40,937 bases of DNA. Source: a virus. Below the pieces are notes generated by a model. It ran no database searches, had not been told where the DNA came from, and saw nothing but the letters and a program-made list of their open reading frames with translations. Positions 1-40,937 of this stretch are shown one piece after another (the stretch's first letter is position 1; each line of letters starts with the position of its first letter). Position numbers and translations under genes: made by a program. Location: positions 1 through 40,937 of the IMG/VR virus record IMGVR_UViG_3300028372_000231. One strand, 5' to 3'.

Positions 1-1
1 A

Positions 2-2386
2 GCTGAGGCTATCAATGAGACCAACATAAACATCAGGCAACTGCTCGATGATATTGGTCCGTACGCGTTCAGGTCTGGCGAGAGGGATCGCGATGGTCAA
101 ATGGCATTGCAAAATACGGCTGGCTCGTTCATGCAAGCCTTTAAGACCCTTGCGGATGTACTACCTGTCAAGAGGCAGACTGGCGGCTCAATTCCTGGCT
201 TCGGCGGGGGAGACAAGGTGCCAGCACTTCTGGAGATGGGAGAGTATGTAATCCCCAAGGAGATGGTGAAGAGGTACGGCGTTGGCTTCTTTGAAGCTAT
301 TCGCACCGGCCAACTAGATCCTTCAATGTTCCCAGGGTATGAAGAGGGTGGATTCCTTTCGTCGCTTCTGAATGGCGCGGCGTCTGGAAACATATCCTCT
401 GGAAGTTCAGTGATAGACTCTATCGCAACCATGGTTAACAGGTTGATCAATACTGCCGGGTTGAACCCTGGTGACTCGAAGGTCAAAGAGATGGCGGTCG
501 AAGCTGGTACCGTCACTATCCGTATTGATTCAGTCAAGGAGGCCCCTAAGGAGCTGAAGGATAAGGATAAGGATAAGGATAAGGATAAGGATAAGGAAGG
601 AGACCTTCTGTCCGCGACTGAGAAGATCCTGAAGGATCGCAGCCTTGTAAATGGCGGCGAAGAACAGCGCAAAATCCTGAAAAGGGTTGGTGAGGACATC
701 GCCAAGATGAAGGAGTTGGCCAATAGGAGCACCAACGTAAGAGAGCTTGGTGAGCGACTTCAGGAAAAGTTCCCATGGATTGGGAAGCTGAAGCAAGAGA
801 TCCAAGAAACCTTTGGGTCGCTTGGAAAACTCACCGATACTTTCTTTAGCGAGGTCTACTCCCCTAGGTTCATCGAGGAGAACACCAAGGTCTGGGAGAT
901 GTACGTCAAGCAACTCAGGGAGGTCGAGAAGCAGTATCAGGTGAACACTGATACAGCCATCGACGGTCTTAAGAAGAACTCCTCAAGTTACTACGCCTAC
1001 CTTAACCAGATTGAACAGGCTGAGAAGCAGCGTATCCAAGGTGTTCTGTCTGCTCAAAAGCAGTACCGAGACAGCCTTAAGAAGACCGAGGATGTCATCC
1101 GTGACCAGTTCAAGTCACTATGGGCTAGCATTAGCAAGCCTGAAGATGTAGAGAACGCGGTTGGTGCTTTTTCAGATGCGCTATTTGGAGAGTTTGGATC
1201 TAGCTTTGATAGCATGATCGGCCAGATAGCGCTGGAGTTTCCGTCTCTGTTTACAGACATCGACCCGATCAGTAACAACACCAAGGCGCTCCCGGGCGCC
1301 GACACCGGCACCAAGCGCCTCGCCGTGCTCGAGACCGATACCGGCGCCCTGGATCGCATCGCCGACGCCCTCACGGGTGGAAGTTCAGGCTCAGTCATGG
1401 AGATGCTTGGGCTTGGTAATCTTGAAAAGAGTGGCGGCTTTAAAGTTGCTAGCTCTGTCATGGACACCTTGGGTTCTGGTCTCATGGCGGCTGCTGGACC
1501 GATTATGGGGACTGTCACTGGTGGCATCTCCGAGATCGTAAATATGTCGCTCAATGAGGACAATGGTAAGAAGATGGTGGACTTCCTCGATAAGTTCATT
1601 GAGGAGATGCCTGAGAAGATTGAAGAGTTCTCACAAGCGTTTACCAGGAATTTGGACCGCGTGGTTACGGCCATTGCAGAGTCTCTTCCTGGTATCATGA
1701 AAACGCTTATGAAGGAGCTTCCAAAGATTCTCACCTCCATCGTTGACAATCTCGAAAGGGCTTTGCCCAAGATTGTTGACGCCTTTGTTGAAGCCCTACC
1801 GAAGCTGGTGGAGAGAATCGTACCGCTAATCGTTCGTATGTTTGTCATTATTATCAAGGAACTTCCCAAGATCATGCTTGGGGTTATCAAGTCGATCCCC
1901 TCACTTATCGGTGGCGTCTTCAAAGGTCTTTTCGGTGGCATCTTCCACGATGGTGGTGTCATTGGAGGGAAGGACGAAGAAGCACTCATCCTTGCTCAGA
2001 GAGGAGAAGGAGTCCTCTCTAGGAAAGGAATGCAAGCCCTTGGTGGTGAGGGAGTCCTGAACGCCTTGAACAGTGGAGCTTTCAACCTCGAAGATCTGGA
2101 CATGGTTAATCAAGTGCCAGTATTTCACGAGGGAGGAATCGTAGACAAGGCTTCGGCAGATGGTATCGACACCCGTCAAGATGTTTCGCGTGGACCTAAG
2201 AAGGGTTCGGGCGGTGATGGGACGACCGTCAACCAGACCTTCAACAATAACGTAACCGTACAGGGTGACGTGAGTGATAAGAACGTGAAGAAGCTCGCCC
2301 GAGAAATCAGGAAAGAGGTCACGAAAGGTCAGGCCAAGGATATCCAAGATCGCAAAGGGCATCTGTACCGAGTCATGAAGAAGTAG
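2..2386 (+). CDS. Tape measure protein, C-terminal part (5' end outside window)
   Basis: The reading frame is open from the first bases, so this is the 3' portion of a larger gene. It encodes the protein that sets tail length and is packed inside the tail tube. Near the start is a glycine-rich segment with DKVPALLEMGEYVIPKE, a motif often seen in tape measure C-termini; a related version (EEALILAQRGEGVLSRK) recurs near residue 650. A run of six Lys-Asp pairs follows at 557-592. The middle is predicted coiled coil. A stretch at about 1640-1930 has repeated LPKI-type amphipathic helices ending in a strongly hydrophobic segment, typical of the membrane-active end of tape measures. A GC-rich patch lies at 1285-1377. 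The giant tail genes downstream fit the usual tape measure-to-tip gene order. The assignment rests on composition, motifs and position. Confidence 0.85.
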   Translation, partial: AEAINETNINIRQLLDDIGPYAFRSGERDRDGQMALQNTAGSFMQAFKTLADVLPVKRQTGGSIPGFGGGDKVPALLEMGEYVIPKEMVKRYGVGFFEAIRTGQLDPSMFPGYEEGGFLSSLLNGAASGNISSGSSVIDSIATMVNRLINTAGLNPGDSKVKEMAVEAGTVTIRIDSVKEAPKELKDKDKDKDKDKDKEGDLLSATEKILKDRSLVNGGEEQRKILKRVGEDIAKMKELANRSTNVRELGERLQEKFPWIGKLKQEIQETFGSLGKLTDTFFSEVYSPRFIEENTKVWEMYVKQLREVEKQYQVNTDTAIDGLKKNSSSYYAYLNQIEQAEKQRIQGVLSAQKQYRDSLKKTEDVIRDQFKSLWASISKPEDVENAVGAFSDALFGEFGSSFDSMIGQIALEFPSLFTDIDPISNNTKALPGADTGTKRLAVLETDTGALDRIADALTGGSSGSVMEMLGLGNLEKSGGFKVASSVMDTLGSGLMAAAGPIMGTVTGGISEIVNMSLNEDNGKKMVDFLDKFIEEMPEKIEEFSQAFTRNLDRVVTAIAESLPGIMKTLMKELPKILTSIVDNLERALPKIVDAFVEALPKLVERIVPLIVRMFVIIIKELPKIMLGVIKSIPSLIGGVFKGLFGGIFHDGGVIGGKDEEALILAQRGEGVLSRKGMQALGGEGVLNALNSGAFNLEDLDMVNQVPVFHEGGIVDKASADGIDTRQDVSRGPKKGSGGDGTTVNQTFNNNVTVQGDVSDKNVKKLAREIRKEVTKGQAKDIQDRKGHLYRVMKK
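557..597 (+). repeat. Hexanucleotide tandem repeat AAGGAT x6
   Basis: Six perfect AAGGAT units plus a partial one encode alternating Lys-Asp inside the tape measure gene. The unit is two codons long, so unit gain or loss keeps the frame and would change the length of a charged linker. Confidence 0.9.
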
Positions 2387-2401
2387 TCAGTCACTAGGTA
2401 G

Positions 2402-2425
2402 CCCCGCTGGTTTATTCCAGCGGGG
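2402..2425 (+). terminator. Strong hairpin after the tape measure gene, probable terminator
   Basis: A perfect 9-bp stem (CCCCGCTGG with CCAGCGGGG) closes a 6-nt loop 15 nt after the tape measure stop codon. No T-run follows, so it is not a classic intrinsic terminator. It could attenuate transcription or protect the 3' end of the upstream message. It abuts the TGAACCTAGGTTCA palindrome. Confidence 0.55.
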
Positions 2426-2439
2426 TGAACCTAGGTTCA
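2426..2439. promoter_or_regulatory. Palindrome TGAACCTAGGTTCA before tail gene
   Basis: Perfect 14-bp palindrome between the hairpin and the next gene, 14 nt before the preferred start. It is one of 15 invariant-arm copies in the window. Operator or RNA-hairpin function is inferred from repetition and placement. Confidence 0.6.
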
Positions 2440-2452
2440 AATGGAGATGAAA

Positions 2453-5400
2453 ATGAAAGTAGACAGTAAGAGATTTCCAAAGACGAATATCGTTCCAGGG
2501 CAGGGTAGCTTGGTCGAGGTTGCCTCCCAGTCTATCGTTGATGATAGCTGGGATACGTTGTTTCTGGACGATGGGCCAGCTAACATCTTCACCTCTTCTA
2601 ATGTTATTGGAGGAGTGACAGTTGTAGAGGACCGGAAGTTCGAGACCCTTTACGGCACCGCTTCGGGGGTTGTGTGGGGAGCACCTGTCAGTGTAGATAT
2701 TATCAATGACCGGATCGAGATGCGTAGCAGTATGCATATCAACGCCGGTCCAAGTGGTGACTTTTACGACAATGTGAATCGCTTGACCTTCAATGATAAC
2801 ACTGATGCGCTTTACGCCTTCAGGGTTCTGTATGAGAGAGTAGATGGATTCTCTCGTTCGAGGATCAGGGTCGAGGAGTATGGTCAGAATACATTTTTGG
2901 ACATCCCGAAAACTGAATGGATTGAGTTCTCGGTTGTCTTCGCTGGCGACCTGACGTTCCACATCGGGTACAGGGTCAACAGGGAAGACCGCTTCACCTA
3001 TGTTACCACCAGTCAACTTCCATCCACTTATACAGCCAACCCCGGTACTGTAAACGAAGAGATTCAGAACAGAACAACACTGACTGGTATAAACCTAGAC
3101 TTCGAAAGTAGTACGGGTACGACCTTTACTGTCGGCGCAGCCGAGTTCAACCCGGTGCTAGAGGGCGTAAGGTGTAAGACATTCCACGAGCTTCCTGAAT
3201 GCATCACCAAGGTTGAGGATGGGGCTGTCTACTATGTGCCTCATGCTTATCCCGGTGAGTTCAATATTGTTCTGAACGGCATTGGCTCGCACTTAGGCTT
3301 GTCAGACCAGGGTGTCTTGGAGTGTCTCGACTATTCCACTTTGGATGACTCGATTAAGTTCGTGACATCTCCGGTGTCTAACCTGTACGATGACGCCAAC
3401 TCGCAACTACTGTGCCGACAGTTCGCCAGGGAAGGCCCCGGCAACCGTGGTAATATGATTGCGAACATGCAGTGCTTCTGTGATGGCAGCGCTCAAGACG
3501 GCGGCACAACTAGTGTGGTGACCACGGAAGGTGGAAGCATTGGTGTCAATGTGGGCAGGGGTCACCACCCCCGGTTTATGCTTGAGAACGATGGGGCGCT
3601 GTACGGAGAGAACTTCGACATGCAGCGAATCCATGATGACACATCATTAGCAGCTGGAGATGACATCCTGAGACTGCGGTCTACCAAATTGAGTGACCAA
3701 AGTAGAGTCTACTTCGGTGTTCAAGGTGTGGCCAAGGGTGTGGACGAACAAGTCCTGATGGAGTTCGAGTTTGAAGACCCGACCTCTGGAGGCTGGACAG
3801 GTGGACAGTGGAAGATTACAGGGGTGGACAATACAACGGACATAAGTAGCGCCAACCCAGTCACCGCCGGACCCGGCCAAGTATCTTTGAAGCCGGGTGT
3901 CTACGAGTACACCGTGGAGAATGCTGACGGAGGGGTCTTCGTTGGAGCGCTCGTAGACGGGAACTGTCTAGGGAGGTTCACACTTGACGACCGATTCATT
4001 GGAGGTTGGGGGTACGGCGCAGACGACGTTGAACCTGAGTTCAAAATTAGATTTGAGGTGAAGCAGAATCAGGGTGACCTGATTACCTACGTGTTTGACA
4101 AATGTGCTGGCCAGATGTCCAAGTATGAGACCGCCACTGGTGACGTATCCCTCGTCACAGGCAGTGTGAGCGCCGTAGAGACGGTTGATGGCAATGTAGC
4201 GGTGTTCTACCAGGGTCTTACGGACGGTGACGTCTACGGCTCTCGTAGCCGTGTTATAAAGTACAAGATTCTTGACGTTGATACAGGCGTGTTCTCTCAG
4301 GCTTATTCAGTGAACCTTCCGGAGAGTCTAAACTTCTGGTTACCCGGCGACTGGTACACCCATGCTTTTGACGTTGTACAGACAGATGATGGTCTGGACT
4401 TTATACTTTCAGTAGAGACAGACGAGAGAGGTTTCGACCGACTGCTTCCAGACGGGTCCACCACTGAAGAATGGGCCAGATACATGCCCTTCCTCAAGGG
4501 TGGGTTCTTCGTTGTGTCAGTTGACAAGGGTATTGAGTCGGGTGGGTTCGACGCAACCGATCCTGATAGTGTCACCCAAGTCCCACTTGAGAGTGTGGAC
4601 AACATGCACACAGGTGAGCTTGAGTCTGACACGTTGTTCAGTGCTTCTGGCAGGTTGAATAGCGCAGCACCAGGATTCATTGATGCTGGCTTTGACATTG
4701 AGAGGGGTGAGACTGTTCTATCTGTCCTTAGCCACTTGAGGCGTGCACCAATGGTGGTCGCCGGAAAGGGCGCCAGATGGAATGAGGTGGCTTTCCCGTA
4801 TCACTTCGATCTCAAGGGTGCATACCGCCACGGATTTACGGAGACTCAGGGAGAACCGGGGACACTGGTTCAGACCGGCGAAGGCTCACCTACCAGTGCT
4901 GCTAGGTATACAGGCATCACTTCTCTTTCTGCTTCTTACGGCTCTGACGGGATGGTCTATTCCATTGCGACATGCGGCAGAAGCTATAAGGATAGTTTCC
5001 ATGCGTCGAGGGATTGCGAGATTGGAGTCATTGACCCTGAAATCAGTGTGGACTCCTTCATCTATCTGGATGGGAACTTGGTTCCTGCTGACTCTGCTAC
5101 GCAATACCGGTTTGAGACCCTGCCATTCCTCTGCTCCTACGAGGCGCCCGATGGTAGTAGTATCACGCCCATTTCTGCTTCTATCAAACGGGATGACCAC
5201 TATCTTGTAGCCTCGTTTGGGATTGGGACATCCGGCCAGCCGATTATATATCAGAGTGGCCATCAGGATACGTTCCCTTTCGGCTTCCCCTTGGAGGAAG
5301 TCTTACTCAAGGAGGCCGATAGTGCTAGTGGGTTCACCAGCCCTTTCACCATCTCGTCTAACGTGGAGTACAGTCCTGAAGGGTATCAGATGCCAACAGG

Positions 5401-7177
5401 TCTGGCAGGTGGGTCCACTGACTTGCCGTCCAGTATTGCTCGACAGTTTGAACCCGAGACCGATTACAACGACATGGCTCACAAGGGTTACAGGGCTTCG
5501 GCTGTTGTAGAAGCTAGCGGTGTCCTGACCGAGCCTTACCTGATTTCCGTAGAGGCGACCACTGACGAAGGTTCTGGCCTCACTGTAAATGCGTTCATCG
5601 AGTACGACGGCTCTGGCGCTGTCTGTAGAGTCATAGAGCCAGGGGGCATATCAGACGGAACAGTGATTGGCTCTTTCGCCAATGTAGGCACAGGGGTTCA
5701 AGAATACAGCATCTTGGTTCAAGCTCATGATATAGCAGACGGACACCAACGTGCTAAAGTGATGTTCGTGAGGAAGACCGGTTCGTTCATGTCTGCTAAC
5801 GGATATGACTACCGTGTTGAGTCAGAAGTTGTTGAGGGTGTTGTTCTTGGGGATATAGGGCCACCTGAGAAACCGGGAAGTATCGAGATATCTTCAGGTG
5901 AGAATACCAATGCTGGGACGGCTGAGAGGCTGGTTGTTAAGCAGTTTGGTTGGTCTCCATTATCTCATAGCGGGTACACTCAATCTGATTCTATCCTATC
6001 CCCAGACGGGACAACCATTGTCCAGGGTCGAGATAACGAACACTACCACCCCGGTGACAGATGGAGGCGGTTCGACGACTCTAATCTGTTCGGCTCGGTT
6101 GGGAATCCCTATTATGGCTACAGGATGGCCAGTGTAGAGAGGGAGAACAGGTCGTTCACCTATCATTGGCCAAATGGATTCAGGTTCGACTTCTCTAAGC
6201 GTTACGCTCGTAAAAGAGACCTGTGGTTCTTAGACAGACGGAAGGTGACAAACGTTGGTGACCTAGACATGGGGAAGATCCATGGAATGTACACCACTAT
6301 GTCTGACACTGAGGATGTATTGATTTGGGCGGATGCTCAAGATTCAGACCTGGGGAAGTTCGACGTTGACACATTCATCGTTACGGGTTGCAACATACCG
6401 GAGGTGGATATCATCGTCAAAGACGCAATCGGAGACCCCTGGACTACAATTGGCAAGATCGACCTTCGTAAGTACGACTTCAAGAGGGGTGAATTACAGT
6501 ACACCAGTCGGAACAACAAGGGTGTTATCCATATTGATTCGGCTGATATTGATGAAGGTAGGTTCCAAGAGTTTCAGCACTACCATTATTTCGATGGTTA
6601 CCGTGCCGCAAAGGTAGGTCGCTCAAGTGGTCCGCGCATCTGGCTGGAGGAAGCTGTGGGCATGGGGGATGGTCCACAGGTGCCAACCTATGTCTTCGCC
6701 GACAGGTCTGCTGAAGTTTTAGATTCTGTGGTCTCCCATCGTTTCATCGGTATAAGGTTGAAAGCCTTTGATACTTATGAGGGTTTCTTCAAGCTTCATG
6801 CGTTTGACTTTGGTAGGGTTCGCGAGATCCCATTGCTCTATAACTACGACCGAGGCTCTGGGATGTCTTACTTGGCGGAGTCGGATCCTCATTTTGTTTT
6901 CGATGAGCAACCCTACTCTAAGCCTAGCAGTCGCCTTCAGCGAGAGTTTGAACTTGAGTTCAGTCTTTTTGAAGCTGACATGCTTGCGCGTGTGAAAACT
7001 ACTGCTGCTGATCTATCCCTCAACAGGAAGCCTATCTGGGTTCTCGAAGATAACAAGAGCTACAAGGAAAAGGTGCACCTGTGCTTTGTGAGTGGTGATG
7101 TCGAATGGACACCGCTCGTAGATGAAGATGGCGATTCGTATTACAAGTTGAGTTTTAATCTTAGGAGTTCTGAATGA
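2453..7177 (+). CDS. Giant tail tip / receptor-binding region protein
   Basis: About 1574 residues. Three in-frame ATGs stand at 2441, 2447 and 2453; the last has GGAG 6 nt upstream and is preferred. No single known family is recognised. The sequence is acidic, rich in Gly, Asp, Ser and Thr and beta-strand-like, with no membrane segment. Residues about 80-235 and 1020-1110 resemble jelly-roll carbohydrate-binding or laminin-G-like folds. The C-terminal ~150 residues are more compact and probably dock onto the tail. Position directly after the tape measure and overlap with the next giant gene (ATGA at 7174) place it in the tail-tip complex. Likely role: a structural or adhesin component contacting the host surface. 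The structural class is fairly secure; the exact role is inferred. Confidence 0.65.
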   Translation: MKVDSKRFPKTNIVPGQGSLVEVASQSIVDDSWDTLFLDDGPANIFTSSNVIGGVTVVEDRKFETLYGTASGVVWGAPVSVDIINDRIEMRSSMHINAGPSGDFYDNVNRLTFNDNTDALYAFRVLYERVDGFSRSRIRVEEYGQNTFLDIPKTEWIEFSVVFAGDLTFHIGYRVNREDRFTYVTTSQLPSTYTANPGTVNEEIQNRTTLTGINLDFESSTGTTFTVGAAEFNPVLEGVRCKTFHELPECITKVEDGAVYYVPHAYPGEFNIVLNGIGSHLGLSDQGVLECLDYSTLDDSIKFVTSPVSNLYDDANSQLLCRQFAREGPGNRGNMIANMQCFCDGSAQDGGTTSVVTTEGGSIGVNVGRGHHPRFMLENDGALYGENFDMQRIHDDTSLAAGDDILRLRSTKLSDQSRVYFGVQGVAKGVDEQVLMEFEFEDPTSGGWTGGQWKITGVDNTTDISSANPVTAGPGQVSLKPGVYEYTVENADGGVFVGALVDGNCLGRFTLDDRFIGGWGYGADDVEPEFKIRFEVKQNQGDLITYVFDKCAGQMSKYETATGDVSLVTGSVSAVETVDGNVAVFYQGLTDGDVYGSRSRVIKYKILDVDTGVFSQAYSVNLPESLNFWLPGDWYTHAFDVVQTDDGLDFILSVETDERGFDRLLPDGSTTEEWARYMPFLKGGFFVVSVDKGIESGGFDATDPDSVTQVPLESVDNMHTGELESDTLFSASGRLNSAAPGFIDAGFDIERGETVLSVLSHLRRAPMVVAGKGARWNEVAFPYHFDLKGAYRHGFTETQGEPGTLVQTGEGSPTSAARYTGITSLSASYGSDGMVYSIATCGRSYKDSFHASRDCEIGVIDPEISVDSFIYLDGNLVPADSATQYRFETLPFLCSYEAPDGSSITPISASIKRDDHYLVASFGIGTSGQPIIYQSGHQDTFPFGFPLEEVLLKEADSASGFTSPFTISSNVEYSPEGYQMPTGLAGGSTDLPSSIARQFEPETDYNDMAHKGYRASAVVEASGVLTEPYLISVEATTDEGSGLTVNAFIEYDGSGAVCRVIEPGGISDGTVIGSFANVGTGVQEYSILVQAHDIADGHQRAKVMFVRKTGSFMSANGYDYRVESEVVEGVVLGDIGPPEKPGSIEISSGENTNAGTAERLVVKQFGWSPLSHSGYTQSDSILSPDGTTIVQGRDNEHYHPGDRWRRFDDSNLFGSVGNPYYGYRMASVERENRSFTYHWPNGFRFDFSKRYARKRDLWFLDRRKVTNVGDLDMGKIHGMYTTMSDTEDVLIWADAQDSDLGKFDVDTFIVTGCNIPEVDIIVKDAIGDPWTTIGKIDLRKYDFKRGELQYTSRNNKGVIHIDSADIDEGRFQEFQHYHYFDGYRAAKVGRSSGPRIWLEEAVGMGDGPQVPTYVFADRSAEVLDSVVSHRFIGIRLKAFDTYEGFFKLHAFDFGRVREIPLLYNYDRGSGMSYLAESDPHFVFDEQPYSKPSSRLQREFELEFSLFEADMLARVKTTAADLSLNRKPIWVLEDNKSYKEKVHLCFVSGDVEWTPLVDEDGDSYYKLSFNLRSSE
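4030..4043. repeat. In-gene palindrome copy TGAACCTGAGTTCA
   Basis: Copy of the TGAACYTRRGTTCA family inside the first giant tail gene. It is read in frame as part of V-E-P-E-F-K. Confidence 0.55.
6949..6962. repeat. In-gene palindrome copy TGAACTTGAGTTCA
   Basis: Family copy near the 3' end of the first giant tail gene, read in frame as F-E-L-E-F-S. Confidence 0.55.
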
Positions 7178-10100
7178 TTAGGTACACGTTCAACTATCCC
7201 ATCGAAACCAAGTTGGTGAATGAGGAGGGTTCTTTCGAGGGGCCTCGTTCATTAGACCCACCGGCTGGGATCGATTACGAGGCAAGAGTGGCCAGGGTTG
7301 GCAGCGAGCTTGTCAACGCCTCTCAAGTTAGGCTGTCGCATAAGGACGACTTTGTGAGCGGTGTTCACAGGGTTCGACAGAATCCAACACTGGAGGGGTT
7401 ATTCCCAAGGGCGTTCTCGGAACCGTTCCACCTTGAGTACGCTTACGATACCGGCCCGCTGATTGGGCAAAGTGAGAAAGGTGTTCAGGACTTCCACCCC
7501 TTCGTGGTCAATGCCTTTGAAGGGTCGGACCTGTACTCCAAGAATCTCAAAAACATGAGGGTTACTGAGTACGAAGGCTCTGTCTACATGGTGGGGGAGA
7601 TTGCAGACCCCATGATGCGGGTCCACTTGTACAAGATGGATTCTGACACCCTGGAGTTTAATCTGGTCAAGGTGTTTGACGAGGTTGTTGTTGACGATAG
7701 CACTAGCAATCAGGAAGAGGGTTCCCCTGACCTGTGTGTCCACGACGGGGCGCTGTACGTTGCTTACAGGTCTGCTGACAGGGGAGGGGACTCAAGTTCG
7801 ATTGCGGTCTGGAACTCTGAAGACTTGGTTGACTGGCGACACGATGTCTTCCCTGTGGAGAATACCTTTGGTGCTCTTTTCACCGATTTCCGTTTGAGGA
7901 TGGCGTCGGGACTGGACTCCCTGTGTATCGTCTTCTACGCCACTCGCCAAGTGTATAACCAGTGTGCCATACTTATACAGTTGCGGGACATGAGGTCGAT
8001 GATCTCAACCGATGGGGGAGGGGAGTTCAGATTTAGCCACGATAGCTACTCCTCGTTCAATCGTTCTACGGGCACATCCGAATATACCGAAGCCATAAGA
8101 CACAATGCCCTGTACAACTATTTCATCCCTAGCAACAAGAGGCCGTCTGCACCTGAAGAATACTTCTGCTCAGTTAATTTTGACCTGTATTTTGACGAGG
8201 CGATGGCTAGCTTCGTGGTGGTCAAGGGTGGAGATCCAGATGGGATGCAGGATGGAGCAGGGGACAATAACACAACTTACTTGATGGCTATCAAGACGGT
8301 TGATGGTAGCTTCCTAGACTGGGAACCATGTCTGAATATGAAGACTGATGATATGGTTGCTAGGAGCGACTGGTCTGACGACCGGGACTCCCCTTCTAGG
8401 GAGGTCACGGATGTGTGCGTCGTGCCGGGTGAGACAGTCAGTGACATCTTTGTCACCATGGGTGATGGGCGTCAGGTTGCACACGCCGAGTTCTCATTCG
8501 TAGGTCGCAACCTATTCAAACCGGGTACAACCCGAACTAAGCCTTTTGCGTATGGAAAGAAGTCTCACCCTGAGTATGTCTTTGTGTCCACCTACATGGA
8601 TTCAAGGGCGGCTGGACTGGTGACCACAGGTAACCCAAGTTGGGCGTACGAGTCGGGCCTGACGAATAGTGTAAGCAACCCGTACGCCTACGCTTCTTCT
8701 TGCAGGTGGCGAAACCAGATTGTGACCATTGTGGATATAGATGGCAACAGCGCCAACCCTGACTCCAACTCCAGAAGGTTTATGTCTTTGAAGGCACCAA
8801 TGGGCGCCGTCACGGAACTCTATCAGTACCAGTATGGTTACTGCAGGTACTATGACGGGCTTGAAGACTGGGGATGGGGGTCTCAGGTATTAGGCAGCGG
8901 TTCAACGGGTCGGACGGAGTTCAATGGTGATATCTACAATGTATGCACCATCAATGCCACCAATGATGAAGCCTACTACAACAGCGGGAGCTTCTTTGAG
9001 AAGCTGGGGTCTGACAACCACTTCAAACTGAAGTTCCAATTCCTTTCTGAAGCGTTGCCAGTGGGTACCGGTTCGATTCACTTTCTTGAGGTTTCTCTAC
9101 CGGGCACCGAGGACGCCTACCTACAGTTGAGGCTCTATCAAGATGGAACGGTCTCACTTATTGATGAGTATGGTTCCATTGTTCAAGATGTAGCACAGAC
9201 AACAATCGGGACTCCTCACGAGCTACTGCTTTGCTACCACTTGCCAGTCGGCGGCACCGAGAGCGAACTTGTGGCCTGGAACCGTGCTGTTGGTGAACGA
9301 GACTGGGCGAGTCACACAGTGGTCCCCTATTCTGGTGTATTCAGAGATCGGGGCTATTATCCCGCTCTCACTGGCGAACCAAGAATTAAGCTTGGGGTGT
9401 TTAACTATGGTGGCTTTGGTGATAACGGTCCTATCAGGTTTGGAGTTGGGGACGTTCACGCAAGCACACTTGATGAGTCTTTTGAACCTGGGTTCACAAG
9501 TGTTATCGGCACGACTCGAAGGGGTAGCTCTGAGGGGATTCGTCGATACGGGACAGCTAGCACAGCCGATCCGCTTCAGGTTTACAGCAATAGAATAAGG
9601 CTTCACGATGGGTCGATCATCGAGATTGATGGGGGTCGACTCGATGAGGAAGCTGAGGACGTGTTCAGGTACGGGCACAGTTTAACCAGGAACAGTGCAA
9701 GGAATCTGGTCAACGGCATGGCTGATTCTGTTTACGACTTTACACCGGTTTGGGACTCCAGTCAGGGATACATAGACTTCATCTTCGAGAATGTGGAGAT
9801 GGGGATTTTTGACATGGTGAGTCTGGTGAATATCAGTGGTGTCTACGACTTCACTTTGTTTTGTGGGGAGTACGATCCTGTTACGGGAGGGTTCACCACT
9901 GGGTCTCAGGAAGAGTACAGCATACCCTATCTGGACCTCAATCACGTCTCAACAATCGGTAGAACTGTTGTAGTGGAGGAGACCTTCGATTCGAGTATCC
10001 TCAAGGGGAACTCGGTTATCGCTGTTGACCCTTCCACTTCGCCTGTGACACCGGTGTACCACTATCTTGTGGTCGATAACTATGATGGGATTTTAGAGTT

Positions 10101-11922
10101 GGATAGGCCGGTCGGAGATCTGACCAATCTTGAACTCAGGCTTATGTCTGAGGCGGCGTCATTTGATGTCCCCGACAGGTTCAAGAATCAGATCTACCCT
10201 CACATTGCTGTCAGGTTGTATTGCCCTAGTGATAACGCAGTCCTGAGCATGGGTGAGATTGTACCCGGTAGGCTTGTGGATGTCTCAAACTACATGTCTG
10301 ATGCCAGTGAGAATGTGTCATCTAACTTTGACATCGTAGAGTCGGACTATGGGTTCCTGTTCCCTTCTATGATTGGGGATGGGAACATGGCGCGGGAGTT
10401 GACGCTTACCGCTGATGGTATCGACCACTTGAGAGGTGATTACCAAGAGTTGTTCTATGTTCTGAATAGTCTTTGGCTGTCCGGAATGTCTTTCCCATTG
10501 GTCATTGGACATGGGCGCGACGGGTATGGTGGACTGACTGAGTACGCGGTAATCAACGGTGGGTTCAATACTGCACCATCTGCTAATAGCTTCTCGATTG
10601 AGATACCATTGCTTTTGGATGACTGGAATGTCAAACCCGGTTCTACCAAGTTCAACTCACCTCCGGAAATCTATGAGATGAGTGCCGACACTACACACGC
10701 CATAGTCAATCAGAGTGTTATTTTTGATTCCGTGGTGGCCGACCCTGATGGGGACGTAGTTACCAAGTCCTGGGACTTCGGCGATGGGTCGGTAGTTGAG
10801 ACCCCGTTCTCCGTGACCAACAGCTTCAGTACGCAGGGTGTCTATGAGGTTGTTTTGACAGCTTCAGACCCGAGCGGTGCTAAAGATGTTGAGAAACTTG
10901 TTGTGTATGTGGAGTATGAGCCGGTTGACACTTACACTATGGCGTTTGTCCCTAGTCCGGTAGAGATCGGCACGGTCGCTGATGTAAATGTCCGCTCCGT
11001 TGGTGCTAGCGGTTTCCTGGTTGAAGATAGTACGACCGAGGTCACGATTTCAATTGGGTCACAAACTGATGTGGTTCTGATTGACAGTAACAATGCCCCC
11101 CAGTCGTCCATCACTAGGACTCTGATGAGGGGTGAAGCTCAGTTTGGGATAGAGTCAGATGTTGTGGGCGACTATACGGTAACCCTTACGGATACATTTG
11201 GCAGGTCGATCACGAAGACTGTTTCGTTCGATGACCCTGTGGAGTTCGACCACTACACACTGGAGATGGATCCTAATTTCCCGTATGTTGGAAACGACTT
11301 CTACATGGCTGTGGCCTTCCGGAATGCTTTTGGAGATCTCATTGGCCTTGCTGATGGGTCTACAGTCAGGTTGACCAGTCTTGATGGCAATACACATGTA
11401 TTTATTGATGGTAACGGTCAGCAGGTGACCACCATTGATGCTGTAGTACAGTCGGGAATGACTGCTACAGTTCAAGCCACGACATTTGTTGAGGTTGATG
11501 AATACTTGGTCGACACTACCAACCTGGACGATCCGGTCACCTTTCCAGATCGACAGTTCGCGCTTCCAATTGGTCCATCGTATAACACGTTCGACCACTA
11601 TGAGGTGTCAACGAATCCCTCTTTGCCAACAGAAGGGGTGGAGTTTGACATCGTTATCGAGGTCAAGAATATCCATGGTGACACCATCGACAACTACGAC
11701 GGTGAATCCCTCTACCTTTACCTTGAGGAAGGCAACGGTGACCTTACCCTTGAGTTCAAGGACTCCCAGTCTAACTGGGTAACTGATGTGACTGTTCAGA
11801 TTCAGAACGGAGTGGCAACAGTAGTAGCAAGAGGTGTAGAGCAGGATTACGTCTTGCTTGTTGATCCAACACAGTTGAGCGACCTTACGACCAGTTCGTT
11901 TGACCTCTCTGTGTACGAATGA
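7174..11922 (+). CDS. Giant tail protein with propeller, PKD and Ig-like modules
   Basis: About 1582 residues, starting in an ATGA overlap with the previous stop and preceded by AGGAG. Residues about 120-480 look like a beta-propeller: they contain sialidase/glycosidase-like stretches such as SEDLVDW, but no catalytic set can be assigned. Residues about 600-760 resemble a laminin-G or lectin jelly roll. Residues about 1167-1249 are a PKD domain (the DPDGD...SWDFGDG core is visible). After it come three Ig-like repeats beginning VDTYTMAF, FDHYTLEM and FDHYEVST. The mix of sugar-binding-like and Ig-like modules is typical of phage adhesins. No signal peptide or transmembrane helix is seen. It probably forms a tip fibre or adhesin with its neighbours. 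Confidence 0.7.
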   Translation: MIRYTFNYPIETKLVNEEGSFEGPRSLDPPAGIDYEARVARVGSELVNASQVRLSHKDDFVSGVHRVRQNPTLEGLFPRAFSEPFHLEYAYDTGPLIGQSEKGVQDFHPFVVNAFEGSDLYSKNLKNMRVTEYEGSVYMVGEIADPMMRVHLYKMDSDTLEFNLVKVFDEVVVDDSTSNQEEGSPDLCVHDGALYVAYRSADRGGDSSSIAVWNSEDLVDWRHDVFPVENTFGALFTDFRLRMASGLDSLCIVFYATRQVYNQCAILIQLRDMRSMISTDGGGEFRFSHDSYSSFNRSTGTSEYTEAIRHNALYNYFIPSNKRPSAPEEYFCSVNFDLYFDEAMASFVVVKGGDPDGMQDGAGDNNTTYLMAIKTVDGSFLDWEPCLNMKTDDMVARSDWSDDRDSPSREVTDVCVVPGETVSDIFVTMGDGRQVAHAEFSFVGRNLFKPGTTRTKPFAYGKKSHPEYVFVSTYMDSRAAGLVTTGNPSWAYESGLTNSVSNPYAYASSCRWRNQIVTIVDIDGNSANPDSNSRRFMSLKAPMGAVTELYQYQYGYCRYYDGLEDWGWGSQVLGSGSTGRTEFNGDIYNVCTINATNDEAYYNSGSFFEKLGSDNHFKLKFQFLSEALPVGTGSIHFLEVSLPGTEDAYLQLRLYQDGTVSLIDEYGSIVQDVAQTTIGTPHELLLCYHLPVGGTESELVAWNRAVGERDWASHTVVPYSGVFRDRGYYPALTGEPRIKLGVFNYGGFGDNGPIRFGVGDVHASTLDESFEPGFTSVIGTTRRGSSEGIRRYGTASTADPLQVYSNRIRLHDGSIIEIDGGRLDEEAEDVFRYGHSLTRNSARNLVNGMADSVYDFTPVWDSSQGYIDFIFENVEMGIFDMVSLVNISGVYDFTLFCGEYDPVTGGFTTGSQEEYSIPYLDLNHVSTIGRTVVVEETFDSSILKGNSVIAVDPSTSPVTPVYHYLVVDNYDGILELDRPVGDLTNLELRLMSEAASFDVPDRFKNQIYPHIAVRLYCPSDNAVLSMGEIVPGRLVDVSNYMSDASENVSSNFDIVESDYGFLFPSMIGDGNMARELTLTADGIDHLRGDYQELFYVLNSLWLSGMSFPLVIGHGRDGYGGLTEYAVINGGFNTAPSANSFSIEIPLLLDDWNVKPGSTKFNSPPEIYEMSADTTHAIVNQSVIFDSVVADPDGDVVTKSWDFGDGSVVETPFSVTNSFSTQGVYEVVLTASDPSGAKDVEKLVVYVEYEPVDTYTMAFVPSPVEIGTVADVNVRSVGASGFLVEDSTTEVTISIGSQTDVVLIDSNNAPQSSITRTLMRGEAQFGIESDVVGDYTVTLTDTFGRSITKTVSFDDPVEFDHYTLEMDPNFPYVGNDFYMAVAFRNAFGDLIGLADGSTVRLTSLDGNTHVFIDGNGQQVTTIDAVVQSGMTATVQATTFVEVDEYLVDTTNLDDPVTFPDRQFALPIGPSYNTFDHYEVSTNPSLPTEGVEFDIVIEVKNIHGDTIDNYDGESLYLYLEEGNGDLTLEFKDSQSNWVTDVTVQIQNGVATVVARGVEQDYVLLVDPTQLSDLTTSSFDLSVYE
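9483..9496. repeat. In-gene palindrome copy TGAACCTGGGTTCA
   Basis: Family copy inside the second giant tail gene, read in frame as F-E-P-G-F-T. Confidence 0.55.
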
Positions 11923-11933
11923 ACCTAGGTTCA
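11920..11933. promoter_or_regulatory. Palindrome TGAACCTAGGTTCA before tail-tip gene
   Basis: The perfectly symmetrical version of the family. It overlaps the stop codon of the previous gene and lies just before the AAGAAGGAG ribosome binding site of the next gene. Confidence 0.6.
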
Positions 11934-11947
11934 AAGAAGGAGTATTT

Positions 11948-14900
11948 ATGAGTGAGAATAGAGATTACGCAGTTAGGATAGAGGTGGAGGGGGAGTTCTT
12001 TCGCTTTGGCACTGACCGTTTGATAATTAGCGAAACGCTGGGTGGGGAGACGGCTAGTTTCAACTACCTTCCTTTCATTGTGGAGCTTGACGAGCTTACG
12101 GAGGAGGTAGGGTTGGACTCCGACTCACCCGTCCCCACCTTCGATGTGACGGTGTGGGATGCCATCCGGCAGGTCATGGATGAGCTACAAGAGCTTGACT
12201 ATGAGTCCGCGCCTGTAACCATATTCATGGTAGAAGATGAGGAGGTTGTTGGTAAGTTTGCAGGGTATATGACAGATGTTGGATTCAGGGAAGGGCAAAT
12301 GTCCTTCACTGTCAGGTCTGATGAGGACGCCCCGAATGAGAGCTTCCTCACTGAGTTCACTCCGTATACATTTCAGTATACCGATGTGTTCAGTGTTAAG
12401 GATGCGAACCTTGTGGCCGGGTGGGAGAGAGAGGAGAATTGTCCTTGGACGGTGGCCACCGCTATTGAGAGAGTGGAGAAGTACGATGGTCAATCTAGAG
12501 ACCTGAAGATTGTGCACCCTGACGGAAGTGGAGGGTGGGATTCGGAAAGATTCTCAGGTTCTACTACGTTTGGACTTGAGGCTGATGTTGTCCTGGACGA
12601 TGCTAGTGAGATACACGTAGTCCACCGTAACTACCCAGGTGAGATTTGGTATACTTGGCGGGACTCGCTAGGCAGTTGGCACACTGAGGGTACAGGTCTT
12701 ACTGGTTTTGATCCATCCATTGAAGTTGTGGGTAGTGGCAGTAACCGGACTGTATATATCGCCTACCGTGGGCAGGTTGTCAGCGACGCTTACAATGATG
12801 GCATCAATGTAGACTCAAAGCGCACGGCCAACCTTGGGATCAGAAACTCTTCGGGGTCTTGGTCGTTCGAGGTTATTCAGGAAAACGGCTGGAATACCGA
12901 TGTGGGGGTAAGTCCTGATATCTCAAGGGATGGGAGTAACCTTTTTATAACCTATATCGACATCGAGAACCAACAGGTGAGGATGGCCTACAAGCTTCAC
13001 GGTTCTAGTACCCAGTCCCCGTCTACTGTGGCAACTGATAGTCACCGTGCTGTCTCAGCTTTGGACTCAGGCGGAAACCCATGGGTTCTGTTTATGGGGA
13101 CCACTGCTCAGGGATTGAAGCTGGCTAAGCACGATGGAGTTTCTTGGAGTGTGTCCTCAGTGCCGACACCGGAATCCGGGATTAGAGATATCTCGTTAGA
13201 TGTGGATACATATCAGAATAAGGATCACGCGTATATAGCATTCGGGGTCTTGTACGGGAACGAAGGGGTCTACAGCGGCACCGATGAGTCTGGTAGTTGG
13301 GTGTTCGAGGATATTCAGGACAACGGCTCTCCACTGGGTGTTGATATCGTAGCTATGGGTATCAACAACCCTCGGGTTGCCTATCTGGACACTAGTAAGG
13401 ATGACGGCACCCTTATGTTCGCTGAGAGGATCGGTGGCACGTGGAATGTGTCAAGCGTTGCTAGGCTTGGGTACTACTTTGAGGTTGGCGACATATCGCC
13501 CAGAAGGGACTTCGGTCTTGTGATGGACGGGGCAACTCCTTACATTGCAGCTTACGCCAAGGTGGGTGAGCCGTACACCGACAAGGTGCCGGTGCCTGCT
13601 GTTACTGAGCGGTTTGCAAGGCTTGGCCACGATTACTCAGCGGGCGGCGCGAAAGGTATTCACCTGGACGGCAATCTCAATGATATGCACTTTTTCGAGT
13701 TTGAGTTCGACCCCTTGGAGGGCGACGATGGCAGACTCATAGCCACGAGGGTTGACGCTCTTACTCCAATAAACTCAACCCCGTCTGATAACAAGTGTTT
13801 GTTTGATGAGATGGGTGGATATGTAGCGATTGGACATCCTGGTGCGGCTAACTATGAGGTTGTTGAGTATAAAAAGGTTGGATTCCTTGTGGATGTTTTT
13901 GGGACGAGCGCAGCGGATCAACTTGGTGATGACCACGATATGACATTGTACAATAGTGCTTCCGGAAATGGAAACGGCCTTGTTGCGTGGAGTGTGATAG
14001 ACCTGAATTACAATCATAAAAAGGGAGAGCCAGTCAGGTTGCTATATGGTCAAGGAGTGGAGGCGCCGGACTACACGTTTGATATCTTGTATGTCAATTC
14101 GTATAGCTGGGTGCCACATGGTCAAGGTGGCTTCGAGGATCAGCCTGAGCTTACGGCTGGGTTCGTCGACATCGGCTTGGACATAGACAGGCAGATTACC
14201 ATGCCGGATGGTTCGTCGGTAGACGTTACAGCTATCCACCGTTACAAGATGGCGTTGCAGGGGGAGGAAGGATACCCTGGTGACACGTCGGATATACTTG
14301 GTCTTCAGATGCACACCCACACCGAGGATGACCTCACAGTGGATTCTGGCTCGGGCTACCTTGGCTTGTTGCCAGATACAGACCACGCTTGGCATGTGAA
14401 GTTCTTCCCATCTCAGTTTGCAATGAGCAAGAGTGTGGACTCCGACACCCCTGTGAAATTTGTCGGCTTCCAGTGGCAGTTGGCGAGTATGGATGTCTTT
14501 GTTGAGAACGCCGGTGGCCGCGACTTGATTGCTGGGACACTGACCTTTGAAGAGTTCAAGGCATCGCTACCCAGTTTCAAGAATAGAATGCGCGGGTGTA
14601 GGGTGGACATGCTCAAGGCGTACACCGACATCATAGTGAGTCGGCGCTCCCTCTATAACAGCACGGAGTGGAGTGAGGTGAACCAAGCCTTTCTGAATGA
14701 GGCATCTGGACTCTACGCGACGTGCACCAGTTCGGGCATCGAGTACGACGACACCACATGTGCATTCTTTGAGCGACTCAAGTTCAGCTACAATGATGAC
14801 TATGGGAAGCCTGAAGAAGCGCTTGGTAATATGCTGTCGGATGCTTCCGCAGACCCCAACCCCGTTACTGATTACAATCAGCGGGTTGAGAACCTGTTCA

Positions 14901-16294
14901 CGAATATGCTTCTGTTCAAGAGTAGGTCTGGGCTTGCCTTCCAGTCTGACGACATGGGCATTGAAGAGGCTAAGACCTACTTCGCTAGTAAGAAGTACCG
15001 TGTCATTCGTGACCCCGTTCCTGAGAACTCAAAAGACCTTGGAAAGATCTTCCCAATTGTGTACGGCCACGTTCGACAAGTGCCGCTGATACACACCATG
15101 GGTAAGAAGGTTGCAGCGGGTAAGAAGTGGACGGCGGGCGATGATGTCTACATTTACGCAAGCCACCCTTGCGATGTCAAGACGCCGTACGATATACAGC
15201 TATACATCGAGGACACAGAGTCGGAGGAACCCAGGACCAAAGATGACTTTGGTATGTCACTGGGCAAGCATGTGATCGACTCCCCGTTTCCAAATCAAAT
15301 AAATAACCACTACGAAAAGGAAGGGGAGACGGTTAGGTACGTGGGAACTCTTAACCATCCCTACCACCAGATTGACACCTTCCGGACTAGTGAGGGCATC
15401 TCACTACAGGGAATCAAGCTTCGTGGTGGTGAATGGAATCCTGAGTTGGGTTCACTGGATAAGAGGTACCCAATTCGTTACGGGGTCGGGTCTTCGACTC
15501 TATACGGCTCATACTCCGGATGGGTTGACACAAACCAGATGTACACCGAACGTGGTGGCGCTGTAATCACCCACCCATGTGACATCATCAACCACTATAT
15601 CGACCACTATGGGGAGTACCCGTTCAACTCCGAGATGATTGATAGAGAGAGTATTGAGAGGGTGAAAGCCAAGACGCGCAAGTATGAGGCGGCGGTCTAC
15701 ATCGAAGAAGAGATGAGTCCCTCGGTTCTAATCCCTAAGCTGTGTCGACAACTGGGCATCCTCTGGTATCTCTATGGAAGTGGACTTAGGTTCAAAACCT
15801 CAGACTTCAGGATTGAAGAGGTCAAGTGGAACAAACCTCTGTCCCACAATCTGAACCTTCTCAACAAGGTCGAGGAGGATGATAGAGGCTACCGTGACCT
15901 GTACAATAAGGTCATCTATAACTACCAGAAGAACTGGATGGATGGTGGCTTCGACAAGAGGATTACTCTTGACTCGTCTAATAACGAATACTGTAGGAAT
16001 GCTGACAAAGCAAAGGGCAACCGTAGGACTCTCACTGTTGATGCCGACTTTGTGAACTCTTCGTATGTCGCCAATCACGTTGTCAGGCGTCTCGCTAAGA
16101 TTAATTCATCGAGGAAGATTTTCTACAGTTGCTCAGCTAAGTATGTCGATGGAATCCGGTTCGAGCCGGGTGACATTGTTCCAATGACATACCCACCTTA
16201 CAACATGTCGAACGAGCCGGTGTTCATCAAGTCTGTGAAGCCGGGGCAGTCAAAGATGGACCTGGAAGTGGTTAGGTTTCCTGACTTGATTTGA
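11948..16294 (+). CDS. Tail tip attachment protein (gpJ-like) with inserted beta-propeller
   Basis: About 1448 residues. ATG at 11948 is chosen because AAGAAGGAG lies 7-8 nt upstream; an in-frame TTG at 11900 has no such site. Residues 1-170 form a compact acidic N-terminal domain. Residues about 190-540 contain several short repeats of the type x-G-S-W-x-F/V, alternating with DIS...LFITYID-like strands, which reads as a beta-propeller. A jelly-roll-like region follows. The last ~400 residues resemble the hub part of gpJ-type tail-tip proteins, including YNKVIYNY, VVRRLAKIN and FEPGDIVPMTYPPY. It would form the tip that contacts the host and opens the tail. A terminator follows the gene. Confidence 0.7.
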   Translation: MSENRDYAVRIEVEGEFFRFGTDRLIISETLGGETASFNYLPFIVELDELTEEVGLDSDSPVPTFDVTVWDAIRQVMDELQELDYESAPVTIFMVEDEEVVGKFAGYMTDVGFREGQMSFTVRSDEDAPNESFLTEFTPYTFQYTDVFSVKDANLVAGWEREENCPWTVATAIERVEKYDGQSRDLKIVHPDGSGGWDSERFSGSTTFGLEADVVLDDASEIHVVHRNYPGEIWYTWRDSLGSWHTEGTGLTGFDPSIEVVGSGSNRTVYIAYRGQVVSDAYNDGINVDSKRTANLGIRNSSGSWSFEVIQENGWNTDVGVSPDISRDGSNLFITYIDIENQQVRMAYKLHGSSTQSPSTVATDSHRAVSALDSGGNPWVLFMGTTAQGLKLAKHDGVSWSVSSVPTPESGIRDISLDVDTYQNKDHAYIAFGVLYGNEGVYSGTDESGSWVFEDIQDNGSPLGVDIVAMGINNPRVAYLDTSKDDGTLMFAERIGGTWNVSSVARLGYYFEVGDISPRRDFGLVMDGATPYIAAYAKVGEPYTDKVPVPAVTERFARLGHDYSAGGAKGIHLDGNLNDMHFFEFEFDPLEGDDGRLIATRVDALTPINSTPSDNKCLFDEMGGYVAIGHPGAANYEVVEYKKVGFLVDVFGTSAADQLGDDHDMTLYNSASGNGNGLVAWSVIDLNYNHKKGEPVRLLYGQGVEAPDYTFDILYVNSYSWVPHGQGGFEDQPELTAGFVDIGLDIDRQITMPDGSSVDVTAIHRYKMALQGEEGYPGDTSDILGLQMHTHTEDDLTVDSGSGYLGLLPDTDHAWHVKFFPSQFAMSKSVDSDTPVKFVGFQWQLASMDVFVENAGGRDLIAGTLTFEEFKASLPSFKNRMRGCRVDMLKAYTDIIVSRRSLYNSTEWSEVNQAFLNEASGLYATCTSSGIEYDDTTCAFFERLKFSYNDDYGKPEEALGNMLSDASADPNPVTDYNQRVENLFTNMLLFKSRSGLAFQSDDMGIEEAKTYFASKKYRVIRDPVPENSKDLGKIFPIVYGHVRQVPLIHTMGKKVAAGKKWTAGDDVYIYASHPCDVKTPYDIQLYIEDTESEEPRTKDDFGMSLGKHVIDSPFPNQINNHYEKEGETVRYVGTLNHPYHQIDTFRTSEGISLQGIKLRGGEWNPELGSLDKRYPIRYGVGSSTLYGSYSGWVDTNQMYTERGGAVITHPCDIINHYIDHYGEYPFNSEMIDRESIERVKAKTRKYEAAVYIEEEMSPSVLIPKLCRQLGILWYLYGSGLRFKTSDFRIEEVKWNKPLSHNLNLLNKVEEDDRGYRDLYNKVIYNYQKNWMDGGFDKRITLDSSNNEYCRNADKAKGNRRTLTVDADFVNSSYVANHVVRRLAKINSSRKIFYSCSAKYVDGIRFEPGDIVPMTYPPYNMSNEPVFIKSVKPGQSKMDLEVVRFPDLI

Positions 16295-16319
16295 CACAAG
16301 TTACATCTGTATGAGCACT

Positions 16320-16346
16320 AAGGGGTGGAGAAATCCACCCCTTTTT
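16320..16346 (+). terminator. Intrinsic terminator after tail module
   Basis: AAGGGGTGG pairs with CCACCCCTT around a 6-nt loop and runs into five T residues. It separates the tail genes from the replication genes and is the clearest rho-independent terminator in the window together with the one at 25675. Confidence 0.9.
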
Positions 16347-16350
16347 GCGT

Positions 16351-16390
16351 GGAACAAGTTGAGGGTATTCGGCATTGTAAAGGTGTAAGG
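16351..16390 (+). promoter_or_regulatory. Conserved GGAACAA...GGCATTGTA block, copy 1
   Basis: Shares GGAACAA, an 11-nt variable stretch, GGCATTGTAAAGGT and a following AAGG with three other blocks at 21605, 21775 and 26357. This copy lies directly after the terminator and before the helicase gene, where a promoter is expected. It is the most diverged of the four. Confidence 0.5.
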
Positions 16391-16413
16391 AAATGACATG
16401 ATGAGAGGAAGAG

Positions 16414-17886
16414 ATGATTAAGATTCAAGTGACTGATAAGTTTTCGTACGTGGATGCCCCGCCTGATGTTATCAGGTATCTGAGGATTCACATGCGTGTC
16501 GAGAATGACATTTACGCTAGGAGGGCTAACAAGTATCTCAGGAAGTACAAGTACCTTGTGACTAAGAAGGGGAGGTTCCGGACTGGGGCGCTCCCGCGAG
16601 TGGTCAAAATCATTAAGAAGCTCAACAGGGAGTTCGAGCTTGATGACCGCCGACTTGTCACTCGCTCTCCGGACATGGACAGGGTGAAGGTTCTTCTGAA
16701 AGGGATGAGGATTGGTGGCAACCCACTGAAGCTTCGTAGCTATCAGATCGACTCACTCATCACTGGCCTGAAGAAGACGCGGGGAATCTTTGACCTGTGT
16801 ACCGGCGCGGGTAAGACCGTCATCATGGCGGCACTGATGAACTCATGGTGGAAGAAGACTCTGGTCGTCATCAACTCTAAGGACTTGGCTCGACAGCTAC
16901 AGTCGGAGTTGGCTGACTACATGCAACAGCCGGTCGGCTTCATCGGCGCTGGTGTGTGGAATCCCAAGCAGTTTACGGTTGCTATCGACGCAACTCTTAC
17001 ACAGGGGAAGGACCATATCAGGGACTACCTGAAGGATGTCGAGTACCTAGTGTTCGATGAGGTCCACCACCTTCAGGCTAAGACATGGCAGACAATCTGT
17101 GACTGGTGTAGCAAGGCGTCCATTGTTCATGGTTTCTCAGGGACTCCACAGACTTCGACTATCAAGCTGGAGGATGGTTCCGAAGGGGACATGAACGCTG
17201 TCCTGTATTCGTACATTGGACCCGTCATTGCGCGAGTCAAGGCCAGTGAGCTTATCCGGCTAGGGTACTTGGCCAAGCCGTACGTCAACATCGTTAAGAA
17301 TCAGGTGTACTTTGATTCTGACCCGCTCCAATACAACCGAGAGTACAACCGTATCATCGTCGAAGATGACATCCGGAATAACATCATCTCCAAGATTACG
17401 CATGGTGCGTATGAACAAGGGGAGCAGGTCATCGGGTTTGTCCGCCGTATCGAACACGGCAACATCCTCGAAGACATGATGGCTGGAGACTACGGGATTC
17501 CCAGTAGTGAAATCGGGTTCTGCCATGGTAGCACGTACGACCGCGAAGGCATGATTAAGAGTTTCAAGCAGGGGGACTTGCGGGTCTTATTCGGGACCGT
17601 TCTGACTGAAGGGTTGAACTTCCATTGTGACGTTGGAATCAACATGGCTGGAGGTAAAAGCTATGTGAAGGCTATTCAGAAGATTGGACGAATCCTCCGT
17701 AAGACGAAGGGGCCGAATGGGGAGGTTGATACAGAGCTAGAAGAAACGGTGAAGTACTACGACTTCGCTGACCGAGGACATGTTTGGTATTCAGAACATG
17801 CCGATGTCCGCATAAACACGTATCGTGACGAAGGTCATGATGTAGAGTTCATTAACCCAGACCAAATCCTGAAGGGTGCAGCATGA
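16414..17886 (+). CDS. UvsW-like superfamily 2 DNA helicase
   Basis: 490 residues, close to T4 UvsW in length (about 500). Motifs in order: LRSYQ at 107-111, Walker A CTGAGKT at 129-135, DEVH box with a further His at 215-219, SGTP at 242-245, and a C-terminal helicase half with SGTP-distal GILGR-like motif VI seen here as QKIGRILRKT. Such helicases branch-migrate or unwind recombination intermediates and R-loops, moving T4-type phages from origin- to recombination-dependent replication. GAGGAAGAG precedes the ATG. The gene opens the replication block after a terminator and the conserved upstream block, and its stop overlaps the next start (ATGA). The helicase family is secure; the UvsW-type role is inferred from length and from RecA- and gp46/47-like genes downstream. 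Confidence 0.88.
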   Translation: MIKIQVTDKFSYVDAPPDVIRYLRIHMRVENDIYARRANKYLRKYKYLVTKKGRFRTGALPRVVKIIKKLNREFELDDRRLVTRSPDMDRVKVLLKGMRIGGNPLKLRSYQIDSLITGLKKTRGIFDLCTGAGKTVIMAALMNSWWKKTLVVINSKDLARQLQSELADYMQQPVGFIGAGVWNPKQFTVAIDATLTQGKDHIRDYLKDVEYLVFDEVHHLQAKTWQTICDWCSKASIVHGFSGTPQTSTIKLEDGSEGDMNAVLYSYIGPVIARVKASELIRLGYLAKPYVNIVKNQVYFDSDPLQYNREYNRIIVEDDIRNNIISKITHGAYEQGEQVIGFVRRIEHGNILEDMMAGDYGIPSSEIGFCHGSTYDREGMIKSFKQGDLRVLFGTVLTEGLNFHCDVGINMAGGKSYVKAIQKIGRILRKTKGPNGEVDTELEETVKYYDFADRGHVWYSEHADVRINTYRDEGHDVEFINPDQILKGAA

Positions 17887-18287
17887 GAATTCAAGGCGCT
17901 AACCGAGAGACATTGTATGGGATCTTCAAGTCCGTTTACCGGGATGTTGTAGGTAGAGGTTTCAAGTTTGAGACCGGGGAGAAGAAGAGAGTTCGACGGG
18001 TTTTCAACAGGATTGCTGAGAGTCTTGGTGAGCGTGACGAGTCCAAGTTCAAGTCTGTTCTTACTGTCTTCCGGAAGTACACCGAGTTGCAGATGAAGAC
18101 ATGGCTACAGTGGGAGAAGAGAGACAGGGGTAACCTGCTGGGATTCCTGGAGCGCGGCGATGAGCCTGAGATTTACGCTCGCGGAGAGTTGAAGAAGGAC
18201 GATGATATCCATGAGAATGACTCTACCGGTTCTGCGGCACATGATATCGCAGGTCGTACAACAGCGCATGATTGGGATGACTTTTGA
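17883..18287 (+). CDS. Hypothetical protein between helicase and helicase loader
   Basis: 134 residues, translationally coupled to the helicase through ATGA. The N-terminal ~85 residues are basic and helical (many Arg and Lys). The last ~40 are acidic and low-complexity (KKDDDIHENDS...HDWDDF) and probably disordered. No family is recognised. A basic body with an acidic tail and placement between helicase genes fit a small DNA-binding or replisome accessory protein, but this is inference from context only. Confidence 0.7.
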   Translation: MRIQGANRETLYGIFKSVYRDVVGRGFKFETGEKKRVRRVFNRIAESLGERDESKFKSVLTVFRKYTELQMKTWLQWEKRDRGNLLGFLERGDEPEIYARGELKKDDDIHENDSTGSAAHDIAGRTTAHDWDDF

Positions 18288-18298
18288 ACTTGGGTTCA
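18285..18298. promoter_or_regulatory. Palindrome TGAACTTGGGTTCA before helicase loader gene
   Basis: Family copy overlapping the previous stop codon and ending 3 nt before the ATG at 18302. The only purine-rich stretch at Shine-Dalgarno distance (GGG at 18292-18294) lies inside its right half. Confidence 0.6.
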
Positions 18299-18301
18299 AG
18301 A

Positions 18302-19132
18302 ATGAGTGATGAATTTGATTTCTTCCTCGTTGAGAGGAATACGAATCGACTGATGCAATACCGTAAGCGCATCTGTAGGGGCTGTGATGAATGTGCTCAA
18401 GGTGAGAATTACATTTGCCCCGACCACACCAAAGAGTTCCACTTCAAGCTGAGGTTCCTGCAATACAACATTCCTCCGCACGACCTTGAGGTTGCCATGG
18501 GGGAGCACGGTGAGATCTTTGAGCGACGTGTGAGGGAGTACAGTCTCATTGACGAGACCACTCGCGACACGCCGTTAGACGGGTACGAAGAACTGTTCGA
18601 CCCGTACATGGAGAACCTGGATGGCAAGGTTTACGAGCGTGCACTTTCGTGGGCGTTCTACGGTCACAACGAAGCCGGTAAGACAATCACAGCCATCCAC
18701 ATCCTCTGTGCAGCGATTGAACTTGGGTTCACAGGTTACTACATCCATTTCAAAGACCTGATGACCCTGTACAATAAAGCTGATTACGGCGATGAACCCG
18801 ATGATAAGCGACTCATGAACTTCATCATGGGTTGCGATTTTCTAGTTGTGGATGAGGTGGGCAAGGAGTCAAAGACCAGTGACCAGATCATTGGGGTCTT
18901 TGAGAACCTGATTAAGAAGAGGACATCTGAGTCCAAGCCGACAACGCTTGTTATGAATGTGAAGTTCCCTCACAGGTACGTCAAAACTGAGAATGGTCCC
19001 GTCGCAAAAGGTGGGTTCATGGGTAAGTATGGGTACAGTGTGTGGAATGCGTTGATGAGAAATTATCGAGTGATTGAGTTCTCCCCGAAGGGTAAGTTTA
19101 GGGAGAGGACTCGTGAGGAGTGGGATCTATGA
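18302..19132 (+). CDS. DnaC-like replicative helicase loader (AAA+ ATPase)
   Basis: 276 residues from ATG 18302; an in-frame TTG at 18284 would add six residues encoded by the palindrome. Cys25, Cys28, Cys31 and Cys39 with nearby His42 suggest an N-terminal zinc-binding knot. Walker A is GHNEAGKT at 121-128 and Walker B is DFLVVDEVG at about 179-187. This fits DnaC/DnaI-type loaders, which place the ring helicase on single-stranded DNA. It is followed with a 4-nt ATGA overlap by the DnaB-like helicase gene, the expected partner. Size, motifs and neighbour agree, so the call is strong although no DnaC-specific motif was verified. Confidence 0.82.
   Translation: MSDEFDFFLVERNTNRLMQYRKRICRGCDECAQGENYICPDHTKEFHFKLRFLQYNIPPHDLEVAMGEHGEIFERRVREYSLIDETTRDTPLDGYEELFDPYMENLDGKVYERALSWAFYGHNEAGKTITAIHILCAAIELGFTGYYIHFKDLMTLYNKADYGDEPDDKRLMNFIMGCDFLVVDEVGKESKTSDQIIGVFENLIKKRTSESKPTTLVMNVKFPHRYVKTENGPVAKGGFMGKYGYSVWNALMRNYRVIEFSPKGKFRERTREEWDL
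18718..18731. repeat. In-gene palindrome copy TGAACTTGGGTTCA
   Basis: Family copy inside the helicase loader gene, read in frame as I-E-L-G-F-T. It has the same core as the copy just before this gene. Confidence 0.55.
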
Positions 19133-20562
19133 GCATGGACTTCGAGGAGCGCCTGTTAGCTGGGTGCCTGCAAGATGAGCAAATTCTTAAGCGTGCTCGC
19201 CGCGCAAAAATCCGGCCCAAGCATCTTAACGACCATCCGCTCAGGTATCTGTACAAGCAGATGATCGAGGTGTCGAAAGTTGACACGGTGACGCCGGAGA
19301 CTCTTAAGGCTCAGATTCATCTCGATAAGAAGAAGGATAAGTCTGATAAAGAGGCGATGGCCGACCTCATTAATTCACTGGTCAGGGAGCCTATTGAGGG
19401 TTCCGGACTGTCTCTCAAATTCATGTCTGATAAGCGTCGCCGTCAGGACATGATTGAGATGTTGACTGAGGGTACAGACCAGCTTGTTCAAGGCACCCCG
19501 CTAGACGAACTGATCGACGTGGTTGGTTCGCAGATGAATAACATCCGTTCTTCTGAAGAGAAGTACGAGTTGTTCAACTACAATGAAGGTTGGGACCAGC
19601 GTCAGGCTGAGCGCATCCACCTGACGGAAGATGCTGAAGGCACAATGAAGATGGGGCTGAATCTTTCCCCTTTCAAGAAGTACTTTACGCGTGGCTTCCA
19701 GACTGAAGAGGTCATCGCCATTGGTGGCCCGACATACGCAGGCAAGAGTATACTGCTTACCAACTTCATCCGGCTGGCGGCACATCCAAAGAACGGGATG
19801 AACGTCCTGTACGTCTTTGCTGAGAACCGGTATGTGCAAGCCGCATCACGACTTGATTCCATTATTCTGAATGAGAACTATCAGGTCTTGTATGAGAACG
19901 CCCTTGAGAATAGGACGGGCGGCAAGTTCTTCAGGAAGGCCAAAGAGAAGGGGTGGGGTCAAATCATCATGGCCAAGGTTCAGCCTAAGAAGTTCACGGC
20001 TGACACCATTGACTCGATGATTGAAGAAATAGAGATGGATCTTGGTATTAAGATTCATGTCTTAGCGATTGACTCTCCCGACCACCAAGAGGCGAGAGAC
20101 CGTCAGGATGCGTGGCACCAAGGGAAGGGGCAGGTCTACTACGAGAACAAGCAGTTGACCATGGAGCGAGGGTTGATCAATATCTCGACACTCCCTATGA
20201 AGGCTTCGTCGGTCAAGAAGGAGTCAGTTCAGAACGAGGACGCCGCTGGCTCTTATGACATCTCGCGTGTCTGCGATGATATGATCATGTTCAATAAGTC
20301 AGACACCGACCAGATGCTCAACCGGGCCACGATACAAGTCACTAAGAACCGTGACGGTGTGACAGACAGTAAGAAGAACTACTTCCACTTTGACCCGTCG
20401 CTGAGGCTTATACCTTGGGATGAAGCGTTCGACAGTAAGATTAGCCCTGAAGAGGATCCCGATCAGATTGTCTACAAGATTAAGAAGTTCAAAGAAGGGT
20501 ACACAGAGCAGGATGGGTTCAACGTAAAAAGAGCGAATAAAAAAGATGAAGTCCAATCCTAA
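19129..20562 (+). CDS. DnaB-like replicative helicase
   Basis: 477 residues from ATG 19129, which overlaps the previous stop. Residues 1-~110 resemble the DnaB N-terminal helical domain (MDFEERLLAGCLQDE... opening). The RecA-fold C-terminal domain has Walker A GGPTYAGKS at about 199-207, preceded by TRGFQTEEVIAI, and a Walker B-like VLAIDSPDH near residue 315. It would be the hexameric 5'-3' helicase at the fork, loaded by the upstream DnaC-like protein and working with the downstream primase. The segment KKDKSDKE after the N-domain is a charged linker. The gene overlaps the primase gene by 17 nt. Confidence 0.88.
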   Translation: MSMDFEERLLAGCLQDEQILKRARRAKIRPKHLNDHPLRYLYKQMIEVSKVDTVTPETLKAQIHLDKKKDKSDKEAMADLINSLVREPIEGSGLSLKFMSDKRRRQDMIEMLTEGTDQLVQGTPLDELIDVVGSQMNNIRSSEEKYELFNYNEGWDQRQAERIHLTEDAEGTMKMGLNLSPFKKYFTRGFQTEEVIAIGGPTYAGKSILLTNFIRLAAHPKNGMNVLYVFAENRYVQAASRLDSIILNENYQVLYENALENRTGGKFFRKAKEKGWGQIIMAKVQPKKFTADTIDSMIEEIEMDLGIKIHVLAIDSPDHQEARDRQDAWHQGKGQVYYENKQLTMERGLINISTLPMKASSVKKESVQNEDAAGSYDISRVCDDMIMFNKSDTDQMLNRATIQVTKNRDGVTDSKKNYFHFDPSLRLIPWDEAFDSKISPEEDPDQIVYKIKKFKEGYTEQDGFNVKRANKKDEVQS

Positions 20563-21616
20563 GCAGCATAAGAAAGTCATCGAGTTCGTGGAGCGGCACT
20601 TCCCCGACGCCGAGCTACGCTATCGTAAGAACGGGATGGAGTACCGGATGGTCTGCCCGTTTTGCGACGGCGGCACATTCCAAGAAGCATCGTTTGATTT
20701 GAATGTTGAAAAAGGAGCCTGTCAGTGTCACCGGGCGACCTGTCGTTGGAAAGGGTCTATCCCTTGGTTCGTGCACAAGTTCCTCGACGTGGATTACAAG
20801 CGCGCTGAGGCCATCGTAAGCGGTGACCGGGCTACCAACCTGGAAGAACTTAACGCAGACCTTGGGATGCTTCACAGGCAGCTTGACATGGATTTCAGCA
20901 CCAAGGTTGACTCCACTGAAGTTGAGAATGTGGAAGCTTGGGTGGACGGGTCCATTCCTGTGGTCGGTTCTGAGATGGAGGCAAGTGTTAGAGCGTGGCT
21001 TGAACAAGAGAGAGGATATGACCCCGATGGGTTCCTCGATAGAAATCCACTCTATGTGCCGCCGCAGTACGGAGCCATGAAGAATAGAGTTCTGTTCGAG
21101 GTAGCATCGGAGGAGAATAGAGGGTACTTGGCCTATGCAATGAGTAGGTCGGTCCAGCCTAAGACACTGAATCCACCGGGTGCCATTCTATCGAGGCTTC
21201 TTTACAATTACACCAAGGTGAAGAAGGGCAAGGTGTTGTTCATCTGCGAGGGCCTGTTTGACGCTGCCAGGATCTTGAGTTGGGGATTTCATGCCACCTG
21301 CATATTTGGGGTGAACATCAGCAAGAGACAGCTTCGACTGATTCGGGATGCAGAGTGTGAAGAGGTTTGCGTCTGCTTGGACTACGGCACTGAGGAAGCT
21401 TCGAGAGAGGTAGCCAAACAGGTGAGCGAGTTCATGTCTTACAAGCTGACCAGTATCATCAAGATTGAGAGGGAGGGGGCTGACCCTGACGAACTCACAC
21501 AGTCTGAATTTCTATCGTACTATAAGAAGCGCCGGTACGTGATTGCAAATAGTGAGCAGCGTTTGAGGGTGAAGCGTGCCCAGCTAAAAAAGTTGACGAA
21601 ATCTGGAACAATTTGA
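20546..21616 (+). CDS. DnaG-type primase with zinc-binding and Toprim domains
   Basis: 356 residues, shorter than cellular DnaG. An N-terminal zinc-binding domain is visible as CPFC (Cys37, Cys40) and GACQCHRATC (Cys59-Cys66). A central region leads to a Toprim core: VLFICEGLFDAARIL with the catalytic-type Glu at about 235, and CLDYGTEEA near 277. The usual Asp-x-Asp of Toprim is reduced to a single Asp here. The helicase-interaction domain of long DnaG proteins seems absent. It would synthesise RNA primers at the fork with the DnaB-like helicase encoded just upstream. Confidence 0.85.
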   Translation: MKSNPKQHKKVIEFVERHFPDAELRYRKNGMEYRMVCPFCDGGTFQEASFDLNVEKGACQCHRATCRWKGSIPWFVHKFLDVDYKRAEAIVSGDRATNLEELNADLGMLHRQLDMDFSTKVDSTEVENVEAWVDGSIPVVGSEMEASVRAWLEQERGYDPDGFLDRNPLYVPPQYGAMKNRVLFEVASEENRGYLAYAMSRSVQPKTLNPPGAILSRLLYNYTKVKKGKVLFICEGLFDAARILSWGFHATCIFGVNISKRQLRLIRDAECEEVCVCLDYGTEEASREVAKQVSEFMSYKLTSIIKIEREGADPDELTQSEFLSYYKKRRYVIANSEQRLRVKRAQLKKLTKSGTI

Positions 21617-21646
21617 CCCTAACGGGCATTGTATAGGTACAAGGAG
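21605..21646 (+). promoter_or_regulatory. Conserved GGAACAATT...GGCATTGTATAGG block, copy 2
   Basis: Overlaps the primase stop codon and runs directly into the AAGGAG ribosome binding site of the 39-residue membrane protein gene. It shares its core with the blocks at 21775 and 26357. Confidence 0.6.
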
Positions 21647-21651
21647 AAGAG

Positions 21652-21771
21652 ATGGAATTGGGAATAGATATCATGATCTCCCCGAGGACTTACATCACCG
21701 GGATGGTCACAGCGGGTATGCTGGGTGTCATCATTGGCATCCTGCTCACTGCTTTGAATTTTATGAAATAG
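21652..21771 (+). CDS. Small single-span membrane protein, 39 residues
   Basis: Very short ORF with a strong AAGGAG 5 nt upstream of ATG 21652 and a conserved promoter-like block before it. Residues about 13-34 form one hydrophobic helix (TYITGMVTAGMLGVIIGILL). No family is recognised. The dedicated upstream block and ribosome binding site argue that it is expressed. It could act in the cell envelope in lysis or exclusion, but nothing in the sequence decides this. Confidence 0.6.
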   Translation: MELGIDIMISPRTYITGMVTAGMLGVIIGILLTALNFMK

Positions 21772-21774
21772 TTC

Positions 21775-21816
21775 GGAACAATTTTGGACTTTACGGCATT
21801 GTATAAGTACAGGGAG
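21775..21816 (+). promoter_or_regulatory. Conserved GGAACAATT...GGCATTGTATAAG block, copy 3
   Basis: Starts 4 nt after the stop of the small membrane protein and ends in AGGGAG, the ribosome binding site of the lipoprotein gene. GGCATTGTATAAGTACA is identical to copy 4. Confidence 0.6.
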
Positions 21817-21821
21817 AGAAA

Positions 21822-22169
21822 ATGCGTTTTTGGATGGTGTTGATTGTTTGCCTAATTGCGCTCATGGCTTGCGAGCCGGGTGGCACGGTCTACAAAGAAG
21901 TGACTGAAGTTGACCGCGTGACTGGGAAGGAGACCAAGCGCTACGGTAAGAATGGTGAGGATAAGTATTTGGTCTTCACCAGAAATGAGACGTTTGAGAA
22001 CACAGACACACTCATCCATGGTAAGTGGGACTCATCCGATGTCTACGGAAAGGTAGAAGTCGGTAAGTGTTACGAGTTCAAAATTTACGGATACCGCTCC
22101 CAGTTTATGTCCATGTATCGGAACGTTGTCGTAGCCAAAGAGTTGGAGGATGAGGAATGCGAGCAGTAA
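21822..22169 (+). CDS. Phage lipoprotein
   Basis: 115 residues with a lipoprotein signal peptide: a short basic start, a hydrophobic run, and lipobox L-M-A-C with the lipidated Cys at 17. The mature part is charged and hydrophilic, about 99 residues, with KVEVGKCYEFKIYGYRS in its C-terminal half. Phage lipoproteins are often superinfection-exclusion or envelope-modifying factors, but no family is recognised. The AGGGAG binding site and the upstream conserved block suggest its own expression signal. Confidence 0.72.
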   Translation: MRFWMVLIVCLIALMACEPGGTVYKEVTEVDRVTGKETKRYGKNGEDKYLVFTRNETFENTDTLIHGKWDSSDVYGKVEVGKCYEFKIYGYRSQFMSMYRNVVVAKELEDEECEQ

Positions 22170-22171
22170 TT

Positions 22172-22185
22172 TGAACTTAGGTTTA
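22172..22185. promoter_or_regulatory. Variant palindrome TGAACTTAGGTTTA
   Basis: Differs from the family by one base in the right arm (GTTT for GTTC). It sits between the lipoprotein stop and the start of the next gene, the same placement as the perfect copies. Confidence 0.5.
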
Positions 22186-22198
22186 AAGGTGATAGGCG

Positions 22199-22492
22199 AT
22201 GACGTGGCAGGCTTTGAGTGATAAGGTTGATGAGCTTGACGCACTTAGGCTCAGTTTCAATAAATGCATCAAGCATGATGCCGAATATCTGATAAGTAAA
22301 GCTGTAAAGTTAGAGCAAGAACTTATCGAGGCAATGCCTCCGTCCAAGGTGGGTGACCCTGTTGACCCTGTTAAGAATGAGAAGTTGGCTCGGATACACC
22401 GAACCCTGGTAGGCGTGGTAAGTCTGAAGGAAGGGTATTTGGTTGTCAAAAACAATGCTGAAGAAGTGATAGGGAACCATGAGAAGCGATAA
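22199..22492 (+). CDS. Hypothetical helical protein
   Basis: 97 residues; ATG 22199 follows AAAGGTGATAGG. The sequence is helical and charged with heptad-like leucines (VDELDALRLSFNKC... KLEQELIEAM), suggesting a short coiled coil, and it has no membrane segment. A central VGDPVDPVKNEK loop separates two helical halves. It overlaps the HD hydrolase gene by 14 nt. Function is unknown. Confidence 0.7.
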   Translation: MTWQALSDKVDELDALRLSFNKCIKHDAEYLISKAVKLEQELIEAMPPSKVGDPVDPVKNEKLARIHRTLVGVVSLKEGYLVVKNNAEEVIGNHEKR

Positions 22493-23129
22493 GAAGTACG
22501 ACGAAATTCGAGCACTTCACACTGAGAAGCGCTGGGTCCAGAAGGCATACGGCACGAAGCTTACGCCGTTCGACCTGAAGCTGGATCAACTCAATACCGA
22601 TGAGATGGTTCACTCACTGGGCAAGCAGTGTCGCTACAATGGTGACACACTCAAGTTTTACTCGGTGGCTCAACATAGTGTCAACGTTTCCATTTTGGCT
22701 GAGGAATTGGCGGTTGAACCTGAGTTCATAAACGATTTACCGTTGGAATCCGATGACATGCTGGTGAAGGACTGGGTGCGTCTGAACGCTCAGTGGGGAC
22801 TGATTCACGACGCTGGTGAGTACATCTTTGGGGATATGCCAAAGCCGATCAAGGATGCGTTCCCTATCATCAAGCTCTTTGAGGATTACCTCCTCGAAGG
22901 GGTGGCTGAGAAATGGGGTCTTCCTTGGCCACAACCGGCACCAGTTACAACGGCTGACTGTGCCATGCTGTTTGTAGAGAAGGACCGCTATCTGGTCCCG
23001 ACCAATCACGAATGGTCCTACCCTCGACCCGATGTCAAGGTGGACCTGGACAAGCTAGAGCTTGGGTTCATGGGGCCAGAACAGGCTGAGGAATTATTCC
23101 TGACCCGGTACGAAGAAGTGTTTACCTGA
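22479..23129 (+). CDS. HD-domain nucleotide phosphohydrolase (YfbR-like)
   Basis: 216 residues. HD-fold metal ligands appear as QHS (His66) and LIHDAGEY (His110, Asp111), the latter followed by IFGDMPKPIK, typical of YfbR/YfdR-like 5'-nucleotidases. These enzymes dephosphorylate deoxynucleoside monophosphates, and phages carry them to adjust the dNTP pool. The rest is helical, as in this family. It is the last protein gene before the RNA cluster. The family call is strong; the substrate is not determined. Confidence 0.82.
   Translation: MRSDKKYDEIRALHTEKRWVQKAYGTKLTPFDLKLDQLNTDEMVHSLGKQCRYNGDTLKFYSVAQHSVNVSILAEELAVEPEFINDLPLESDDMLVKDWVRLNAQWGLIHDAGEYIFGDMPKPIKDAFPIIKLFEDYLLEGVAEKWGLPWPQPAPVTTADCAMLFVEKDRYLVPTNHEWSYPRPDVKVDLDKLELGFMGPEQAEELFLTRYEEVFT
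22715..22728. repeat. In-gene palindrome copy TGAACCTGAGTTCA
   Basis: Family copy inside the HD hydrolase gene, read in frame as V-E-P-E-F-I. Confidence 0.55.
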
Positions 23130-23175
23130 TTGATTCCCTAAGTCTTCATCGGTGAGTGGGTCCGTCCTTCATCGG

Positions 23176-23213
23176 TGGTTGGATATGGGAGGTTGCACCG
23201 AAAGGTCAGCCAA
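23176..23213 (+). other. Hairpin region upstream of first tRNA-like gene
   Basis: GTTGG pairs with CCAAC and encloses a small ACC-GAAA-GGT hairpin with a GNRA loop. The flanking 23145-23250 region repeats CATCGGTG three times. No known RNA family is recognised. Confidence 0.3.
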
Positions 23214-23217
23214 CTAT

Positions 23218-23290
23218 GGCGTCTGTAGTTCAGTGGAGGGAGCATCGGTGTCTATACCGAGGTCGCGGGTTCGAGTCCCGTCAGACGCCC
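23218..23290 (+). tRNA. tRNA-like gene with 6-nt anticodon loop (Asp- or His-like)
   Basis: Acceptor GCGTCTG pairs with CAGACGC, extended by a G-C pair like the G-1:C73 of tRNA-His. D stem GTTC/GAGC and T arm GCGGG-TTCGAGT-CCCGT are canonical. The anticodon stem TCGGT/ACCGA encloses only six bases (GTCTAT) and the variable loop is 4 nt. The anticodon cannot be assigned: GTC is present but lacks the normal flanking register. No CCA is encoded. The fold is convincing; identity is open. Confidence 0.6.
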
Positions 23291-23375
23291 TAGCATCTGG
23301 GGAAGTTTTAGCTATAGCAAGCTTCGTAGACCTGTCTTAGAACTTCGGTTCATTCAGGATTTATCTCAGATGCTA
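23291..23375 (+). ncRNA. Structured segment closed by TAGCATCTG/CAGATGCTA
   Basis: An 85-nt segment between a tRNA-like gene and the tmRNA, closed by a perfect 9-bp inverted repeat. Inside are GAAC-TTCG-GTTC, a hairpin with a UUCG tetraloop, and the 8-bp palindrome GCTATAGC. The size is tRNA-like but no T-loop consensus is present. RNA function is inferred from structure and location only. Confidence 0.4.
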
Positions 23376-23378
23376 TAC

Positions 23379-23777
23379 GGGGGCGCTCTGGTTTCGACGT
23401 GAGCGCTGAATCCGTACAAGCGTGCAGTGGTGGCCTTTCACACTCTAAACACTGGCAACCGTTCAATTGGCAACGATAAAGCTGAAGTCGTGAATCTCGC
23501 GGATTACCGTGAGTCCACTCAGGAAACTGAGGTTCGCGCAGCCGCATAAGCGGCGGTCCAAGGGAGTTTGCCCGTAGGTGAACTTGGACCTACGACATAC
23601 GGGTTGCGGTTCAAGAATGGGATAATCCCCTATAACCATCTTGAACCTAAGTTCATGCTTAGGGGCACCAGTTCATCCCTGTCTGTGGGGTCGTTCTGGT
23701 GTGAAAACACAGACTATGCACGAAGAAAGTACGTGAGGATCGCATCGCGGACGCGGGTTCGATACCCGCCGCCTCCA
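23379..23777 (+). ncRNA. ssrA: tmRNA (one-piece transfer-messenger RNA)
   Basis: Starts GGGGGCGCTCTGGTTTCGACG, the conserved tmRNA 5' end. It ends with T arm GCGGG-TTCGATA-CCCGC and acceptor CGCCTCC plus discriminator A, which pairs fully (one wobble) with GGGGGCG. The tag frame reads from GGC at 23469 to TAA at 23547-23549, encoding 26 residues that start GNDKAEVV and end EVRAAA, a protease-tag-like C-terminus. tmRNA is charged with alanine, enters stalled ribosomes and tags the truncated product. About 400 nt is the usual one-piece length. The resume codon GGC is unusual (Ala GCA is common), so the precise first codon is less certain than the tag end. CCA is not encoded. Confidence 0.92.
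23642..23655. repeat. Palindrome copy TGAACCTAAGTTCA inside tmRNA
   Basis: Family copy in the pseudoknot-rich 3' half of the tmRNA. Its CCTAAG can instead pair with CTTAGG just downstream, so it may serve tmRNA folding. Confidence 0.5.
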
Positions 23778-23778
23778 T

Positions 23779-23840
23779 TGGAGAGTATGATGATTTTCGG
23801 TTAGCTCATTCGAGCGTGGGTTCGATCCCCACCTCTCCAC
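23779..23840 (+). tRNA. Short tRNA-like gene, apparently lacking the D arm
   Basis: Acceptor TGGAGAG pairs perfectly with CTCTCCA, and the T arm is GTGGG-TTCGATC-CCCAC. Only 62 nt long; it starts 2 nt after the tmRNA. Between acceptor and T arm a GATGA/TCATT stem can enclose a 12-nt loop, leaving no room for a D arm. Alternatively GCTC-ATTC-GAGC forms a small hairpin. The anticodon is not assignable. It could be a degenerate tRNA. Confidence 0.4.
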
Positions 23841-23867
23841 TTAGATTCAATTCGGGCAAGGTCCACC

Positions 23868-23895
23868 TGTTGTACGGCGTCATGACCCGTCATAC
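23868..23895 (+). other. Hairpin with palindromic GTCATGAC loop
   Basis: CTGT/ACAG and ACGG/CCGT helices in the spacer before the next tRNA-like gene enclose a loop containing the self-complementary GTCATGAC. No known RNA family is recognised. Confidence 0.3.
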
Positions 23896-23975
23896 AGACT
23901 GGAGTGTGGAACAGCGAGGATAGGCGGCATGCAGCCTATGTAACCTCGTCGCAGGTTCGAGTCCTGCCCGGACTA
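23896..23975 (+). tRNA. tRNA-like gene with enlarged anticodon region
   Basis: T arm GCAGG-TTCGAGT-CCTGC and acceptor AGACTGG/CCGGACT (one A-A mismatch, one wobble), 80 nt. Where the anticodon arm should be, CGAGG/CCTCG encloses 24 nt containing the helix ATAGGC/GCCTAT with the 8-nt loop GGCATGCA. The D region is reduced to about 10 nt. No normal 7-nt anticodon loop can be drawn, so no amino acid is assigned. Confidence 0.45.
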
Positions 23976-24004
23976 TGGCTTCGGCCAACAAGCAGGCGGA
24001 ACTG

Positions 24005-24089
24005 ACAGCTAAATCCGTCACCCAGGTGTAAAACACAGGTGGTACAAGTACAGCCTGTGACATCGCAAACCGGGACAATCATTAGCTGT
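24005..24089 (+). ncRNA. Structured segment closed by ACAGCTAA/TTAGCTGT
   Basis: An 85-nt segment between two tRNA-like genes with a perfect 8-bp closing repeat. Inside, GTCAC pairs with GTGAC and ACAGG with CCTGT. No T-loop consensus is present. It may be an unrecognised small RNA or a decayed tRNA. Confidence 0.4.
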
Positions 24090-24093
24090 GGTA

Positions 24094-24182
24094 AAGAGAG
24101 GGCATACAGGCTCGCCGGGTAAAGCGTGACGTTTCATCTGTGTAGACTCGACACGCGAGCGGTTCAAATCCGCACTCTCTAC
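24094..24182 (+). tRNA. tRNA-like gene of class II length
   Basis: T loop TTCAAAT (as in Ser/Leu tRNAs) on stem GCGG/CCGC, with acceptor AAGAGAG pairing six of seven bases with CTCTCTA. The 89-nt length suits a long-variable-arm tRNA. A D-like arm GCT/AGC with GGGTAA in the loop is possible. GCGTG/CACGC encloses a 23-nt segment instead of a normal anticodon arm. Identity is not assignable. Confidence 0.42.
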
Positions 24183-24208
24183 TGGTCGAAAGGCCAACAG
24201 GCGGCGCG

Positions 24209-24273
24209 ATACCAATGAGCCGGGTGATATACCTCATGCTGTACACATGGGTGAATTCACCACAACATGGTAT
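24209..24273 (+). ncRNA. tRNA-Tyr-like structured segment without T-loop consensus
   Basis: Closed by ATACCA/TGGTAT. It contains a good anticodon arm: TCATG and CATGG around CTGTACA, with U33 and anticodon GTA (Tyr). The place of the T arm is taken by the palindrome GGTGAATTCACC, so the universal T loop is missing. It could be a decayed tRNA-Tyr or another RNA. Confidence 0.35.
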
Positions 24274-24292
24274 GACAATCGGAGAGACGATT

Positions 24293-24399
24293 GGCAAATT
24301 CAGTCTGGACTGAAAGCATCGGGTCGACACGGTGCGAGTAAGCATGGCCAAGACTTCCCCTTATATGGGGCGACATCGGTTCGAGTCCGGTATTTGCTA
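24293..24399 (+). tRNA. tRNA-like gene with enlarged D loop (possibly Ile-TAT)
   Basis: Acceptor GGCAAAT/ATTTGCT, discriminator A, T arm ATCGG-TTCGAGT-CCGGT. D stem AGTC (24302) pairs with GACT (24352), but the D loop is 46 nt and holds the hairpin GCATCG/CGGTGC with 8-nt loop GGTCGACA. The anticodon stem CCCC/GGGG encloses six bases (TTATAT), or CTTATAT if the last C is unpaired, giving anticodon TAT after U33. Length is 107 nt. Confidence 0.5.
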
Positions 24400-24401
24400 T
24401 T

Positions 24402-24514
24402 GACCGTAGACGAGTAAGAAACCCATTCTATTAAGTTGTTAAATTGTGATTGGTGTCACTGTGACAATGAAGATTGGTTGGTATGTTGGAGCATGCTTCC
24501 GAACGTCTACGGTC
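24402..24514 (+). ncRNA. Structured segment closed by an 11-bp perfect stem
   Basis: GACCGTAGACG at 24402 and CGTCTACGGTC at 24504 are exact complements enclosing 91 nt. It is the strongest inverted repeat in the cluster and exactly fills the gap between two tRNA-like genes. Internal elements are TGTCA-CTG-TGACA and GGA-GCATGC-TTCC. It matches no RNA family known to me. It is a good candidate for an independent small RNA or a processing element. Confidence 0.5.
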
Positions 24515-24518
24515 TTAT

Positions 24519-24626
24519 GAAGTGTGTGGCAGAGCGGTTTAATGCAGAGGCAACATGTAAGTGGGTGTAGCGTTTGAAGTGTTGCACGAGTAAACCCACC
24601 GAGGGTTCAAATCCCTCCACACTTCT
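24519..24626 (+). tRNA. tRNA-Ser-like gene (TGA) with inserted bases
   Basis: Acceptor GAAGTGTG/CACACTTC, D arm GCA-GAGCGGTTTAA-TGC and T arm GAGGG-TTCAAAT-CCCTC match bacterial tRNA-Ser. TTTGAAG gives U33, anticodon TGA and A37 (serine, UCA). The expected anticodon stem CAACA/TGTTG encloses 24 nt, 17 more than normal; an alternative weak stem TAGCG/TGTTG needs the extra bases between D and anticodon arms. The long-variable region lacks its own hairpin but can pair with the extra bases (GTGGGT with ACCCAC). Length is 108 nt. Confidence 0.55.
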
Positions 24627-24632
24627 TGAATT

Positions 24633-24704
24633 AAGCCGGTGGTGTAACTGGAAACATCAGGGATTCCAAATCCCTGGCTTCGGGTTCGATCCCCGGTCGG
24701 CTTG
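24633..24704 (+). tRNA. tRNA-Trp (anticodon CCA)
   Basis: A fully canonical 72-nt cloverleaf: acceptor AAGCCGG/TCGGCTT, D stem GTGT/ACAT, anticodon arm AGGGA-TTCCAAA-TCCCT, 4-nt variable loop, T arm TCGGG-TTCGATC-CCCGG, discriminator G. U33, A37 and G73 all fit tRNA-Trp. No CCA is encoded, so the end would be added by nucleotidyltransferase. Confidence 0.93.
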
Positions 24705-24730
24705 TGTCAAACCATAACAAAGGAAGTATC

Positions 24731-24919
24731 ATGTCTATCACCAATCCAATCCACCCCGCAAATCCAGCGAGTCCGCTGAACCCGTCCAACCAACCCGACA
24801 CATCCAGTATTGACCCCTCTTCACCAATCGGGATGGTCTTGCTCGTGGGCTACATTGCCACCTGCATTGTCGCCATAGTAGCGATGGGGTACATTGTGTG
24901 GGCTGAATTTAAACACTGA
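24731..24919 (+). CDS. Small membrane protein within the RNA cluster
   Basis: 62 residues from ATG 24731, chosen because AAAGGAAG stands 4-5 nt upstream; the in-frame ATG at 24704 overlaps the tRNA-Trp 3' end. The N-terminal ~32 residues are rich in Pro, Asn and Ser (NPIHPANPASPLNPSNQ) and probably unstructured. Residues about 35-57 are one hydrophobic helix (MVLLVGYIATCIVAIVAMGY). No family is recognised. The strong ribosome binding site makes it a likely real gene despite lying between tRNA genes. Confidence 0.65.
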   Translation: MSITNPIHPANPASPLNPSNQPDTSSIDPSSPIGMVLLVGYIATCIVAIVAMGYIVWAEFKH

Positions 24920-24925
24920 AAACAC

Positions 24926-24997
24926 GGCAGGTTAGTTCAACAGGTAGAACGCAAGACCGATAATCTTGTAACACAGGTTCGAGTCCTGTACCTGCTA
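24926..24997 (+). tRNA. tRNA-Ile (anticodon GAT) with C33
   Basis: Complete 72-nt cloverleaf: acceptor GGCAGGT/ACCTGCT, D arm GTTC/GAAC with AACAGGTA loop, anticodon arm CAAGA-CCGATAA-TCTTG, T arm ACAGG-TTCGAGT-CCTGT, discriminator A. The anticodon is GAT and A73 fits Ile. Position 33 is C instead of the near-universal U. No CCA is encoded. Confidence 0.87.
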
Positions 24998-25043
24998 CTT
25001 GGCACGCCTCGCGTGCTGGGCCGAGTTTTGACGGCCAGTTGAA

Positions 25044-25138
25044 GCATCCACAAGCTCCCTTGGTGTCTATCATCTGAAATGGTGACAAACCCTCGCGCCA
25101 ATGGAGGTCAATCGACGGTCGAATAGCCGGTGGATAGC
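25044..25138 (+). ncRNA. Structured segment closed by GCATCCAC/GTGGATAGC
   Basis: 95 nt closed by 8 bp with one bulged A. It contains TCATC/GGTGA around TGAAAT, which reads as U33 plus anticodon GAA (Phe) plus A37 in a 6-nt loop. A T-loop-like TCGAATA lies near the 3' side but is one base short of consensus. It is possibly a degraded tRNA-Phe. Confidence 0.35.
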
Positions 25139-25146
25139 AGAGGTAT

Positions 25147-25212
25147 GTCAGAAGCGCATGTGGCCACACGGTAGCGATGCTGCGGCATAGGGTTCGATCC
25201 CCTCTTCTGGCA
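25147..25212 (+). tRNA. Short tRNA-like gene without a normal anticodon arm
   Basis: Acceptor GTCAGAA/TTCTGGC (one wobble), discriminator A, T arm AGGG-TTCGATC-CCCT. Only 66 nt. GCAT/ATGC encloses a 17-nt loop containing the palindrome TGGCCA, leaving 7 nt before the T arm, so either the D or the anticodon arm is missing. It is probably non-canonical or decayed. Confidence 0.4.
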
Positions 25213-25240
25213 CTGTATTAAGATTTCTGATGAGGCAGAC

Positions 25241-25516
25241 ATGTTTGACGTTGTGAATGCTATCTTTGAATGCGGCGGCGCAGTCATCCTTTGGATGAAT
25301 GTGCACCGTCTCTATCAAGATAAGAAAGTAAGTGGTGTTAGTATTGCTCCGTTCGTGTTTTACGCGGCATGGGGCATCTGGAATCCATTCTACTATCAGA
25401 ATCTTGGCCAGACTCTTTCAGCGATTGCCGGAATTGGCGTCCTGTTGGCCAACCTCGCGTGGTTGGCGTTGTTCTTCTGGTATAAGTTCAACCCACCAGA
25501 GTGTGAAGAGTCTTAA
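25241..25516 (+). CDS. PQ-loop / SemiSWEET-like small membrane protein
   Basis: 91 residues with three predicted transmembrane helices (about 5-22, 34-52 and 60-82) and a Trp- and Tyr-rich middle. The segment RLYQDKKVSGVSIAPF resembles the helix 1-2 connection of SemiSWEET/PQ-loop proteins, and three helices is the SemiSWEET size. Bacterial SemiSWEETs dimerise to carry sugars, but no sugar-binding residue set was verified here. ATG 25241 follows GAGG. It lies alone between tRNA-like genes. Family call moderate, function unknown. Confidence 0.62.
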   Translation: MFDVVNAIFECGGAVILWMNVHRLYQDKKVSGVSIAPFVFYAAWGIWNPFYYQNLGQTLSAIAGIGVLLANLAWLALFFWYKFNPPECEES

Positions 25517-25521
25517 TCGAC

Positions 25522-25636
25522 GGCGTGTTCCCAAGTGAAGCCTGCTCACAGTGCGCAATGTGAATAGGGAGTAACTTCGGAGGGGAGTGCTCGGTTTGGC
25601 CACTGAGTTAAGGAGGTTCGAGTCCTACTCACGCCA
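25522..25636 (+). tRNA. tRNA-like gene with enlarged D loop
   Basis: Acceptor GGCGTG/CACGCC, discriminator A, T arm GGAGG-TTCGAGT-CCTAC (one mismatch). The opening TTCCCAAGTG and later AGGGAG look like a class II D arm, but the loop is interrupted by the hairpin TCACA/TGTGA with 8-nt loop GTGCGCAA. CTCGGT/ACTGAG encloses six bases (TTGGCC) at the anticodon position, followed by a 4-nt variable loop. 115 nt in all; identity is not assignable. Confidence 0.45.
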
Positions 25637-25674
25637 CTTATAGCCTAAGTCCCAAGGGATATGGCTACTGATCG

Positions 25675-25701
25675 GCACCCGAAAGGGTGCAATTTTATTT
25701 T
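25675..25701 (+). terminator. Intrinsic terminator of the RNA cluster
   Basis: GCACCC pairs with GGGTGC around a GAAA tetraloop, followed by a T-rich tract (AATTTTATTTT). It closes the tRNA/tmRNA cluster. Confidence 0.9.
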
Positions 25702-25714
25702 GAACTTGAGTTCA
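25701..25714. promoter_or_regulatory. Palindrome TGAACTTGAGTTCA after the cluster terminator
   Basis: Family copy (16 bp symmetrical with flanking T and A) directly after the terminator T-run and just before the AAGGAA of the next gene. Confidence 0.6.
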
Positions 25715-25727
25715 AGGAATCCTGATA

Positions 25728-26135
25728 ATGAGTGACACTGGTAAGAAATGGACTCAACCAATCACGTCAGTGCTGAAATGGACAGGAAACCTTCTGGCGG
25801 ATGCGTTGATCAAGATGGCGCCACCTCCGGTTAGAGGTGTCCTGACTAGGTACAGTTGTGAACTGGCTGATCCATCTTATAAATGGAACATGTCTTACAC
25901 CTTCTACACACTCACGATTTACGACCGTGAGTTTTATTTAGCGGGTTGGTCTTCCAGTCAGGCTGGCGGGACCGTCTTGAAAGTTGATGACATGATTGAA
26001 TCAATCGCTAAAATCCTGGCCCATGAAGTCGACTTATCTCTTGAAGAGTGTCACCTTGGGCGTATAACGAGTGATGACTTGATGGAGTTTAGAAAGGAGC
26101 TTGTATGTCTGAGAGACCCGATTCAAAGAGAGTAG
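25728..26135 (+). CDS. Hypothetical protein
   Basis: 135 residues, first gene after the RNA cluster, preceded by the palindrome and AAGGAA. The N-terminal third is helical and hydrophobic (SVLKWTGNLLADALIKMAPPP) but not a clear membrane span. The middle has alternating strands (YTFYTLTIYDREFYLAGWSS), and the C-terminus is helical with Cys108 and Cys127. No family is recognised. It overlaps the next gene by 31 nt. Confidence 0.7.
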   Translation: MSDTGKKWTQPITSVLKWTGNLLADALIKMAPPPVRGVLTRYSCELADPSYKWNMSYTFYTLTIYDREFYLAGWSSSQAGGTVLKVDDMIESIAKILAHEVDLSLEECHLGRITSDDLMEFRKELVCLRDPIQRE

Positions 26136-26353
26136 TTCAAGAGGCACTGTCTGAACACGGTGTTGATGAAGGGGATGTCTACTTCCCCTCATATGAGAAC
26201 AAGGTGCACGTTTACAAGCTGGGGTTCGAGTTCTACCCGGTTGAGGAAATTTTCAAGGTTGAAAGCTTTGAAGAGATGGAGGAGGTGCGCAAGAAGATGG
26301 GCGCCGATTCAGTGAGGGCGAACATCTGCGGGACCGCAATTTTCTCGTATTGA
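26105..26353 (+). CDS. Hypothetical small acidic protein
   Basis: 82 residues with AAAGGAG 6 nt before ATG 26105. The sequence is acidic with a strand-rich middle (VYFPSYENKVHVYKLGFEFYPVEEIFKV) and one helix after it (FEEMEEVRKKMG). It has no membrane segment or Cys cluster. Overlap with the preceding gene suggests coupled translation. Function is unknown. Confidence 0.68.
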   Translation: MSERPDSKRVVQEALSEHGVDEGDVYFPSYENKVHVYKLGFEFYPVEEIFKVESFEEMEEVRKKMGADSVRANICGTAIFSY

Positions 26354-26356
26354 GCC

Positions 26357-26397
26357 GGAACAATTCTAGCCTAACGGCATTGTATAAGTACAAGGAG
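26357..26397 (+). promoter_or_regulatory. Conserved GGAACAATT...GGCATTGTATAAG block, copy 4
   Basis: Begins 4 nt after the previous stop codon and ends in the AAGGAG binding site of the guanylate kinase gene. It matches copy 3 over GGAACAATT and GGCATTGTATAAGTACA, with a 10-nt instead of 11-nt variable stretch. Confidence 0.6.
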
Positions 26398-26402
26398 AGA
26401 GC

Positions 26403-26978
26403 ATGTATGAAATCCTGTTGCTGTCTGGGGTATCGGGTGTAGGTAAGACTTCTATCGCCAACTGGGTGGTTAAATCATCCAGGGATATAGTAGAGGCAGT
26501 GAGCCACACTACTCGCGCACCACGAGAAGGTGAAGTGGATGGAGAGGATTACTACTTCATCTCCGAAGAGGACTTCGCAGAGATGTCCATGGCTGGTCAG
26601 TTTTTGGAGACCACTGAGTATCGTGGCAACCACTACGGCTACACCTATGACACCTTCACCCGTCCGATGGATGAGGGCAAGCAGATAGTCTGCGTGGTCG
26701 ACACTGAAGGTGTCCGACAAATTCGTGAGAACTTCGGAGACGACATTGTATGCGCCATAAGGGTTATGTGCCCCGGTGGGGCAATAGAACTTCGTAAGCG
26801 GCTTCTGGAGCGCCATGGTGACGATGTTGAGAAGGTTGACGCCCGTCTTAACAGTCTCGAAGGCGAACAAGATGAACTGAATTCGATCAGGTATCAGGGC
26901 GTCGTACTGAATCGGTACGGCTTCGCGCACACCGCAACGAGTGACGTATTGGCGTTCTTCAACCGTAAAGTAGTATGA
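26403..26978 (+). CDS. gmk: Guanylate kinase-like nucleotide kinase
   Basis: 191 residues, close to bacterial Gmk (about 207). P-loop GVSGVGKT at 9-16; the GMP-binding signature follows as SHTTRAPREGEVDGEDYYF with the expected Ser, Arg and Tyr residues; ENDFAE-type and NHYGYTYDT segments of the family are present. It would phosphorylate GMP/dGMP to the diphosphate, supporting dGTP supply. AAGGAG precedes ATG, and the stop overlaps the next gene through ATGA. The enzyme call is strong, based on several family motifs. Confidence 0.87.
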   Translation: MYEILLLSGVSGVGKTSIANWVVKSSRDIVEAVSHTTRAPREGEVDGEDYYFISEEDFAEMSMAGQFLETTEYRGNHYGYTYDTFTRPMDEGKQIVCVVDTEGVRQIRENFGDDIVCAIRVMCPGGAIELRKRLLERHGDDVEKVDARLNSLEGEQDELNSIRYQGVVLNRYGFAHTATSDVLAFFNRKVV

Positions 26979-27133
26979 CTGAAGAGTGTGAGCCATCTGA
27001 CGGCTTCTACAATGAGAGCCATCCTGAGTGCCAAGAGTGTGACAGGCGACACCGCAACATGTGCAAGATTTTTGCGGTTGAACTTGAGCATAAAGATGTT
27101 GAGGACGTGATTGAATCTGATGAAGAGGAGTGA
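26975..27133 (+). CDS. Small Cys-containing acidic protein, 52 residues
   Basis: Starts in an ATGA overlap with the kinase stop. Four Cys (5, 19, 22, 30) including C-x2-C, with His16 and His26 nearby, could bind one zinc ion. The last 15 residues are very acidic (DVEDVIESDEEE). It ends in a GTGA-like junction with the next gene, fitting an operon. No family is recognised. Confidence 0.6.
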   Translation: MTEECEPSDGFYNESHPECQECDRRHRNMCKIFAVELEHKDVEDVIESDEEE

Positions 27134-27135
27134 TC

Positions 27136-27567
27136 GTGCCAAGATTCCCTGTACCACTTGCCGACACGCTTAGGCAAGAATTTCCCCGGTTGAGGACCAC
27201 CTATGAAGACCCGGTTGACCAGGGATTTAAGTTTGCGACTCATGATCGTGCATGTCTGACCATGGACCCGTCGTTGATGAAGCTGAACAGCTCAACCGAG
27301 TTTGGGTTTTTTGTAAACCTGATTCGGGCGGCGATGGAGTTTATGGAGGAGGAAGAGTTCCTGTCAACTCGCATGTCCTACGACATGGTGAAGCTTGTGG
27401 CCCGAGTTCAAGAAGAGTTGAATTCCGAGAGGCTAGGGCGCAAGCAAGTTGAGAAGGAGCTTGAAGAAGTTCGTACTGAACTGAATGAGCTTAAGATTCG
27501 CTACGATGAAAGAAGCAAGGGTAGTGAGCAAACGCTGAATATAAATTTAAGGAGCGATGATAAATGA
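27136..27567 (+). CDS. Hypothetical coiled-coil protein upstream of DNA polymerase
   Basis: 143 residues from GTG 27136, preferred because GAGGAG lies 6 nt upstream; GTG 27130 is too close to that site. The N-terminal half has DPVDQGFKFATHDRACLTMDPSLMK. Residues about 85-130 are a strong coiled coil (VARVQEELNSERLGRKQVEK...). It ends in an ATGA overlap with the polymerase gene, so translation is probably coupled. It may be a polymerase-associated factor, but that is context only. Confidence 0.68.
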   Translation: MPRFPVPLADTLRQEFPRLRTTYEDPVDQGFKFATHDRACLTMDPSLMKLNSSTEFGFFVNLIRAAMEFMEEEEFLSTRMSYDMVKLVARVQEELNSERLGRKQVEKELEEVRTELNELKIRYDERSKGSEQTLNINLRSDDK

Positions 27568-30500
27568 AGTTATGGTCGATTCAGAATTACACGACCTATT
27601 CTATCAATTCTGGGGTAATGAACCCTGGAGACTGGGCGAAGCAAGCTGCTGAACTTGGGTACAAAACACTGGGAGTGAGCGACAAACAAACCCTTGGCGG
27701 GTTGCTCCAATTCCAGAAGGCGTGTCAGAAGAATGACATCAAGCCTGTACTCGGCGGCGAGTTCGCAATTACTCCGGACCTCGACATTCGGGAGAAGGAT
27801 AAGAAAGAGAACGTCGAAGGTGTACTCCTACTGTACGCCAAGAATGAAGAAGGTTTGAAGCACCTGATTCAACTCAACAACGTGAGCGTCAACCGCGATG
27901 ACGGCGGCGCGTTCTACTTCATGCCCCGGCTGGACATCGATGCCATTCGAGAGCGTGCTGAAGGACTCATCTGTGTTGTACCGGTGGAGGACGGTTGGGG
28001 TCGCAAGACCAAGCCTAACACCACTGAACTGGATGAGCTTCACAAGATTGTAGAGTTGAACGAAATCTTCGGTGAAGACCTTTACCTGGGAATCAATCCA
28101 CTGTCGGAGAACCGACCTGCGCGACTGAAGAACAAATCCATTACTCGTTCTTCCGCGCTGGATTCCATCAAGAAAGTCTTCACATTCAACGCCCATTACC
28201 ACCAAGAGGGATACGACCACTTGTACGATGTGGTTCGGGGGATGGATGGGGGAAGAATCAAAGACAACCTTCCACGGCGCGTAAGCCAAGGGTTCCTACC
28301 TACGCTGGAGGAAGTGAAAGAATCCATTTCACAAAAACACAACTACATTGAAGAAGGTGTCCTCCAGGAATGTCTGGAGAATCTCGACGAGGTTGCTGAG
28401 AAGTGCAACGCTGAGATTGAAACCGGTAAGTACATGATGCCCAAGGCTGAGCTACAGACTGGCTCACTCAAGGGTGACATCCTTAAGTTTATCGGTGAAG
28501 GATTCCTCAAGAAGATATGCCCCACTTTGAACCTGAGTTCAAACTTGGCGAGCATCCTTCAACTTGAGGAGTTGCTGTCTGAGCAGGACTTGCTCGACGA
28601 GCGGCCTCACGAGCACGTGGCGAAGGAGGAAGACCCTTCGACACTGCTACCCTTGACTGAGTATGTCGAACGCCTCAAGCACGAGGTGAAGATCATCGAG
28701 GAGCTTGGGTACCTTGACTACTTCCACATCATTCGAGACGTGTGCAGGCACGTTGACGAGGTTGGGTTGGGTCGAGGGTACGCTCGTGGCTCTGCGGCAG
28801 GCAGTCTTGTTTCATACCTGCTCGACATCACGAGGGTTGACCCTCTTCGGCACGGACTGATCTTTGAGCGTTTTCTGAACCCCGACCGTAATGACCTTCC
28901 TGATATTGACCTCGACTTTAGTGTTGAGGCAAGAGATGAGGTCAAGAGGTATTGCAGGGAGCGCTGGGGAGAGGAACATGTACTCTCCATCGGAACCTAT
29001 GGGCGTCTGAAGGTGGTTAGCGCCATCAAGAATATCGCTCGGTCAAATGGGTATGCTGTCCCCTCGGTTGACGCCAAAGGCAACACCACTCATGTGCAGT
29101 ACAGTTACGCACGTCTGAATGACATTCTGTCCAATACACATGCGAAGGCTACTTCTCGTGGCCGTGAAGAACTCGTAGAACGTCTTGATGAGAATGACAA
29201 GTTCCAGCAGTTCTACCAGAAGCACGAGTACTGGATTGAAAATGTAGTGATGCCCTTGATGGAGACCATTACAGGGACAGGGGTTCACGCCGCTGGTACA
29301 CTCATCACTCGTGAACCATGGTTCGACTGCATCCCGGTCAACTACCATGCGACCAAGGGTGTGGTTACTCAGTGGAAGGATAGAGACTGCGAGGCGGCTG
29401 GACACCCTAAGTTTGACTTCCTGACGGTTGATGGTGTGTCGATTGTTGACCGCGCCAAGCAACTTATCAAGGCTCGACAGGGGGTGGAGTACCCGCCACT
29501 CGAAGAGATCCCGTTGAATGACTCGAAGACTCTTGAACTCTTCACCAAGGTGAAGACAAAGGGTATCTTCCAGTTCAACACATGGTCTCAGCGTAAGTAC
29601 TTGAGGCAACTCAAACCTACGACATTTGATGAGCTTGTGGCGGCTGTTGCTCTGGTTCGTCCTGGCCCGATGGCTGTGGATGCCCACATTGACTTTGCTG
29701 ATATCAAGCATGGTCGAAAGAAGGCTGAGTACGACCATGCTGACCTCAGACCAATTCTAGGCGAGACTCATGGCCTGATTGTTTATCAGGAACAAATCAT
29801 GAAGATCGTTCAGGCTATCGGAGGTCTCACTCCATCCGAAGCGGATTACGTCCGTAAGGCATGTGGTAAGAAGAAGATCGATGAGATGCGCAAGTGGCAC
29901 AGCGTGTTTGTCGAGGGTGGTCTGAAGAACGGGTATGATAAGGAATTGCTCGACAAGCTGTGGGGCAAGATTGTTGAGTTCGCTGAGTACGGGTTCAACA
30001 AATCTCATGCCGTTGCGTACACACTTCTTAGTTACGTCCAAGCCTTTATCAAGGTTCGGGAACCTCTGGAAGCATGGTGCGCTGTCCTGAAGTATTCGTC
30101 TGACGACGACTCGAGGGATAACTCCGCGATGAAGATGAAGTATCTCCTCAAGGAGAACGACATTGAAATCGTGTACCCGAATATCTTTGGCTACGCTCCG
30201 GACTTCGAGCCGGTGCCCGGTCGTAACGCCATCTTCTGGCCGCTACAGCGGATCAAAGGAATTGGCCCGTCCGTAGTTGAAGAACTATGCAAAGAAGACC
30301 GTCGCTCCTTCGACTCATTGGAGGAGATGATTGAGACAGTGGAAACACGGCGCGTCCACAAGGGTGTTGTATCAAAGTTGATTCAGTCTGGGTTCTTTGA
30401 CCCACTGGGTGAGCCTTGGGAAGTCGCCGAACAGTACTTCGGAATCCGAGATGAAAACGGACGAAGAGATGATGGAATCCCATTCGACTTAGCCCATCGC

Positions 30501-30956
30501 AATAGTTTCAGGTGGTACACCGTCCGCAATGAGCGGTACGGAATGATCATCAAGCCATGGAAAGAGGTTGCGCCGTTCCATAAGAACGTGGAGACCTATA
30601 CTGGCGACGCGATGGTGAAGAACAAGAAGAAAGGGGAGAAGGTTTTCATCGGCGGTTACGTGGAGAAGATCTACTACCGCAAGACGAAGTACGGGAACTG
30701 GTACGCTTCATTGACACTGGTGGATGCTGGAGAGGAACACGAGGTCCGTATGTGGCCTGGGTTCTTTGAGAGTCGAAGGCTTTTTGAGCCTGATGACAAC
30801 GGTCAGATCCATCGTCCGTGGCGTGGCCAGTTGATTGAAGTGACTGGAGTAGTGGATTTTTGGAACGGGCGTGCTCAGGTCTCGATGGGTAGCAGTGGTT
30901 GCTACTGTCGTGTTGTCTGGGATCCCATTGATTTCATTGAACTGAAGGAAAGCTGA
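27564..30956 (+). CDS. dnaE: DNA polymerase III alpha subunit (C-family, DnaE-like)
   Basis: 1130 residues, the size of bacterial DnaE. Domains in order: a PHP-like N-terminus (ELGYKTLGVSDKQTLGGLLQF... IKPVLGGEF), then the C-family palm with PDIDLDF (Asp447, Asp449, Asp451), GRGYARGSAAGSLVSYLL before it, the QEQIM and GFNKSHAVAYTLLSY motifs, a helix-hairpin-helix region, and a C-terminal OB fold (VFIGGYVEKIYYRK...YASLTLVDAG). It is the replicative polymerase. The PHP metal site looks lost: where DnaE has His-x-His near the start, this has SIQNYTTYS. AAGGAG precedes ATG. Confidence 0.93.
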   Translation: MKLWSIQNYTTYSINSGVMNPGDWAKQAAELGYKTLGVSDKQTLGGLLQFQKACQKNDIKPVLGGEFAITPDLDIREKDKKENVEGVLLLYAKNEEGLKHLIQLNNVSVNRDDGGAFYFMPRLDIDAIRERAEGLICVVPVEDGWGRKTKPNTTELDELHKIVELNEIFGEDLYLGINPLSENRPARLKNKSITRSSALDSIKKVFTFNAHYHQEGYDHLYDVVRGMDGGRIKDNLPRRVSQGFLPTLEEVKESISQKHNYIEEGVLQECLENLDEVAEKCNAEIETGKYMMPKAELQTGSLKGDILKFIGEGFLKKICPTLNLSSNLASILQLEELLSEQDLLDERPHEHVAKEEDPSTLLPLTEYVERLKHEVKIIEELGYLDYFHIIRDVCRHVDEVGLGRGYARGSAAGSLVSYLLDITRVDPLRHGLIFERFLNPDRNDLPDIDLDFSVEARDEVKRYCRERWGEEHVLSIGTYGRLKVVSAIKNIARSNGYAVPSVDAKGNTTHVQYSYARLNDILSNTHAKATSRGREELVERLDENDKFQQFYQKHEYWIENVVMPLMETITGTGVHAAGTLITREPWFDCIPVNYHATKGVVTQWKDRDCEAAGHPKFDFLTVDGVSIVDRAKQLIKARQGVEYPPLEEIPLNDSKTLELFTKVKTKGIFQFNTWSQRKYLRQLKPTTFDELVAAVALVRPGPMAVDAHIDFADIKHGRKKAEYDHADLRPILGETHGLIVYQEQIMKIVQAIGGLTPSEADYVRKACGKKKIDEMRKWHSVFVEGGLKNGYDKELLDKLWGKIVEFAEYGFNKSHAVAYTLLSYVQAFIKVREPLEAWCAVLKYSSDDDSRDNSAMKMKYLLKENDIEIVYPNIFGYAPDFEPVPGRNAIFWPLQRIKGIGPSVVEELCKEDRRSFDSLEEMIETVETRRVHKGVVSKLIQSGFFDPLGEPWEVAEQYFGIRDENGRRDDGIPFDLAHRNSFRWYTVRNERYGMIIKPWKEVAPFHKNVETYTGDAMVKNKKKGEKVFIGGYVEKIYYRKTKYGNWYASLTLVDAGEEHEVRMWPGFFESRRLFEPDDNGQIHRPWRGQLIEVTGVVDFWNGRAQVSMGSSGCYCRVVWDPIDFIELKES
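28528..28541. repeat. In-gene palindrome copy TGAACCTGAGTTCA
   Basis: Family copy inside the polymerase gene, here in a different codon register (T-L-N-L-S-S-N). Confidence 0.55.
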
Positions 30957-30959
30957 GAA

Positions 30960-31643
30960 ATGGCAAAAGTATTGTTTGAAGTACCTGAAGTTGTTCTCGA
31001 CCTAGACGAAGGCGAACGTGGTGTTGCCATGATGGAGCACCTCACTGACGCCATCGACCATGGTGACCAAGGAATCCTACTGGCAGACCTTGACGGTCAA
31101 CTCCCCGAAGCCCTTCTGGATGCGATGGATATCGTGCTGGAGGACGACGGCGAGGCCAAGCAGGTGAACCTGAGTTCAATTCTGGACGCCCTTTCACTTG
31201 TTGAGCACGACCCAGTTCCGGTGTTCAAGCTTCTGCTGAAGGTCCGGCACGGTGTCGGCAATCTCGCGTACTCCCTTGAGGAGTATTTCAAGAAGACTGA
31301 GGACGAGTTCCGAATCTGGCGCTCGGAGCAAGAAGCGTTGTACGCACAGAAAGACAACCCAGAGAACCCCCTTGTGAAAAAGGGGTCCAAGATTACCGGG
31401 AAGTCTATCGATGCAGAAGTCCGGACCCAGCCTGAGTACGAGAAGTACAAGGCTGAAATCGCCGAGACGGAAACCCGCAAGAATATGTTGTGGACCGCTC
31501 GTGGCACAGTGGACAAGGCAATCGAAATCGCTCGCCTGATGGTGGGCAACCAAGCTTCTATCTATGAAGCGAGTCGCAAGCTCCAAGAGGACGGCGGCGA
31601 CATTGAGGAAGTTGCGGATCAAGGTGGATTCCACCTGAAGTAA
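30960..31643 (+). CDS. Hypothetical protein, possible UvsY-like recombination mediator
   Basis: 227 residues, preceded by AAGGAAAG. The N-terminal ~90 residues are acidic and helical. The C-terminal part has KGSKITGKSIDAEVRTQPEYEKYKAE followed by a helical ARGTVDKAIEIARLM segment, weakly reminiscent of the UvsY pattern (short conserved acidic-basic motif, then helices). Position between polymerase and SSB/RecA genes, as in T4-type recombination clusters, supports a mediator that loads RecA on SSB-coated DNA. The resemblance is low and the call is tentative. Confidence 0.72.
   Translation: MAKVLFEVPEVVLDLDEGERGVAMMEHLTDAIDHGDQGILLADLDGQLPEALLDAMDIVLEDDGEAKQVNLSSILDALSLVEHDPVPVFKLLLKVRHGVGNLAYSLEEYFKKTEDEFRIWRSEQEALYAQKDNPENPLVKKGSKITGKSIDAEVRTQPEYEKYKAEIAETETRKNMLWTARGTVDKAIEIARLMVGNQASIYEASRKLQEDGGDIEEVADQGGFHLK
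31165..31178. repeat. In-gene palindrome copy TGAACCTGAGTTCA
   Basis: Family copy inside the gene before SSB, read as V-N-L-S-S-I. Confidence 0.5.
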
Positions 31644-31656
31644 ACAACTTCGCTTT

Positions 31657-31685
31657 ATGAAATTCAAATCGTGATTTGGTATACT
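31657..31685 (+). promoter_or_regulatory. Possible extended -10 promoter with overlapping palindrome before SSB
   Basis: TGGTATACT (31677-31685) fits an extended -10 element; the -35 (ATGAAA) is poor. The palindrome CAAATC-GT-GATTTG at 31665-31678 covers the spacer, as a repressor site would. It sits in the 84-nt gap before the SSB gene. Confidence 0.4.
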
Positions 31686-31727
31686 CTGCCAACGATGACA
31701 CAGAACTGAGCAAGAAAGGAAAGAGAA

Positions 31728-32882
31728 ATGGGTTTCAATCTTCGGAACGAAGAAACTGAGCAAAAAATCAATGACGAGCGCAAGAAGCGCGCCGACGAAA
31801 TGTCCTCTGAGTTTGAGGGCATTCGGGTTGGAGACGGCCTGAACGTCTGGCAAGTCATTCCCGGCAAGGGCAAGACCCTTGAGCCGACGATGGATGTACT
31901 GGTTCACTATGGACCCTTCCACCGTTGCGCTCGAAAAGATCCGGTTCCGGACCCGAATGATCCGGACGCATTCAAGACTGACAACTTCTTCGGGAACTGC
32001 ATCCGCTGCCAGTCGGCGTGGAATCGCTACGAAGAAAAGGGCAAGCCCAAGGTTGGCCCCAACAAGCAAGCATTCAGGGACAACATGGAGGCGCACCGAG
32101 TGTACCTTCAGGTCGTCGACTACAGCGCGTTCTTCAAGATCGACACGACTGGTCGGTTCGCGCAACTCGACAAGAAGCTGTTCAAGGAGTGGGGCGACAC
32201 CTTCGGAGAAGTTGTCCGTGGTGAGATTGACCCTCCCAATGATATGCCCGATGACATGGCGGCTTCTGCAAAGGCAAGCCCCGGTCTCGTGTCCGTGAAC
32301 AAGACGGTTGGCAAGACCATCCGTTCGGAGCACGAAGTCAAGCACATCGAGGAGGACAAAGACCCTCTGGGGCACCCCGACAAGTGGCTGCTTCAGATTA
32401 TCCGCACCAACGACGGCGATACCTTCGCTGGCCGTGGTGGTCAGGATGTCAAGAAGAAGGAGTACCAGGTCCGGTTCACGACCAGTTCCAAGACCAAAGG
32501 GTGGAAGTGCCCGGTCAGTTTGGATGACCTGTTCGAGCTTGCGGTCGACATGAAGAACATCGAGCCGGAAGACGACTCGTTGGAAGCCCGAGCCTACGCT
32601 CTGGAGAAGTTCGACGATAAGCTCATCGAGGGGTACCTCGACGAGAACGATCACTCGTACGCCCCTCAGTCGGATGACGACGAGGGGGACGATCCGGAAG
32701 ACGACCTGGAAACTTCGGGTCTCAATCCGGATGACTTCGGTGACGAGGATGGCGAAGACGTGGACGATGTGGATGATGAGGATGTCCTCACCACTGAAGA
32801 CCACGCCGAGACTGCACGACTCCGTGCGGAACTCGAAGAGGAAGAAGAGGAAGAAGAGGATGACGAAGACGACGATGAATAG
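31728..32882 (+). CDS. gp32-like single-stranded DNA-binding protein
   Basis: 384 residues. A basic N-terminal arm (ERKKRADEMS), then a core with a candidate zinc site: HYGPFHRC at about 61-68 and CIRC near 91-94, comparable to the His/Cys site of T4 gp32. The C-terminal ~75 residues are almost all Asp and Glu, ending in a run of acidic residues, the classic SSB tail that recruits partners. Its location before RecA/UvsX matches a recombination cluster. GAAAGGAAAGAG precedes ATG. The call rests on layout rather than on a verified OB-fold alignment. Confidence 0.7.
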   Translation: MGFNLRNEETEQKINDERKKRADEMSSEFEGIRVGDGLNVWQVIPGKGKTLEPTMDVLVHYGPFHRCARKDPVPDPNDPDAFKTDNFFGNCIRCQSAWNRYEEKGKPKVGPNKQAFRDNMEAHRVYLQVVDYSAFFKIDTTGRFAQLDKKLFKEWGDTFGEVVRGEIDPPNDMPDDMAASAKASPGLVSVNKTVGKTIRSEHEVKHIEEDKDPLGHPDKWLLQIIRTNDGDTFAGRGGQDVKKKEYQVRFTTSSKTKGWKCPVSLDDLFELAVDMKNIEPEDDSLEARAYALEKFDDKLIEGYLDENDHSYAPQSDDDEGDDPEDDLETSGLNPDDFGDEDGEDVDDVDDEDVLTTEDHAETARLRAELEEEEEEEEDDEDDDE

Positions 32883-32895
32883 ACTGGACTTCTCT

Positions 32896-32909
32896 TGAAC
32901 CTAGGTTCA
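32896..32909. promoter_or_regulatory. Palindrome TGAACCTAGGTTCA before RecA-like gene
   Basis: Perfect symmetrical copy ending 4 nt before ATG 32914. No Shine-Dalgarno exists outside it; AGG in its right half is the only candidate. Confidence 0.6.
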
Positions 32910-32913
32910 AAAC

Positions 32914-34092
32914 ATGGCTAAGAAGAACGATCCGAAAAAACTAGTATCGGGTCTCTTCGGTCAGGCCGAGAAGTCAGTAAAGGGAACGGCGGGGCCACTC
33001 TTTCGTCTGCACGAGATGCAGGCTAAGTTTGGTACTCGCCGTTACCTTTCTACGGGATATCCCAGCTTCGATATGCACCTTATGCATAATAAGGAGCGTA
33101 CTGAATATGGGTTCCCGTACGGTCGCATCGTCGGGATTCACGGTGCTAGTGGTGCTCTTAAAACCACATTCACCTATCAGTCGCTTGCGAAGAACGTAGC
33201 CAAAGGTGGCCACAGTCTTTACCTGACGACTGAAGATTTCGATGCAGACTATGCCGAGATGTTCCTCCAACGTGAGGGAATGACCGGCGATCTATCTCAA
33301 TATGATTACTCAGCAAAGTTCATCCACAATATGGATGTGCTGGATGAGACAGTGAAAGCCTTCCTCAAGCCTTATGTTGAGGCGGCTGACAAATTGGAAG
33401 ACATGGGCGAAGATCCGCTCGACCACCTGCCACCCATTATGATTGGGTGTGACTCGATTGGTGCTCTCATTGCAGGCGTGGACCATAAGCGCTTGGAAAA
33501 GAAAGGCATCAAAGAGGGTAAGCAGGTGGGTGTCAAGGCGAGTGAGATTCACTCGTTCTTCCAGTTGAATATGATGAAGTTCGCCCGACTGGGTGTCCTT
33601 TTCCTTTACACGAATCACTTCCGAGACAACATTGGCTTTGGCAATGCCAAGTACACCGTGGCTCACGATAGCGCGTTGAAGTATTACGCGACGTTGCGAG
33701 TCAGGGTTCAGCGCGGCTGGGATAAGGACATGATGTCCAAAAAGTCCAGCGCCAACCGGGAGTACCGACAGGGCTGGCCTTTTGTCGCTAAAATCTACAA
33801 GATCAGACAAGAGACTGTTCTGGCCGGGGAAGTTGAGATTCCCTATGTGAATACGATGGGTCTCGACTACACGGCAAGCCTCGTGGACGCCGGTATGATG
33901 TCCGGAGTTGCAAAGCTCTGGGGCGGTGTCTACACAATTGATGTTGATGATGACCACTACTTAGCCCCCTGGAATGGCAAATACGCGAAAGCTGACTTAC
34001 GTGATCTCATCAAGGAGAACGCTGAGTTTCGGGTCAAGCTCGAAAAGGCTTCGTTGAAAGCAGGGGCGGAATCTGTCCAGGAGTTTGACTGA
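32914..34092 (+). CDS. RecA/UvsX-like recombinase
   Basis: 392 residues. Walker A is GASGALKTT at 77-85, with Leu where most RecA proteins have Gly before Lys; UvsX proteins also deviate here. Walker B lies in PPIMIGCDSIGAL near 172. The STGYPSFDMHL opening before the P-loop is the RecA-type subunit-contact region, and loop regions with SALKYYATLRVRV follow. It would form the filament for strand exchange and recombination-dependent replication, with SSB upstream and gp47-like nuclease downstream. The stop overlaps the next ATG by 1 nt. Confidence 0.86.
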   Translation: MAKKNDPKKLVSGLFGQAEKSVKGTAGPLFRLHEMQAKFGTRRYLSTGYPSFDMHLMHNKERTEYGFPYGRIVGIHGASGALKTTFTYQSLAKNVAKGGHSLYLTTEDFDADYAEMFLQREGMTGDLSQYDYSAKFIHNMDVLDETVKAFLKPYVEAADKLEDMGEDPLDHLPPIMIGCDSIGALIAGVDHKRLEKKGIKEGKQVGVKASEIHSFFQLNMMKFARLGVLFLYTNHFRDNIGFGNAKYTVAHDSALKYYATLRVRVQRGWDKDMMSKKSSANREYRQGWPFVAKIYKIRQETVLAGEVEIPYVNTMGLDYTASLVDAGMMSGVAKLWGGVYTIDVDDDHYLAPWNGKYAKADLRDLIKENAEFRVKLEKASLKAGAESVQEFD

Positions 34093-35171
34093 TGAAATTG
34101 TTAGTGACCAGTGATGAACACTTCCAAAACAGTAACTCGAAGTTCAGGCTGGACCGAGAAGGGGTGTCAGATCTTCTCAAGGCTCAAGTAGCCTACTATG
34201 AGATGTTGGCCGACGAATTGGAGTCCGGTGATTATGACGGCTTCATAAGCGGCGGGGATACGGCTGACGCCGCTATCCTCGATCCCATCACGGCACACCA
34301 CATGAACAAGGCGATCAAGCGCATCGTCGAGGCAACCAACTTCCACCTCTTTCTGGAGGGGAACCACTGCGTGTCCGACAGCCGATCCCTGTTCACTGTG
34401 CTGGGGACTTTGAAGGAGTTGAGGGACGACTTGACCGTTGTCCTGAGAGAAGGGAAAGTCATCTGGGAACTACCCAGTGGAGAGTATGTGACATTTCACT
34501 GCTTCCCGTATCAGTCAGACTACAGGCTTCTGGAAGAACGGATTGCCATTAGTAATGATCTGGTTGACCCGAATGATGGAGACCTCGATATCATGTTGTT
34601 CCACTTTGGTGTGAAGAATGCCATGTTGGACAACGGGTTCGAGTCTCCATCTGGGGTGAACCTAAGTACAGAAATGGTGAGTAACTTCGACATCTGTCTG
34701 GGTGGTGATTACCACACTCGTCAGAACGTCCACTCCCATGTTCACTACATTGGCGCTCCGTTCGACCTGAAGTTTGGCGAACACTACAGGCGTGGGGCCA
34801 TGGTTCTCGACATCACACCTGATGGGTATGACATTGACTATATCGAGAATCCATATCAGTACGATATCCTCAAGCTTTCCCCCGAGGAGTTTTTGTCGTA
34901 CGACGGCCACAACTCGAAGACGATTGTGAAGATCGATGGAGAGCCGACGCCTGAGCAGCGTGTACAGATTGAGAAACTGAAGGGGGAATTTTACAATGTG
35001 TCAGTGCCCCGAGTGAGAGCAAAGAGAGACGATGAGGATATTAGGGTGGACGTGATTGAAGGCGATAGCCAACGAGACGTTGACCTTGTGCGGGCACAGA
35101 TGAAGAAGAATGATGTCGATGATAGAGTGGCGGTTAGAGCCGTCGAGCTTTTCGAGGAAATACAGCGTTAG
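34092..35171 (+). CDS. SbcD/gp47-like nuclease subunit (metallophosphoesterase)
   Basis: 359 residues, T4 gp47 size (about 340). Phosphoesterase motifs in order: SDEH (7-10), GGD (54-56), GNHC (90-93; most members have GNHD or GNHE), LFHFG (169-173) and GGDYH (204-208). The partner is the SbcC/gp46-like ATPase at 37210. Together they process DNA ends for recombination. The Cys in place of the acidic residue of motif III is odd but the His of GNH is kept. Confidence 0.85.
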   Translation: MKLLVTSDEHFQNSNSKFRLDREGVSDLLKAQVAYYEMLADELESGDYDGFISGGDTADAAILDPITAHHMNKAIKRIVEATNFHLFLEGNHCVSDSRSLFTVLGTLKELRDDLTVVLREGKVIWELPSGEYVTFHCFPYQSDYRLLEERIAISNDLVDPNDGDLDIMLFHFGVKNAMLDNGFESPSGVNLSTEMVSNFDICLGGDYHTRQNVHSHVHYIGAPFDLKFGEHYRRGAMVLDITPDGYDIDYIENPYQYDILKLSPEEFLSYDGHNSKTIVKIDGEPTPEQRVQIEKLKGEFYNVSVPRVRAKRDDEDIRVDVIEGDSQRDVDLVRAQMKKNDVDDRVAVRAVELFEEIQR

Positions 35172-35186
35172 CTGGAGTGAGATCAA

Positions 35187-35648
35187 ATGAGCGGCGATGA
35201 AGAGAGCAAGGTGAATGACACTTTGCGCAGAGATGACTATAAGAGAGATGAGGACTTTGGCCTGGGTACGTTTGACGACTTACTCAAGGTTGTTCTCTAC
35301 CTCTGTCAAATGATTATTCCCCAAGAGCGTGTCAGGATTGAGGGTAGTGAGAGCCAGAAGAGAGTACGGCTTGAGTACCACTTCAAAAGCAACCGTAACA
35401 TCGGGCTTTTCCTTGGTCGTGGCAAAGAAAACTTGAAAGCGTTGAGTCGGATTGGGAGGATTCAGCAAATGTTTCCCCATGATCGATTCATCCAGCATGT
35501 GGTCTTCAAGGAGGACGGTTCGACCCAGCAGTTCTGGGATCTTGAAGTCTCCAAGAGGAATGTGGAGGTTCCTGACCATTTGAAGCAGTATGACCTTTAC
35601 TATGACTGGGATGAAGACCCAGATGGGAGAGGTGATGAAGTACAGTGA
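35187..35648 (+). CDS. KH-like RNA-binding protein candidate
   Basis: 153 residues, GGAGTGAG before ATG. RVRLEYHFKSNRNIGLFLGRGKENLKALSRIG at about 60-90 resembles the strand, loop and helix of KhpA-type KH domains, but the GxxG loop reads GRGK. The acidic tail (DWDEDPDGRGDE) is disordered. It lies between the two nuclease subunit genes, unrelated to them by sequence. An RNA-binding role is plausible but not proved. Confidence 0.65.
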   Translation: MSGDEESKVNDTLRRDDYKRDEDFGLGTFDDLLKVVLYLCQMIIPQERVRIEGSESQKRVRLEYHFKSNRNIGLFLGRGKENLKALSRIGRIQQMFPHDRFIQHVVFKEDGSTQQFWDLEVSKRNVEVPDHLKQYDLYYDWDEDPDGRGDEVQ

Positions 35649-36285
35649 TGTAGAACTGAGAGAGGCAATGGTGGAGTGCGCTCTTGCCGAGTGGGACAGA
35701 TGTGTTCTTGACACTCAGGGTGCTATTGCTGGTTCCATCAAGCGTATCACCGAGTACTACGTCGAAGTTGGCGGATGGTGGCCCAGCTACATCAAGGAGA
35801 ACGGCGGTGGACAGTACACCGAGGTGTTTGTCCAAGACGGCACTAAGAAGTACATGTCGTGGTGCGGCATCTTCGTAGGTTGGTGCGGTCTGAACCTTGG
35901 CCGATTCCTGGAGGATAACGCCTGTATCAACTATCGGGTCAAACCGAAGGTTGCTGAGCTTTGTCTCGCTTCTACATATCGGCTCAACAGCCGTGAGAAG
36001 TGGACTGAGCAGAGGGTTATCCCGCCTGCGCGATATGAGCCACACGAGATTCAACGAGGTGACATTGTGGTTGTCGGAGATGACAAGCATTATGGGGACC
36101 ACATTACGTTGGCTTTGTACGCACCAAATGAAGATGGCCAAGTCTTCACTCTGTCCGGAAATGGATGGGGCAAGGTTCCGTGTAAAGATGGTCGTCGAGA
36201 GGGAGTGGTGAAGACCATTTACGACCTCGATGATGTCACGCGGGTCTACCGCCTGACTAAAGACCACTTCACTACCAAAATTTAG
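35635..36285 (+). CDS. CHAP-like cysteine hydrolase, possible endolysin
   Basis: 216 residues from ATG 35635 (GGGAGAGG upstream; a further in-frame ATG at 35590 lacks a site). SWCGIFVGWCG with Cys77 as candidate nucleophile and GDIVVVGD...HYGDHITLAL with His156 match the Cys-His layout of CHAP/NlpC-P60 peptidoglycan amidases and endopeptidases. No cell-wall-binding domain or signal peptide is seen. The following gene encodes an N-terminally anchored membrane protein, so a lysis role is possible. It overlaps the KH-like gene by 14 nt. Confidence 0.72.
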   Translation: MKYSDVELREAMVECALAEWDRCVLDTQGAIAGSIKRITEYYVEVGGWWPSYIKENGGGQYTEVFVQDGTKKYMSWCGIFVGWCGLNLGRFLEDNACINYRVKPKVAELCLASTYRLNSREKWTEQRVIPPARYEPHEIQRGDIVVVGDDKHYGDHITLALYAPNEDGQVFTLSGNGWGKVPCKDGRREGVVKTIYDLDDVTRVYRLTKDHFTTKI

Positions 36286-36293
36286 GAGCAGGC

Positions 36294-36683
36294 GTGTTCT
36301 ACCTGCTGTTTCAGGTGGCCTTAGCCATCTGGATCATTTACGTGTTGATTGATTATCTAAGAAGAGGTTTCCCCATGAATGGCGTCCGATACAATACACC
36401 CACCAAAGTCCAACGGCTCTTGCAGCCAGCGGTCACCCACCTGAGCCGAGTCCGCTTCGTCACCACGACGAGACAGCGTGACCGGCTCGTTGAACTCTAT
36501 GACAACGCCTGCATTGAAGTTGATGAATACCTCGCGGCGGTTCACGACCTCCAGCACCTCGCTCAAGAGAAGCTGGTTGAACCTAAGTTCAAGTCCAAGG
36601 ATCATACCTTGGTCCCCAAGCTTACCACGCGTGGTCGATACTTCGTTGTAAACTATCTCAAAAATCAGAAGGGGGCGGCGTGA
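36294..36683 (+). CDS. N-terminally membrane-anchored protein after hydrolase
   Basis: 129 residues from GTG 36294 with AGGAG 3-4 nt upstream. Residues 2-22 are hydrophobic (FYLLFQVALAIWIIYVLIDYL), then a basic hinge and a soluble ~100-residue helical domain. One TM helix directly after a hydrolase gene could suit a holin- or spanin-like factor, but nothing specific supports it. It overlaps the next gene by 4 nt. Confidence 0.68.
   Translation: MFYLLFQVALAIWIIYVLIDYLRRGFPMNGVRYNTPTKVQRLLQPAVTHLSRVRFVTTTRQRDRLVELYDNACIEVDEYLAAVHDLQHLAQEKLVEPKFKSKDHTLVPKLTTRGRYFVVNYLKNQKGAA
36578..36591. repeat. In-gene palindrome copy TGAACCTAAGTTCA
   Basis: Family copy inside the membrane-anchored protein gene, read as V-E-P-K-F-K. 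Confidence 0.5.
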
Positions 36684-36898
36684 ACGACGATTTAACATTT
36701 CTTATGATCGGTGTTGTGATCGGTATCGCATTTTCTATATTGGGGTTCATGGGGGTAGATGACTCCCAACAGCAAAAGAAGGACATGATGCGTCGAGCCT
36801 ATGAGAGAGGTGCCGCAGAATTCAATCTTCGGGAGGACGGCATCACATGGACCGACTATAAGATCTCTTACATCTGTGAGGGCAACGATGTTCGTTGA
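36680..36898 (+). CDS. Small membrane protein, tandem paralogue A
   Basis: 72 residues from GTG in a GTGA overlap. Residues about 6-25 are hydrophobic (FLMIGVVIGIAFSILGFMG). The soluble tail reads RRAYERGAAEFNLREDGITWTDYKISYICEG, very similar to the tail of the next gene. The pair looks like a tandem duplication. Function is unknown. Confidence 0.7.
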   Translation: MNDDLTFLMIGVVIGIAFSILGFMGVDDSQQQKKDMMRRAYERGAAEFNLREDGITWTDYKISYICEGNDVR

Positions 36899-37085
36899 TG
36901 GGTTCTTCGCTGGTTGTATAACATCCCTCATTTTGAGCTTCACCTTAGCTGTTATGGCTGACTGTGAGGTGAAAGATAGGAGGATTGAGCGCGCAATCGA
37001 GAGAGATGCAGCCGAATACAATAAGGAGTCACACGAGATTGAGTGGTCTGACCCGGCAGTCAAGTACATTTGCACAGGGGATTGA
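36888..37085 (+). CDS. Small membrane protein, tandem paralogue B
   Basis: 65 residues from ATG 36888, overlapping paralogue A by 11 nt. One TM helix (GCITSLILSFTLAVMA), then ERAIERDAAEYNKESHEIEWSDPAVKYICTG, matching the A..ER.AAE(F/Y)N...I.W.D...KYIC pattern of paralogue A. The earlier in-frame start at 36801 is rejected because it lies inside paralogue A without a binding site. Confidence 0.68.
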   Translation: MFVDGFFAGCITSLILSFTLAVMADCEVKDRRIERAIERDAAEYNKESHEIEWSDPAVKYICTGD

Positions 37086-37216
37086 TGGATGGTGAATTTT
37101 TACTGATATCCCTTGTAGTGGCTGTTTCGTGTATTTGTTGCTTTGGGCTGGGCTACTCTGTAGGTCGTGCTGATAATGATGGTTACAATGATGATGATGG
37201 AGGTAACTGGTGGTGA
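37085..37216 (+). CDS. Small membrane protein, 43 residues
   Basis: ATG 37085 overlaps the previous stop by 1 nt. One hydrophobic span (FLLISLVVAVSCICCFGLGYSVG) and an acidic, Asn/Asp/Gly-rich tail ending GGNWW. It overlaps the start of the gp46-like gene. It follows the paralogue pair but lacks their common tail motif. Function is unknown. Confidence 0.55.
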   Translation: MDGEFLLISLVVAVSCICCFGLGYSVGRADNDGYNDDDGGNWW

Positions 37217-39114
37217 CACCTAAACGAATCAAGGTTCATAACTTTGTTACAATCAAAGATGTAGACCTCCGATTAGATAGAGGGACTTACTTCATCACTG
37301 GTGAGAACAGGGATGAGATTGAGCAAGAGTCCAACGGGGCTGGTAAGTCCCTACTGTGTGAGACGATTCCTTGGGTTCTGTTTGAAGACCTCTTGAGAAA
37401 GGGGATGCTCAGGGATGACATCATCGGTAAGCACGATGAGTACACTCAGGTGACAATCTGGTTCGACGTGGATGGTGAAACGTTCATCGTTGATCGGGTC
37501 AGGAACCACCCAGACCGGGGCAACGATGTCAAGGTGTACGCCGATGAAATCTCCGACGATAACGACATGTCGAAGCACAAGAAGTCGGACACAACGAAGT
37601 TCATCTGCAACAAGCTTGGGATCAATCCCAAGATTATGTACTACTGTGCGTATGCCGGTAAGAAGCAAGACCCGCTAGTCGGCCTGACTTCAACCGAGTT
37701 GAACACAGTGGTCTCCGAGATTCTGAACACCCAGCGTTACGACCAGTGGATTTCCAAGGTTCGCAAGCAGGGTAGAGAGTTGGAGACTGAGATGAACACC
37801 TCCATGAAGCTCCTCAATTCTAAAGAGGAACAGGTCGAGGAGGTTGAGGACGATTGCGATATGCTTACCGAAGACTTGGGCACCTTCCAAGAGCGACTTG
37901 ATTCCCAAATCGAAGAGATCGAGGAGGAGATTGAGTCGGTCGAGAGTGAGCGCGACGAGTTCAGGGAGCTTATCGAGGGTAAGGATAAGGTTCAAGATGA
38001 GTTCGATGAGATTGAAGACGAGGTGCGCGGCATCGAGATCTTGAACTCACGACTCAAGGCGGCACAGCGCAACGTCAAGTCGCGGACAAAGAAGGTTCAG
38101 AAGTTTAAGAATCGGATGGTTAAGCTCAAGGCCAATATCAAAGAGGCCGAGTCAGCTTACAACAACTTGGCAAAGAACCCGTCCGGCGAATGTGACTACT
38201 GTGGCAACACGCTTCAGAAGTCTGCCGACCTTGCGAGACGAATCAAGGTTGCGAAGAAGCGCCTGGATAAATCGCAGGGAGACAAGATCGACCTCAGTGT
38301 CAACATCGACAATTCTCGAAACGCGTTGAAGGTGGAGGAAGACAAGGTTGATGAACTGACTGAAGAGATTGAAGGCAAGCGGGATAAGCTTGACCGGTAC
38401 CACAAGCTGGAGAAGAAACTCGAAAGCTACAAGCGTGCTGAGAAGTTCATCACCAAGTGTGAGGCAAAACTTGAGAAGCTGACCACGAAGTTGGAGGGGA
38501 TCGAGAGTCAGACTCCGGACGCCAAGCGTAAAGCCCTGAAGAAGAAGGAAGCCAGACTCGCTGAGCTTGTCGCTGAGCGCTCCGAGCTTCGCACGAGGGT
38601 GGAAGGCTGCGAATTAGATATCAAAGCCTCTGAGGAGCTTGAGACCGCGTTGAAGGCTACGAAGGCGGCTCGCTTCAATTCATTCATGCTGTCCTTACAG
38701 GATAAAATCAATGAAAACCTCGACATCCTCACAGAAGGAGACTATCACTGCAAGCTCGAAGCGGATAAGGGAGAGCTTGGACTGCGCTTCATTGGTGGTA
38801 CAAAAGACAAGTACCTCTCTTACCATGCTTACTCGACTGGCGAACAAGCTCGAATCTCAAAAGCTGCTTCAACAGCGCTGAACGAGATGATGGATCTTGG
38901 TGTCGTCATTGATGACGAGGGTCTGAACGGCGTGGATGATGTAGGGATTGAGCGCCTGTTGGAATTCATCCTTGAGAAGAATGGCGATAAGCTGTTCTTC
39001 TTTGTTGGCCACCAGAAGAAAGTTCATGACTATTTCGCGGGGTGTAACAACTTGCACATCGTGAAGGAAGATGGTGATTCCAAAATCACCCTGAGAAAGA
39101 TGGAGGCTGCTTGA
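37210..39114 (+). CDS. SbcC/gp46-like ATPase of the recombination nuclease
   Basis: 634 residues from GTG 37210 (GGAGG 6 nt upstream). SMC/Rad50 layout: P-loop SNGAGKS (41-47), long coiled coils, zinc hook ECDYCG near 327-332, second coil, then ABC signature YSTGEQARIS near 541, Walker B VVIDDEGLNGVD near 566, and the H-loop VGHQ. It partners the SbcD-like subunit at 34092. The pair is separated by six small genes, whereas the subunits are adjacent in many genomes. Confidence 0.9.
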   Translation: MVTPKRIKVHNFVTIKDVDLRLDRGTYFITGENRDEIEQESNGAGKSLLCETIPWVLFEDLLRKGMLRDDIIGKHDEYTQVTIWFDVDGETFIVDRVRNHPDRGNDVKVYADEISDDNDMSKHKKSDTTKFICNKLGINPKIMYYCAYAGKKQDPLVGLTSTELNTVVSEILNTQRYDQWISKVRKQGRELETEMNTSMKLLNSKEEQVEEVEDDCDMLTEDLGTFQERLDSQIEEIEEEIESVESERDEFRELIEGKDKVQDEFDEIEDEVRGIEILNSRLKAAQRNVKSRTKKVQKFKNRMVKLKANIKEAESAYNNLAKNPSGECDYCGNTLQKSADLARRIKVAKKRLDKSQGDKIDLSVNIDNSRNALKVEEDKVDELTEEIEGKRDKLDRYHKLEKKLESYKRAEKFITKCEAKLEKLTTKLEGIESQTPDAKRKALKKKEARLAELVAERSELRTRVEGCELDIKASEELETALKATKAARFNSFMLSLQDKINENLDILTEGDYHCKLEADKGELGLRFIGGTKDKYLSYHAYSTGEQARISKAASTALNEMMDLGVVIDDEGLNGVDDVGIERLLEFILEKNGDKLFFFVGHQKKVHDYFAGCNNLHIVKEDGDSKITLRKMEAA

Positions 39115-39428
39115 ACTGGGAGATGGTTTCAGATTTAGTCTACTACTCAGGACTCATTTGCTGGATTTTAGTGATTGGCTATGGGTTGAAGAACTGGGTG
39201 GATAGCAAGCTCAACCACTGGCGGCGTTGTAGAGATGCTGAAGAAGAGTTGTACCAGTTGGCCAACAAGACCCGTAAGACTCTTATCTCTGCCAAGATTG
39301 CTATCAGGTCTTCTTACGAGGACCGTCCAACGAGTGGGTATGCTAAAAGAACTCTCGAAGAGATTGACAAACTACAGGAAGAAACAGACTGGACCTTCCG
39401 TGAGGAAGAGTGGAGGAGTATACGATGA
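39111..39428 (+). CDS. Hypothetical N-terminally anchored protein
   Basis: 105 residues from TTG 39111 in a TTGA overlap, with GGAGG 5 nt upstream; ATG 39123 has no usable site. Hydrophobic span at about 8-25 (LVYYSGLICWILVIGYGL), then a helical, charged cytoplasmic-type domain. The stop overlaps the next start (ATGA). Function is unknown. Confidence 0.65.
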   Translation: MNWEMVSDLVYYSGLICWILVIGYGLKNWVDSKLNHWRRCRDAEEELYQLANKTRKTLISAKIAIRSSYEDRPTSGYAKRTLEEIDKLQEETDWTFREEEWRSIR

Positions 39429-39769
39429 TCGGCCATGAACTTAGGTTCAAATGTGAGAACTGCGGCGAAGACTTCGCAAGCAGTCGGTATTTTAAATTGA
39501 AGAATAACGGTGATTTTGTAGGTTACAAGGTCTACTGTCAATGTGGAGAAGGAGTATTAAATGATGACGGCGAGCTACCGGTTCAAAAGGGAAGGGCACA
39601 CAACCCCTTACCAACCAAGCGTGCTCACCGAGAGAGGGCGCCACTGGTGCCCGCGGGACTGAATAAGCTGCTGGACAAGGAAGCGGAACTCCGTCGTCAA
39701 AATCAAGAGGAGAAAGACGATGGCGAAGACGCATTGGAAAGCAGCGCAACAGAGGGCGATGGTTCTTGA
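39425..39769 (+). CDS. Zinc-ribbon protein
   Basis: 114 residues from ATG 39425 with GGAGGAG 7 nt upstream. CENC (10-13) and CQC (38-40) with strands between form a compact zinc-ribbon-like unit. The C-terminus is basic then acidic (KRAHRERAPL...EEKDDGEDALES). It may bind nucleic acid or a replisome partner. The gene carries a palindrome copy from its fourth codon. Confidence 0.62.
   Translation: MIGHELRFKCENCGEDFASSRYFKLKNNGDFVGYKVYCQCGEGVLNDDGELPVQKGRAHNPLPTKRAHRERAPLVPAGLNKLLDKEAELRRQNQEEKDDGEDALESSATEGDGS
39436..39449. repeat. Palindrome copy TGAACTTAGGTTCA at the start of zinc-ribbon gene
   Basis: Family copy 11 nt after ATG 39425, read as H-E-L-R-F-K. Unlike the intergenic copies it lies just inside the coding region. 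Confidence 0.55.
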
Positions 39770-40547
39770 GAACTTCGACCTGTTTGAGAACTTCGACAAT
39801 GGCAACCAGTATTTCATCGGGTTAGACTTCTCGTTGACCAGTACTGGTATCTGTGTGGTCGACAACAATCAGAGACTACTGCACCACGAGGCCATTAGCA
39901 CCACGGCCAGGACTGGTACGACTCGCGAGCGGCTGAAGCTGATCGCCGACCGTATCGAGACTGTGTTCCGTAACTTCCCTCCTCGCATTATTGCCTGGGA
40001 GGATGTGACGGTTTCAAACAACATCCAGTCGATGCTCGATCTGGCCAGGGTCAGCGGTATGATTTTCCGTATCATGACCGTGGCAGCAAAGAGAGACGGC
40101 TATGAGATTCCTTACTGTGTTCTGGCGAACGTCAAGACCTTGAAGAAGGTGGCAGCGGGCGAAGGCGGCGCGGATAAGGACGATGTACTGGATGCTGTCA
40201 GGGAACGCTGGGGTCACGACTTCAGCACAGATGATGAGGCTGATGCGTTCGGTGCTGCGGTAGTGGGTAGCAAGTTGCCCCTTCTGGCAGAACTGTTTCC
40301 GCATTGGCGAAAGTGGTACCAAGATATTGATGACTATCGCTTCCTCCTCGACCTGTTGAAGATGAGGTATGAGGACATTGTTGAGCAGGCTGAGAAGGAG
40401 GGCATTCGTGAGCACGAGTTGGAAGCGATGCTGAACCTCTTCACCGGTAGCTCAAGTCAGATGGGAGGGAGTGGCCTGAACCATCTTCGAGAGAACGATA
40501 GGGACTTTTACTATGAAGCGCGCAAAAGAATCAAAAGAGTTGGATGA
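39720..40547 (+). CDS. RuvC-like Holliday junction resolvase
   Basis: 275 residues, longer than bacterial RuvC (173). RNase H-fold acidic residues: GLDFSLTSTGICVV (Asp36), IIAWEDV (Glu94), KDDVLDAV (Asp154/155) and DEADAFGAA (Asp175). These match the four-acid RuvC/phage resolvase pattern. It would cut branched DNA from recombination before packaging. A C-terminal helical extension of ~90 residues is outside the core. GAGGAG precedes ATG, and the gene overlaps the zinc-ribbon gene by 50 nt. Confidence 0.84.
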   Translation: MAKTHWKAAQQRAMVLENFDLFENFDNGNQYFIGLDFSLTSTGICVVDNNQRLLHHEAISTTARTGTTRERLKLIADRIETVFRNFPPRIIAWEDVTVSNNIQSMLDLARVSGMIFRIMTVAAKRDGYEIPYCVLANVKTLKKVAAGEGGADKDDVLDAVRERWGHDFSTDDEADAFGAAVVGSKLPLLAELFPHWRKWYQDIDDYRFLLDLLKMRYEDIVEQAEKEGIREHELEAMLNLFTGSSSQMGGSGLNHLRENDRDFYYEARKRIKRVG

Positions 40548-40920
40548 GATGATTCAGCTATCGCTGGATTCCACCAACCTTGAAGAGATACCGTTTTGCA
40601 GGTGTCCAATCTATCAATTCCCTGAGTTCATGAGCACGGTTTTCTGCACCACCAAGTGCTACCAAGCCTGTACTGGGTTTCGCAACTTCCACTTCATTGT
40701 GGACGCGTGCAACAACATGGCTTGCGATGAGGACACACCCTGTGTGGAGTGTCTGGAGAAGATTGACGAATTCAAGCTGCTGATGAGACTGCTGAAAGCC
40801 ATCTTCACGGCGCGGATGTGCAAACCGGCAGTGGCAAAGAGAGTGAGGCTGTTCTGTAAGAAGAGTAACGGCTACGCCAAGAAGCTTCAGGACTGGAGAG
40901 AAAGAGATGTTGACGATTGA
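40513..40920 (+). CDS. Cys-rich hypothetical protein
   Basis: 135 residues with about ten Cys, including PFCRCP, CTTKC and CDEDTPCVEC, enough for one or two zinc sites. The C-terminal third is basic and helical (ARMCKPAVAKRVRLFCKKSNGYAKKL). It overlaps the resolvase gene by 35 nt. No clear Shine-Dalgarno precedes the ATG, so the exact start is uncertain. No family is recognised. Confidence 0.65.
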   Translation: MKRAKESKELDEMIQLSLDSTNLEEIPFCRCPIYQFPEFMSTVFCTTKCYQACTGFRNFHFIVDACNNMACDEDTPCVECLEKIDEFKLLMRLLKAIFTARMCKPAVAKRVRLFCKKSNGYAKKLQDWRERDVDD

Positions 40921-40937
40921 TGAGAAAGTGCTTTTCG
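40907..40937 (+). CDS. Start of a further gene, truncated by window end
   Basis: ATG 40907 follows GGAGAGAAAGAG and overlaps the previous stop. Only MLTIDEKVLF is visible, so no product can be proposed. Confidence 0.4.
   Translation, partial: MLTIDEKVLF

Follow-up and report, generated by a model that had tools for sequence, protein, structure and literature searches.

Palindromes across the window

The DNA analysed here (the window, 40,937 nt over its whole length) carries a dispersed family of 14-bp palindromes. Exact-motif search finds TGAACYTRRGTTCA 15 times, always on the + strand and at the 15 starts given by an initial annotation of the sequence, against 0.00 copies expected from 100 dinucleotide shuffles. 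A search with a free core (TGAACNNNNGTTCA) and zero mismatches returned the identical 15 sites, so the YTRR core was not built into the search. The free-core search also recovered the variant claimed earlier at 22172, together with three further one-mismatch copies that have a YTRR core, at 15781 (TGGAC arm) and at 27650 and 34657 (GTACA arm). These four variants were chosen for their YTRR core and bring the family to 19 copies; the one-mismatch matches at 23339 and 29312, which have other cores, are excluded from every count. The design consists of two 5-bp arms and a 4-bp centre (5-4-5), with dyad arms in 15/15 exact copies and an extension to 16 bp in 6 of them; the short centre is variable, and the many copies lie genome-wide, within and between genes.

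The first copy, TGAACCTAGGTTCA at 2426..2439 (+), marks the junction of the tape-measure gene and the next tail gene, directly 3' of a GC-rich hairpin and 13 nt upstream of the ATG at 2453 (a start that we chose; two in-frame ATGs are closer). Gene 2441-7177 contains TGAACCTGAGTTCA at 4030..4043 (+) and TGAACTTGAGTTCA at 6949..6962 (+), and gene 7174-11922 contains TGAACCTGGGTTCA at 9483..9496 (+); the stop codon of the latter gene is overlapped by a second TGAACCTAGGTTCA (11920..11933, +), immediately 5' of the Shine-Dalgarno sequence of the next gene. Further on, the variant TGGACTTAGGTTCA (15781..15794, +) lies in gene 11900-16294, and TGAACTTGGGTTCA occurs twice: at 18285..18298 (+), overlapping the stop codon of 17883-18287 and 3 nt upstream of the ATG at 18302, and at 18718..18731 (+), in the IstB/DnaC-like gene 18284-19132.

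In the second half, the variant TGAACTTAGGTTTA (22172..22185, +) occupies a gap 13 nt upstream of the ATG at 22199, TGAACCTGAGTTCA (22715..22728, +) lies in gene 22479-23129 (weak YfbR-like match), TGAACCTAAGTTCA (23642..23655, +) lies within the tmRNA gene, and TGAACTTGAGTTCA (25701..25714, +) is 3' of a hairpin and 13 nt upstream of the ATG at 25728. The DnaE-like polymerase gene 27564-30956 holds the variant TGAACTTGGGTACA (27650..27663, +) and TGAACCTGAGTTCA (28528..28541, +), which recurs in gene 30960-31643 (31165..31178, +). The remaining copies are TGAACCTAGGTTCA in the gap upstream of the gene for a UvsX-like recombinase, 4 nt from the ATG at 32914 (32896..32909, +), the variant TGAACCTAAGTACA in the SbcD-like gene (34657..34670, +), TGAACCTAAGTTCA in gene 36294-36683 (36578..36591, +) and TGAACTTAGGTTCA in the first codons of the gene with the ATG at 39425 (39436..39449, +).

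Placement, spacing and independence from coding

Non-coding DNA is favoured: 6/15 exact copies (p ~7 × 10−4) and 7/19 copies with variants (p ~4 × 10−4) are non-coding, compared with 8.0% of positions, a background that rests on the gene set that we chose. The initial annotation had counted six copies between a stop and the next start, a count that omits the copy in the tmRNA gene. Non-coding copies gather near starts, and four gap copies end 13-14 nt upstream of an ATG; the other 12 of the 19 copies are within genes. The copies are spaced more evenly than chance would give (19 copies, CV 0.45, p = 0.0003; 15 exact copies, CV 0.53, p = 0.010), with a mean gap of 2.1-2.6 kb.

The in-gene copies are not by-products of coding, as six of them (4030, 6949, 9483, 18718, 28528 and 31165) were lost in 12/12 synonymous shuffles of 16 genes, in which no TGAACYTRRGTTCA arose. 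Judged by both kinds of shuffle, the array is above chance and not caused by the encoded proteins.

Arms change between relatives

Comparison with relatives gives the strongest evidence. The relative G091 is syntenic with the window and with G001/G002, and has TTAAC-N4-GTTAA (11 copies) in place of TGAAC-N4-GTTCA. Alignments of three gene junctions show the palindrome respelled at the same position, as TTAACCTGGGTTAA for the copy at 2426, TTAACCCAGGTTAA for that at 11920 and TTAACCGAGGTTAA for that at 18285. A G091 site falls within 60 bp of 3 of the 10 window sites (of 19) that could be mapped, compared with 0.19 by chance (p = 0.0015). In-gene window sites are not shared with G091 in alignments and position mapping, the site at 15781 being judged by position mapping only. 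On these alignments, homologous junctions carry one set of arms in the window and another in its relative.

Within genes, conservation is seen in the related contig pair G008/G016, in which two in-gene sites are identical at 14/14 positions in genes that are 71% and 62% identical in DNA and encode proteins ~60% identical, and a third in-gene site is identical at 13/14. As aligned, two genes of this pair keep their palindromes at the level of DNA. In G003/G004, three alignable in-gene sites are not kept.

At least one TGAACNNNNGTTCA is present in 11/22 relatives counted and in 9/18 among the portal relatives of G003. We found no clear 14-bp array in G105, G108, G110, G111 (80 of 84 kb read) or G102; in G108 and G102, CTAG-type repeats take its place. 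The motif is absent from 30 loci with DnaE relatives (~22-37% identical); that search did not return G091 and may have overlooked further relatives of the window. Two other proteins of the window, used as queries, returned no relative. A genome scan with one extended form of the motif gave 84 stretches, with a second copy in 0/80 loci examined; an element of host chromosomes is not supported, because each of these 80 loci has one copy. Muricauda/Allomuricauda account for 6 of the 80 and Algoriphagus for 4, ten in all.

The same design in other phages

Phages of further groups, isolates among them, show the same 14-bp design (5-4-5) with different arms. TGCAA-N4-TTGCA occurs in 31 copies in the temperate phage DLP5, 31 in Summit, 33 in JP1 and 47 in L338C, and arrays of the same design are found in RHph_TM16 (17 copies) and VH2_2019 (10). 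Because the groups were found through a scan for sites of the TGAAC type, how many there are is no guide to overall frequency; among 169 other loci of at least 8 kb, a strong 5-N-5 family occurs in 4, one of which is a masked-N artefact. Some genomes were read in part (MMB025, 80 of 105 kb; GBK1, 40 of 45 kb; VH2, 80 of 82 kb), and 100 kb each was read for RcZahn, RHph_Y1_11 and RHph_TM16.

Even spacing is found in G091 (p = 0.0012), DLP5 (p ≤ 5 × 10−5), VH2_2019 (p < 5 × 10−5), JP1 (p = 0.00025), L338C (p = 0.0002), RHph_TM16 (p = 0.025) and RHph_Y1_11 (p = 0.038). It is below significance in G001, G003 and G107 and absent in G016 and RcZahn, and sites are clustered in G004. Mean gaps are 5-10 kb, rather than 2-4 kb, in the RHph phages, RcZahn, G003, G004, G107 and G016.

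Orientation of the centre

In the window, non-symmetric cores always read YTRR on the coding strand, as first noted (9/9 exact asymmetric copies, YYAR never); the other 6 exact copies have a directionless TA centre. Coding-strand centres in other carriers are opposite or mixed: CA at six sites in G004 with a direction assignable by eye, CA at 5/6 assignable TGAAC-type sites but TG at three asymmetric TGATC-type sites in G016, and CA, TG and TA at 20, 10 and 1 sites in DLP5. From these counts, the TG-only coding-strand centre is a habit of the window phage, which weakens a role in RNA or at start sites.

The oriented RNA hairpin suggested initially would make each copy a stem of 5-6 bp with a YURR tetraloop that acts on translation or processing. 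Such an element could account for asymmetric copies that all face the coding strand, for the copy within the tmRNA gene and for the four gap copies just before an ATG. We nevertheless consider it very improbable: most copies lie within genes, G004, G016 and DLP5 use other loops, and arms and loop differ between phages where position is kept, as at the junctions shared with G091, for which one folded hairpin has a predicted stability of −0.3 kcal/mol, compared with −3.5 to −4.4 in the window. The in-gene majority also speaks against a start-associated role as the general case.

A Gram-positive SOS box has a CGAACRNRYGTTYC-type core plus flanks, the core being R N R Y. The resemblance noted initially holds for the arms, which contain GAAC-N4-GTTC, but fails at the core, which is Y...R in 15/15 exact copies and fits R N R Y in none. 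The arms of relatives (TTAAC, TGCAC or TGCAA) are also not those of LexA, the single copy per locus in the genome scan with the extended form counts against this reading as well, and that the sites are LexA boxes, or decoys for host LexA, has next to no likelihood. None of the three readings (hairpin in RNA, start-associated element, LexA site) was kept as the main explanation.

Search for a binding protein

Several array carriers encode a ParB-family gene: DLP5, Summit, RcZahn, two RHph phages, JP1 and VH2_2019. The best match of the DLP5 protein DLP05_107 among solved structures is Noc (E = 1.4 × 10−9, residues 20-167); in Pfam it matches ParB_N alone and has no recognised DNA-binding domain. 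In G016, a ParB/Noc-like gene is present as two reading-frame pieces. Its ParB_N match, which by itself resembled a short nuclease-type protein, belongs to the N-terminal piece of that gene, as comparison with the longer DLP5 relative shows. The ParB_N match in G004 sits in a protein with an N-terminus that, by eye, is methyltransferase-like. The ParB-like protein matched 202 phage records (40 of them listed), of which eight were opened and seven scanned (Microcystis phage Mwe-JY13 was opened and left out of the array scan). Arrays occur in 7/8 isolates with a long ParB/Noc-like gene, an association confounded by shared descent. BeatusComedenti has a long ParB-like gene and no such array was found in it; inspection by eye shows no conservation in the flanks of its 22 CGACGTCG octamers, which were not taken as an array. 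VpasPP24 has a weak array and does not have the long ParB-like gene. By sequence, the ParB/Noc-like protein is a candidate binder in DLP5 and in the Rhizobium, Rhodobacter, Vibrio and Agrobacterium phages.

Searches of the window, G001/G002, G091 and G003 revealed no ParB-family gene, the records of the window's group being fragments, and a ParB-type binder common to all groups is not supported. For the window, G001/G002, G091, G003, G107 and G109 no binder was found; ParB_N is missing from G000-G003, and a six-frame profile search gave no match. HTH_3 was found in 0/10 records and HTH_ParB in 0/13. An hhalign run returned nothing, a weak negative because its gene set missed known positives (the BeatusComedenti ParB-like gene and the N-terminal piece in G016). 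One G002 protein has only sub-threshold helix-turn-helix matches.

Interpretation

We think it probable that the palindromes, spread over the genome, serve one putative dimeric protein, most likely phage-encoded, as binding sites in double-stranded DNA. From the arm switching we infer a trans-acting binder, whose specificity would have changed and been followed by its sites. Sites across structural and replication genes, mostly within genes, point less strongly to action on the whole genome, in which the putative binder may nucleate protein on DNA and so silence, condense or anchor it. Counting against this explanation are the failure to find a binder in the window's group, the Pfam result for DLP05_107, the uneven spacing or longer gaps in several carriers, the in-gene sites that differ between the window and G091 and between G003 and G004, the mismatch of gene and array in BeatusComedenti and VpasPP24, and the non-coding copies near starts, which a role purely at the scale of the genome would not call for.

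The sites might instead be stoperator-like operators, bound in the prophage by a phage repressor that blocks transcription at and between genes and silences the genome. Dispersed sites, many of them in gaps just 5' of a Shine-Dalgarno sequence (window, G016), and a centre that follows transcription in the window are in keeping with this, as are the lysogens formed by the array carrier DLP5 (as a phagemid) and its close relative DLP3, as described in excerpts of PMC7326821 and PMC5834331. We find it possible but rather doubtful, as 12/19 copies are within genes, orientation is opposite or mixed in other carriers, HTH_3 repressors did not appear in the records searched, and the window sites are dyads whereas cluster A stoperators are asymmetric and monomer-bound (PMC9283540, in part).

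Sites for a phage replication, recombination or packaging protein are improbable. Their distribution over the whole genome would suit such a protein, and the window encodes DnaB, primase, DnaE, UvsX, SbcC/D and RuvC-like proteins. However, initiators and terminases act at one site or a small cluster, no such protein was seen to co-vary with the arms, and the helix-turn-helix matches in one G002 protein are only sub-threshold.

Returning to a dimeric binder with sites genome-wide, a more specific and tentative version, which we hold to be unlikely as it stands, is that dispersed and often evenly spaced palindromes load a phage ParB/Noc-like CTPase clamp (or an unrelated equivalent) that coats the genome. 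Sliding clamps would spread between sites, most fully in dense arrays with 2-4-kb gaps, and might silence, shield or anchor phage DNA. The site word would drift among relatives, and a change in clamp specificity would lead to a genome-wide rewrite, giving each phage its own self-recognition code.

The shared 14-bp design and the arm change at kept junctions, in at least one phage group, make a trans-acting binder testable. RcZahn, a phage of Rhodobacter capsulatus, and the Rhizobium phages, whose hosts are non-pathogenic, offer array and ParB/Noc-like candidate gene together. Should the candidate prove to bind the sites, DNA-sliding CTPase clamps would have a new setting in phages, and phages would possess an evolvable code for recognition of their own genome.

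Comparison with known systems

The nearest published kind occurs in the cluster O mycobacteriophages (Corndog and relatives), whose repeats were given no function when reported in 2015: 17-bp dyads in 34 copies, mostly away from promoters, in phages with a ParB-like domain protein, the site not having been found in other mycobacteriophages (PMC4351075; this and the sources below are cited from excerpts). They share with the window dyad symmetry, a genome-wide spread over gaps and genes and a variable centre. Unlike the 5-4-5 TGAAC/GTTCA sites, they are 7-3-7 (TGTTCGG-N3-CCGAACA) and keep the same arms at similar positions in five close relatives, whereas the window's relative has other arms; even spacing, seen in the window, is unmentioned for cluster O in those excerpts (PMC4351075). 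The arrays in several phage groups, with their common 14-bp design, suggest that dispersed dyad arrays are a broader kind than cluster O.

The parallel drawn initially with the stoperators of cluster A (L5) is fair for placement, with many genome-wide sites and gaps favoured; orientation follows transcription in the window (9/9) and is opposite or mixed in G004, G016 and DLP5. The window family comprises genuine dispersed dyads, whereas those stoperators are an asymmetric 13-mer bound by a monomeric repressor (PMC9283540). Cluster K start-associated sequences are also repeats near start codons, but they lack palindromic symmetry and almost all stand at starts (PMC3203893). The 21-base repeats of phage TLS (T1-like), likened to stoperators by their authors, number ~20 copies per phage and their function is unknown; they differ from the window in being direct, non-palindromic and 18/21 intergenic, upstream of start codons (PMC11447400). 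SPBRE of the Bacillus prophage SP-beta is a ~15-bp element at several phage places with a phage protein, MrpR, as its binder; unlike the window, bound sites are in promoter regions, and MrpR has a tyrosine-recombinase fold (PMC10516654).

Noc-binding sites and KorB operators differ in that no ParB-family gene was found in the window's group and the phage proteins have no recognised Pfam DNA-binding domain. They are, however, similar short palindromes at which a clamp is loaded, and an NBS oligonucleotide contains ATTTCCCGGGAAAT (PMC8429893); KorB reaches promoters at distances of up to 1.5 kb (PMC11790492). The window palindrome, at 14-16 bp, falls in the ~13-16-bp range of ParB/Noc/KorB sites, and isolated phages with arrays, like the Noc and KorB systems, encode a Noc/ParB-like protein.

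The palindrome array in the window

All genes assigned in the window (a record of 40,937 bases) lie on the + strand and encode the end of a tape-measure protein, large tail-region proteins, helicases, a primase, a DnaE-like polymerase, guanylate kinase, UvsX, SbcC/D and RuvC; a tmRNA and tRNAs are also encoded, and megablast of both window halves against 50,697 phage records gave no match. The 15 exact palindromes reported in the initial annotation were confirmed in sequence and position (expected, 0.00), and the same 15 copies were returned when the core was left free. TGAAC-N4-GTTCA is by far the strongest 5-N-5 palindrome family in the window (15 versus 0.2 expected). Four one-mismatch copies (15781, 22172, 27650 and 34657) retain the YTRR core, giving a total of 19. 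Two further one-mismatch near-copies, at 29312 and 23339 (TGAACCATGGTTCG and AGAACTTCGGTTCA), lack this core, were excluded from the counts and are either chance occurrences or decayed sites.

The 19 copies are spaced more evenly than expected at random (P = 0.0003), as are the 15 exact copies alone (P = 0.01), and 7 of the 19 fall in non-coding DNA, which makes up 8% of window positions. Four of these seven end 13–14 nt 5′ of an ATG, adjoining a Shine–Dalgarno sequence; the gene start after 2426 is our choice among in-frame ATGs, and the start after 11920 was placed one base early by the script. One copy lies within the phage tmRNA gene (23379–23777; tag GNDKAEVVNLADYRESTQETEVRAAA). By eye, positions 23780–25640 also hold several 3′ halves resembling those of tRNAs (T-arm and acceptor, GGTTCGA...) that were not called by ARAGORN; some are short or have long inserts (for example, 23780–23838 and 24458–24625), and they read as odd or degenerate tRNAs.

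Coding context and orientation of the centre

The palindromes in the window are not a by-product of coding. Synonymous-codon shuffling of 16 window genes (n = 12), which retained the proteins except in short overlaps, removed the six copies within these genes in 12 of 12 shuffles and created no TGAACYTRRGTTCA; a single TGAAC-N4-GTTCA, with a different centre, was gained in one shuffle. The remaining nine copies are outside the shuffled genes. In the related viral records G008 and G016, two in-gene sites agree at all 14 bases, degenerate Leu and Ser codons among them, within genes of 71% and 62% DNA and 60% and 57% protein identity, and a third is alike at 13 of 14 bases. By contrast, the three alignable in-gene sites of another pair, G003 and G004, are not conserved; one gap site is common to both (P = 0.028).

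The initial annotation had also proposed that a directional centre points to orientation or to a role in RNA. The bias itself holds in the window, where all nine asymmetric exact copies have TG and never CA on the coding strand, but does not hold generally. CA is found at all six sites of assignable direction in G004 (by eye) and at five of six assignable TGAAC-type sites in G016, in which the three asymmetric TGATC-type sites have TG. The centres in phage DLP5, the genes of which are nearly all on the + strand, are CA (20), TG (10) and TA (1), and many different centres are used in L338C and G091. The TG bias is thus a habit of one phage and not general. As an RNA reading needs a fixed loop, yet orientation and centre vary among phages, it loses its main support.

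Exchange of arms among related phages

The viral collection was scanned for two extended forms of the palindrome, yielding 98 and 103 stretches, and record-wide counts were made on 6 and 50 of the scanned records. Of the 50, 43 have a single copy, probably mostly by chance. Multi-copy carriers are G001 (8 copies over 26 kb), G002 (3), G003 (8 in 77 kb), G004 (7), G007 (3), G016 (12 in 98 kb) and G008 (3); G001 and G002 have stretch and site spacing in common. Lower counts were obtained for G006, G032, G035 and G054 (2 each) and, relative to its length, G046 (3 in 462 kb). TGAACYNNRGTTCA is absent from all 27 records of distant DnaE relatives, and one of eight named phages has a single TGAACNNNNGTTCA. 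Among 80 bacterial loci containing TTTGAACYTRRGTTCAAA, with one copy per locus, six come from Muricauda/Allomuricauda (L213, L216, L230, L243, L270 and L278) and four from Algoriphagus (L210, L215, L254 and L267).

A de novo palindrome scan shows that relatives of carriers can have an unchanged 14-bp design but different arms. The record G091 has 11 copies of TTAAC-N4-GTTAA and one of the TGAAC type. Because it is syntenic both with G001/G002 in head and tail genes (26–61% identity) and with the window in tail and replication genes (31–58% identity), these records form one phage group, in agreement with tetranucleotide use. Three gene junctions (2426, 11920 and 18285 in the window; 26868, 37062 and 42729 in G091) carry the palindrome in the same place with exchanged arms, at one of them immediately 3′ of a hairpin common to both. 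Automatic mapping placed a G091 partner within 60 bp for 3 of the 10 mappable window sites (of 19), versus 0.19 by chance (P = 0.0015). A fourth pair of this kind is G001 12077 and G091 14736 (one of seven mappable G001 sites; P = 0.089). Neither alignment nor automatic mapping found in-gene sites common to the window and G091. These results establish a genome-wide dyad array at the DNA level, with a different word at common junctions in a relative.

Among portal relatives of G003, G107 and G109 (54–55% identity) have seven and six copies of TGCAC-N4-GTGCA, and others have TGAACC-type sites with differing centres (G095, G099 and G104) or no clear array. Two without a TGAAC-type array, G102 and G108, have CTAG-5-CTAG (12 copies; L355–L356) and CTAG-8-CTAG (10 copies; L337–L338). 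G016 (L185–L190) has two families, TGAACT-2-AGTTCA and TGATCT-2-AGATCA, with 12 sites each after removal of piece overlap. In the distant DnaE-bearing phages L016 and L026, TAATAA-4-TTATTA occurs eight times and TATTCA-5-TGAATA five times (dispersed).

Arrays in isolated phages

The G016 portal and its counterpart in Stenotrophomonas phages DLP5 and Summit share 46% identity; each of these two phages has 31 copies of TGCAA-N4-TTGCA with a mean gap of 3.1 kb and far more even spacing than random. Other isolates have 9 (RcZahn) and 15 (RHph_Y1_11) copies in the parts read, 17 (RHph_TM16), 10 (VH2_2019), 33 (JP1) and 47 (L338C) in whole records, and 33 (VH2) when counted as TGCA-N6-TGCA. Mean gaps are 2–4 kb in the window, G001, G091, DLP5, Summit, VH2, JP1 and L338C, and 5–10 kb in the RHph phages, RcZahn, G003, G004, G107 and each G016 family. 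Five of six mappable sites are common to RHph_Y1_11 and RHph_TM16, which may be close kin. Automatic mapping found no significant site sharing between DLP5 and RHph_Y1_11, RcZahn, G016, VH2 or JP1, and the G003/G004–G107, G107–G109 and RHph–JP1 pairs, with few or zero mappable sites, have none in common.

A candidate binding protein

The sites are presumably bound by a trans-acting dimer. The DLP5 lysogen is a phagemid, and DLP3 and DLP5 encode ParB-domain proteins (PMC7326821, in part); ‘palindrom’ does not occur in the available part of that paper, the report on DLP3. The best solved-structure match of DLP05_107, the 284-aa ParBc protein of DLP5, is Noc (7ng0 and 7nfu; E about 1.4 × 10−9), followed by Spo0J; Pfam finds ParB_N only. 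A six-frame profile search identified long versions (open frames of 261–328 aa) in DLP5, Summit, RHph_Y1_11, RHph_TM16, RcZahn, JP1, VH2_2019 and BeatusComedenti, and all but the last have the array (seven of eight). L338C, with an array, has weaker homologues. In G016, which likewise carries an array, the gene is split into two reading-frame pieces (L185, 7375–8230, − strand), and a TGAAC-type site lies immediately 5′ of its start. The 14-bp array is absent from FCL-2 and LW32, the homologues of which are short; VpasPP24 has a weak array without the gene; and both array and gene are absent from the parts read of VibMS01, MMB025 and GBK1. Because the lineages are partly related, the association of array and long gene is suggestive only. 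Searches of the window, G001/G002, G091, G003 (no ParB_N match), G107 and G109 yielded no ParB-family protein; the window-group records are fragments. A G004 protein (L143, 9000–9947, − strand) combines a methyltransferase-like N terminus (by eye) with a ParB_N domain.

Possible function and comparison with known systems

By analogy, the sites most likely nucleate a protein whose action extends along the genome. KorB slides to promoters as far as 1.5 kb away (PMC11790492, in part) and a short palindrome is the loading site of Noc (PMC8429893, in part); with sites every 2–4 kb, as in the denser arrays, clamps of this kind could reach most of the genome. The chief rival is stoperator-like repressor action at the sites. 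In the accessible portions of the open-access literature, we found no report of 14-bp arrays in these phages and no match to the palindrome spellings searched (TGAAC type). Of the kinds of repeat already described, that of cluster O comes closest; the available part of its source (PMC4351075) gives it as being of unknown function, present in 34 copies in Corndog and predicted to bind a dimeric protein.

Follow-up and report, generated by a model that had tools for sequence, protein, structure and literature searches.

A phage tRNA cluster proposed to be unusually rich in non-decoding tRNA-like RNAs akin to those of T4 and T5

We analysed the tRNA cluster in a viral DNA stretch of 40,937 nt (IMG/VR record IMGVR_UViG_3300028372_000231; the whole stretch is called the window) and interpret it as unusually rich in tRNA-like RNAs that do not decode, of a kind known from T4 and T5. 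We lean towards the view that, next to a tmRNA and two or three ordinary tRNAs, the cluster encodes some seven stable non-decoding RNAs, and that the latter are of the same architectural kind as RNA1 and RNA2 of T5 and the species 1 RNA of T4.

Composition of the cluster

We observed that every good T arm in the region 23219–25637 lies on the + strand and has a matching acceptor stem beside it. These arms belong to 10 elements plus the tmRNA, compared with a chance level of 0–1 T-arm/acceptor elements per 41-kb window in first-order random sequence. Two of the 10 elements are normal (Trp and Ile), a third has an anticodon loop of 6 nt, and the remaining seven are abnormal and share the strand and the cluster with the ordinary tRNAs. 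The tmRNA and the three other recognised members are as follows.

23219–23290, + strand: tRNA with a 6-nt anticodon loop, GTCTAT, and full acceptor, D and T arms (ARAGORN 'tRNA-???'; Rfam tRNA, 46.4 bits; drawn cloverleaf)
23379–23780, + strand: tmRNA with predicted tag GNDKAEVVNLADYRESTQETEVRAAA (ARAGORN; Rfam RF00023, 124.8 bits)
24632–24705, + strand: normal tRNA-Trp (CCA) (ARAGORN, Infernal)
24926–24998, + strand: normal tRNA-Ile (GAT) (ARAGORN, Infernal)

ARAGORN called these four, the one at 23219 ambiguously, and no others in the region, and Infernal at the gathering score made the same calls. Both programs agree with the earlier note that the Trp and Ile neighbours are normal; a 7-nt anticodon loop within a canonical cloverleaf is found in these two only. 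The seven abnormal elements were left uncalled by ARAGORN at default settings, and the check with both programs that the note had proposed recovered a canonical cloverleaf for none of them at default or gathering thresholds; in a single-genome search, 24520–24625 barely exceeded the tRNA cut-off (35.6 bits). The intron and mitochondrial modes of ARAGORN gave no convincing additional tRNAs, and allowing introns produced just a poor model for the element at 24519. An RF00023 match at the gathering score together with a tag reading frame was found at 23379–23780 only, with no further tmRNA by Rfam above the cut-off or by ARAGORN at default settings. The tmRNA lies directly upstream of the abnormal elements, near the head of the cluster, and the 6-nt anticodon loop of 23219–23290 falls outside the interval that the earlier note had treated.

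The seven tRNA-like elements that the note had described as keeping the T arm and acceptor are all present at the coordinates given there. Their T arms have 4–5 pairs and their acceptors 6–7 (8 in case of 24519), and at least four of them carry A73 right after the acceptor.

23779–23840, + strand: acceptor 7/7, T arm 5/5, 30-nt interior (scan, folding)
23896–23975, + strand: acceptor 6/7, T arm 5/5, A73 (scan; acceptor pairing AGACTGG/CCGGACT by inspection)
24094–24182, + strand: acceptor 6/7, T arm 4/5, 57-nt interior (scan, excision test)
24293–24399, + strand: acceptor 7/7, T arm 5/5, A73, D-loop insert of ~35 nt (scan, excision test)
24519–24626, + strand: 8-bp acceptor, type-II D arm, T arm 5/5 (scan, excision test)
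25147–25212, + strand: acceptor 7/7, T arm 4/5, A73, 34-nt interior (scan, folding)
25522–25636, + strand: acceptor 6/7, T arm 4/5, A73 (scan, folding, excision test)

Two small open reading frames and spacers alternate with the elements. Two of six spacers have closed stems clearly beyond shuffles, and a terminator-like hairpin follows the cluster; promoter matches in the region are at chance level.

23292–23374, + strand: structured spacer closed by AGCATCTGGGG/TCTCAGATGCT (fold z −3.9 and −4.8; end stem in 0.7% of shuffles)
24402–24514, + strand: structured spacer containing three hairpins and closed by an 11-bp stem, GACCGTAGACG/CGTCTACGGTC (fold z −4.6; end stem in 0/300 shuffles)
25675–25698, + strand: terminator-like hairpin with a T-rich tail (consensus match only)

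A match to YrlA, a bacterial Y RNA (RF02553), over the tmRNA end and the element at 23779 scored 22.9 bits, where the cut-off is 69, and is at chance level, as are further weak Rfam hits, the permuted tmRNA among them. For the tRNAs L051 and L094, a reading with two anticodon arms was rejected in favour of long variable arms.

Interiors of the abnormal elements

We examined the interiors by an excision test, in which a single stretch is removed and the resulting tRNA is scored by ARAGORN against shuffled interiors. Removal of ~20 nt between the D and anticodon arms of 24519 gave a tRNA-Ser(UGA) with an ARAGORN score of 118.5, and none of 150 shuffles was as good; its lowest-energy fold is an extended arm with a normal 7-nt loop, TTTGAAG, at the tip. 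In case of 24293, the anticodon loop can be read as the canonical CTTATAT (Ile-UAU), and excision of one stretch gave a tRNA-Ile(UAU) that was equalled by 3/150 shuffled interiors. The parents of these two elements are tRNA-Ser(UGA) and tRNA-Ile(UAU), respectively. For 23896, 24094 and 25522, any single excision gave a tRNA no better than shuffles. The small insertions that the earlier note had offered as one explanation are supported for 24519 and 24293 and not for the other three.

Five of the seven elements (23779, 23896, 24094, 25147 and 25522) have no recoverable decoding arm. The interiors of 23779 and 25147 cannot accommodate both a D and an anticodon arm, and the fold of the former prefers a GCTC/GAGC pairing. 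The interior of 24094 is without a canonical anticodon arm. At the anticodon-arm position, 23896 has a long hairpin, CGAGG-ATAGGC-(GGCATGCA)-GCCTAT-GTAA-CCTCG, and 25522 has an 8-nt loop, TTTGGCCA, at the anticodon position together with a structured insert of ~50 nt on the D side. The D-side hairpin inserts that were noted earlier in 24293 and 25522 are real. The odd loops described there can be drawn, with 12 (23779), 24 (23896), 17 (24094), 24 (24519) and 17 nt (25147), but several are not the minimum-energy fold; likewise, a lost D arm in 23779 and 25147 is possible, but both can equally be read as keeping the D arm and missing the anticodon arm.

Three of the elements, 23896, 24293 and 25522, contain a hairpin topped by an 8-nt loop of the form G-[6-nt palindrome]-A, as found by a hairpin search.

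23920–23943, + strand: kissing-loop-like hairpin in the 23896 element, loop G-GCATGC-A, followed by GTAA
24316–24341, + strand: kissing-loop-like hairpin in the insert of the 24293 element, loop G-GTCGAC-A, followed by GAGTAA
25546–25574, + strand: kissing-loop-like hairpin in the insert of the 25522 element, loop G-TGCGCA-A, followed by ATAGG-GAGTAA

Three purine-palindrome-purine 8-nt hairpins in the region compare with a random mean of 0.084 (0/500 randomizations) and with a background of 0.086 per 2611 nt over 3.05 million strand-bases of other loci. Among all minimum-energy hairpins, palindromic loops are only weakly enriched, 3/26 vs 11/360 in the rest of the window; the signal resides in this specific form. 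With its stable stem and a 6-nt palindrome between purines, the hairpin resembles the dimer-initiation kissing loop of retroviruses, as a resemblance only, and the loop seems suited to base pairing between two copies of one RNA. Its presence in three tRNA-like RNAs of a phage cluster is new here. GAGTAA and CGAGTAA are enriched in the region, with three CGAGTAA there and none elsewhere on the + strand. An opposing GAA, with which they could make a loop-E motif, is found in 24293 and 25522 only, so that such a motif would not account for the enrichment.

Counterparts in T4 and T5

Stable RNAs of T4 and T5, to which the earlier note had drawn no connection, have been familiar for decades. The annotation of the T5 tRNA cluster lists RNA1 and RNA2 as "tRNA-like stable RNA with unknown functions", plus other stable RNAs, and T4 is annotated with rnaC and rnaD. 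As in the present cluster, T5 RNA1 and RNA2 retain the acceptor and T arm around an enlarged interior and share their tRNA cluster with further stable RNAs that are structured; the acceptor of RNA2 is 7 bp long, and this RNA has both a D and a T arm and an interior of 89 nt. In the excision test, RNA1 (2/60) behaved like 24519 and retains its Leu(UAA) origin just as 24519 retains that from Ser(UGA), while RNA2 (10/60) behaved like the unrecoverable elements. The T5 cluster differs in having two or three such RNAs among more than 20 tRNAs, compared with 7/10 here, and a search of it for the purine-[palindrome]-purine hairpin found none, against three in the present cluster. The T4 species 1 RNA (rnaC) likewise has a perfect T arm beside a terminal stem and no recognised anticodon arm, in a tRNA cluster; its own features are a length of 139 nt, two U-U mismatches in the terminal stem and a different interior. 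RNAC and RNAD of T4 are expressed late, as confirmed by Northern blot, and their function is not known (PMC9697503).

Sequence matches to RNA2 with its neighbour RNAIV were found in 435 records and to rnaC in 714. We observed two-sided pair changes in three helices of RNA2 (acceptor, D and T) and two of rnaC (terminal and T), and the covariation scores of both exceeded all shuffles and slid controls. The terminal stem and T arm of these two RNAs are conserved by compensatory change in many phages.

The likeness of the window to these RNAs is one of architecture and not of sequence: blastn against phage records, the T4 and T5 RNAs included, gave no match. Two further T5 RNAs, RNAIII and RNA2H, are stable, lack a T arm and are closed end to end by a 10–12-bp stem like the spacers 23292–23374 and 24402–24514, with no sequence similarity seen. 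The tmRNA resembles the abnormal elements in combining a tRNA top half with a replacement for the anticodon arm. GOLLD and ROOL are phage RNAs that often lie near tRNA islands and assemble into homo-oligomers via kissing loops, some of them palindromic (PMC12286853); they are much larger than the present elements, and neither has an Rfam match in the window.

The YfbR-like, UvsX-like and DnaB-like proteins of the window had no relatives in viral contigs. Relatives of its DnaE were only 22–37% identical, and the stretches fetched with them have hardly any other gene in common with the window. Since these searches yielded no close relative of the phage, it is only by inference that we propose selection on, and a function of, the window's own RNAs.

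Alternative explanations and a possible role

Decay of acquired tRNA genes, with deletions and insertions producing the odd interiors, was also suggested in the earlier note and would suit the two identified parents, the shortening of 23779 and 25147 and the fast turnover of phage tRNA sets. However, T-arm pairing in the region is bimodal (ten with 4–5 pairs, four with 0–2 and none with 3), and each T arm of 4–5 pairs retains a 6–7-pair acceptor. Loss of the decoding arm in seven elements, each time with the same 12 pairs left intact, is not what decay should produce, and the T4 and T5 counterparts are conserved. Half-decayed copies are absent, in a scan that needs an intact T arm and acceptor and that strongly decayed copies would escape; therefore simple decay is disfavoured, and we regard it as improbable. 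Working tRNAs with removable or tolerated inserts, such as introns or expanded loops, would account for 24519 and 24293, but not for the three elements that no single excision restores or the two that are too short for both arms. The inserts are moreover located at differing places and match no intron family in Rfam, so that this explanation appears quite unlikely for the set.

The alternation of the elements with reading frames and spacers, two of which fold as closed domains, would fit acceptor-T minihelices that serve mainly as cutting marks releasing mRNAs and the structured spacers between them. We give this little credence, as a bare minihelix would do and the elaborate interiors and palindromic loops are left unexplained. 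Finally, the elements could be decoys that absorb host anticodon-cutting nucleases; phages do employ tRNAs against tRNA-targeting defences (PMC10264068, PMC11555353). The first of these articles argues that substitutions render working tRNAs insensitive, and the words 'insertion' and 'decoy' are absent from its text. Because such nucleases cut the 7-nt anticodon loop, which is missing in most of the abnormal elements, a decoy role is very unlikely.

In the favoured reading of stable non-decoding RNAs, the retained acceptor-T half, in several with a D arm, would let RNase P and a 3′ processing enzyme excise the RNA, and would provide for CCA addition and stability. The interior, freed from decoding, could then carry other hairpins that do the work, and in three RNAs the palindromic loop may pair two copies of the same RNA. 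The likely use would be as competitor or scaffold for proteins recognising the tRNA elbow or acceptor end. More tentatively, these three may form an orthogonal self-pairing set, in which the tRNA top half would be the module for processing and protein recognition and each RNA would homodimerize via its own loop (GCAUGC, GUCGAC or UGCGCA), so that a host or phage protein would meet two acceptor-T ends at a set distance; we consider this possible but doubtful.

Some tRNA-like genes of phages escape the tRNA finders: 8/102 elements with perfect T and acceptor stems went uncalled in 120 other viral stretches that carry a tmRNA, the eight lying on four contigs. A phage with most of its tRNA cluster of this kind, and a recurring palindromic hairpin in three of the RNAs, offers a testable handle on the T4/T5-type stable RNAs, and opens to experiment the dimerization of the tRNA-like RNAs, their processing and CCA-tailing, and their protein partner.

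Architecture of the RNA cluster

The window, a linear 41-kb fragment of the virus record, encodes large tail-region proteins, a helicase, a DnaB-like helicase, a primase, DnaE, a UvsX-like recombinase, a guanylate kinase and RuvC. Its RNA cluster occupies 2.4 kb of the + strand and is flanked by a YfbR-like gene and a 135-aa open reading frame; ARAGORN calls a tmRNA, a tRNA-Trp, a tRNA-Ile and one ambiguous tRNA in it. A scan for T arms that precede an acceptor strand with an upstream partner returned 11, one belonging to the tmRNA and the other ten each having a 6–7-pair acceptor partner, whereas random sequence of the window's length yielded 0–1 such elements. The set of tRNA-like genes with abnormal decoding regions described in the earlier note is confirmed and is no artefact.

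Features of the RNA cluster (+ strand; tRNA-like elements are named by their start positions)
23219: ambiguous tRNA
23379–23780: phage-borne tmRNA, predicted 26-residue tag GNDKAEVVNLADYRESTQETEVRAAA, directly adjoining the first abnormal element (23779)
23779: abnormal element, 30-nt interior
23896: abnormal element, anticodon arm replaced by an elongated hairpin
24094: abnormal element, 57-nt interior without a canonical arm
24293: abnormal element, structured insert on the D side
24519: abnormal element, 8-bp acceptor, type-II D arm, rearranged middle
24632–24705: normal tRNA-Trp
24731–24919: short hydrophobic ORF, 62 aa
24926–24998: normal tRNA-Ile
25147: abnormal element, 34-nt interior
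25241–25516: short hydrophobic ORF, 91 aa
25522: abnormal element, structured insert on the D side

The D and anticodon arms cannot both fit into the interiors of 23779 and 25147. Neither short ORF had a convincing family in Pfam or PHROGs.

The proposal that these are tRNAs carrying small insertions was assessed by making every possible single-stretch deletion and scoring the remainder by ARAGORN, with shuffled interiors as control. It held for two elements, which have tRNA parents: excision converted 24519 into tRNA-Ser(UGA) (score 118.5, equalled by 0/150 shuffles) and 24293 into tRNA-Ile(UAU) (110.4, equalled by 3/150). It was not supported for 23896, 24094 and 25522, where excision brought no gain over shuffles (72, 64 and 54 of 150 as good, respectively).

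Conserved counterparts in T4 and T5

In the T5 annotation (AY543070) the tRNA cluster includes two tRNA-like stable RNAs of unknown function, RNA1 and RNA2, a putative tRNA-like RNA3 and four further stable RNAs; that of T4 lists rnaC and rnaD as species 1 and 2. Northern blots confirmed T4 RNAC and RNAD as late RNAs, whose function is unknown (PMC9697503). A similar scan resolved a 7-bp acceptor, a T arm and an interior of 89 nt in T5 RNA2, and a perfect T arm adjoining a terminal stem in T4 rnaC. Matches were found in 435 phage records for the RNAIV–RNA2 stretch and in 714 for rnaC. When seven divergent members of each were aligned, both sides of pairs had changed in the acceptor, D and T stems of RNA2 and in the terminal and T stems of rnaC, with covariation scores clearly above those of shuffled and slid controls. 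No Rfam family is reported for RNA2 or rnaC.

In the excision test T5 RNA1 behaved like 24519 (2/60, Leu-UAA) and RNA2 like the unrecoverable elements of the window (10/60); therefore, each kind of T5 RNA has its architectural match among the window elements. RNA2 (6960–7084, - strand, of the T5 stretch L156) also holds, within its interior, a second T-arm-like hairpin, CTCG-TTCGATT-CGAG, present in relatives and reading TACGG-TTCAATT-CCGTA in Pectobacterium phage My1.

A set of 120 other viral stretches with a tmRNA 3′ end (1.02 Mb) yielded 102 elements whose T arm and acceptor are perfect, and ARAGORN called 94 of them. The eight missed lie in contigs L130, L051, L080 and L094, and one of them resembles an ordinary tRNA-Ser. 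Judged equally strictly, the window holds six such elements, and ARAGORN misses three (23779, 24293, 24519). The phenomenon is therefore wider than this phage, though concentrated here. The 19.8-kb contig L130 carries a tmRNA, 26 ARAGORN tRNAs and several uncalled elements whose T and acceptor stems are perfect (2282–14678), one of which (8075–8196) has a 5-bp anticodon stem and a loop of ∼40 nt. Default ARAGORN misses two tRNAs with very long variable arms (L094 7403–7502; L051 830–929), one with anticodon CUA (amber) in a 332-kb phage contig and the other Ile(UAU).

Palindromic hairpins and folded spacers

The interiors of 23896, 24293 and 25522 each contain a 5–6-bp stem with an 8-nt loop, G-[6-nt palindrome]-A, the palindromes being GCATGC, GTCGAC and TGCGCA, respectively. 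Counting hairpins with at least five pairs and a purine on both sides of the palindrome gave three in the region against a random mean of 0.084 (0/500 reached three); elsewhere the window had only one, on its - strand, and other loci (3.05 million strand-bases) gave 0.086 per region length. These figures are optimistic because the pattern was picked out after looking. When all minimum-energy hairpin loops were counted, the enrichment of palindromic loops was weak. As free duplexes the loops would self-pair at −10.3 to −10.8 kcal/mol and cross-pair poorly (−2.5 to −4.6), a property expected of specific homodimers, which these RNAs may form. We take the hairpin shape to be like that of the retroviral dimer-initiation loop. 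GOLLD and ROOL, likewise phage RNAs near tRNA islands, are homo-oligomers with kissing loops (PMC12286853).

Two spacers, 23292–23374 and 24402–24514, have much stronger folds than shuffled versions (z about −4 to −5). Each is closed by an 11-pair stem joining its two ends (p 0.007 and 0/300, respectively), a closure shared with T5 RNAIII and RNA2H (p 0.013 each), and may be a stable RNA as well. Four other spacers did not clearly exceed chance. On the + strand of the window CGAGTAA is confined to 24335–24341, 24411–24417 and 24587–24593, in every case immediately 3′ of a predicted stem strand; GAGTAA is also present at 25569. A loop-E motif could arise in 24293 and 25522, where a GAA lies on the opposing side.

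Probable maintenance and possible mode of action

The earlier note had also offered decay and decoys for host nucleases. T-loop motifs of the region have either 4–5 stem pairs (ten) or 0–2 (four), none having 3, and four abnormal elements (23896, 24293, 25147 and 25522) share with the normal tRNA-Ile an A73 after the acceptor. This pattern is expected from maintenance of the tRNA top half; it falls short of proof because protein searches of viral contigs and blastn against phage records found no close relative and the scanner itself prefers intact ends. Reading the elements as decoys for anticodon nucleases fits poorly, since the loop cleaved by such enzymes is missing from most of them.

The tRNA-like RNAs of the window keep the acceptor–T half, the part that RNase P, 3′ processing and CCA addition act upon. 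We infer that these RNAs are cut from a common transcript, are stable and do not decode, and that they may work through contacts with proteins recognising the ends of tRNAs, three as dimers. They are of a kind already known from the tRNA-like stable RNAs of T4 and T5; what is new is the density of such elements and the palindromic hairpins.
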